This document shows positions 1 to 35,893 of a stretch of DNA of 35,893 nucleotides, piece by piece. Both the position numbers and the translations under genes were made by a program. Under the pieces are notes generated by a model, which saw only the letters and a list, made by a program, of their open reading frames with translations, made no database searches and was not told the DNA's origin. Location of the stretch: contig CALGYB010000076.1 of NCBI GenBank assembly GCA_937935075.1, forward strand, positions 1 to 35,893, given 5' to 3'. Every line of letters starts with the position of its first letter. Within the stretch, counting starts at the first letter, position 1. The DNA is from an uncultured Roseiflexus sp. (GTDB lineage: Bacteria; Chloroflexota; Chloroflexia; Chloroflexales; Roseiflexaceae).

Positions 1-470
1 ATCCCGCACCCGCACGCGCCCTATCCCGCCGCGCCCGCACGAACGGCGCCCATCGCCCACACGCCCGCGCCGCCGCGCCCGCGCGCCCCATCCCGCACCC
101 GCACGCGCCCTATCCCGCCGCGCCCGCACGAACGGCGCCCATCGCCCACACGCCCGCGCCGCCGCGCCCGCGCGCCCATTCCACGCCGCCCACGCCGTGC
201 GCCCATTCCGCCGCGCCCGCACGCCCCATCCCGCGTCGCCGCGCCCACTCGCCCTATCCCACCGCGCCCACTCGCCCTATCCCACCGCGCCCGCGCGCGC
301 CCATTCCACGCCGCCCACGCCGTGCGCCCATTCCGCCGCGCCCGCGCGCCCCATTCCACACCGCATCGCCGCACCCGCGTCGCCGCGCCCGTGTACTCCA
401 TCCCACGCCCGCGCACCTCGTCCCGCACCGCCCCTGCGCCCGCACCACGCACCGCCCTGGCGACGATCGT
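1..470. repeat. GC-rich tandem and interspersed repeat block
   Basis: This stretch has no credible gene. It is built from C-rich units on the plus strand. Bases 1-88 are repeated exactly at 90-177 (period 89), and the repeat may continue beyond the window edge. A 52-base segment at 169-220 recurs at 294-345, and a 23-base unit is directly repeated at 241-263 and 264-286. The recurrent core is GCCCATTCCACGCC or CCCTATCCC, separated by GCGCCC runs. Open frames here encode only Arg/Pro/Ala/His-rich low-complexity peptides, so I treat them as artefacts. The block lies immediately downstream of the ceramidase-like gene. The opposite-strand version of the same motif occurs at about 3120-3500. Confidence 0.85.
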
Positions 471-1694
471 TTATCCTGCGCGTTCCGTGTGATCGTTGCC
501 TGTTCCTCCAATCACCCCTCGCGCCGCTGCCAGCACCCGTGAGCCGGTCGTCGGACCGATGGACATGCTCTCTTCGTACTGTTTCCCCGGGTTCAGGTAA
601 TCGACAGGCGGAACGAACTCGTCGTCCGGCAAAATATACCCGATCTCGTCGTCTGCCAGACCGATGAGCACCCGGCATGGAGCGGGCAGCGCCGATTTAA
701 GTTCGAACCCCAGCCGCGGCAGCAGTTCGCCGGGAACGGTGATGATCTGCGCCGGACCAAGAGCGATGGAAGTGCAGGAGGTGGTAATGGCGCCATTGAC
801 CGGCTGGCGCACCCGTAGCACTCCCATCTGCTGCGCCATAACCAGCAGCGGATTGACGAGCGGCAGGTCGAACTCGGCACGCCGCACGTCGAGTCGCTCG
901 ACCTCAACAGCGGGCTGTCCTGCGAGCGCCGCGAGCGCCGCATCGGCATAGGCGCGCCCCATACGCTCCGCCCACGCCGGTGTACGGTCGGTCGTGTCGG
1001 GAGACAGCATGCCACCAAGCGCACCGGACACGTGCAGCGCCACCCCACCGACCCGCGTTTCCGCTTCCCGGCACGCATACCCGGCGTAATCCGCCGAGAT
1101 CAGCGTACTGTCACCGTCGAGCACTTCGGGATGGCACGCCAGGTTGAGCAGGGTAGCGATCACGTCGCCGTTGAGTTTCACGAACTGCAACACTGCCACA
1201 TCATCATCGACGACGCCAGGATCGCGGAAATTGGCGATATAGCCTGGCAGACGGGTCATTGCGCAGCGCAGGCGCGCCGGGCAGCAGAACGTCAGCGCTT
1301 CGAGGACAGCATCGACGATTGCCTGCTTCACCGACGCCAGATAGAGCGTATCCACGCCGCTGACGCTTCGATCCGGACCCCACAGCCCAAGCGTATCCGG
1401 TCCGCTATGGGTATGGGTGCAGGCGACCACCAGACCTGACGAGTCGATGCCACGCGCGTCGAGGGCTGCACGCACATCCAGCACATCGCTGCGATCCAGG
1501 CCGATCAGGTCGCACACGGCAATCACGGCGATCTGCTCATCGAACCGCAATGCAAGCGCCCGTACATACAGATCGGTATCGACCGCCGTAGCGCGACGGT
1601 TGTTCTGAAACCCTGCCAGGAATACCGGACGTTCATCGAGATGGGGGGTGATGCAGCGCGTGGCGGCGCCGGCAAGCAACGAAGACTGACTCAT
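471..1694 (-). CDS. Neutral/alkaline ceramidase N-terminal-like hydrolase
   Basis: A 407-residue protein resembling the N-terminal catalytic domain of neutral/alkaline non-lysosomal ceramidases, zinc enzymes that cleave N-acyl bonds. The visible signature is CTHTHSGPDT (about residues 91-100), equivalent to the family's metal-binding THTHSGP segment, followed by LNLACHPEVL near residue 184. There is no obvious signal peptide, and the protein is much shorter than full bacterial ceramidases (over 600 residues), so the C-terminal Ig-like domain is missing. That makes a real sphingolipid substrate uncertain; such stand-alone proteins often sit beside carbohydrate genes. The ATG at 1694 is preceded by GAGAGGTGA. 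It starts 3 bases after the stop of the upstream family 4 glycosidase, so the two are almost certainly co-transcribed. The family call is good and the substrate unknown. Confidence 0.8.
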   Translation of the reverse strand: MSQSSLLAGAATRCITPHLDERPVFLAGFQNNRRATAVDTDLYVRALALRFDEQIAVIAVCDLIGLDRSDVLDVRAALDARGIDSSGLVVACTHTHSGPDTLGLWGPDRSVSGVDTLYLASVKQAIVDAVLEALTFCCPARLRCAMTRLPGYIANFRDPGVVDDDVAVLQFVKLNGDVIATLLNLACHPEVLDGDSTLISADYAGYACREAETRVGGVALHVSGALGGMLSPDTTDRTPAWAERMGRAYADAALAALAGQPAVEVERLDVRRAEFDLPLVNPLLVMAQQMGVLRVRQPVNGAITTSCTSIALGPAQIITVPGELLPRLGFELKSALPAPCRVLIGLADDEIGYILPDDEFVPPVDYLNPGKQYEESMSIGPTTGSRVLAAARGVIGGTGNDHTERAG

Positions 1695-1697
1695 AGG

Positions 1698-2972
1698 TCA
1701 CCTCTCGAACGTGGGAAGGAAACCGCGGTTCGTTCGTTTGATATCCTCCCAAACGGCTTCGACACGCGTTGCGTCAGGACCAAGCGGATTAGCGAGCAAC
1801 GCCAGCATTGCCGCCTCTTCGTCGCCTTCGACGGCTGCCTGCACGGTCAGCAGCTCATAGGCTTTCACCTGACAGGTCAGCCCGTGGAAGGCCGGCTCAA
1901 GCGGCGCAACCGGAATGGGTGTGGCGCCATGTTCGCTCACCGTACACGGCATCTCAACAACCACATCACCGGCGAGGTTGGGGATGGCGCCATTGTTGCG
2001 CGTGTTCACCACGTGAATGGCATTGTCACCGGTATGGAGCGACTCGATCAGCGCCGCCGCCGCCGTCGAGTAGTAGGCGCCGCCGCGTTCCATCAGTTCC
2101 GGCGGCATCTCGCGCAGTGCTGGATCGGCGTAGCGCGCGAGCAGCCGGCGCTCGACATCCATCACCACCTCGGCGCGGGTTGGCTCGCCGCTATTCTGCT
2201 GTGCGACGATCTGCGGTGTGAGGTAGAAGTAGCGCAGGTACGATGAGGGAATGGCGCGCAGCATCTGGATGAGGCGAGGCGGAAAGCGGATCGGGTCCTC
2301 ATCGTGGCGCAGGCGCTCGACATACCCCTCGATCACGGCGTCGGTCGCATCTTCGCCATCGATGGTCACCCGTCGGATCCAGTTCAAGTGGTTCAGACCC
2401 ACCTGTTCAATAAACACCTGTTCCGGCGGAACATTGAACATGCGCGCGATACCGCGTTGCGCATTGATCGCATTATTGCACAGACCGACGACCGGAACGC
2501 CGCCATAGCGCACCACCGCCTCGGTGACGATGCCGGCCGGATTGGTGAAATTGAGCAGGATCGCCTGCGGCGCGATCTTACGCATATCGCGCGCCACATC
2601 GAGCACGATGGGAATGGTGCGCAGCGCTTTGGCAAACCCGCCGACGCCGGTTGTCTCCTGCCCGACCAGGTGATGCCGTCGTCCGAGGAGTTCATCGTTG
2701 TGACGCGCCTGCTGCCCGCCGACGCGAAACTGGGTGATCACATAATCGGCGCCTTCAAGCGCCTGCCGCCGATCAGCCGTCAATTCCACCTGAAATCCCG
2801 CGCTCGCACGGCTGACCATGCGCTGCACAAATGAACCGACAATATGCAGGCGTTCTGCATCTGGATCAACGAGCCAGACCCTGCGCACATTCAGGATTGC
2901 ATTCCGGGCAATCAGACCATTGATGAGTTCAGGGGTATAGGTGCTGCCGCCGCCAATGACAACGATGTTCAT
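1698..2972 (-). CDS. Family 4 glycosyl hydrolase (NAD+/Mn2+ dependent)
   Basis: A cytoplasmic 424-residue GH4 enzyme of the LicH/CelF/MelA group, which cleaves glycosides by a redox mechanism using NAD+ and a divalent metal. The N-terminus MNIVVIGGGSTYTPELI is the Rossmann NAD-binding loop. NFTNPAGIVTEA, GLCNNAIN (metal-binding Cys region) and GLNHLNW (metal-binding His) follow in the family order. The length fits the family. I chose the ATG at 2972 because AATGAGGCGATCA gives a GAGGCG ribosome site at good spacing and places the GGGSTYTP loop at the N-terminus; the frame stays open upstream to 3050 with junk sequence. The specificity (6-phospho-beta-glucoside, alpha-galactoside or alpha-glucuronide) cannot be read from the sequence, and no PTS genes are nearby. 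It is the first gene of a two-gene unit with the ceramidase-like hydrolase. Confidence 0.9.
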   Translation of the reverse strand: MNIVVIGGGSTYTPELINGLIARNAILNVRRVWLVDPDAERLHIVGSFVQRMVSRASAGFQVELTADRRQALEGADYVITQFRVGGQQARHNDELLGRRHHLVGQETTGVGGFAKALRTIPIVLDVARDMRKIAPQAILLNFTNPAGIVTEAVVRYGGVPVVGLCNNAINAQRGIARMFNVPPEQVFIEQVGLNHLNWIRRVTIDGEDATDAVIEGYVERLRHDEDPIRFPPRLIQMLRAIPSSYLRYFYLTPQIVAQQNSGEPTRAEVVMDVERRLLARYADPALREMPPELMERGGAYYSTAAAALIESLHTGDNAIHVVNTRNNGAIPNLAGDVVVEMPCTVSEHGATPIPVAPLEPAFHGLTCQVKAYELLTVQAAVEGDEEAAMLALLANPLGPDATRVEAVWEDIKRTNRGFLPTFER

Positions 2973-3598
2973 TGATCGCCTCATTTCTTGCCGTTGCGCC
3001 GATGCTTTGCCATTGTACCACCGGGCGACGCGGCGATGACAGGTGCACAACCGCAGCGACCCACGGCGTATCGCGTTGATCGGCCATCATGCCGCGTTCT
3101 TCGGCAAATGCCGGTCGTGGTGGGTAGAGGCGAGGCGGCGCCGGACGGAGCGCACGGGCGTGGAATGGGTAGGGGCGAGGCGCTGCCTTGCCCCTACGGA
3201 TGGCGGTGCGCAGGGACGGTGGGCAATATTCGTGTGGGCGCGGCGTGGAAGGGGCGCGCGGGTGCGGGATGGGGCGGGCGGGCGCAGGCGCGGGCGGGTT
3301 GGGCGGTACGGCGGGGTGGTTCGCGTGGACGATGGGCAACGTTGTGTGGATGCGACGGCGCACGCGGCGCGGGATGAGACGTGGCATGGCGGCACGGGCG
3401 CAGCGGGGCGGCGTGGAATGGGCGCGGGGACGATGGGCGCCGTTCGTATGGGCGCGGCGGCGTGGAATGGGGCGCGGTGGCGCGGGCGTCACGCCCGCCG
3501 CCAGCGCCGCGCTGTTCGCAATCTGCGTCCCACACCGCTGATCAATGATCTCGCGCAGGGCATCTCGACGAGAGCGGGAATTCGGATAGAAGGAAGCA
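2973..3598. repeat. GC-rich repeat region, inverted relative to 1-470
   Basis: No gene is supported here. From about 3120 to 3500 the plus strand is G-rich with repeated GGCGTGGAATGGG and GGCGCGG units. The 20-base segment at 3406-3425 is the exact reverse complement of 173-192. The block thus belongs to the same repeat family as 1-470 in opposite orientation, and the pair brackets the GH4/ceramidase unit. The part nearest 2973 should hold the promoter of the GH4 gene, but I cannot point to convincing -10/-35 boxes. The overlapping Arg/Gly-rich frames on both strands are low-complexity artefacts. Confidence 0.8.
3169..3197. repeat. REP-like hairpin
   Basis: Arms GTAGGGGCGAGG (3169-3180) and CCTTGCCCCTAC (3186-3197) pair over 12 positions with one mismatch around a 5-base loop. 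It is embedded in the G-rich repeat block. There is no T-tract on either side, so it is more like a dispersed REP-type palindrome than a classical intrinsic terminator. Confidence 0.6.
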
Positions 3599-4678
3599 TC
3601 AGGATGTTCGGCGCGCTTTATTCAACCCAAACAGACTCAGCAGGCGCTGCCACCCCTGACGCATCTGCTGGACGGTGAACGAGGCTTTGAGTTGCCATGT
3701 GCCCACGATGCCATACGGCAGAAAGAGAACAATCAGCACATAGATCGCGCCATTGATGAAACTGGCGCTCTCTCCCAGGTAACGGCGCAGACCAAAATCG
3801 AGCAGGCGGAAGATCGCTGCGCCCACCAGCGCGCCGTTGAGCGTCCCTACACCGCCGATCAGGATAATGAGCAGCGCTGTGACGGTGAACCCCAACCCCG
3901 CCGTATCGGGGGTGACAATCGGCTGATAGATCGTATGGAGCGCTCCGGCGATCGCCGCCGTGATCGACGAGAGGATCAGCGCCGCAAGTTTGAACAGGAA
4001 CGTATTGTACCCCAACATCTGCGCCCGGCCCTCGTTCTCGCGGATCGCCTTGCACACCCGACCCGTCGGCGAGTCGACAAACCGGCGGTAGAGCAGATAA
4101 AACAGAACCAGCACCGTCAGCGCAACGAAATACAGGCGCAGACGCTCCGTCGCCGGGCTGATGAAATCTGGAACGATCACCCCCTGCAACCCCACGTCGG
4201 CGCCGGTATAGTCGCCCAATTCACGCGACATGATCACGATATGAAACACACTGGACATCCCCAGTGTCACCAGCGCAAAGGTAATGCCCTTCACACGCGG
4301 CAACACGACGCCGAACAGCAGCGCCTGCGCAACGGCTGCCAGCATCAATACGCCAAACGTCTGCCACAGATTCAGCCCGAAACTCTTCAGAGCAATGCCG
4401 GTCAGATAGGCGCCGACGGCGAAGAACATACTATGCCCGAACGACAGCAGACCGGTAAAGCCAAAGATCAGGTCGTAACTCAGAGCGTACAGCGCCAGAA
4501 TGAAAATTTCAATCGCAAGCCCCTGAATGAACTTCGAGGCGCCACTGCGGTTAGACCACACCTCCAGCGGTGACGCGCCCTCGAACAGCCCGATGACGAA
4601 CGGCAAAAGGATCAGCGCCAACAGACTGATCAGCGCAATACGATGCTGTTGCACAAAGGAAGGAGCGGACGGCGTCAT
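3599..4678 (-). CDS. livM: ABC transporter permease, LivM type
   Basis: A 359-residue integral membrane permease of the branched-chain amino acid/amide (HAAT) ABC family. It is highly hydrophobic with many predicted membrane spans. It carries the LivM hallmarks GLLSFGHSMFFAVGAYLTG (about residue 75), where the family has a G-H-x-x-F/Y-x-G-AY segment, and IRENEGRAQMLGYN, the cytoplasmic EAA-like loop that contacts the ATPases. The length is typical. The ATG at 4678 follows GGAAGGAATAAGAG and lies 3 bases after the LivH stop at 4682, so this is the last gene of the transporter operon. The likely partners are the LivH, LivF and LivG proteins and the lipoprotein encoded upstream. The substrate could be branched-chain amino acids, other amino acids or amides. 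Confidence 0.92.
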   Translation of the reverse strand: MTPSAPSFVQQHRIALISLLALILLPFVIGLFEGASPLEVWSNRSGASKFIQGLAIEIFILALYALSYDLIFGFTGLLSFGHSMFFAVGAYLTGIALKSFGLNLWQTFGVLMLAAVAQALLFGVVLPRVKGITFALVTLGMSSVFHIVIMSRELGDYTGADVGLQGVIVPDFISPATERLRLYFVALTVLVLFYLLYRRFVDSPTGRVCKAIRENEGRAQMLGYNTFLFKLAALILSSITAAIAGALHTIYQPIVTPDTAGLGFTVTALLIILIGGVGTLNGALVGAAIFRLLDFGLRRYLGESASFINGAIYVLIVLFLPYGIVGTWQLKASFTVQQMRQGWQRLLSLFGLNKARRTS

Positions 4679-4681
4679 CTC

Positions 4682-6268
4682 TTATTCCTTCCGACCAAGC
4701 AGCCCGTTGGGCAGAATGAGCAAAATAATCACCATGAGCAGAATGGTGGATGCCGGCACCAGCGGCGGTGAAGGTTTGAAGACAACCTCAGTAAAGGGAA
4801 TGACTATGCCAATCTGCCCATACTTGATGATAAACTGCTGAAGCATCCCGACCAGCAACGAACCAATCGCTGCGCCGGGGTAACTGGTCAACCCGCCGAT
4901 CGCCAGTGCGATCAGCGCATTGAGGAGAAAACTTTCACCCATGGTGTTGGAAAGCCCGATCGATGGCGCGGCAAGCACGCCTCCCAGCGCCGCCAGCCCG
5001 ACCCCCAGCGCAAAGACCATGGTGAAGACGCGCCGCACATTGATCCCCAACGCCTCGACCATCTCCCGATCCTGCACACCGGCGCGAATGACCATGCCAA
5101 GGCGGGTGCGTTTGAGCAACAACCAGACTGCAATCAGAACCACCAGCCCGACCAGCGGAACAATAATCTCATTGTAGACGCGAATGCGACCACCCTGAAA
5201 GATCATCGTCGAACAACCATGCTGAAGCGCCAGCCAGAGCGACTCGGCCGGACATCCCTCGCCGCTGCCGGCGAACAGCGCCGGTTTGGGCATGGTGAAC
5301 TCGGGCCGCCCCCAGATTGCGCGCACCATCTCAATTCCAATCGCACTCAGCCCCAGCGTCAACATCAACTGATAAATCGGGCGCACATACAGCGGTCGGA
5401 TCAGCGTCATCTCCATCAGCGCGCCAAGCCCCATGCCACTCAGCACCGCCACCAGCGCCGCGATCAGAAACAGCCAGTTCGTATCCAGCGCAAACAACCA
5501 TGCAGTCAGCGGATCATTAACGGCGAATACCGCCAGTCCCCCAATAACGAGACCGATAAAGGGCACAAAACTGCGCCACGTCACCTGCACCTGAGTTGTA
5601 TGGGCATCGCTCCGCCCCAGCAGCGTTATTCCAAACGCCGTCAGCATACTTGCCAGCATCAACCCGGCGAACGCAATCAGCGGCGAGGCATCGCCGAAGG
5701 TGGCAGGCGCCGGGATGACACGCTGCCCCTGTCCGGCGAGAAAAGAAAACGTGACCGGGCTTTCGGCGTAATTTTCCAGACTCCAGAACGCAATCGGGTA
5801 ACCGCGCATGACACCGAAGCCAATCAAAGCGCCGGGCACAATCGCCACCCATGGCGCCACCCGCCCCCACGCTGCGGCAAGATCAGCGCTCCGCGCACCA
5901 GCCGGCGGCACGCGCCGCGCCAGGAGTATCCAGACATCCCGCAGCGTAAACCCGCTGATGATCAGGGTAAGCGGCGTCAGGACATCAACAAAAGTATCGG
6001 GACGCACATACACCGTCCAGCCAATGTATGCTCCGATCATGAAAAGCGTACCGTGCGCCAGATTGAGCACGTCGAGCAATCCAAAAATGAGTGAAAAGCC
6101 GGACGCCACCAGGAACGTCAGTGCTCCTACCGCCAGACCGCGCAGCAGTGTGATCACGAAATCCTGCTGGCTCATGCCGCTTGCAGCAGCAACAAATACC
6201 GCCAGCATGACCGCCAGGGTGAGGAGCAACACCAGATTCTTGCGCATAAGCGCCGGTATCTGTTCCAT
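4682..6268 (-). CDS. livH: ABC transporter permease, LivH type, with large internal insertion
   Basis: A 528-residue permease of the LivH family, clearly longer than the roughly 290-310 residues usual for the family. The N-terminal part has SGFSLIFGLLDVLNLAHG (about 56-73), matching the first conserved LivH block. The next conserved block, LMEMTLIRPLYVRPIY, appears only at about 285-299. In ordinary LivH these two are close together, so roughly 170 residues with two or three additional hydrophobic segments are inserted at about 90-262. The C-terminal part has the ATPase-contact loop (IRAGVQDREMVEALGIN) and ends LPNGLLGRKE. The ATG at 6268 follows GAGGCGACGC, 10 bases after the livF stop. It should pair with LivM to form the channel. 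The insertion could be lineage-specific. Confidence 0.88.
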   Translation of the reverse strand: MEQIPALMRKNLVLLLTLAVMLAVFVAAASGMSQQDFVITLLRGLAVGALTFLVASGFSLIFGLLDVLNLAHGTLFMIGAYIGWTVYVRPDTFVDVLTPLTLIISGFTLRDVWILLARRVPPAGARSADLAAAWGRVAPWVAIVPGALIGFGVMRGYPIAFWSLENYAESPVTFSFLAGQGQRVIPAPATFGDASPLIAFAGLMLASMLTAFGITLLGRSDAHTTQVQVTWRSFVPFIGLVIGGLAVFAVNDPLTAWLFALDTNWLFLIAALVAVLSGMGLGALMEMTLIRPLYVRPIYQLMLTLGLSAIGIEMVRAIWGRPEFTMPKPALFAGSGEGCPAESLWLALQHGCSTMIFQGGRIRVYNEIIVPLVGLVVLIAVWLLLKRTRLGMVIRAGVQDREMVEALGINVRRVFTMVFALGVGLAALGGVLAAPSIGLSNTMGESFLLNALIALAIGGLTSYPGAAIGSLLVGMLQQFIIKYGQIGIVIPFTEVVFKPSPPLVPASTILLMVIILLILPNGLLGRKE

Positions 6269-6278
6269 GCGTCGCCTC

Positions 6279-6983
6279 TTATGCCGCCCCTAAATAGCGA
6301 TGGATCGCTGCTTTATCGTTCACCAGGTCTGGCATTCGCCCGCTTTTGACCGAACGTCCTTCTTCGATAATGACATAGTGCTCCGCCAGTTGGCTGGCCA
6401 CCAGAAAATTCTGTTCCACCAGAATCACGGTGCTGTCAGCCGCCAGTTGGCGAATGGCGCCGATTAATCCTTCAATGACCACCGGCGCCAACCCTTCGCT
6501 TGGTTCATCGATCAGCAGCAAGCGATTATCCGCCACCAGTGCGCGTGCAATCGCCAGCATTTGCTGTTGGCCGCCCGACAGATTCGTGCCCCGCAGGTGA
6601 ATCAAGCGCATCAGATCGGGGAAAAGCGTGAAGATCATGTCCTGCTTGCGGGCATAATCCCCTTTTTTGCGTTCAGCGATCTTCAGGTTCTCTTCGACGG
6701 TGAGATCGCGGAAAATGGCGCGATGTTCCGGCACGAAACCGATCCCCAGCGCGGCGATCTCGAAGGGACGTTTCCCATCGATCCTGCGCCCCTCAAAACG
6801 AACCTCGCCTGCGCGCGGCGGCGTCAGCCCCATGATCGTCTTGAGAGTCGTGGTCTTTCCCGCCCCATTCCGCCCCAGCAGAGCAGTAATCGCGCCATGC
6901 GGCGCGGCAAAACTCACCCCCTGCAGAATGTGGTACTGCCCGATAAACGTATGAACGTCGCGGAGTTCGAGGATCGGCGTCAT
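6279..6983 (-). CDS. livF: ABC transporter ATP-binding protein, LivF type
   Basis: A 234-residue ATPase of the HAAT family that powers the LivH/LivM permease at the inner face of the membrane. The visible motifs are Walker A GRNGAGKTTT (about 38-47), signature LSGGQQQML (about 138), Walker B RLLLIDEPSEGLAP (about 158) and the switch histidine replaced by the family's VEQN segment (VILVEQNF). LivF is recognised by its short length and by the DEPSEGLAP and VEQN wording, which distinguish it from LivG. It starts 5 bases after the stop of livG, with only a weak ribosome site (AGAGCC), suggesting coupling to livG translation. Confidence 0.94.
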   Translation of the reverse strand: MTPILELRDVHTFIGQYHILQGVSFAAPHGAITALLGRNGAGKTTTLKTIMGLTPPRAGEVRFEGRRIDGKRPFEIAALGIGFVPEHRAIFRDLTVEENLKIAERKKGDYARKQDMIFTLFPDLMRLIHLRGTNLSGGQQQMLAIARALVADNRLLLIDEPSEGLAPVVIEGLIGAIRQLAADSTVILVEQNFLVASQLAEHYVIIEEGRSVKSGRMPDLVNDKAAIHRYLGAA

Positions 6984-6988
6984 TGGCT

Positions 6989-7759
6989 CTATGCATTCAA
7001 CTGATACAACCCGCCCAAATAGGCGGTCTGCACTTCTTCGTTCGCTGCAATATCAGCAGGCGCGCCTTCCGCCAGCACCCTTCCCTGATGCATCACGGTA
7101 ATGGTATCAGAGACGCTCATGACAACATTCATATTGTGTTCGACCAGCATCACGGTTTTACTGCCGCTGCTCTGAATCTCCCGAATGAGCGCGATCAGTT
7201 CGGGCACCTGCTCGGCAGCCATGCCCGCCGTCGGTTCATCGAGCAGAAGCATCTCCGGGTCTGGCGCCAGGATCATTCCCAGCTCCAGTTTCCGCTGATC
7301 ACCATGCGGCAGGGTGCGGGCAGGCGCCAGCGCGCGTTCTTCCAGCCCCACCTTTTTGATCACCTCCCAGGCGCGCATTTCGTGCTGTTTGAAATGCGAC
7401 GCCGGGCGCCAGAACCGGAAGTTGCCACTGCCCGTCGCCTGCGCCGCCAGACGGATATTCTCAAAAACGGTCAGGTTGGGAAAGATATTGGTGATCTGAA
7501 ACGAACGACCGATACCGCAATGGATCGCGCGATAGACCGGCTGGCGCGTGATGTCGCGTCCCTTGAACAAAATCTGCCCGCCGGTCGGTTCCAGATTACC
7601 GCTCAACAGGTTGAAGAACGTCGTCTTTCCGGCGCCGTTTGGCCCGATAATCGCATGGAGCGAATGTTTGCGCACCCTGATGCTGACATTGTCCACCGCC
7701 ACCAGCGCGCCAAAGGCTTTGGTCAGGTTGCGGGTTTCGAGAATAATATCGGTTTCCAT
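6989..7759 (-). CDS. livG: ABC transporter ATP-binding protein, LivG type
   Basis: A 256-residue ATPase partner of LivF. Walker A is GPNGAGKTTFFN, the signature region is LPHGDQRKLELGM (an HGDQR form of LSGGQ, usual in LivG), Walker B is PEMLLLDEPTAGM, and the switch is VEHNM. I placed the start at the ATG at 7759 (METDIILETRNLTKAFG), where the LivG homology begins. The frame continues upstream to 7930, but that extension has no family similarity and would overlap the lipoprotein gene. The upstream gap (7760-7893) holds a hairpin. The gene order lipoprotein-G-F-H-M differs from the E. coli livKHMGF order. Confidence 0.92.
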   Translation of the reverse strand: METDIILETRNLTKAFGALVAVDNVSIRVRKHSLHAIIGPNGAGKTTFFNLLSGNLEPTGGQILFKGRDITRQPVYRAIHCGIGRSFQITNIFPNLTVFENIRLAAQATGSGNFRFWRPASHFKQHEMRAWEVIKKVGLEERALAPARTLPHGDQRKLELGMILAPDPEMLLLDEPTAGMAAEQVPELIALIREIQSSGSKTVMLVEHNMNVVMSVSDTITVMHQGRVLAEGAPADIAANEEVQTAYLGGLYQLNA

Positions 7760-7859
7760 GATGCCATCCAGAGGAACCGCGTCCGACGGCGCCGTGAAGC
7801 AATTGTACCGCATCATGCCTGAACCTGTCGCCTTTGCTTCCGGCGCCACAAGGGCCCAA

Positions 7860-7883
7860 TGCACGGGACGGCAGCCCCGTGCA
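7860..7883 (-). terminator. Intercistronic hairpin between lipoprotein gene and livG
   Basis: TGCACGGG (7860-7867) and CCCGTGCA (7876-7883) form a perfect 8-bp stem with an 8-base loop, 10 bases past the lipoprotein stop and about 100 bases before livG. There is no strong U-tract, so it is better read as an attenuator or mRNA-stabilising stem than as a full terminator. Such a stem would allow excess lipoprotein over permease, as is common for binding proteins. The role is inferred. Confidence 0.5.
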
Positions 7884-7893
7884 TCGGTGACGT

Positions 7894-9297
7894 TCACCTG
7901 CTCAGACTGCCATAGGGAAGATTTCCACACCGCTCCTTGAGATTTTCAGGAAGCAGGCACGGCGGTTCAGGGCGGTTCGTGGCGACGTACTCGTAGAACT
8001 TTGCCTCCGGGTCGGTCAGGTTGGTCAGTTTGAGGATGTACATATCCTGAATGGCGACGTGGTCTTCTGGTCGGATAAACACCGTCCCTTTTGGTCCTTC
8101 GAACGACATGCCCTCCATCGCCTTGATCAGCGCCTCGCCGCTGATGTCGCCGTTGGTCTTGCGCAGCGCCTCGACCAGGAGGATAGCGGCATTCATGCCA
8201 TCAGCATCGAAAATATCGGGGTTGACGCCGTAGCGTGGCTTCGTATTGGCAACCAGAAAATCGTTGGCAGGATTCTTGGGAGCGGTGTAGTGGTAGACAA
8301 TGCCGCTCGTCGAGCCGACCGCACCGCCGAAGAAGACCGGCATCAAGGCATTATCGATAAACGCCGAAGCCAGGCTCATCTTCTCATTCACGCCGAGGTC
8401 GTTGGCTGCCTGGAAGAGCGGGACAAACCCGGATCCCGCCCAGGTGACGATGTACGCTTCCGCCCCCGAGTTGAGAATCTGCTCCATGTACGGTGTAAAG
8501 TCGGTCGTATCGGCAGGCGCGAAAATGTCATCGATCACAAATTCGCCGCCCAACACTCCGCACGCATCGCGGAACGCCGCTGCCGAACCGCGTCCGAAGG
8601 CGTAATCTGGCGCAATCTGCACGAATTTCTTGTACTGCCGAGTAAGATAGGTGCAGACATTCATTGCATCCTGATAGTTATTGCGGCTAACGCGGAAGGT
8701 GTAGATGTTGAAGTCCTTGCCGGTGATATCGTTGGCGGCGGCAGGCGCCACAATGAGCGGGATGCTGTTCTCGAAGGCAATCCCCTGCAATGTGGCGGTT
8801 GCTCCTGAAGAGACGGTGCCGACCAGAATGTTGACTTTGTTGACATCGATCAGTTCGCGGGCGATGGTTGCGGTATTCTGCGGGTTGCTGGCATCATCGC
8901 GCACAAAGACCCGGATCTCGCAATCGTCCACTTTGAAGGTATTCTCTTTCGCGGCGTTGAAATCGAACTTCTCACCGGCCGAGCCGGGAGCGCCGGCCAT
9001 GTACTCCATGCCAAGCATAAAAGAGCGCAGAATATGCGCGCCATAAATTGCGAGCGATCCAGAGGCATCTGTGATCAATCCCACCCTCACCGGTTCGGCG
9101 CACGTCAGGCGTGTGGAAACCGCTTCTTTGGTCGGTTCAGCAGTCGGGACCGGCGTTGCAGGTTGCGTCGGTTCGGGAGTCGGAGCGGGGGCGGCGGGTT
9201 GCGTGGGAGCGGGGGTCGGAGTTGCGGGAGCGCCGCAGGCTGCCAGGACCAGGGTAGCGAGCAGAGACAGCACTGCGAGCAGGCGAGCAGATTTCAT
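7894..9297 (-). CDS. ABC transporter substrate-binding lipoprotein (Peripla_BP_6 type)
   Basis: A 467-residue extracytoplasmic solute-binding protein and the first gene of the transporter operon. The N-terminus MKSARLLAVL... ends in lipobox LAAC with Cys21. A Thr/Pro-rich linker of about 40 residues then tethers the binding domain to the membrane. The domain opens with VRVGLITDASGSLAIYG, typical of Leu/Ile/Val-type binding proteins, and continues with the two-lobe family pattern (IARELIDVNKVNILVG; QIAPDYAFGRG). I chose the ATG at 9297 because GGAGGAGGT lies 5 bases upstream; an ATG at 9312 is inside the region preceding that site. The reading frame stays open to 9537, but that part is not protein-like. 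The ligand is not readable: amino acids, amides or other small carboxylates are all possible. Confidence 0.92.
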   Translation of the reverse strand: MKSARLLAVLSLLATLVLAACGAPATPTPAPTQPAAPAPTPEPTQPATPVPTAEPTKEAVSTRLTCAEPVRVGLITDASGSLAIYGAHILRSFMLGMEYMAGAPGSAGEKFDFNAAKENTFKVDDCEIRVFVRDDASNPQNTATIARELIDVNKVNILVGTVSSGATATLQGIAFENSIPLIVAPAAANDITGKDFNIYTFRVSRNNYQDAMNVCTYLTRQYKKFVQIAPDYAFGRGSAAAFRDACGVLGGEFVIDDIFAPADTTDFTPYMEQILNSGAEAYIVTWAGSGFVPLFQAANDLGVNEKMSLASAFIDNALMPVFFGGAVGSTSGIVYHYTAPKNPANDFLVANTKPRYGVNPDIFDADGMNAAILLVEALRKTNGDISGEALIKAMEGMSFEGPKGTVFIRPEDHVAIQDMYILKLTNLTDPEAKFYEYVATNRPEPPCLLPENLKERCGNLPYGSLSR

Positions 9298-9560
9298 GGT
9301 GACCTCCTCCATATGAGCTTCTTTGCTACAAGGAATGCACAGCGCGCAGAGATGACTGCGTGCTGAGGTTCCCAATGTTCCTGCACGCTCATTGCTTCGG
9401 GACAAGAGCGTCGTCTTGGTGGCAAACGCATAGTGCACGCTAATGTGCATTGTGTAACGAGCATCGCACGCGGGTGTAGGGCAGGTACGGGGCGCAAGTT
9501 TGGAAAGATTCTGACGTGGATAGAGCGTAGTCCACAACAGTTACAGGGTACAAGAGAAGG
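9298..9560 (-). promoter_or_regulatory. Upstream region of the transporter operon with a dyad at 9434-9449
   Basis: This gap should carry the promoter of the transporter operon. A dyad TGCAC-GCTAAT-GTGCA lies at 9434-9449, and on the minus strand TTACAC and CACTAT flank it at about 16-base spacing, a weak candidate promoter. A second small dyad, CAAGA(6)TCTTG, lies at 9403-9418. Neither can be tied to a known regulator from sequence alone. No gene is supported in the region. Confidence 0.3.
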
Positions 9561-9674
9561 GGCAGGTCTCAGACCCGCCCGTACAGACGCGGCGCGGAGG
9601 GGCGGGGCGCAGAGAGGCGGGTCTCACACCCGCCCGTACAAACGGGGCGCGGAGGGGCGGGTCTCACACCCGCC
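9561..9674. repeat. Three REP-like hairpins
   Basis: Three similar palindromes follow one another: GGCAGGTCTCAGACCCGCC at 9561-9579, and GGCGGGTCTCACACCCGCC at 9616-9634 and again at 9656-9674. The spacers share the CGTACA(A/G)ACG and GGCGCGGAGGGGC words. Each can form a 6-7 bp stem. They lie just downstream of vsr (stop at 9681) and upstream of the transporter operon, so they may help end vsr transcripts. They look like a dispersed chromosomal repeat (REP/BIME-like) rather than part of either operon. Confidence 0.75.
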
Positions 9675-9680
9675 CCACAA

Positions 9681-10091
9681 TCAGGATGCAAGAAACCCTG
9701 TCAATTTCTCGAGCAATTTTTCGTGATCGCGCGTTTCGCATTCCCAGACGATCAGCACATTCCAGCCGAGATATTCCAGTTTGTGCAGGTTCTCACGGTC
9801 ACGGATTATATTGCGATCAAGTTTCCGGTTCCAGTACTCGATATTACTCGTCGGTCGCGCGGCGTGGGGACACCCTTCATGCTGATGCCAGAAGCAGCCG
9901 TGAACGAAAATGACCTTCTTGTGGCGCGGCAAAACAATATCAGGCTTTCCGGGCAAATCCTTGCGATGGAGCCGAAACCGATACCCCAGCTTGTGAACCA
10001 GCGAGCGCACAAGGCGTTCCGGCGAGGTATTTTCGCCGCGAACCTTCGCCATAATGCGGCTGCGCTCTTCGGGTTGGAAGACATCCGGCAT
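9681..10091 (-). CDS. vsr: Very short patch repair (Vsr) endonuclease
   Basis: A 136-residue Vsr-family endonuclease that nicks next to T:G mismatches produced by deamination of 5-methylcytosine. The family core is intact: GKPDIVLPRHKKVIFVHGC with catalytic Asp51, FWHQHEGCPH with His69, zinc ligands Cys66, His71, Cys74 and Cys118, then SNIEYW, N..RD and GWNVLIVWECE. The length matches E. coli Vsr closely. It starts 4 bases after the stop of the restriction endonuclease candidate, so it is the third gene of the restriction-modification unit, where it would counter C-to-T mutation at the methylated site. The GC content is like the surroundings, unlike the endonuclease gene. Confidence is high. 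Confidence 0.96.
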   Translation of the reverse strand: MPDVFQPEERSRIMAKVRGENTSPERLVRSLVHKLGYRFRLHRKDLPGKPDIVLPRHKKVIFVHGCFWHQHEGCPHAARPTSNIEYWNRKLDRNIIRDRENLHKLEYLGWNVLIVWECETRDHEKLLEKLTGFLAS

Positions 10092-10095
10092 GGCT

Positions 10096-10965
10096 TTATC
10101 GCGCTCGCTTGAGCGTCGTCCACTTTGACTCGGTGACTATTGTACCATTTCGCTTCCAGATCGTTCGTCGTTTAACATCGGGACCTGACATTTGCGCCTC
10201 GATGCCGATTTCGACGACATCCTGATCATCGCACTTGAATACGTCGTAGAGTATTTTCAAGAACTTAACTTCATCAATCTTCCAGCAAAGCGGTTTGGGG
10301 TTGTTACGCGCATCGGGAATGGTTCTGGGGAAGAGGTACAAGCATGGAGGGGGAACCTTCATACTGCCTGTTTTTGTAGCGCGTTCAGGCTCGTTATTCA
10401 ACTTGGGACAAATACGACCTCTCGTACCACAGAGCATATCCCAAATAATCAAGCCGTCCACACTCTCTTTCCGGTGAATTATCTCGGCACTCAACCGTGT
10501 ATGTATGCCCGACCATGCGTTATGGCGCGGATCGGCGCCAGGATTTTGGCAGAGCGACCAGATGATGAACTCATCCGCATTTGCAGGACGCTGAAAAATA
10601 TTGGTATTGTTTCCATCGAGACAACCCTTTGCTTCGATAACACAGATGCGATCGTCAATACAAACTTCATAGTCGTGTCGCTCGCCTGAACCGCTGAATT
10701 TCCAGTCTGTTATCTTGCCTTGTTGCTTCAAAAAATCAAGAACTTTCTCAATAAACTCGCGCTTTTCAGATGTCGTGGCCGCCTGTGTGCCGCGCAGACG
10801 TTCAATTGCCGCTCGAAAGAGACCGGATTGCCAGAATTCGTCATCATTCATTCCATGGTCTCCGATCCGAGGCGCATGCGCTTTCAGCGCTTCGGCGTAA
10901 TCGTTGATGAGCCTCTCTGTCTCTTCGGATAACTCACAGAGAATGACCGGCTCACGGGCTGACAT
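10096..10965 (-). CDS. Putative type II restriction endonuclease, PD-(D/E)xK fold
   Basis: A 289-residue protein that I do not recognise as a named family. It contains HDYEVCIDDRICVIEAKG (about residues 97-114): an Asp followed by a beta-strand and E-A-K, the spacing of a PD-(D/E)xK nuclease active site (D98, E111, K113). Position supports the call: it lies between a cytosine methyltransferase and Vsr. I chose the ATG at 10965 (MSAREPVIL), which overlaps the methyltransferase end by 14 bases; the frame upstream of that is just the methyltransferase region. Base composition is different: three 60-base lines I counted inside it run at 43-48% G+C, against 62-65% in sampled lines of vsr, the methyltransferase and the secretion genes. 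This suggests separate acquisition. The recognition site is unknown, but it should match the methyltransferase. Confidence 0.7.
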   Translation of the reverse strand: MSAREPVILCELSEETERLINDYAEALKAHAPRIGDHGMNDDEFWQSGLFRAAIERLRGTQAATTSEKREFIEKVLDFLKQQGKITDWKFSGSGERHDYEVCIDDRICVIEAKGCLDGNNTNIFQRPANADEFIIWSLCQNPGADPRHNAWSGIHTRLSAEIIHRKESVDGLIIWDMLCGTRGRICPKLNNEPERATKTGSMKVPPPCLYLFPRTIPDARNNPKPLCWKIDEVKFLKILYDVFKCDDQDVVEIGIEAQMSGPDVKRRTIWKRNGTIVTESKWTTLKRAR

Positions 10966-12115
10966 ACGCCAGGGACTCCTCAGTCTGCACGAGAGATGTT
11001 GCAATCGGGCGAAGGATATGCTCTTCCAGCCACGCAACGACCGGCACGACAACCGCATCGCCCATGACGTGATACCCATCATTGTAACGTTCAGGCAACC
11101 AGTACCTGTCGGGTAATCCCATCAACCGCGCCGCTTCGCGCGCCGAAAGCAGCCGTGAGCGAACGACATCCCCTTCGACCACCAGAATCGTCTGCCGGCT
11201 CGAACCGCCAGCCGGCGTTCGCAGGCAACCGCTCACGCCATCGAACCGCACTTCTGCGCGCTGGCGCTTGACCCCATCCTGAACGCGCGTTCGCTTGTAG
11301 ATTGTACCAATGTGGAGACGACCGGTCAACTGCGCGTGACGCACCTTGGCGAGATTAAGCGGAGACATGAGCGACAGGAGGCGTTGCGTTTCTTCGGGGC
11401 GATGCCAGGAAACACCGGTCGGCTCAGGATCGATCACATCGTGAAGACAGCGTGGCGCCTGTTTCGGCAAAGGGAGACTCCACCAGATCCATGCATCTTG
11501 CGCCAATGGCGCGAGATGACGGAAGGCGCGAACGACCGCTGCCGGATGCCACGTTGCGTGCGGCGTGGGCGAGATCACCATCGCCGGTATCGTCACATCG
11601 TCCTTCACAGCAACAATGAAGAGCCGTGGTCGCGATTGAGGGACGAAATGCACGGCGTCGATGACCATTGCTCCCAGGCGGTATCCCTGTGCAGCAATAA
11701 CCGAGGCCAGTTCCTGAAAATCGCGTCCTCGATTCGAGGTGAGCAAACCAACAACATTTTCAATGGCAATGATCGGCGCCGGTCGCCCTTCCCGGTCGAG
11801 CGTGGTCACCAGATTCCAGAATGGCCAGAATGTACCGCTGCGTTCGGCGCGAAGCCCGCCCCCCTTCCCCGCAAGCGACAGATCCTGACAGGGGAAAGAC
11901 GCCCACGCCAGCAATGCGCGACCCGGAAGCATATCGGTCGTGATGCGATGAATGTCCTCAACAACCAGCTCCGGCGCACCGGAGAAGTTGCGCCGATACA
12001 CGTCCGCTTTTTTTGCGTCGATGTCATTGGCGAACAGGCAGGTCCACTGCGGCCCCAGTCCAATCCGTGCCAGGCCGCCGCCGGCAAAGAATTCGTAGAA
12101 GGTCAGGCTGGTCAT
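10952..12115 (-). CDS. DNA (cytosine-5) methyltransferase
   Basis: A 387-residue C5-cytosine methyltransferase, the first gene of the restriction-modification unit. Motif I is FYEFFAGGGLARIGL (SAM binding), motif IV is SFPCQDLSLAG with catalytic Cys76, motif VI is IAIENVVGLL, motif VIII is PQSRPRLFIVAV, and motifs IX-X are RLLSAREAARLMGLPD and GDAVVVPVVAWL. A target-recognition segment of about 100 residues separates VIII and IX. The length is typical. There is no N-terminal helix-turn-helix, so autoregulation by an added domain is unlikely. Instead a dyad lies 23 bases upstream of the ATG. The product should methylate host sites against the adjacent nuclease. The ribosome site is weak (GGTGAGCG). 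Confidence 0.95.
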   Translation of the reverse strand: MTSLTFYEFFAGGGLARIGLGPQWTCLFANDIDAKKADVYRRNFSGAPELVVEDIHRITTDMLPGRALLAWASFPCQDLSLAGKGGGLRAERSGTFWPFWNLVTTLDREGRPAPIIAIENVVGLLTSNRGRDFQELASVIAAQGYRLGAMVIDAVHFVPQSRPRLFIVAVKDDVTIPAMVISPTPHATWHPAAVVRAFRHLAPLAQDAWIWWSLPLPKQAPRCLHDVIDPEPTGVSWHRPEETQRLLSLMSPLNLAKVRHAQLTGRLHIGTIYKRTRVQDGVKRQRAEVRFDGVSGCLRTPAGGSSRQTILVVEGDVVRSRLLSAREAARLMGLPDRYWLPERYNDGYHVMGDAVVVPVVAWLEEHILRPIATSLVQTEESLAYVSP

Positions 12116-12137
12116 GAAGAGCGCTCACCGAGAATAA

Positions 12138-12164
12138 ACACGTGTAGACGTTCTATACACATGT
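12138..12164 (-). promoter_or_regulatory. Dyad upstream of the methyltransferase gene
   Basis: ACACGTGTA (12138-12146) and TACACATGT (12156-12164) are inverted arms matching at 8 of 9 positions, separated by 9 bases and centred about 36 bases upstream of the methyltransferase ATG. On the minus strand a TATAGA sequence lies within it, so it could overlap a -10 region. No C-protein gene is in the window; the binding protein could be the methyltransferase itself or an unlinked regulator. The function is inferred. Confidence 0.4.
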
Positions 12165-12494
12165 TCGACATGCGTGCAATGACCTGTAACAGCCCGTTTG
12201 TACCACGTTCGGGATCAGTCGTCAAGAGGATCTATTCCCGCTTAGATCCCAGGCATCTACACGCCGCGCATTCCGGCGTCGCACGCAGCGACCACAGGTT
12301 CGCACGCCACTGTTGCGCGCTGCCAGGCAACGCCATATTCATCGAGCGTTTTCGATCTGCCAGCGACTCCGGGCTTCCCGCCACTGCTGCGAATATCATT
12401 TCGCCTGGCGTTTTGTTGTGCGCCTGAGCGCCTATCCGAACAATCGCCGCATGGAGTGCAGCCAGGCGGGCGAAGGCTTTTTTCCTGCTCGACG
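12165..12494. other. Gap between rex and the methyltransferase, no gene seen
   Basis: About 330 bases without a supported gene. Short frames on both strands have no recognisable features. It contains weak 5-bp stems only (for example GTCGC-ACGCA-GCGAC near 12283). It would contain the rex transcript end, but I see no clear stem plus U-tract on the minus strand. Confidence 0.6.
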
Positions 12495-13157
12495 CTACGT
12501 TTCGGGGTTGTTATGACGCACGCCCGCAATATCGCGCGCGAGATAGTAGGTCATGCTATGAAGGATGGCAACCGGATCGATATAGCGCACCCAGACGCCC
12601 TCGGGAACCTGAAGCACGGTAGGCGCATAACTCAGAATAGCGCGCACGCCCGCCATCACCAGACGGTCCGCCACTTCCTGCGCACTGCGCGCTGGAACTG
12701 CAATGATTGCCAGACGGATGCCCTGCTCCCGGATGACCCGCTCCGCCTCTTCAAAACTCTGGATGGTCATGCCATCGATGACCTTGCCGATCTTTGCCGG
12801 GTTGCTGTCGAACAGCCCGGCGATGCGGATGCCCTGCTGACGGAAGCCTTCGTACCGGGCAATGGCTTCACCGAGATGCCCGATGCCGATCAGCGCCACA
12901 GGCCATTCTTGCGTCAGACCAAGGATATCCTCGATCTGCTGGAGCAGTTTGCGAACATCGTAGCCGATGCCTTGTTTGCCAAACTCACCAAAGTAGGAGA
13001 GATCTTTGCGGATCTGTGCAGCAGTGACATTGATGCGGTCGCCAAGTTCCTGTGAGGAGACAGACTCGATGCCTTCCTGAAGGAGATAGCGCAGACTGCG
13101 AGCGTACAACGGCAGCCGCCGGACAACAACATCAGGGGGTCCTTCCATTCGATCCAC
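12495..13157 (-). CDS. rex: Redox-sensing transcriptional repressor Rex
   Basis: A 220-residue Rex repressor. The N-terminal winged helix contains [16 protein letters not shown] and [30 protein letters not shown], the family's DNA-binding segment. The Rossmann domain has [13 protein letters not shown] (NADH/NAD+ loop) and [12 protein letters not shown], and the C-terminus has [17 protein letters not shown]. Rex senses the NADH/NAD+ ratio and represses respiratory or fermentative genes when NAD+ is high. The GTG at 13157 is preferred because GGAGGT lies 4 bases before it; an in-frame ATG at 13148 is 13 bases from that site. No Rex-regulated metabolic gene is adjacent. A TTGACA-N18-TACACT promoter lies upstream, overlapping the end of the preceding gene. 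Confidence 0.96.
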
Positions 13158-13235
13158 AGAGACCTCCGCGCCTGAACCGTTTGCTTACCATATGTGCGCT
13201 GATATGGGAAGCGCTGACGTGCATGAAGTATGTGA

Positions 13236-13265
13236 AGTGTAGCACTATCTTTGTCGGATTGTCAA
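13236..13265 (-). promoter_or_regulatory. Candidate sigma-70-type promoter of rex
   Basis: On the minus strand TTGACA (13265-13260) and TACACT (13241-13236) are 18 bases apart, about 80 bases before the rex start. The -35 hexamer is a perfect consensus and overlaps the stop codon of the preceding gene, so rex is likely transcribed separately from the secretion operon. I could not identify a Rex operator by eye. Confidence 0.45.
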
Positions 13266-15247
13266 GATGTACCTATCGCCTCCCATACCGTCGGCGAAAG
13301 CGGCGCAATAGAACTCACGCGCAGCAATGCGCTCAGCGCTGCCAGATGCGCTGCGTCGTAGACATGGCATTGTCGTTCGAGGCGGACATGCGGCGCAAGA
13401 ATGCGCACCATTCCCGCCGGAGGCGAGTCGCCTGCGCCGTGTGATCGCCCGTATCCGCCACCCGTGATAACGGCAGGGAAGAGTGTGTGTTGTCGCTGTG
13501 AGGCATCCGGCATACGGGTCTGCGCCAGCACAGAGTAGACGGGCGCATCGGGGTGGCGCAGCAGACGGGCAACGAGATCACTGTGCGCCCGGCGGAGCAG
13601 TGCGTCAGGTTCCACAAGAACGATCAACAGTGCACGCATCGCCGCGCTAGCCCGTGGAAAGGAGCGCACAGCCCGTCCAAGCGCCATCAACGACTCTGCT
13701 GCTGCGCCTGGCAACGCAACCAGGTGCGGCGTCTCCTTGCAGAGCGCACTGACCTGCCCCTGGTCGATGATAGTCACCGCCAGCGTATCGGGCGCTTCGG
13801 CATACAACAGGTCGATGAGCGCAGAACTTGCGCTCTCGATGGCTTTGCCGCCGTAGAATCCGACGTGTCGCCAGGTGTGCAGCGGCAGGAACGATACTGC
13901 TGAGGCGCCACGGTGGAAGGCGGGCAGACGTGAATCCCACTGACGCCGCGCCACCGGCAGGAGCAGGTGACTGCTGTGCATCGCGGGAACAGGACTATGC
14001 AGCGTGGCCGCCAGCGTCGGATGGGTGGGTGTGGTGCGTTGCCACTGCGCTTTTGAACCGGTCAGACGGGTTTCGATCTGTTCCGGCAGTGTTGCCAGCG
14101 TCTCGAACTCATCAGGGTGGGCAGCAACAGTCAAACGCACCTGCGCTCGCTGGCGTTCAATGCCGGCTTCAGCAAATGTGACCATGCTTCGTGCCAGCCT
14201 CTGCTGTTCATAAACGTCCAGAATGGCTGCAACCGCTGCTGCGGCGCTGTCGGTCATGCGGGATTGATAGTCTTTGATTGTGTTGGGGTCGGGTTGTGTA
14301 ATGGATTGCTCTGACGCCACAAGATGATCGACTGTTGCCAGAACATCAGGTTGCCCTTCTTCTCCACCTGTCGATGGGGCATCATTCGGAGGTGCGTCGT
14401 GGTTGCCGCATTCCGGCGCTTTTTCCGCCTCATCTCTCTGGTTCTCTGGGATGGGATTTCCCAGAAACAAAGCCGGTCTGCCGAACCGCAAAAGCACATC
14501 TTTCCAGCGTTGCATTCTCCGCCCTATACCTTGAAGCGTTGCCATACGTCGGAGGGCGCCGGTCCAGACCTGCGCATGCCTTCGTGCCACTGTGCTCCAT
14601 TGTTGGAGGGGCACGCTCCATTTCTGCGCAGGTACAGGATGCTGGCCTTCAGGTTGCCCACAGGGAGGCGCAGCGCTCACAAGGGTCGATTTTTCCCGGT
14701 AAGCCGTCTCGTTGAATTGCCCGTTTGAGGCATCAGGGCGCTCCAACTCCCCCTTCTCCCTGCGAGGGAGCGGGGGGCGGGGAGGATGAAGGAAACCAGG
14801 GCGTTCCAATGCGCACACCACCCACGCCCATCCAACAAACCTGTCCCTGAAAGGGGACGCCTCGACGCCAGTGACATCCGTGGCTGGATGCCCACAGCGA
14901 AGCGCCCCCACGTTGTGTCGCCGGCGCCGCACTGCAACAATCGCCAGCATCAGGAACGCAACGCTGCTCAGGGAGAACGTGGCAATCAGTCCATTCGTCT
15001 CCACCCAGACAATCCATTGCCCACCAACATCCACAATGATAGATACCGCATTGTCTGGAAGTACGTCACCGGACTGCCGTCCGGGAGTGACGGTTGGCGC
15101 TGCTCTTGTCTCGCGCGGCGCTTCCTGGACCATTCCCGCCTGCGACTGTCGGGGAATGGGGGGAGCGTATGCTGTCGCCAGCGCGACCGCAGCAGCAATC
15201 AGCACAATCAGGCTGACCAGCAACGCTTCAATTCGTGGTACGCTCAT
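13262..15247 (-). CDS. Membrane-anchored degenerate FtsK/VirD4-like protein
   Basis: A 661-residue protein. Two hydrophobic segments (about 8-27 and 86-106) anchor the N-terminus, a charged and Pro-rich middle follows, and the C-terminal 200 residues follow the line of an FtsK/HerA-type translocase. HVGFYGGKAIES (461-472) sits where the P-loop should be, then LAVTIIDQG (about 490-497), KETPHLVALP (504-513), a Walker-B-like LLIVLVEPDALL (540-551) and VLAQTRMPD (about 573-581), which resembles FtsK's ATQRP. The GxxxxGK(S/T) loop is not intact and the Walker B acid is altered, so it may be a pseudo-ATPase. In type IV secretion operons this position suits the VirD4-like coupling protein. The ATG at 15247 follows AAGGAAGGA and overlaps the previous gene by 20 bases. 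The FtsK link is my inference from motif order. Confidence 0.6.
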   Translation of the reverse strand: MSVPRIEALLVSLIVLIAAAVALATAYAPPIPRQSQAGMVQEAPRETRAAPTVTPGRQSGDVLPDNAVSIIVDVGGQWIVWVETNGLIATFSLSSVAFLMLAIVAVRRRRHNVGALRCGHPATDVTGVEASPFRDRFVGWAWVVCALERPGFLHPPRPPLPRREKGELERPDASNGQFNETAYREKSTLVSAAPPCGQPEGQHPVPAQKWSVPLQQWSTVARRHAQVWTGALRRMATLQGIGRRMQRWKDVLLRFGRPALFLGNPIPENQRDEAEKAPECGNHDAPPNDAPSTGGEEGQPDVLATVDHLVASEQSITQPDPNTIKDYQSRMTDSAAAAVAAILDVYEQQRLARSMVTFAEAGIERQRAQVRLTVAAHPDEFETLATLPEQIETRLTGSKAQWQRTTPTHPTLAATLHSPVPAMHSSHLLLPVARRQWDSRLPAFHRGASAVSFLPLHTWRHVGFYGGKAIESASSALIDLLYAEAPDTLAVTIIDQGQVSALCKETPHLVALPGAAAESLMALGRAVRSFPRASAAMRALLIVLVEPDALLRRAHSDLVARLLRHPDAPVYSVLAQTRMPDASQRQHTLFPAVITGGGYGRSHGAGDSPPAGMVRILAPHVRLERQCHVYDAAHLAALSALLRVSSIAPLSPTVWEAIGTS

Positions 15248-16541
15248 CCATCCTTCCTTCCACAAAAGTAATCAACCAGGCCTCGTCGCCACTACGCAGG
15301 AGCAATTCATCGTCGTACCACTCGCCGGTCAGGTCGGCACGCCCCGGCACATCCGCAAGCGTGGCTTCACCGATGAACCGATCGCCGTCCAGCCGACCGA
15401 TGACAACCTGACCATCCTGAAGCATGACAATGCGAAGCGTCCCATCCGTCAGCCACGTCATCGCCCGCGCATCGAGCGGTATCCGGCGTTCAGGAAGCAG
15501 CGTATCGAGGCTGGCGCGCCATACCTGCGATCGTCCCGCATCGTCCGGCGCAATCCATACGACCTCATCGCTGCTCCAGGCGTATGGCGGCAATCCATCC
15601 ACGGCAGGCTCGGCAACGACTGCTGCAACCGGCGTCGGGCGCAGGCGCGCCAGAGTCAGCGCGCGTCGTTCTCCATCACGACTGGCGATCAGCGCTGCAT
15701 CACCCGACGGGCGCCAGGCGACGCCCGTAATCTTGCCAGGCAGCGCGACAACTGCGACTGGCGGCGCATCCGGCGTGAGATACTGGATGTGTTCACCCGC
15801 GACAGTGCGTTCCGCCAGCAGCAGCGCCCGACCATTCGGTGCGAACCGCACGAGCGACACATCCCCGACAACGGTGGCGGTCATATATTCCCAGCCGCGC
15901 ACCACAATCCGGCTCTCCGAACGGCTGCCCGGTTGAGCCGGTTCATATACCGCTTCGTAGCGTACTCCATCGACCGTCAGCACATCGGCTCGCCCGCGAT
16001 AGGCATCGATCGTGGTCAACCGCTCGACTCCCGACGCGCCGAAGGCGATGGTTTGCGTTGCCGGAGCGTTCTCATCGAGATCTTTCGCTTCGGCATCTGA
16101 AGGAAGCGGAACGACGCTCTGCACGCGCCACGAGTCGCCGGCGCGCCAGATTGATGCAATGCGCATTCCCGGAGCGGCGGATGGCATCTGACGCACACGT
16201 GGCGGCGGGAGACCGGGCGGGAGACTGAGCGAGACCGTTTCCCCCGCTTGCAGTGTCAGATGAACCCAGGAACGCCGTCCATCCGGCAGAGTCGCCGCGA
16301 CAATGTGCGCGCCTGCATAGATCTCGCCATACCAGGGGCGTCCATCGACGGTGATATGCGCCGCCTCCGCAGCCTGTACCCGCAGTTCGGCGCGCCCGCG
16401 CCAGAAGGGAGGGATGGCGCCGCTCGCAATACCGGTCAGTATCCCGACAGCCAGCACGGTGAGCGCAATCTTCCAGTGCCAGCGATAGACAGCACGCGCC
16501 AGCAGCGCGTCCAGATTGATACGATACCCTGCAACAATCAT
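15228..16541 (-). CDS. Membrane-anchored PEGA-like/beta-propeller protein
   Basis: A 437-residue protein of unknown specific function. The N-terminus is short and cytoplasmic-looking, followed by one hydrophobic segment (about 24-45, IALTVLAVGILTGIASG). Next comes a PEGA-like beta segment (ITVDGRPWYGEIYAGAHIV, about residue 64), then repeated blade-like elements such as LVRFAPNGRALLLAE, GVAWRPSGDAALIAS and PYAWSSDEVVWIA, typical of TolB/WD40-like propellers. It would sit outside the cytoplasm and may bind protein or glycan. The ATG at 16541 overlaps the VirB4 stop as ATGA, indicating translational coupling. It therefore belongs to the secretion operon although it has no counterpart in standard T4SS gene lists. 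Confidence 0.65.
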   Translation of the reverse strand: MIVAGYRINLDALLARAVYRWHWKIALTVLAVGILTGIASGAIPPFWRGRAELRVQAAEAAHITVDGRPWYGEIYAGAHIVAATLPDGRRSWVHLTLQAGETVSLSLPPGLPPPRVRQMPSAAPGMRIASIWRAGDSWRVQSVVPLPSDAEAKDLDENAPATQTIAFGASGVERLTTIDAYRGRADVLTVDGVRYEAVYEPAQPGSRSESRIVVRGWEYMTATVVGDVSLVRFAPNGRALLLAERTVAGEHIQYLTPDAPPVAVVALPGKITGVAWRPSGDAALIASRDGERRALTLARLRPTPVAAVVAEPAVDGLPPYAWSSDEVVWIAPDDAGRSQVWRASLDTLLPERRIPLDARAMTWLTDGTLRIVMLQDGQVVIGRLDGDRFIGEATLADVPGRADLTGEWYDDELLLRSGDEAWLITFVEGRMDERTTN

Positions 16542-18391
16542 CGGTCGCTCCCTGCGCCGGTCACAATCCGATGGATTGTGTCGGGCCATTGTGGAATGAA
16601 CAACGGCGTGCGTTCGCCATCTGCCAGCAGCAATGCGGTTGCGCCGATGCCACGCTCGATCCGGCACGTCGCCAGGTATGCCGCTTCCTGATCATTCAGC
16701 CGCAGAATGGCAGCCGCCCGGTTGACCGCATCTGAGTCCTGGTTCAGCCCCAGAATCAGTTTGGTGCGCGCATTTTCCAGCAATACGCGCGTTTGTTCAC
16801 TCTCGTCCAGATCGTCGAGACTCTGAGTGATGACAGTGGCCTTAAACTGAAGACTCCGCCCGATACGGAAGATCATCTGCAATGTGCGCGCGCCCACTTC
16901 CGAGTGAAGCAGCGCATGCGCCTCATCGAGCACCAGATGGCTGCGTCGTCCGGTCGGACGATTGATCGCCGTGGTGACGAAGAAATCCATCACGATCACC
17001 GGCAGCAGACGCGCAAGCATGTCGTCGTTGCTCTGGAGCAATGTCCAGAGATCGATCGCCAGCAACGGGTTGTCGGTCGGCACGTTCGACGGATGGTTGA
17101 AAAGGTCGCCGATGATGCCGCGCGTAAACAACGTCATGGCGCGCGCCAGGTCGGGGGCGATCTCCGCAAGATGCTGCTGCACGTCACTGAACGTAGGCAT
17201 CGGTTGGATAAATGTGTGCGGATCGCTGCTGATGCCGCGTGCGGCGTAGGCTGCGGCAATGGCATCCTGAATCGCAGCGGCGCCGGTTGCATCGACGTGG
17301 GTGCCCTGCGCCTTCAACTCACGGGAGATCAATGCCTTGACAATGCTGATCCGCTGCGCGAGCAGGTCTTCTTCGAGCGCCGCAACGGCGCGTGCGCGTT
17401 CGGGCGCAAGCGGCGGCAATTCCAGCGGATTAATGTGATACCCGGCGCGACTCGAAAGCGAAATGTAGGCGCCGCCAAGCGCCGTCGTCAACGCGCGGTA
17501 CTCCTGTCGCTTCGGATCGAGAATGAGCAGCGCGTCCTCGCCAAGCGCCAGTTCCTGCGCCAGCAACCCGCCCATGGTGTACGTTTTGCCACTCCCCGAC
17601 TCAGCAACAATGAGCATATGCGGGTTGGTCGCCTGCCAGCGGTCATAGACGACGGGCGCGCCGCTGCGCGGGTGTTCGCCCCAGACAATTGGCAACCCGC
17701 CGCGCCGTGTCAGCCCTGGCGAAGCCGTGGGCATGCCCATCGCAGCGGCGCGCCCGCTGGCATCGTGCATCAATCCGGCAGGGGTTCGTCCCAGCGGCAG
17801 CGAGTCGAGATACCCTTCCCACTGCTGAAACTGCATCGTACCGAGTAGAATGCCTTGCTGCGCCGCCGCCTGCCGTATCCGGTCAACACGCGCTGCCAGT
17901 TCTTCAGGAGTTGCCGCAGCAACCGTGATAGTGATCGCCACCTGGAACAGACGATCCGTGCCTGCCGTCAGGTCGTGGCGCAGCGCCGCCGCCGCCTCCA
18001 CTCCCTGTTGCGCCTCTGCATCGAAGTGCGTGCCTGCCTGCGCGTCACCGGCCAGCGTGCCAAGCGCCGCATCTTCGCTGCGCGCCAGCCAGCGACGGGC
18101 AAGTGCGTCGGGAATGGGAACCAGGCGCTGATGAACGGTGATGCCCACCCCATCCAACCCCAACCCTGCATGGTCGAGCCACGCCAGCGCAAGCACCGGC
18201 GGAAATGCGCGCACCTCCAGCGTCGTGATGAACGAATCGCCCACCTGAACCATATGACTCCAGCGCCGGTCGATCCCATCAGGCGCCAGCAGGGTTGTCA
18301 GCGTTGTGGCGCCCGACAAGAATGCGGCATCGGTTGTGCGGCGGCGCACCGGCTCGATGATCGGGCGGGAGAGCGCGTCCCGAAGTGACAT
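16538..18391 (-). CDS. virB4: VirB4-family conjugation/type IV secretion ATPase
   Basis: A 617-residue cytoplasmic ATPase that energises assembly or substrate transfer of type IV secretion systems. Walker A is VAESGSGKTYTMGG (about 262-275). LLILDPKRQEYRAL follows (the D-P-K-R/Q-E-Y segment characteristic of VirB4/TraE-type ATPases), then Walker B RSHLVLDEAHALL (about 483-495), VITQSLDDLDES (sensor Gln) and the C-terminal LLENARTKLILGLN block. All match the VirB4/TraC group and not VirD4. The N-terminal domain is shorter than in VirB4 proteins of 800 residues; part of it may be the separate upstream gene. The ATG at 18391 follows AGAGAGGG. The gene is coupled by ATGA to the propeller-protein gene downstream. 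Confidence 0.92.
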   Translation of the reverse strand: MSLRDALSRPIIEPVRRRTTDAAFLSGATTLTTLLAPDGIDRRWSHMVQVGDSFITTLEVRAFPPVLALAWLDHAGLGLDGVGITVHQRLVPIPDALARRWLARSEDAALGTLAGDAQAGTHFDAEAQQGVEAAAALRHDLTAGTDRLFQVAITITVAAATPEELAARVDRIRQAAAQQGILLGTMQFQQWEGYLDSLPLGRTPAGLMHDASGRAAAMGMPTASPGLTRRGGLPIVWGEHPRSGAPVVYDRWQATNPHMLIVAESGSGKTYTMGGLLAQELALGEDALLILDPKRQEYRALTTALGGAYISLSSRAGYHINPLELPPLAPERARAVAALEEDLLAQRISIVKALISRELKAQGTHVDATGAAAIQDAIAAAYAARGISSDPHTFIQPMPTFSDVQQHLAEIAPDLARAMTLFTRGIIGDLFNHPSNVPTDNPLLAIDLWTLLQSNDDMLARLLPVIVMDFFVTTAINRPTGRRSHLVLDEAHALLHSEVGARTLQMIFRIGRSLQFKATVITQSLDDLDESEQTRVLLENARTKLILGLNQDSDAVNRAAAILRLNDQEAAYLATCRIERGIGATALLLADGERTPLFIPQWPDTIHRIVTGAGSDR

Positions 18392-18403
18392 ATGCCCTCT
18401 CTT

Positions 18404-19075
18404 TCATTGACTCGTATGAACCACCAGGCGAATTCGTTCGAGCAACGCGCCCTGCAACGGGTAGCGCGATGCGCGCACCGGATCGATCAGGCGAAACCAG
18501 AACCGGGCAATCTCTTCGGCTTCGAGCAGACGCGGCGGTGGTGAACCGCCCAGCGATGCCAGCGCCTCCGCCAGACGGCGCGCTCGTGCCACCGCCTCTG
18601 CTAACAACGATGTGTCGCGCGGTGTCGGAACGGCGCCATTCGAGATTCGGAGCGATCCCGACAGCCAGTTTCTGGCGCTGACCGGCAGCGCCGACGGTTC
18701 GCTGCCGGCGACTGCCCAAATGGTCTGCCGGCTGCGGCTGACGGCGGCGCCAGAACATGCCTCCAGATACTCCGCTGTCTCGTCGAGAATGGCCGCCAGT
18801 GTGGGGTGATCCGCCTGATCGCTGCGAGAGCGAAGTTCGGCCATCTCCCACTCCAGGTCCGGCGGTCCATCGACGACGTACACATCCACGGGGGCTTCCT
18901 GCGCCAGTAAGATGCGGTGGTAGGTCTCTGCGAGGCGTGCCCGGCTTTCGTAGGATCGCAGATCCCACGCAGGCGCACCGCCGCCGACCAGTCCTACGGC
19001 GCGTCCATCAGATCGCAGGATTGCGCCGCGCACGATGCGCTGTGGAATGGCGACACACAGTTCGTTGTCACTCAC
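18404..19075 (-). CDS. VirB4-associated protein of unknown family
   Basis: A 223-residue soluble protein without signal or membrane segment, between the PrgI-like gene and virB4. I do not recognise a named family. It contains a strand-rich N-terminus (AIPQRIVRGAILRSDGRAVGLVGG) and an alpha-helical C-terminal half (residues about 80-215). In many Gram-positive T4SS the VirB4 N-terminal domain begins with such a strand-rich piece, so this could be a detached N-terminal domain of VirB4. The start is the GTG at 19075, with GGAGGG 6 bases upstream; it overlaps the PrgI-like gene by 8 bases. The stop is 12 bases before virB4. The position and co-directional spacing make a role with VirB4 likely. 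Confidence 0.55.
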   Translation of the reverse strand: MSDNELCVAIPQRIVRGAILRSDGRAVGLVGGGAPAWDLRSYESRARLAETYHRILLAQEAPVDVYVVDGPPDLEWEMAELRSRSDQADHPTLAAILDETAEYLEACSGAAVSRSRQTIWAVAGSEPSALPVSARNWLSGSLRISNGAVPTPRDTSLLAEAVARARRLAEALASLGGSPPPRLLEAEEIARFWFRLIDPVRASRYPLQGALLERIRLVVHTSQ

Positions 19076-19457
19076 CGGAACCCTCCCTGCGTTGCCAGCG
19101 CGGTCGTTGCAGCGACGGCGCCAGCATCAACGACTCCTCCTGCGGAAGAATCGCCTGAAGTTGGGTGGCGCGCAGCCGCTTCGTCCGGCTCAGGTGCCGC
19201 CAGACGATGCCTGCCGCGTCGCGCGATGAGCGTCCCCACATACGCCCTTCGAGCAGCGCCAGACCGACGGAGATCAACCCGCCGCTCACCCAGATGGTGC
19301 GTTCGATAGTGGCGCCGAGTGAGATGGCAATCCCTCCGACTGCCAGCATCCCGACGATCATCAGGAACGAACGCGCCGGCAGGCGCATCCCAGCGATCTG
19401 CACCGATGCACGCACCCGCAATCGGCGCGGCACGACCGCGCTCAGATAATCGTTCAC
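19068..19457 (-). CDS. PrgI-like membrane protein
   Basis: A 129-residue protein with a short cytoplasmic N-terminus (YLSAVVPRRLRVRASVQIAG), a hydrophobic segment at about 28-48, a second at about 54-70, and a basic C-terminal tail. Size, two adjacent spans and a position just before the VirB4 genes match the PrgI/VirB3-like family that docks VirB4 to the membrane in Gram-positive conjugation systems. I rely on topology and context; the sequence itself is not diagnostic. The start is a GTG at 19457 with GGAGGAG 5-8 bases upstream; an ATG at 19461 belongs to another frame that gives only Arg-rich residues. It overlaps the next gene by 8 bases. Confidence 0.65.
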   Translation of the reverse strand: MNDYLSAVVPRRLRVRASVQIAGMRLPARSFLMIVGMLAVGGIAISLGATIERTIWVSGGLISVGLALLEGRMWGRSSRDAAGIVWRHLSRTKRLRATQLQAILPQEESLMLAPSLQRPRWQRREGSGE

Positions 19458-19476
19458 GCATCTCCTCCTCTTCGGG

Positions 19477-19776
19477 TTATCCGGTCAACCCCATCGCCCA
19501 CGCGACAATGCTCGACGACTGATTGGCGACAACCAGCAAAATGACGAACACTGCCAGATCGATGCCTGCGCTGCGCAGGTCGCGTGGTGATGAGAAGATG
19601 TGCTTTGCCATATCGATGAGCAGGAAGAAGCCCCCGGCGACGGTGATGATGTTCTTCAGCCAGTCGAACAGCGCCTTGAACAATCCGTCGAACTTCGGCG
19701 GATCGGCGAAGAGACCGAGCAGGTCGGCGGGGATGGACGAAACCGCAAGGCCGATGATCGAAATGATGGATTCCAT
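19477..19776 (-). CDS. Small VirB2-like membrane protein
   Basis: A 99-residue protein with two hydrophobic segments (about 40-60 and 70-95) separated by a short polar loop (SSPRDLRSAG). It has an N-terminal amphipathic stretch and no classic signal peptide. Two-span small proteins in this operon position are usually VirB2/TrbC-type pilin or channel-lining subunits. The sequence is not diagnostic, so this is inference. AAAGGAGACGG gives a strong ribosome site for the ATG at 19776. It lies 64 bases after the hydrolase gene and 19 before the PrgI-like gene. Confidence 0.5.
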   Translation of the reverse strand: MESIISIIGLAVSSIPADLLGLFADPPKFDGLFKALFDWLKNIITVAGGFFLLIDMAKHIFSSPRDLRSAGIDLAVFVILLVVANQSSSIVAWAMGLTG

Positions 19777-19840
19777 TGTGCCGTCTCCTTTCAGATTACA
19801 GTAAGAATGTTCGATACAGGCACAGCTTGCCCCGTGGCGG

Positions 19841-22690
19841 TCACCTCGACGTTGATCGCCCGGATTTGCCGCCGCCATACCTGCCGCCATCGGCGTCGGG
19901 CGACCAGTACTGTCCCGTTGGCGGTTCGCCCGGGCGCGGATCACGGTAGAGCGACCCGGGGTAATCTGGCGGCGGCAATTGGTAGGGGGCGCCTTCCGGC
20001 AATCCGGCGATGTTGCCCGGCGGCGCCAGCGGCAGGAATGCCAGCGGATCGACCATATCCGTCCAGCAATTCGTGCCGGGTAGAGGCTGCATGCCCTGCA
20101 ACCACGCGGGTGTGCAGATGTTGATCATCGGGAAGTCGCCCGCATACCCGCGCTGCCGTATCCCGAGGTGCAGGTGTGCGCCGGTCGTCTGCCCGGTCAG
20201 TCCGACAAACCCCAATGGCGACTCGAGTTGATACACGCGCTCCCCCAGGCGCACCGGCGGACCACAGCCGGGCAATGCTTCGACAGCCTGCGTAAACGCG
20301 GGGGCGCCCGCCACACAGCGTTCGTCCATATCGCCGGGCAGCGGCGTGCTGCCGTCCGGCAGCGCTGACTGACAACCGACGCTGATCCAGTTGATCTGCG
20401 GAAATGCCGACTGCAACCGCTGGAGGGGCCAGACTTCGCGCATGGCGCTGGCCCAACTGATGCCGTTCGGGTGATACTCATAGTGCCACCACTCCTGTGA
20501 ATCGGTGCGATCAGGAATACGATTCCAGCCATGACGCTCAAAGATGGCCGTTATGTCGGTTGCATCGAGGTACAGCCGCCACATCCGGCCATCGCGCAGC
20601 CGCCGCCAGGGAAAGCCGGTATCCACATCAATCGCCCGCCCCGTCATATGCCACGACATCAGCGCAACGCCCGGCTTATCGGAGCGGAACTCCGGCGAAC
20701 GCAGCGCATCTGCCAGACGCGCCAGCGGATCCTGCCCGGTCGCCGCGATGATCTCGGCACGCACAGCGGCAAAACTGCGCGCAGCATCTTCCGCCAGCGC
20801 CATATTCGTCGTGCCGCCTGCGGCATTGACAACCCCCGGCAGTGGCACGAGCGCCTGTGACCGACACGCCAACGGCGTCTGACCCGGTCCTTGCCCCGGT
20901 CCTGGCGGAGGTTCGGCAATCGGCGTCACCTCCGGGAAAATGATTTCTGGCGGAAGGGGTGGCGTCGTGGCAATCGCCGGCGGCGGGTACGGCGCCGGTG
21001 TCGCTGTCGGAAACGGTGTGGGCGGGGGCCATGGTCCGGGAGTGACGGCATATGAATCGATGAGAAGATTGACGGTTGCGGTTGTCTGGCGCACCGGCGA
21101 TCGAACCGTTCCATGCACGGTCTGGACACTGTTCATCGGCGCGTCGGCGCGCACTTCCACCACGAACCCGACAGCGAACGCATACGGTCCATCTATGTCA
21201 CAGCGCACGCTGCGGACTGTCGATGAGCATCGCGCACCACCAGAGACGTATGTCACGTCCAGCACCGTCAGGCGCTCACCAGCATCGACTTCGACGGTCA
21301 GGGGCCAGTCGCTGCTCGTTCCGGTCAATGCGACCTGACGACGCCCGCCAACGGGCAATTGGTAGGGCCCAACCGTGCTCATGCTCGCGGACAGAAATGA
21401 AGCGGTTTGCGGTTGTGACGTCGGTGTTGGAGAGGGCGAAACGCCAGGCTCGACGGCGAAGGACATCGTGCGAGGCGCGCGTTTCAGGCTTCCTGCTCCA
21501 TACCCATTACTCCAGAAGGCATTCTCACGTGACACAACCGGAATATCCGCCAGCCGCCACACACAGCGCCTGCCATCGCTCGTCGGCTGGCATGCGGGGG
21601 GCTGACTGGCGTGGTTTCCTGCGGCTGATTGCATCACCAGAATGGTCGGTTCGCTAACGTGCGCATGCACTCCTGGCGTTGGCGCAACCAGCGTCGGGGT
21701 TGGAGTCGGTGGCGGCGGCGGCGGCACGAGGTGGGCACGGAAGCGCAACGCCACATCACCGGCGCGGCGCTGACCGCGCAAGCCGTTGATCGGCGTCTGC
21801 CAGCGTAGCGTCGCCTGCCCGCGTACATTCGCCGGCGGATCGTCGGCAATCCAGCCGCGCCAGCCATCCCCGCGCGCACCCCACGTCACCGTGGTCTGAC
21901 AATCGGCAGGGCGGTCGTAGAGGAAGGTGATCGTCGCACCGCTGCGGACTGGCGCGAACGTGGGCATGTCACCCCGGCACGCAATGGCAATCGCGCCGTC
22001 GGCAACATCGGGAATGAGTTCGCCGGCGCCGATCGGTTGATAGTCGGCATAATCGTCGTAGCGTCCGTACTCATCGATAATTCGCCCCTGGAGTTGCACA
22101 TGCAGGCGGTACGGTTCCAGGTGGGCATAGATCGTCTGGTACGCGCCGCGACTGCTCTCGACGACAACGATCTGCCCGCCGCCTTCCCGATCCGGCTGAC
22201 GTCCGCCGTTCGAGTCCCACCCAACATATGTGACCATGCCATCAATCATGGCAGGAATCACACAGCGATGCGCGAAGGGACAGGCGCCGGTCGGGCTGAC
22301 AATGTCGATGCCGTCGTGGAACTCGGGCTGACCGGTGATCGGGTGGAGACGCCATCCGAAGCGACTGGAGATCGCCCACCCGCCTGCGCGGTAGGTTCCG
22401 TCGGGTTGCACGTCCGGCGCTACGGGCCAGGGGAGCGCCGTGTGTTGAAAGATCATGCCGAGCGCGCCTGCAATCGTCAGCGCCAGGCCGCAGATCAGGA
22501 CAATTGCCAGAACGACCAGCGCCACGATGAGCATGACCTTGCCGCCCGCCACGGCGCCGATCTTCAGCGCCGCATGACCGCCGGCTGCAAGCGCGCGCTT
22601 TGCCATGTGGCGCGCTGCCATGCGCGCAGCGCCGTGGGCGACATCACGCGCCGGTGATGGAGAGATAGACTGATGTTCGCTCTCGCTCAT
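19841..22690 (-). CDS. Membrane-anchored peptidoglycan hydrolase with M23 and M15 domains
   Basis: A 949-residue protein with one hydrophobic span (about 52-80) and the remainder exported. An M23 (LytM-type) N-half begins at about 106: SSRFGWRLHPITGQPEFHDGID has zinc ligands His125 and Asp129, and TIYAHLEPY follows at about 187. The usual HxH strand is absent there. A long Pro/Thr-rich and beta-strand-rich stretch (about 230-600) follows, then an M15/VanY-like D,D-carboxypeptidase with MSWHMTGRAIDVD (His681, Asp688) and EWWHYEYH (His736). At about 812-843, RLGERVYQLESPLGFVGLTG and TGAHLHLG (His839, His841) look like the missing M23 C-half. Its likely job is the VirB1-like one: local wall remodelling for the machine. 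It overlaps the VirB6-like stop by ATGA (22687-22690). Confidence 0.85.
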   Translation of the reverse strand: MSESEHQSISPSPARDVAHGAARMAARHMAKRALAAGGHAALKIGAVAGGKVMLIVALVVLAIVLICGLALTIAGALGMIFQHTALPWPVAPDVQPDGTYRAGGWAISSRFGWRLHPITGQPEFHDGIDIVSPTGACPFAHRCVIPAMIDGMVTYVGWDSNGGRQPDREGGGQIVVVESSRGAYQTIYAHLEPYRLHVQLQGRIIDEYGRYDDYADYQPIGAGELIPDVADGAIAIACRGDMPTFAPVRSGATITFLYDRPADCQTTVTWGARGDGWRGWIADDPPANVRGQATLRWQTPINGLRGQRRAGDVALRFRAHLVPPPPPPTPTPTLVAPTPGVHAHVSEPTILVMQSAAGNHASQPPACQPTSDGRRCVWRLADIPVVSRENAFWSNGYGAGSLKRAPRTMSFAVEPGVSPSPTPTSQPQTASFLSASMSTVGPYQLPVGGRRQVALTGTSSDWPLTVEVDAGERLTVLDVTYVSGGARCSSTVRSVRCDIDGPYAFAVGFVVEVRADAPMNSVQTVHGTVRSPVRQTTATVNLLIDSYAVTPGPWPPPTPFPTATPAPYPPPAIATTPPLPPEIIFPEVTPIAEPPPGPGQGPGQTPLACRSQALVPLPGVVNAAGGTTNMALAEDAARSFAAVRAEIIAATGQDPLARLADALRSPEFRSDKPGVALMSWHMTGRAIDVDTGFPWRRLRDGRMWRLYLDATDITAIFERHGWNRIPDRTDSQEWWHYEYHPNGISWASAMREVWPLQRLQSAFPQINWISVGCQSALPDGSTPLPGDMDERCVAGAPAFTQAVEALPGCGPPVRLGERVYQLESPLGFVGLTGQTTGAHLHLGIRQRGYAGDFPMINICTPAWLQGMQPLPGTNCWTDMVDPLAFLPLAPPGNIAGLPEGAPYQLPPPDYPGSLYRDPRPGEPPTGQYWSPDADGGRYGGGKSGRSTSR

Positions 22691-25017
22691 CGGCGGCGCT
22701 CCTGTTCATCGGATGCGCGGTGCGTCGGCAAAACCTGCGGATGCGGAAATGGCGCCGAAGGGCTGATGTCCGGCGTGCGATGCCCGGTGACAATCACGGA
22801 ACAGGACGGCGACGATGGTTTTGCCATTTCCCACGTTCGGCGGTGAGCGGGCGGCGGTGTTGAGAGATGACCCGCTCCTGAAGCGGAACGCTCGACCGGA
22901 GGAGTGACAGAGTGATGTGGCGGCGCTGATGGTGGTCTCATCTCCCACGGCTGGTGCGCGCGCGGCGGCGTGGCAAGCCCTTCCGCCGCCAGGCGCTGCC
23001 GCATGAGCGCCGCTGCGCGCGCGCGGGTGGCTGCGGCGACGGTCATGCCCGCTGTGGGGGTTAGTTCCGTCACACGCGCCTGCCGTTCCTGGATGCGCGC
23101 CATAATTGCGGCGCGTTGTTCGGGAGCGGCGCTGTGCAACTCGCGTTCGTCGCGCTGGATCGCAGCGAGTGCATCTTCGCGCTCGATCCGGTGCTCAGCC
23201 TGCGCTTCGAGCAGGGCATCACGCGCAACTTCCCGGCGCCGCTGGCGTTGCCCGGCATTCCATGGCGATGGACGCGGACGCAACCGTCCTTGGGCAAACG
23301 CTTCGTGCTGATCGGCGCGCCGTTCCAGATCGGCGGCGGCCTGCCGCTTTGCCAGCACTTCCTGCCGGGGCGTTCCGAAACCGATGCGCTTCCTGATCTC
23401 ATCAGCCTGAGCGCGCATGCCGCGCGCGTGGATTGCTGCGATGTCGCGCCGCGCCCGGTCGGGTTGATCGCCGGCGACCATCTGTGCTTTCAGGCGGTCG
23501 TACCTGCGCCGGCTGCGGCTATCGGCGGTGGGCATCTGAAATGGCATGCGCCCATCGACGGTCCGTGGCGCAGCGGCGGAATGGCCACTCGCGGCATCCG
23601 CGCCCGGTCGGACAACCTCGCGCGCCGTCCGGTCAAAGCGACGATCAACGCCGAGACGCATGAAAGAATCGCCAGCAGCGGACGCAACCCGTTTCACCGT
23701 CCACATTGCCGCCTTCTCCGCTCGCGGAACAACTCCGCTTCTGCGCCAGAGGTAGTTCTGCAACCGCGTCGCCAGCGGCATGCCCTGCGTCACCGATTGC
23801 GCCATGCCGGTCAACTTCTCCGACCCGAGCACCGTCACCAGCAATGTGAGCAGCCCAAGAACATACCCGGTAAATGCCTCGACCACACCGCCTCTCAATG
23901 GCGACACCAGCGCCACTGCGACGATCATCGTCGCTGCCAGCGCCACCTGCTCGATCAGGAGATCGAAAAGACGATTGAGCCAGCCATAGAAGCGCGGTGA
24001 CGTTGCGCGATCCATCAAAAGCGCGCCTGCAATCGGCGCAATACCAACCAGCACCATGACACGCACCACGCGAAACGCGCTTTTGATGATCAACCACACC
24101 ATCACCAACCAGAACAGGGCGTACATCAGCAGCGCACCGATATTCAAGTCGGGTCCCACCGGCGTCGGCATCTCGAACGCAGCTCGTGAGAGAAGCGCGT
24201 CGCTGATGGCATTGAAGAGATCGATGATGAGGGCAAGCGTTGCCTGCGTCGAATTGATGAACAACGAAACGCCGATGAAGGTCAGCAGCAATCCTTTCCC
24301 TTCGGCTGCCAGGCTTGGTTGACCTTCCGCCAGCAAACGGCTCATTCGCACAACGAACAGGAGCGTGACCAGCAGTTGCGCCACGGCGCGCATGACGCTC
24401 CAGATCGATGTCATCGCCGGATGATCGTAGGTGAGGGCAGGCGGCGTGCAGAAGACGAAGTTGGTTGCGGCGTTGTCGCCGCAGCTTGAAGGAATGATCG
24501 TCCAGGATTGCTCAGACGCGCGCGCATTGAGAAGCACTGCCGCCGTGCGCTGCGCTGTCTCGCCGAAGGAGGCAATGACCCCCGCCACAACGCCCATCCC
24601 GGCATCGAGAACCCAGTTGCCGGGGTTAAGGTTGCGCGACAGCCAGCCGCCAGTCGGACCAGAGTCGAGCGCGATTCGCGGCGCCGGCGCATCCAGAGGC
24701 ATACCCGACGGCGCCAGAGGTTGCACCTCCTGCCACAGCAGACTATCGGCGGGTGCAGCGCCTGTCTGACGGGTCGAACCCTGCGGCTGGAGCGGATCAC
24801 CGCGTGTGCCGGGCGCATCGGCGCGAGCCGTCGGCGGCGGGACGATCAGCAGAGTCAGGAGAATAACACCCATGACAACGCCAAAACGCCATCTGTGCGC
24901 ACCGGTGCGGAATGTCCTCTGCGACAGGGAACTGTCGCCTGTAGCGGCTACGGCATCCTGCGCGTGTTCGACAGGGAGATCGTTATCCGCAATGCAGAAG
25001 TGGAATGTCATAGCCAT
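22687..25017 (-). CDS. VirB6/TrbL-like polytopic membrane protein
   Basis: A 776-residue membrane protein. A hydrophobic stretch at about 45-62 ends in an AxA-like site (TARADAPG). After a polar region come about six membrane spans between about residues 200 and 400 (for example MYALFWLVMVWLIIKSAFRV), the layout of VirB6/TrbL channel proteins in type IV secretion. The C-terminal 330 residues are soluble, Arg/Ala/Glu-rich and partly coiled-coil (about 540-670), then Pro-rich; long cytoplasmic tails also occur in Gram-positive VirB6-like proteins. The start may be the ATG at 25017 or the one at 25011: GGGAG is 1 base from the first and 7 from the second, so 25011 is better placed. It is coupled by ATGA to the hydrolase gene. 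It is the likely inner-membrane channel. Confidence 0.75.
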   Translation of the reverse strand: MAMTFHFCIADNDLPVEHAQDAVAATGDSSLSQRTFRTGAHRWRFGVVMGVILLTLLIVPPPTARADAPGTRGDPLQPQGSTRQTGAAPADSLLWQEVQPLAPSGMPLDAPAPRIALDSGPTGGWLSRNLNPGNWVLDAGMGVVAGVIASFGETAQRTAAVLLNARASEQSWTIIPSSCGDNAATNFVFCTPPALTYDHPAMTSIWSVMRAVAQLLVTLLFVVRMSRLLAEGQPSLAAEGKGLLLTFIGVSLFINSTQATLALIIDLFNAISDALLSRAAFEMPTPVGPDLNIGALLMYALFWLVMVWLIIKSAFRVVRVMVLVGIAPIAGALLMDRATSPRFYGWLNRLFDLLIEQVALAATMIVAVALVSPLRGGVVEAFTGYVLGLLTLLVTVLGSEKLTGMAQSVTQGMPLATRLQNYLWRRSGVVPRAEKAAMWTVKRVASAAGDSFMRLGVDRRFDRTAREVVRPGADAASGHSAAAPRTVDGRMPFQMPTADSRSRRRYDRLKAQMVAGDQPDRARRDIAAIHARGMRAQADEIRKRIGFGTPRQEVLAKRQAAADLERRADQHEAFAQGRLRPRPSPWNAGQRQRRREVARDALLEAQAEHRIEREDALAAIQRDERELHSAAPEQRAAIMARIQERQARVTELTPTAGMTVAAATRARAAALMRQRLAAEGLATPPRAHQPWEMRPPSAPPHHSVTPPVERSASGAGHLSTPPPAHRRTWEMAKPSSPSCSVIVTGHRTPDISPSAPFPHPQVLPTHRASDEQERRR

Positions 25018-25572
25018 GCTCCCATCTCATACCCTATTGCGTTCAGTCAGACAAGACGTTCGCGCGTTCGGTTCGCAAGGCGCAACGGTCAACGCATACC
25101 AGCAGGCGTGGACGCATCTACGCATCGGCATCAGCAGCCTCAGCTGGGTTTCCACTTGCGGTGAGCGCAGTCGAACCGCGTGCGCTGAGCAGGGTCGAAC
25201 CACATCCTCAGCGAGGGCTTTCACCCGCAGCGGCCCGGCGTCCTGCCGCAGCGCTCCAGCAGTATGGTCCAAATGACCGCGCATTCGTAGAAGACTCACA
25301 CAAAGGCGCAAAGATGCCATATGACATCCGGTGTGCGATGACGCTGCGGGCTGATGAACATTGAGAAAGAAATCCGGTCTCGCCCGCGTATTGGCAGCAA
25401 CAGCCTCAGTGGAGCTTTCACGTGCAGTGAGCATGGTCGAACTGCATCCTCAGCGAGGGCTTTCGCCCGCAGCGCCCCTTTGACAGACACGTGTTCACTC
25501 TTTTCCCGGAAGCGAGGGTATCTTGCGCGTGCACACCAACAGGGACAGGACACCCTTGCTTATGCGCCACAC
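25018..25572. repeat. Repeat-rich gap between the two halves of the secretion locus
   Basis: About 555 bases with no supported gene. Two imperfect copies of a dispersed repeat are present. Copy A, about 25132-25238, contains CAGCCTCAG...TCGAACC...CATCCTCAGCGAGGGCTTTCACCCGCAGCG. Copy B, about 25397-25472, has the same order with TTTCGCCCGCAGCG. Copy A has an extra internal unit, with GTGAGCGCAGTCGAACC followed by CTGAGCAGGGTCGAACC. The gap may also hold the promoter of the VirB6-like and downstream genes, but no clear boxes were found. Confidence 0.7.
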
Positions 25573-26271
25573 TCATCGGATCACCTCAGTTGTCGCTGCA
25601 TCGACGATCCGCCAGCCGCCAGCGTCCTGGCGCAACCAGTAGCGGTTGCGAGTCAGTACGCCGCGTCTGCTGTCGATAATGCGTCCACCGACAGTGATGA
25701 CGACATCCCACTGCTCCTGGGTATCGATCCATCCCCCGGCGGAGGTCACGTCGCTCTGCAAAACGCCCCAGCGCACCAGGGTGGCATTGCGGCGCTCACC
25801 GGCGCCGGCGCGACGCGCATACTCCGCTGCCACTGCCTGCCAGGCGGGACCGTCGGGCGCCAGATAGGGTTCGAGCAGCGCCGCCTGTCCATGCGCCGCA
25901 GCCAGTGCGCTCGCCTGGTTGTACGCTGCCAGAAAGCGTACAACGTCATCGTTTGGCGTCATCGCCGGGGTCGGCAGCGAAAATTCATGCCCATCGGCGA
26001 TGCGCGCCAGATTCGGTGTGGCATCGGATGCGCGCAGAACCGCCCCCATGTGCCAGATCGCAAGCCCTGCTCCAGCGCCGATGGCAGCAATCATGAGCGC
26101 GCGCGGATAGCGCAGGATGATGGTCAGCAGCCGATCAACCGACGGACAGGACAGGAGCCAGCGCACCACCCGATCTCCGATTGTCGGAACGCGAGACGCG
26201 CGACGGCGCTGCGCGATGGTCTGCGGCGGCGCACTCCGGCGACGTGAACGGTTGCGGCGAAAAGGTGTCAT
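25573..26271 (-). CDS. VirB8/TcpC-like membrane protein
   Basis: A 232-residue protein: a basic N-terminal cytoplasmic region (about 1-53, many Arg), one membrane span (about 58-80, ALMIAAIGAGAGLAIW), then an extracytoplasmic domain of about 150 residues. The end of the domain, NRYWLRQDAGGWRIVDA, resembles the NTF2-like fold used by VirB8 and TcpC. Topology and place in the locus support a VirB8-type scaffold protein, but the sequence match is weak. The ATG at 26271 follows GGAGTATGG; the TadC-like gene ends 16 bases upstream, so it is probably co-transcribed with the Tad genes. It is the last gene before the repeat-rich gap. Confidence 0.6.
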   Translation of the reverse strand: MTPFRRNRSRRRSAPPQTIAQRRRASRVPTIGDRVVRWLLSCPSVDRLLTIILRYPRALMIAAIGAGAGLAIWHMGAVLRASDATPNLARIADGHEFSLPTPAMTPNDDVVRFLAAYNQASALAAAHGQAALLEPYLAPDGPAWQAVAAEYARRAGAGERRNATLVRWGVLQSDVTSAGGWIDTQEQWDVVITVGGRIIDSRRGVLTRNRYWLRQDAGGWRIVDAATTEVIR

Positions 26272-26287
26272 CGTGCCATACTCCGGC

Positions 26288-27079
26288 TCAGAAACGCCCC
26301 ATCACGTTGCTGCCCATAACAATCACGAAGATGATCTGCACCAGCACACTGACGACCGCCAGGGCTGCGAGCGCGAGCAGATAGAGTTTGCGGCGCTCAA
26401 TCATCTGGCGAAACTCGTCGTGGAGCACCTGATTGAGCGTCGTTTCCTGCGCCAGCAGCGCTGTTTGCGGATCGGAACCTTCCGCCTCAGCCTGCGCCAG
26501 CGCCTCCGCAACATCGATCAATTCAGGGCATCCCCGCTCGCGCGCCACACGTCGCACTGCATCGAACGGCAGTACGCCGTGGTCGCGCACCAGGCGCAGC
26601 GCATCGGCCACGACGCGCTGCATCGGCGCATATCGGTCATCGGGTCGTATCAGGTAGCGTTCGAGCAGCGCCGGCGGCGGATCGTACCCGGCAAGCGCCA
26701 CACGGACATAGGCAACAAACGAAGGGATCAATCGTCGCAATCGTTTCTGTTCCCGCTGTCTGGCTGTCATCGGTTTGCGCGGGATAATCACGCCGATATA
26801 CAGATAGATGGCGAATGCAACAGTTGCCAGAAGCAGGCGCGGCATGCCGTCGATTCCTGTGGCCACGATGAGGAAGACAAGCGTCAACGCAAGCGGCAGT
26901 GCTGCGAGGTGTCCCAGCACAAACCGTCCGGTCATACCCCAACGTGAAGGAAGAGTGCGCAATCCGCTCGCCAATGCGCGCGCATGCTCGAGTTGCGCCA
27001 TGCCAATAACGGCAATCAGGACTCCGGCAATACCGGCAAAAACTGTCCAGACGCCCGGTGCAACAAAGATGTCGATCAT
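26288..27079 (-). CDS. tadC: TadC-like pilus assembly inner-membrane protein
   Basis: A 263-residue type II secretion F-domain protein of the Tad/Flp pilus. Hydrophobic segments lie near the N-terminus and at about 75-105, followed by a cytoplasmic helical GspF domain (RLIPSFVAYVRVALAGYDPPPALLERYL; DVAEALAQAEAEGSDPQTALLAQE) and a final span (about 235-258). This is the usual TadB/TadC layout. I prefer the ATG at 27079 (MIDIF) because GAGGCG lies 4 bases upstream; an ATG at 27106 overlaps the stop of the upstream gene as TGATG and would add 9 residues. It pairs with the upstream TadB-like gene as the inner-membrane platform for the pilus ATPase. Confidence 0.85.
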   Translation of the reverse strand: MIDIFVAPGVWTVFAGIAGVLIAVIGMAQLEHARALASGLRTLPSRWGMTGRFVLGHLAALPLALTLVFLIVATGIDGMPRLLLATVAFAIYLYIGVIIPRKPMTARQREQKRLRRLIPSFVAYVRVALAGYDPPPALLERYLIRPDDRYAPMQRVVADALRLVRDHGVLPFDAVRRVARERGCPELIDVAEALAQAEAEGSDPQTALLAQETTLNQVLHDEFRQMIERRKLYLLALAALAVVSVLVQIIFVIVMGSNVMGRF

Positions 27080-27105
27080 GGAACGCCTCGCTTCATCTGG
27101 TGGCA

Positions 27106-28056
27106 TCAATAGGTTATGTCTTCAGACCGTCCCAACAGGTAGCCGCCGACCAGCGGCGCACCGACGACCAGCGCCAGCACTGCTCCCGCGAGCACGCCCA
27201 CCTCGCTCCTGTACGCGGTCAGAAACCGCTCGTGCTGCACGATGAAGAGGTAGAGCGTGATGCCAACATTGATCAGGAAGAGAGCAATTCCAGTATTGCG
27301 CATTTGCGCAAGTTCTGTTGCCAGCATACTGGCGCGGCGGTCGGATGCATGCATGGCTTCATACGCGGCCCGCACACGTTGCACCAGTGAGGCGTGCGGT
27401 TGATCGATAGCAATCTCAAGATGGCTCAGAAACGCGGCATGGCGGCGCGATGGCGTCTGCGCACGCAACGCAGCGCACACGCTCGTCGCAGTGGCGAGCG
27501 ATCCGGTGGTGAGCGGCTGTCCGAGCCGCTCCAGGAGCCACGACCATTCGGCTTTGAGCGGCGAGGCAGGCATATCGGCAAGAACCTTCTCGATGGCAGG
27601 TTGCAAACCGCTTCCTGCACGCAACTGCGCCTCGAGTCGCCCGACCGTCGCCGGTAGTGCGGCGTCAATGCGGTTCACATAGCGCTGCTCTTCAAACCAG
27701 AGCAGCCCCCAGACGAGCAGCGCCGTCGCCGGTCCTGCCAGCACCAGCGCCACGAGCAGCGGTCCGATCTGGCTGACGACCACCAGGATCACGAGCGCGG
27801 CGATGACGCATACGCCAAGCAGACGCGACGCACGTATCACCGGAGGATGCCAGCGCAGCGCAGGATCGAGGAGATCGGCGCCAGGACGGGCGAATCGTTG
27901 TACGAGATACGCATCGAGTGCTGCTCCCAATCGGCTGCGCATCAGCAGCGTCAGCGCCAGAATTGCAGCAATGGTCGCCGCCAGCGGCGGAATATCCGCC
28001 AGCCACACGGTTTCAGGATGGGTCGTGTTCGGTATGATCATCGATTCGGGGTTCAT
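27106..28056 (-). CDS. tadB: TadB-like pilus assembly inner-membrane protein
   Basis: A 316-residue Tad/Flp pilus platform protein. A membrane span lies near residues 25-40, two more at about 80-118, then a cytoplasmic GspF-type domain with LPATVGRLEAQLRAGSGLQPAIEKVL (the usual L...LRAG.....A segment), and C-terminal spans at about 255-305. The ATG at 28056 follows AAAGGATGC, 12 bases after the TadA stop. Together with TadC it anchors the TadA hexamer at the membrane. The stop overlaps a start of the next gene as TGATG. Confidence 0.88.
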   Translation of the reverse strand: MNPESMIIPNTTHPETVWLADIPPLAATIAAILALTLLMRSRLGAALDAYLVQRFARPGADLLDPALRWHPPVIRASRLLGVCVIAALVILVVVSQIGPLLVALVLAGPATALLVWGLLWFEEQRYVNRIDAALPATVGRLEAQLRAGSGLQPAIEKVLADMPASPLKAEWSWLLERLGQPLTTGSLATATSVCAALRAQTPSRRHAAFLSHLEIAIDQPHASLVQRVRAAYEAMHASDRRASMLATELAQMRNTGIALFLINVGITLYLFIVQHERFLTAYRSEVGVLAGAVLALVVGAPLVGGYLLGRSEDITY

Positions 28057-28068
28057 TGCAGCATCCTT

Positions 28069-30120
28069 TCAGCATGCGTCCGGTTTGTTGCCTGCCTCCA
28101 GCGACAGACGCTGTGCGCGTACCGTTGCAAGCGCGGCTTCAGACCCCTGCCCGGTCTGGACCAGATATTCCATTGCGCGTTCGCGCACACGAATCAGTGG
28201 AAGCGCAATCGCTACCGGCAGATTGGATGGGGTAAAGAGGGCAAGCATATCAACGGCGAGTCGGGGCTGCCCCTGCTCGAGCGCCCGTTCCGCTTCGATG
28301 CGCGCTTCTTCGGCAGCGGTCTCGGCAGCGATACCCTGGCGAATGTGAGCCTCGACCATTTCCCAGCCGCCCGGCGGCGCAGCATGCGCTGCAATTGCCA
28401 GGTCGGTCATGATCGCATCGAGCGCCAGGCGCGCGTCGCGCCAGCGGTTTGCTTCAATAAGCCGTTGTAGCGCCGCACCCTCGATGGTTGCCTGCTCGAT
28501 GGCATCGGCAAAGGCGCCTGGCGCCTGACTCAAGATGTCCTGCGCTGCGCCGATCAGTCGTGGGTCGCGGCGTTGCAGCCAGGCGCTGCGCAGCGCCGCC
28601 AGCGCGCGCTCTGGCGCACCTGCCAGCACGTGGGTATGCGCGCGGGCAATCGCATCTGCAACAGCGTCGAGGGTAGTGGCGCTCTGCCGCACCTGCGCCA
28701 GAGCGCGCGCCCGTATCAGTTTTTCGCGCAGCGATGCTGGCGTCTGATCGCTTTCCGCCCATTCCAACAACCCGCTATTGCCGACGACTGCCCGACATTG
28801 CCAGATGATCCGTCCATCCGACCGGATATCGACCTTTGCCAGCGGAACCAGCGCCGGACGGGGCGCGCCTTCTTCCATAACGATGCCGTCCAGCAGCGCA
28901 ATGTCGGTGATCAGGCGAAGACCGAGTTCTTCCCAGTTATCCACCTTGATCACCACATCGAAGCCGTTGGCTGCGTCTCGCAGGGCATCGGTGCGGCGAT
29001 TTTCGTACATATATGCGCCAGGCATGGCGGCAAAACTGGCGAAGCGTTCAATCGCTTCGCTGCATGAACGCGCATGCAGCGTGGTGATGACCGGATGGTC
29101 GGAGAGCACAAGTGCCAGCACCGCCCCTGCTTCGTTGCCGCGTATCTCGCCAGGGCAGAGGAGATCGGGCGTCTGACGCAGCGCTTCTCTGGCGACACGT
29201 CCGAAGGCATCGGGGTCGCGTTGGGTATTGACCTGTTCGCGTGTCCAGAGGTCGGCGCGCCGGATATGGATCTCCTGCATGTGGTCTTCGATGGTCAGGA
29301 TATGGGGATCGCCGGGCCAAGAGTTGGCGAGCGCTTCAAGCAGCGCCGTTTTGCCGCTGCCGGTGCGCCCGGCAATCAGGAACGAACAGCGCGCCCGCGC
29401 CAGCAGCAGCAGCAGGTCGCAGATCTGCCGATCAAATGTGCCATGCTGCATCACGTCGTGTAAATCCCACGCGACACGCCGCCCGCGCCGGATGCAGATC
29501 AGCGCGCCATCTTCGGTCGGGATGCGCGGCGGAATAGTTGCATGAATGCGCGTTCCGTGATCGGCGGGCAATGTTTCCTGCGGGTTCTGCGCGTCGAGGT
29601 GGACACCCATGAGCGACGCCAGTAACATTGCGCGATCGCGCACTTCAGCGGCAGTGACAAATTGCTCCGCAACGGTCACAAAGGGTTTGCCGCTCTCCTG
29701 TACGCGAATGCGCCGCCCGATGATTTTGACCTCGTTGACGCGCGGATCATCGAGGTACCGCTGCGCCGGTCCCCAACCGATGGTAGCGGCAAAGATCTCC
29801 AGCAGCGTTTCATCATCGGTCGGGACACGCGCCAGCGGGCCGCCACGCGCGCGATGCTGCCCGATTGCCTGGCGCAGTACGGCGACGACTTCGGCGTTTC
29901 GCTCGGCGGCAGGCGCGAACGGGTTCAGCAAATGCCGCCGTCCGTCGGCGCTGAACGCCTGCTGGAGTTCATCACGCGCCGCCTGTAGAATGGCTGCCTC
30001 ACGCAGCGCCGCCTCGCGCGCCAGGGTGTCGGTTGGTCCGCCGAGAAGCGTCGCCAATCCGCCGTCTTCCTCGATGGTGAGCAGCGGCGTAGATGGGTTG
30101 ATGATGGATCGAGGGTTCAT
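28069..30120 (-). CDS. tadA: TadA/CpaF-type pilus ATPase with long C-terminal extension
   Basis: A 683-residue secretion ATPase of the CpaF/TadA family that drives pilin assembly through TadB/TadC. DDPRVNEVKIIGRRIRVQ (about 124-141) is the N-terminal domain start, Walker A is AGRTGSGKTALLE (about 250-262), the Asp box is ILTIEDHMQEI, Walker B is PDLLCPGEIRGNEAG (about 318-332), and the His box is VITTLHARSCSEAI. The motif order is complete. From about residue 460 an unusual helical tail of about 220 residues (Ala/Leu/Arg-rich) follows; I do not recognise it. The ATG at 30120 begins MNPRSIINPS; the frame upstream reads through the heptamer repeat and is not protein-like. It is the second CpaF-type ATPase of the locus. 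Confidence 0.93.
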   Translation of the reverse strand: MNPRSIINPSTPLLTIEEDGGLATLLGGPTDTLAREAALREAAILQAARDELQQAFSADGRRHLLNPFAPAAERNAEVVAVLRQAIGQHRARGGPLARVPTDDETLLEIFAATIGWGPAQRYLDDPRVNEVKIIGRRIRVQESGKPFVTVAEQFVTAAEVRDRAMLLASLMGVHLDAQNPQETLPADHGTRIHATIPPRIPTEDGALICIRRGRRVAWDLHDVMQHGTFDRQICDLLLLLARARCSFLIAGRTGSGKTALLEALANSWPGDPHILTIEDHMQEIHIRRADLWTREQVNTQRDPDAFGRVAREALRQTPDLLCPGEIRGNEAGAVLALVLSDHPVITTLHARSCSEAIERFASFAAMPGAYMYENRRTDALRDAANGFDVVIKVDNWEELGLRLITDIALLDGIVMEEGAPRPALVPLAKVDIRSDGRIIWQCRAVVGNSGLLEWAESDQTPASLREKLIRARALAQVRQSATTLDAVADAIARAHTHVLAGAPERALAALRSAWLQRRDPRLIGAAQDILSQAPGAFADAIEQATIEGAALQRLIEANRWRDARLALDAIMTDLAIAAHAAPPGGWEMVEAHIRQGIAAETAAEEARIEAERALEQGQPRLAVDMLALFTPSNLPVAIALPLIRVRERAMEYLVQTGQGSEAALATVRAQRLSLEAGNKPDAC

Positions 30121-30136
30121 AGCGTATCCTTGTTGA

Positions 30137-30213
30137 AGAACCGAGAACCGAGAACCAAGAATCGAGAACCGAGAATCGAGAACCAAGAACCGAGAACCAA
30201 GAACCGAGAACCG
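30137..30213. repeat. Heptanucleotide repeat, 11 units
   Basis: Eleven tandem 7-base units (AGAACCG with AGAACCA and AGAATCG variants) occupy 30137-30213, directly upstream of the tadA start (30120) and downstream of the tadZ stop. On the transcribed strand the unit is CGGTTCT. It is followed by a GC-rich stretch with several CTCGCCTC-like words. A change in unit number would shift the leader length, not the reading frame. Confidence 0.9.
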
Positions 30214-30249
30214 GGGTTCCTTCCCACTCCTCGCCTCTTGTCCCTCGCC

Positions 30250-31512
30250 TCACGCCCCTTGCCTCGCCTCACCTCCCGCTCTCAACATTGGTTTTCCTGG
30301 AAACCAGCGCCGGAACAGGTTGACACTCGGTTTCGGTTGCGGCAGCGGCAGCCCGATAATGCCGCACATTTCCTCAACGATATTGTGAACCGCCAGTGAG
30401 AAAGGGCGAAACCTGCCGGCATCGAGTGGTGAGAGATACCGATCCGTCTCTTCGTTTGCCAGGCTGACCAGATACGGGTCGCGCGGCAATGTGCCGATGA
30501 TGCGGGCTTTGGGCCAGTGTTCAGCAAACAACGGCGCGACCCGGCGCACACCAACGGTCACGCCACGCTCAGGTTCCATCAAAATGAGCATGCAGCGATC
30601 AGTCAGGTCGGGTTGGTGCGTCGCAAACTGTTGCAGCGCAATCCCAACCCCTGCGCGCTCTTTGCGTCCCGGCGGCGCCGGCAGGACGACCCATCCACCA
30701 TTGCGCGCGGCTTCGAGCGCATATGGGCGTTTCTTCATGTCAGGACCGGTATCGATCAGCACAACGTCATAATCGTGATCCAGCACCTCGCCCAGGCTGC
30801 CGACCGCCTGCATCAGTGCGCGCCAATCCGGCAGCGTGAAGTCGGCAGCCAGCGCAGACTCATCGGCGCCAAGGAGGAAGTCAATGCCGCTGGGAGCATG
30901 CCGCCAGATCAGGCGAGCGACGTTGGCGGGTGTGAAGCGCGAATGACCGTGTCCTTCCTGCCGCAATGTCAGAAACGAGCCAAACCCCGCCGGAATGCGA
31001 AATTCCGGCACCAGACCTGAGTTCGAGAGATCGCCGTCAACAACGAGCACGCGCAAGCCGCGGCGACGCATCCCTTCTGCAAGCGATGCAACCACCAGAC
31101 TTTTCCCGATGCCGCCTTTCGCTCCGGCGACCGCAATCGTCACCTGGCGCGCGGCAAGTCGTCTGGCAGCGCCCAGTTGCTGCGCGATCCAGGCAGCCAG
31201 CGCTTCGGGTCCACGTGCTGTGGTTACCGCCAGCCCGGCGTCGGTAAAGTCGCCGGCATGCACCACGCCAATGCTCTGAAGCCCGATCAACACGCGCACT
31301 CCGCGCGCCTGAGCCGCGCGAATGGTGTCCCACAGGTCGGGAATGGTGCCGCGCGTATCTTCCAGGTACACCGCCGGCGGCGGTTGTTCGCCGACGATCA
31401 GACTGCGTACCCGCGCCAGGTTCGGCGCCGCGAAGGGAAGAATGCCATTGTAGCCGCCAAGCGCCTCGACAAGCCCTGGTGTGTTGGTGACCAGTAAGAG
31501 TTCGGTTGCCAT
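30250..31512 (-). CDS. tadZ: TadZ/CpaE-like ParA-family ATPase
   Basis: A 420-residue protein with an N-terminal atypical receiver-like domain (about 1-115) followed by a MinD/ParA ATPase. The deviant Walker A is VAGAKGGIGKSLVVASL (about 128-144), then LRVLVVDGDLSNSGL, Walker B-like YDVVLIDTGPDM, and LPRDPYLVSLANEE near the C-terminus. CpaE/TadZ proteins place Tad machines at specific sites such as the cell pole. I chose the ATG at 31512 because AAGGAG lies 6 bases upstream; the frame is open to 31671 without protein-like sequence. The gene lies between the two CpaF-type ATPase genes, 31 bases after the first. Confidence 0.9.
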   Translation of the reverse strand: MATELLLVTNTPGLVEALGGYNGILPFAAPNLARVRSLIVGEQPPPAVYLEDTRGTIPDLWDTIRAAQARGVRVLIGLQSIGVVHAGDFTDAGLAVTTARGPEALAAWIAQQLGAARRLAARQVTIAVAGAKGGIGKSLVVASLAEGMRRRGLRVLVVDGDLSNSGLVPEFRIPAGFGSFLTLRQEGHGHSRFTPANVARLIWRHAPSGIDFLLGADESALAADFTLPDWRALMQAVGSLGEVLDHDYDVVLIDTGPDMKKRPYALEAARNGGWVVLPAPPGRKERAGVGIALQQFATHQPDLTDRCMLILMEPERGVTVGVRRVAPLFAEHWPKARIIGTLPRDPYLVSLANEETDRYLSPLDAGRFRPFSLAVHNIVEEMCGIIGLPLPQPKPSVNLFRRWFPGKPMLRAGGEARQGA

Positions 31513-31543
31513 GGAAAGCTCCTTGTGTTCGAAAATCCCAGCC

Positions 31544-32800
31544 TTATAGCCGACCCTTGCCCCATGCGCTCTGGACAGGGTATTTCCGTTCGAGCCGGTT
31601 TGTTGCAGGATTGAAAGCAAACAGGATGTTGTGCGGCAGGATGTCGCCTGCCTGACTACCACTTGTGACAATGACCTCGATCACCTGCCCGACACGCCGA
31701 CGTCCGCCGTAATGCCCGATATGCAGCGCAATCAACGGCACAGCGCCGCTCGTCATCAGACCACGCACAATCCCCGGCGACGCCAGACCTTCGAGTGTGG
31801 CGAAGCGCTCCAGGTTGCGCAGCGCGGTGAGCGCGTCGGGAGCGTGGATCGTACAGATGCCGGGATGACCGGTTGCAGCGGCTTCGAGCATCGCCAGGGC
31901 TTCAGAACCGCGCACTTCGCCAAGGACGATCAGATCAGGACGCTGGCGGAGCGCCAATCGGACACAACCGGCAAAACTGCTGCGGCTGCGCAACACTTCC
32001 ACGGCCACTCCGTCAGGCGGCAGCGGCAGTTCGCGCGCGTCTTCGATGAGGATTACGCGCTTCTCGGCGGCAATTGCCTGGAGCAACGCTGCTGTGAGAG
32101 TGGTCTTGCCGCTGCCCGCGCCGCCGGCAATCAGAAGCGTAACGCCGCGCCGAATGGCTTCGAGCAGCAGTTCGGCGGCTTCGCGTGGCAGGACGCCCGC
32201 CTCTTGCTGTGCCAGATCGTCGATTGTTCGCCAGCGCGCGGGAAGCGCGCGCACAGCGACCGTCGCGCCATCCGGCGTATACGGCGGACGGGTGACAGCG
32301 AACCGCAGCCGCCGGTCGGCTGTGCCGTAGAGCGCGTGAACGACCCGCCCATCATCACTGCGCCAGTCGTCGGGATGATCGGGAGTGACGAAACCGGCTC
32401 GCAGGAGCAACTGGCGCTGCGTCCAGCGCAACCACTCGTCGCCAATGCGGATGCCGGTATCGGTGCGGTTCCCATCCTCAACAACGACCAGTGTGCGATC
32501 CGGTCCATCGATAAACATGTCGGACACGCGCGATCCAGGGTGCAGCCAGAAATCGAGCGGACCGTACCAGGCGATCTCTGCCCATTCCGCAACGGTGTAT
32601 CCGTCGCCAAGACCGGCGTGACGCATGGTTTCGGCAACGGGTCGCTGCCAGTCGCTCAACCGCCCGGTCTCCTGGCAGAACCGCAGTTCAGCCAACCGCT
32701 CGTTGGGGGAAAGCGGAGCGTCAGAGACGGTGCGTTGATGTGTATCGAGAGACTGTGTTTCAATTTCCTGACCGTTTTTTGCGACAAAAAACCCGCTCAT
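31544..32800 (-). CDS. Second CpaF-type secretion ATPase
   Basis: A 418-residue ATPase of the CpaF/VirB11 superfamily, shorter than and different from the tadA product. Walker A is AGGAGSGKTTLT (about 225-236), VILIEDARELPLP is the Asp box, RQRPDLIVLGEVRGSEAL (about 286-303) is Walker B, and GICTIHAPDALTALRNL is the His box. The layout with a 200-residue N-terminal domain fits CpaF or VirB11. The ATG at 32800 follows AGGAGGCATCCT, a strong ribosome site. Because this locus also has VirB4 and VirB6-like genes, this copy could be the VirB11 counterpart, or could serve as an alternate pilus motor. The sequence alone does not decide. Confidence 0.9.
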   Translation of the reverse strand: MSGFFVAKNGQEIETQSLDTHQRTVSDAPLSPNERLAELRFCQETGRLSDWQRPVAETMRHAGLGDGYTVAEWAEIAWYGPLDFWLHPGSRVSDMFIDGPDRTLVVVEDGNRTDTGIRIGDEWLRWTQRQLLLRAGFVTPDHPDDWRSDDGRVVHALYGTADRRLRFAVTRPPYTPDGATVAVRALPARWRTIDDLAQQEAGVLPREAAELLLEAIRRGVTLLIAGGAGSGKTTLTAALLQAIAAEKRVILIEDARELPLPPDGVAVEVLRSRSSFAGCVRLALRQRPDLIVLGEVRGSEALAMLEAAATGHPGICTIHAPDALTALRNLERFATLEGLASPGIVRGLMTSGAVPLIALHIGHYGGRRRVGQVIEVIVTSGSQAGDILPHNILFAFNPATNRLERKYPVQSAWGKGRL

Positions 32801-32858
32801 AGGATGCCTCCTGTCCTCTACAGCGACGGTATCTGCCGATAATGGGGGGGAACGCAGA

Positions 32859-33755
32859 TTATTCGTCAGGGGAAGATGTGGTTGGAGCGCCGGGAATCGG
32901 CGCAGTCGCGCCAGGGATCGGCGCGCGCGCGTCAGAGACAATCTGCGGCTCGAGGCGAAGCGTCTCGGTAACAGGGCGCGTCAGGTCGGGCAAAATGACC
33001 TGGGCGGCATCAAGGCGGTCCATGTACTGCAAGGGATCGCTGGTGGCGCCATAACGCTCCGCCCACAGCGCCACATTTGCCGCCTGGAGCGCCCGCAGCG
33101 CATGCGCCTGCGCGGGGGTCATTTCCAGATATGCAACGTCGTCTTCGATGTACAGAATTGGAATGCCGGACATCCAGCGGCAGGCATATGCCCGCGCACC
33201 TTCTTGAACCACTATAAGGGTCGTTGGAACATTCAGAACAGTTCCAAGCGATACGTCAGCCCGTGTTCGGTCGCAGAGCAATGGGTCGCTGGCGATGAAC
33301 CCAATGTTCAACCGGTCGCGGTCGGTGACCGGTCCTACGCCGGTCAGTGCGAATGGGGCCGGAACCATGTTCCGCTCCAGTTTGCGCCCGTTGGGATACA
33401 CCGGCTCATCTGGCAGATTCGGCGACAGCATGCTGGCTTGCAGCAGGTCATTTACCCCAATCTGTCGGGTTGCATATTGCCCGATGACGGCGCCTGGATC
33501 GGTTATTCCCGTCACCTGCACCGGACGATGCAACGGCAATTCGATCACAGCGAGATCATCGGCGGTGATCTGTTGTCCGTAGTGGACATCACGCGCAGCA
33601 ATGACCACACGTTCGGTGCGGCGGCTCTCGATATAGCCGTAGGCGGCGGCGGCGAGCGATGCTGCAATGCCGATAACGAGCAACAGCGCCGGTACAACCT
33701 GCGACTTTTTGGGGGTGAGCGCACTGCTCAGCGGTGTCGAGAGACTTGAGGACAT
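32859..33755 (-). CDS. cpaB: CpaB/RcpC-like SAF-domain pilus assembly protein
   Basis: A 298-residue protein with an N-terminal membrane span (about 19-42, VVPALLLVIGIAASLAAAAYGYI) and a SAF domain right after it: VVIAARDVHYGQQITADDLAVIELP (about 50-74). Such proteins assist the outer part of Tad/Flp pilus assembly. A second beta-rich region follows and the C-terminus is Pro/Ala-rich. The ATG at 33755 follows GGAGAACTACT. It is preceded by the TadE-like gene with a gap of 34 bases and followed by the CpaF-type gene at 58 bases, so it is part of the same transcription unit. Confidence 0.87.
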   Translation of the reverse strand: MSSSLSTPLSSALTPKKSQVVPALLLVIGIAASLAAAAYGYIESRRTERVVIAARDVHYGQQITADDLAVIELPLHRPVQVTGITDPGAVIGQYATRQIGVNDLLQASMLSPNLPDEPVYPNGRKLERNMVPAPFALTGVGPVTDRDRLNIGFIASDPLLCDRTRADVSLGTVLNVPTTLIVVQEGARAYACRWMSGIPILYIEDDVAYLEMTPAQAHALRALQAANVALWAERYGATSDPLQYMDRLDAAQVILPDLTRPVTETLRLEPQIVSDARAPIPGATAPIPGAPTTSSPDE

Positions 33756-33789
33756 AGTAGTTCTCCGTTGTCGTGATTATTGAGAAATC

Positions 33790-34308
33790 CTATCGTTCCA
33801 GGACATCGAGTGCTGCGGCTGCCGTGATCAGCGGACGGTACGGTCCATACCCCAGCAGACCGAACCCGGTCAGCGTCGGACGCACCTCGGCGCAGACCGC
33901 CGGCCGATCAAAGGTCATCGTCTCCTGATTATCGAACCGACACGTCCCGCCCTCCGGCAGGATCGTCCAGGTCACCTGCCGCGCTACGTCTGCGGGCGTT
34001 CCGCTCAAGCCCTGCACCGTGCCGAGGTTGCGCTCGAAGGTCAGCCGCGCCTCCCGCTTGGCGCGCTCCTCGTTAATGCGCCGACGATTGTTCGCCAGAG
34101 CGTCATAGGCGAACGTTTGCACCGCCGAGCGCGTCGCCTGCTGCAGCGCATCCTCCATCTGCGCCACCTCCAGCTGGCGTTCGCTGAACTCGATGATTGC
34201 GAAGACGAACGGCGTCAGAAACGCCAGCGTCAGCGCAACGAACGCGAGCGATTGCCCGGATTCGGCGCGCATCGGACCGGCGCCCCCACGGTTGGCGAGT
34301 CGCTTCAT
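33790..34308 (-). CDS. TadE/TadG-like pseudopilin
   Basis: A 172-residue protein with the TadE-type N-terminus: a short basic leader, then RAESGQSLAFVALTLAFLTPFVFAII, a hydrophobic helix of about 20 residues following a Gly-Gln-Ser, then a helical segment (QMEDALQQATRSAVQTFAYDA) and a small extracytoplasmic domain with a possible Cys pair. TadE-family pseudopilins are thought to contribute to the pilus base or its processing. The ATG at 34308 follows CAGGAGATGCGCC. It lies 16 bases after the other TadE-like gene. The family call rests on the N-terminal pattern. Confidence 0.75.
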   Translation of the reverse strand: MKRLANRGGAGPMRAESGQSLAFVALTLAFLTPFVFAIIEFSERQLEVAQMEDALQQATRSAVQTFAYDALANNRRRINEERAKREARLTFERNLGTVQGLSGTPADVARQVTWTILPEGGTCRFDNQETMTFDRPAVCAEVRPTLTGFGLLGYGPYRPLITAAAALDVLER

Positions 34309-34324
34309 GGCGCATCTCCTGCAA

Positions 34325-34801
34325 TTACGGTTGAACATCCTGCTCCAGCGTGCGGGTGGCGCTCCGTTCGACGCGAATGTCGGTCAATATTCCGGGGATC
34401 GGCGTCCAGACGTCCGCCCGATACCGGATGGTCACCGTGACCGGGTCATACCGCCGACACGACGATGCGCAGCGCACCTGAATGACGGCGTGCTGCGGGT
34501 CGGCGAACACGCTCCCTTCGAACGCGGCGCGCGCCGCCTCCGCCGCCGGCCCCGGCGCGTCCTTCAGATTATAGTCGCGCCCGTCCATCCCGACGGTCGC
34601 GCCGCGCAGCGCCGCCTGGTGCACCGCGATCCGCACCGCCTGGCTGACCGTATAATGCGCGCCGATCGCCTGAATCGCCGCCACCCCGCCGAAAATAATG
34701 GTCAGCAAAATGGAGAGCGTGATCGCCGTTTCGACCAAGGACTGCCCATGACGGGAACGGCGAATGGATCGGCGAACGATGACGGATAGGCGTTCGATCA
34801 T
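34325..34801 (-). CDS. TadE-like pseudopilin
   Basis: A 158-residue protein with N-terminal RRSRHGQSLVETAITLSILLTIIFGG: basic leader, GQS-LVE, then a hydrophobic helix. The Glu after the conserved Leu-Val is the mark of TadE-like (PF07811-type) pseudopilins. The remaining part is extracytoplasmic with a possible disulfide (CASSC). The start is the ATG at 34801 (MIERL): AAAGGAGG lies 6 bases upstream, while the ATG at 34807 would sit directly against the ribosome site. It is followed after 16 bases by a second TadE-like gene; together they may form a heteromeric minor-pilin pair. Confidence 0.83.
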   Translation of the reverse strand: MIERLSVIVRRSIRRSRHGQSLVETAITLSILLTIIFGGVAAIQAIGAHYTVSQAVRIAVHQAALRGATVGMDGRDYNLKDAPGPAAEAARAAFEGSVFADPQHAVIQVRCASSCRRYDPVTVTIRYRADVWTPIPGILTDIRVERSATRTLEQDVQP

Positions 34802-34838
34802 GTCCATCCTCCTTTGGGTGTGCGTCCTGTCCTTTGCC

Positions 34839-34864
34839 GAGGGCGCCCCGCAAGGAGCGCCCTC
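34839..34864. repeat. Hairpin between surface-protein gene and TadE-like gene
   Basis: GAGGGCGC (34839-34846) and GCGCCCTC (34857-34864) form a perfect 8-bp GC-rich stem with a 10-base loop, in the 86-base gap between the surface-protein gene and the TadE-like gene. There is no T-tract, so it may be an mRNA-stability or partial-attenuation element or a dispersed REP-type repeat. Confidence 0.65.
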
Positions 34865-34887
34865 CTGATGACCCCTCGCGGCGTCGG

Positions 34888-35893
34888 TCACCGTGCATCC
34901 CGCGGCGCGATCAGCGTCACCTGCGCATCGCCGTCCAGAATGAACGTTCGCCGCTCCAGCACGCTGTCGGTCCGCCCGTCCCCGTCCAAATCCTCTCCGG
35001 CTTCCGTCAACTCGACCAGCGCCGCATACCGAATGCGAATGCTCGGATTGGGCGGCGGCGGCGAGACAAGATACGTCGCCTCCCCGACATTCGGCGCAAA
35101 CGCCGACCAGTGCAGCCGCCCCTGGCGGCGCATGTCGTCGGGCGACGGCTGCGCGTCAAGGTAGCGATAGCGACACCCCGGCATCCCGCTCAGGTCGGCA
35201 TGCTCCGTGTCCGTCGCCGGAGGCTCCTCGCGGGCGCGGCAGGGCGCGCCGGACTGCGTCAGGTTCCATGGACCGGAGCGGAAGCTCCAGGCGACGATCC
35301 GTTGATCCACCCGATAGTACGGCAGACCGGGCTGTCGCTCCGTCAGGGCGACGCGCGGCGTAAAGTAGAGCGTCTCGCCGAGCGGCCACGCGAACGCGGC
35401 GCCCTCCGTCAGATACACCCCCCGGTTCGGGTCAAACTCGGAATGGATGCGCAAGCGCACGTCGCCTTGCGGCCGCGGCGTGATCAGCACCACCGTGCGC
35501 GCCGTCGCCTCGTTGTCGCTCGGGTCCCGGTCGCCGCCGGGCACGGGGATGATCTCCAGTCTCGTGATCAAAAGCGCCGGCAGCGCCGCCGCCTCGTCTT
35601 CGCGCAGCGTCCGCACCCGCACGACCTCCTGGTGCATCGTTCCGCCGTCTACTTGCAACCCTTGCCCCCCTCTATAATTCCAGGAGACGCTCGCCCCGTC
35701 CACATGCCCGCCGCCGGCGTCGACCGGCGTGACGCCGTAAGGCAGCGTCAGGGTCATCCGCCGAACGAACGCCGGCGCGTTCGGCGTCGTATTGCGCGCC
35801 CGCACGCGCAGCTCGAACTCCTGTCCGGGGCGCGTCAGCTTCGGCGCGACGATCTCCGCCCGCACATTCCCGCGAATGATGCGTATCGTATGG
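34888..35893 (-). CDS. Partial exported-type beta-rich protein, 5' end beyond window
   Basis: An open frame that continues through the right window edge; only its C-terminal part of about 335 residues is visible. Sequence such as GQEFELRVRARNTTPNAPAFVRRMTLTLPYG resembles CARDB/DUF11-type extracellular beta-sandwich repeats. Near the end EDLDGDGRTD looks like a calcium-binding loop. It is rich in charged residues and has no membrane segment in the visible part. It lies upstream of the TadE genes with an 86-base gap holding a hairpin, and may be an exported protein of the pilus locus. The first in-frame GTG (35865) is not taken as the true start because the frame runs on to the edge. Confidence 0.6.
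   Translation of the reverse strand, partial: HTIRIIRGNVRAEIVAPKLTRPGQEFELRVRARNTTPNAPAFVRRMTLTLPYGVTPVDAGGGHVDGASVSWNYRGGQGLQVDGGTMHQEVVRVRTLREDEAAALPALLITRLEIIPVPGGDRDPSDNEATARTVVLITPRPQGDVRLRIHSEFDPNRGVYLTEGAAFAWPLGETLYFTPRVALTERQPGLPYYRVDQRIVAWSFRSGPWNLTQSGAPCRAREEPPATDTEHADLSGMPGCRYRYLDAQPSPDDMRRQGRLHWSAFAPNVGEATYLVSPPPPNPSIRIRYAALVELTEAGEDLDGDGRTDSVLERRTFILDGDAQVTLIAPRDAR

Follow-up and report, generated by a model that had tools for sequence, protein, structure and literature searches.

A conserved Roseiflexus gene array that combines Tad pilus and Gram-positive-like type IV secretion genes and may encode a pilus-assisted translocation machine

RESULTS

Tad pilus genes and type IV secretion genes form one co-directional array

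The DNA analyzed here (the window, 35,893 nucleotides in full) is from Roseiflexus, a hot-spring bacterium, and contains a co-directional array on the minus strand that runs from position 35865 to 13262 and combines Tad pilus genes with a Gram-positive-like type IV secretion system (T4SS) gene set. The open reading frames, their order, and their strand agree with a preliminary description that had placed both sets in one array. We also confirmed the tight couplings reported there, i.e., 4-base overlaps at 22687-22690 and 16538-16541 and a TGATG at 27104-27108, as well as the spacing of 16 bases between the TadC-like gene and the VirB8-like gene at which the two halves meet. No promoter- or terminator-like sites were found from 24900 to 27300, which is weak evidence, and neither Rfam nor tRNA scanning gave a match in the window.

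The Tad half starts at the contig end with a truncated gene (34888 to 35865) that encodes the C-terminal region of a long, secreted protein with DUF11 repeats; the ortholog in the complete relative G003 has ~1,000 amino acids, starts further upstream, and matches the DUF11 repeat model (1.3e-9). This gene is followed by genes for a TadE-like pseudopilin (34325 to 34891; PF07811, 2.7e-5) and a second TadE/TadG-like protein (33790 to 34338), which has no Pfam match and was assigned based on its conserved position, an N-terminal membrane helix, and weak cross-similarity to the TadE profile. The next genes encode a CpaB/RcpC protein with a SAF domain (32859 to 33755; PF08666, 7e-12; TIGR03177, 5e-9), a first TadA/CpaF-type ATPase (31544 to 32800; T2SSE, 2.6e-31; TadA family TIGR03819, 1.8e-35) with the Walker A motif GGAGSGKT, a TadZ/CpaE-like ParA-type ATPase (30250 to 31521; CbiA and AAA_31, 5e-9 and 7e-9; TIGR03815, 1.3e-6), and a second TadA-type ATPase (28069 to 30120; T2SSE, 9.6e-27; TIGR03819, 4e-36) with the Walker A motif GRTGSGKT and a C-terminal extension of ~280 residues. 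The first ATPase is missing in diverged copies of the array in G007 and G010. The half ends with genes for two divergent membrane proteins, of which the TadB-like protein (27106 to 28056) had an hhalign probability of 86% against canonical TadB (controls, 0.1 to 0.2%) and the TadC-like protein (26288 to 27106) had 83 to 88% against canonical TadB/TadC (controls, 0.2 to 1%); neither matched Pfam T2SSF (PF00482). Thus, among the hallmarks of a Tad pilus, the array has TadA (Pfam and TIGR03819), TadZ, CpaB, and TadE, and TadB/C by profile-profile comparison, while neither a Flp pilin nor an A24 prepilin peptidase is encoded in it.

The first gene of the T4SS half encodes a VirB8-like candidate (25573 to 26271). 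An AlphaFold model from a six-row alignment (pLDDT 55) predicts an NTF2-like domain plus a membrane helix and matched NTF2-like folds, including TraM of pIP501 and TcpC; the model is of low confidence, and its best matches were not VirB8, with ARC6 ranked first. A VirB6/TrbL-like polytopic membrane protein (22687 to 25017) matched PF04610 at 0.0037, which is weak alone, and the call is backed by its position, by relatives with a proper TrbL match at the same place, and by a family profile that matches the VirB6 genes of other Chloroflexota T4SSs; its initial ~45 residues lack homology to relatives. Downstream lies the gene for a peptidoglycan hydrolase (19841 to 22690) in which an M23 domain is split by an insert with an M15-type domain. 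The M23 match covers profile positions 2 to 57 (4.9e-10) and, near the C terminus, 57 to 92 (0.005), while the insert matches M15_4 (0.022) and contains SxHxxGxAxD and ExWH-like motifs. A membrane peptide of ~99 amino acids (19477 to 19776) is a VirB2-like candidate; it has no family match and is conserved in G003, G004, G005, G009, and G007. Two adjacent genes without a Pfam PrgI match may jointly correspond to one PrgI-family protein (VirB3-like), with the C-terminal part (18404 to 19075; hhalign, 94% to PrgI-family proteins) better supported than the N-terminal part (19068 to 19457), which is in register with a PrgI domain of Embleya at 6% probability.

The VirB4 ATPase (16538 to 18391) matched the NCBIfam CD1110 family (NF045971, 2e-59) and a solved VirB4 structure (4ag5, 5.5e-21 over 379 residues); because the NCBIfam score is below the curated cut-off, we consider the protein a relative of the CD1110 equivalog and not a member of that exact group. 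A membrane-anchored propeller protein (15228 to 16541) is homologous to proteins of other Chloroflexota T4SS loci, where its profile matches PEGA-domain proteins adjoining VirB6. The last gene encodes a fast-evolving FtsK/TcpA-fold protein (13262 to 15265; FtsK 2ius, 7e-4) without a P-loop/Walker A motif. The AlphaFold model of its C-terminal 331 residues (pLDDT 81) matches the FtsK motor (3e-10) and the coupling protein TcpA (3e-9), and the FtsK-like call, listed earlier among the weaker ones, is consequently supported, while the VirB2, VirB8, and PrgI calls are weak as had been stated. TadE, CpaB, the two TadA-type ATPases, the ParA/TadZ-type ATPase, M23, and VirB4 are firm by family search; TadB and TadC, previously also taken as firm, were recognized only by profile-profile comparison.

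The interval from 25018 to 25572 had been singled out as the place where a terminator and separate regulation would speak against a single system. It lies between the VirB8-like and VirB6-like genes rather than where the two halves meet, and consists of a dispersed repeat (25024 to 25405) with 51 matches in this genome. The repeat is a lineage-specific insert that is absent from relatives, and the two flanking genes abut in G002, G004, and G005. A regulatory junction in this interval was therefore rejected.

The array is conserved and under purifying selection

The array is more than a chance arrangement: in the six Roseiflexus genomes it is unbroken up to the contig limits, it is also intact in another genus, and a diverged copy in a further genus retains the gene order. 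Where contigs are long enough for comparison, four genera of the family share one gene order, with 36 to 60% identity for many array genes at the deepest comparison within the family. dN/dS was 0.07 to 0.44 in every gene tested in both halves (0.07 to 0.08 for VirB4), indicating purifying selection on the Tad as well as the T4SS half. Next to the array lies a rex gene in G000, G001, G004, and G005 and, in another genus, in G009. TadB of the type found in the window is present in all five other genomes with the Roseiflexus-type VirB4 and absent in four same-family genomes without it, and also in the incomplete same-family genome G014, which has only a VirB4 fragment.

In three genera that belong to a different family of this order (G057, G052, G438, and G396), the same Tad operon and the same type of T4SS are found on separate contigs; hence, adjacency is not essential. 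The unlinked halves still co-occurred in each genome tested, all of these being genomes with the Roseiflexus-type VirB4. Occurrence of the halves at independent, distant loci in relatives had been named as evidence against a single system; this applies in part, as the halves are on separate contigs in these genera but occurred together in each VirB4-bearing genome tested. We had also considered that in G057 and its relatives the T4SS half might be a mobile form lacking Tad, and revised this when the window-type Tad was located on other contigs.

Parts missing from the array are encoded elsewhere, and no relaxase was detected

The six Roseiflexus genomes and G009 all encode, at a distant, conserved locus, a T4CP-like coupling protein with intact Walker A and B motifs. 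Its database similarity to known T4CPs is weak; the call is supported by position in relatives, and the protein is 43 to 44% identical to the T4CP adjoining the array in G007. Loss of the coupling protein in Roseiflexus was accordingly rejected. One clear copy each of a Flp pilin and a prepilin peptidase, which could possibly serve the array in trans, is present elsewhere in the genome, as is a canonical Tad operon. Relaxase (PF03432) was found in none of six genomes, and Replic_Relax (PF13814) was absent in G000, G009, and G007; the gene after T4CP in G057, which resembles Replic_Relax by eye, was not supported as such. The preliminary description had noted no relaxase, Flp pilin, or prepilin peptidase in the window and saw no evident conjugative element. 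This stands for the relaxase families tested, while the inference changes because the coupling protein, the pilin, and the peptidase are encoded elsewhere in the genome.

Tad operons recur at T4SS loci of other Chloroflexota

Among T4SS loci of other Chloroflexota, 9 of the 12 testable loci have a Tad operon upstream and co-directional within 40 kb (0.17 expected, with related loci counted as independent). The Roseiflexus array shares with these loci the arrangement of Tad upstream of, and co-directional with, VirB6-PrgI-VirB4. One such contig resembles a plasmid in that it carries ParA, ParB, and a RepO-like gene, and in related loci a Replic_Relax gene lies just downstream of T4CP. The TadA proteins of these T4SS-linked loci fall outside the clade of stand-alone chromosomal TadA. 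Placement of the window-type TadA in the T4SS-linked clade was rejected (AU test, P = 4e-5; long branches), and the Roseiflexus pairing is, therefore, not a simple descendant of the element pairing. The literature searched contained no account of a Chloroflexota locus that combines Tad and T4SS genes.

DISCUSSION

Because the two halves form one conserved array with an order kept in relatives, and because Tad and T4SS are paired repeatedly in the phylum, the best reading is still, as initially suggested, a machine for pilus-assisted secretion or DNA transfer. With moderate confidence, we interpret the array as a chromosomally fixed, Tad-pilus-assisted T4SS that derives from conjugation-type machinery and has no detectable relaxase. 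Its conservation together with similar pairings in relatives and on plasmids suggests that pilus and transporter work together, most likely in reaching another cell and moving DNA or protein into it. In this scenario, the Tad half, with two TadA-type motors, TadZ, TadB, TadC, CpaB, and TadE-like pseudopilins, would drive the extension and retraction of a pilus with which a partner cell or surface is located and held; Flp pilin and prepilin peptidase would probably come from other loci of the genome. The T4SS half, i.e., the VirB4 motor, VirB6-like and VirB8-like channel parts, the PrgI-like protein, and the peptidoglycan hydrolase, would make an opening in the cell wall and move a substrate through it, somewhat more likely DNA than protein, that is delivered by the coupling protein, whose gene is now at the distant locus. 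Lacking a detectable relaxase or replication-relaxation gene, the array is probably no longer a self-transmissible element. Against this reading weigh the separate contigs in three genera of the other family, the rejected placement of the window-type TadA (with long branches), the canonical Tad operon and the only clear Flp pilin elsewhere in the genome, and the weak VirB2, VirB8, and PrgI calls.

By analogy, the array may work like the type IV pili and conjugation machines that are co-encoded by IncI plasmids (R64, TP114) and PAPI-1, where the pilus makes partner contact; for the IncI2 plasmid TP114 (PMC9045228) and PAPI-1 (PMC5297154), it was shown experimentally that a type IVb pilus serves conjugative transfer. 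Those pili are classical type IVb (Pil) pili of diderm hosts, with shufflon adhesins in IncI plasmids, whereas the Roseiflexus array combines a Tad pilus with a T4SS of the Gram-positive kind, is chromosomal, and has no detected relaxase. A comparable combination is a linear plasmid of the Gram-positive Cutibacterium acnes with a tad locus beside T4SS-like genes (VirB4, FtsK-type, and TcpC-like), for which the authors left a functional link open (PMC5696575). That system is plasmid-borne, unlike the chromosomal Roseiflexus array, and the likeness lies in gene content; a C. acnes plasmid record inspected in a plasmid collection has no tad annotation, and the tad-bearing plasmid is cited from PMC5696575. 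The linear plasmid unnamed2 of Embleya sp. NBC_00896 carries on one strand PrgI, VirB4, T4CP, Replic_Relax, and NlpC/P60 followed by SAF, TadA, TadB, TadC, and TadE; on this plasmid, the T4SS is ahead of Tad, VirB4 is ~10 kb from the Tad genes, and VirB4 is ~26% identical. With MPF-FATA class T4SSs of monoderms (e.g., CD1110-family VirB4 systems), the array shares VirB4, a VirB6-like protein, a cell-wall hydrolase, and, as candidates, a PrgI-like protein and a possible VirB8; it differs in that no relaxase was found, the coupling protein is unlinked, the hydrolase is of the M23/M15 type, and a Tad operon is attached. Relaxase-less T4SSs of Patescibacteria are also of the Gram-positive type and are thought to be co-opted for other functions, with no mention of Tad (PMC12102498).

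A rather unlikely alternative is that the halves are independent neighbors, a specialized Tad pilus used in adhesion or gliding and a T4SS that has been domesticated, which were joined once in the family ancestor and kept by inertia. The Tad operon apart from the T4SS in G057, G052, and G438, the junction in G007 and G013 with two small HTH genes in place of the VirB8-like gene, and the motility role proposed for Chloroflexales pili (PMC7332563) would all fit this scenario, but inertia explains less well that the halves co-occur even when unlinked, that the close junction is retained across Roseiflexus, and that a similar pairing exists in other Chloroflexota and on an actinobacterial plasmid. 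We consider it quite improbable that the array is a still transmissible integrative conjugative element with a relaxase of undetected type and a coupling protein acting in trans: T4CP-like, VirB4, and PrgI-like parts are typical of conjugation systems, and related loci have Replic_Relax downstream of T4CP, one of them with genes for plasmid partition, but Relaxase (PF03432) was found in none of six genomes and Replic_Relax not in G000, G009, or G007, the rex border is shared even with another genus, and T4CP has a separate conserved locus. Least probable is DNA uptake or exchange, in which the Tad pilus would bind DNA or sister filaments and VirB4/VirB6 would import or exchange chromosomal DNA, similar to the pairing of Ups pili and the Ced importer in archaea; VirB4 is weakly similar to the CedB importer model (1e-6), and flp pili of Micrococcus luteus appear among DNA-uptake structures in a review (PMC6370729), but the CedB similarity is far below that to VirB4 models and expected of any related ATPase, while the T4CP-like protein and the wall hydrolase indicate export.

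Returning to a Tad-pilus-assisted T4SS, we speculate, as an extension that is itself unlikely, that in Chloroflexota Gram-positive-type T4SSs have acquired Tad as their mating pilus on at least two occasions and that the relaxase-less, vertically inherited Roseiflexus version carries DNA or protein between the cells of a filament or between neighbors. If so, this would be a bacterial counterpart of archaeal pilus-plus-importer pairs and would explain in general how contact is made by T4SSs that lack a VirB2-type pilus. Gram-positive-type T4SSs have been described as lacking a pilin and depending on surface adhesins (PMC12102498). A recurrent Tad-T4SS pairing in Chloroflexota, on a plasmid-like contig and on chromosomes, would supply a contact pilus, would explain the several Tad operons in some genomes, and would offer a new signature for T4SS annotators. 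The idea is testable in Roseiflexus, since its filaments were observed to carry long pili anchored close to the septa (PMC7332563).

Organization of the Tad-T4SS array

The window is an entire contig (C76) from a Roseiflexus-type genome, whose nearest relatives are MAGs named Roseiflexus. On the minus strand, from 35865 down to 13262, Tad pilus genes and then genes for a Gram-positive-like type IV secretion system (T4SS) form one run. The first gene, for a DUF11-repeat surface protein, is truncated by the contig end and is followed by genes for two TadE-like pseudopilins, CpaB, a TadA-type ATPase, a TadZ-type ATPase, a second, longer TadA-type ATPase, and TadB-like and TadC-like proteins. The T4SS half begins after a junction of 16 bases (26272-26287) and encodes a VirB8-like candidate, a VirB6-like protein, an M23/M15 hydrolase, a VirB2-like candidate peptide, a two-gene PrgI-like pair, VirB4, a propeller protein, and an FtsK-like protein. 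The tight gene couplings claimed in the preliminary description were confirmed except at a 555-base interval between the VirB8-like and VirB6-like genes. The suggestion that this interval might mark a boundary did not hold up: the flanking genes abut in G002, G004, and G005, and the interval is a dispersed repeat (25024-25405) inserted in this lineage. The repeat has 50 other matches in the same genome, usually 200-300 bases long and at most 90% identical; those in other Roseiflexus genomes are all short and weak. At its N-terminus, over ~45 residues, the VirB6-like protein is unlike its relatives, apparently because the repeat displaced the gene start.

Conservation and selection

Within the reach of the contigs, the six Roseiflexus genomes all carry the array, as does one further genus (G009). 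Diverged copies with the same gene order and 36-60% identity for most genes were found in G007 and G013, and G010 has a diverged copy over two contigs, one of which (C304) carries the genes for CpaB, TadZ, the second TadA, TadB, TadC, the VirB6-like protein, and the hydrolase; the first TadA-type gene is missing in G007 and G010. Purifying selection acts on all 14 of the array genes tested, which lie on either side of the Tad/T4SS junction, with dN/dS lowest in the motors (0.07-0.13) and highest in the FtsK-like protein (0.37-0.44). In five genomes from two genera, rex comes after the array, which suggests vertical inheritance of the locus.

In the window, rex is separated from an amino-acid ABC transporter by a restriction-like cassette (9681-12115), comprising a cytosine methyltransferase, a protein without a family match (10096-11082), and a Vsr endonuclease; G004 and G005 lack the cassette and have rex near the transporter. 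Upstream of the array, a CAP-domain (SCP-like) secreted protein is encoded 5' of the DUF11 protein in G003 (L026:9024-9722), G001, and G009. At the Tad/T4SS junction, in the position of the Roseiflexus VirB8-like gene, G007 and G013 have two small HTH-looking genes (MerR/excisionase-like by eye; L038:334-1422 and L039:7036-7621).

Protein assignments

The VirB4, TadA (both copies), TadZ, CpaB, TadE, and M23 assignments are firm. The T2SSF model matched neither the TadB-like nor the TadC-like protein because both are highly divergent; in profile-profile comparisons with canonical TadB/TadC, they scored 60-86% and 83-88%, respectively (controls about 1% or less). The second gene of the PrgI-like pair scored 94% to the C-terminal part of PrgI-family proteins, and the first aligned in register but weakly (6%) to the PrgI domain. 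The poor model of the VirB8-like candidate shows an NTF2-like fold, compatible with VirB8 and TcpC and also with unrelated families. The FtsK-like protein had no Pfam match; its model (pLDDT 81, pTM 0.85) gave the FtsK motor and the pCW3 coupling protein TcpA as top matches. The Walker A motif is absent in the aligned orthologs, so the protein is unlikely to be an active motor. The M23 peptidase domain of the hydrolase (19841-22690) is split by a ~600-residue insert holding an M15-type domain, and the relatives in G057 and G010 carry the two parts as separate genes (L041:9810-11606 and 12018-12833; L036:3419-5640).

Components encoded elsewhere and proposed mechanism

All six Roseiflexus genomes and G009 encode, at a locus apart from the array, a coupling protein (T4CP)-like ATPase with intact Walker motifs (the complete genome G003 has it at 5.012 Mb and the array at 2.724 Mb). 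Its identification draws on weak database matches (TraG-D_C, 0.017; DotL, 0.007) plus gene position. In G007, this gene directly follows the FtsK-like gene. Because the Roseiflexus gene is preceded by a short protein resembling, by eye, the C-terminal tail of the G007 FtsK-like protein, an FtsK-like/T4CP block appears to have been split in Roseiflexus. Outside the array, the window genome encodes one clear Flp pilin, one prepilin peptidase, and a canonical Tad operon (contig C55). Searching for two relaxase families, we found no PF03432 relaxase in six genomes and no Replic_Relax in G000 (the window genome), G009, and G007; the array is therefore not a proven conjugative element.

The Tad part would form a retractable contact pilus, the hydrolase would open the cell wall, and VirB4 with the coupling protein would push substrate through a VirB6-like/VirB8-like/PrgI-like channel. 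Such a machine would work like the type IVb pilus and conjugation machine of TP114, R64, and PAPI-1, whose pilus contacts the recipient.

Tad-T4SS pairing across Chloroflexota

A VirB4 profile matched in 66 of 400 Chloroflexota genomes, and we inspected the gene surroundings of about twenty matching loci. A canonical Tad operon lies upstream, on the same strand, of VirB6-PrgI-VirB4-T4CP in G071, G132, G204, G139, G118, G452, G382, and others, and a Replic_Relax gene is directly 3' of the T4CP gene in most of these loci. Twelve loci offered enough sequence and came from genomes with Tad genes; nine of them had Tad within 40 kb of the T4SS, with 0.17 expected under random placement (nominal p 2e-15; the loci are related, hence this indicates non-random linkage but not nine independent events). 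In G382, each of the three T4SSs is paired with a different one of the four Tad clusters. A C. acnes plasmid has been reported to carry a Tad locus beside T4SS-like genes, the authors leaving the link open (PMC5696575), so the pairing is not entirely new; in the literature searched, we found no description of its spread in Chloroflexota or of the fused chromosomal form.

Four genomes from another family in the order that includes Roseiflexus (G057, G052, G438, and G396) have the Tad operon and T4SS of the kinds found in the array on different contigs, and where both flanks are readable (G057 and G438), the stand-alone Tad operon ends after TadC. TadB of the window type was present in all five further genomes with a Roseiflexus-type VirB4 and was not found in four genomes without it, all from the same family as Roseiflexus rather than the other family; nor was it found in a fifth genome of the Roseiflexus family, G014 (71% complete, VirB4 fragment only). 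This co-occurrence even when unlinked speaks for Tad and T4SS functioning together rather than being mere neighbors.

In the TadA tree, T4SS-linked copies group together, with two copies without a nearby T4SS among them, and 16 stand-alone copies form a separate starred clade. Membership of the window TadA in the T4SS-linked group was rejected (AU p 4e-5; long branches), and the Tad and T4SS of Roseiflexus were therefore apparently brought together in a separate event.

The G452 contig is plasmid-like because it carries RepO-like, ParA, and ParB genes. A ~1200-residue membrane protein is encoded between the Tad and T4SS genes there (contig C88; L127:9057-12707) and in G204 (contig C521, 21979-25455); the G452 protein has LysM and transcriptional-activator (BTAD) domains.
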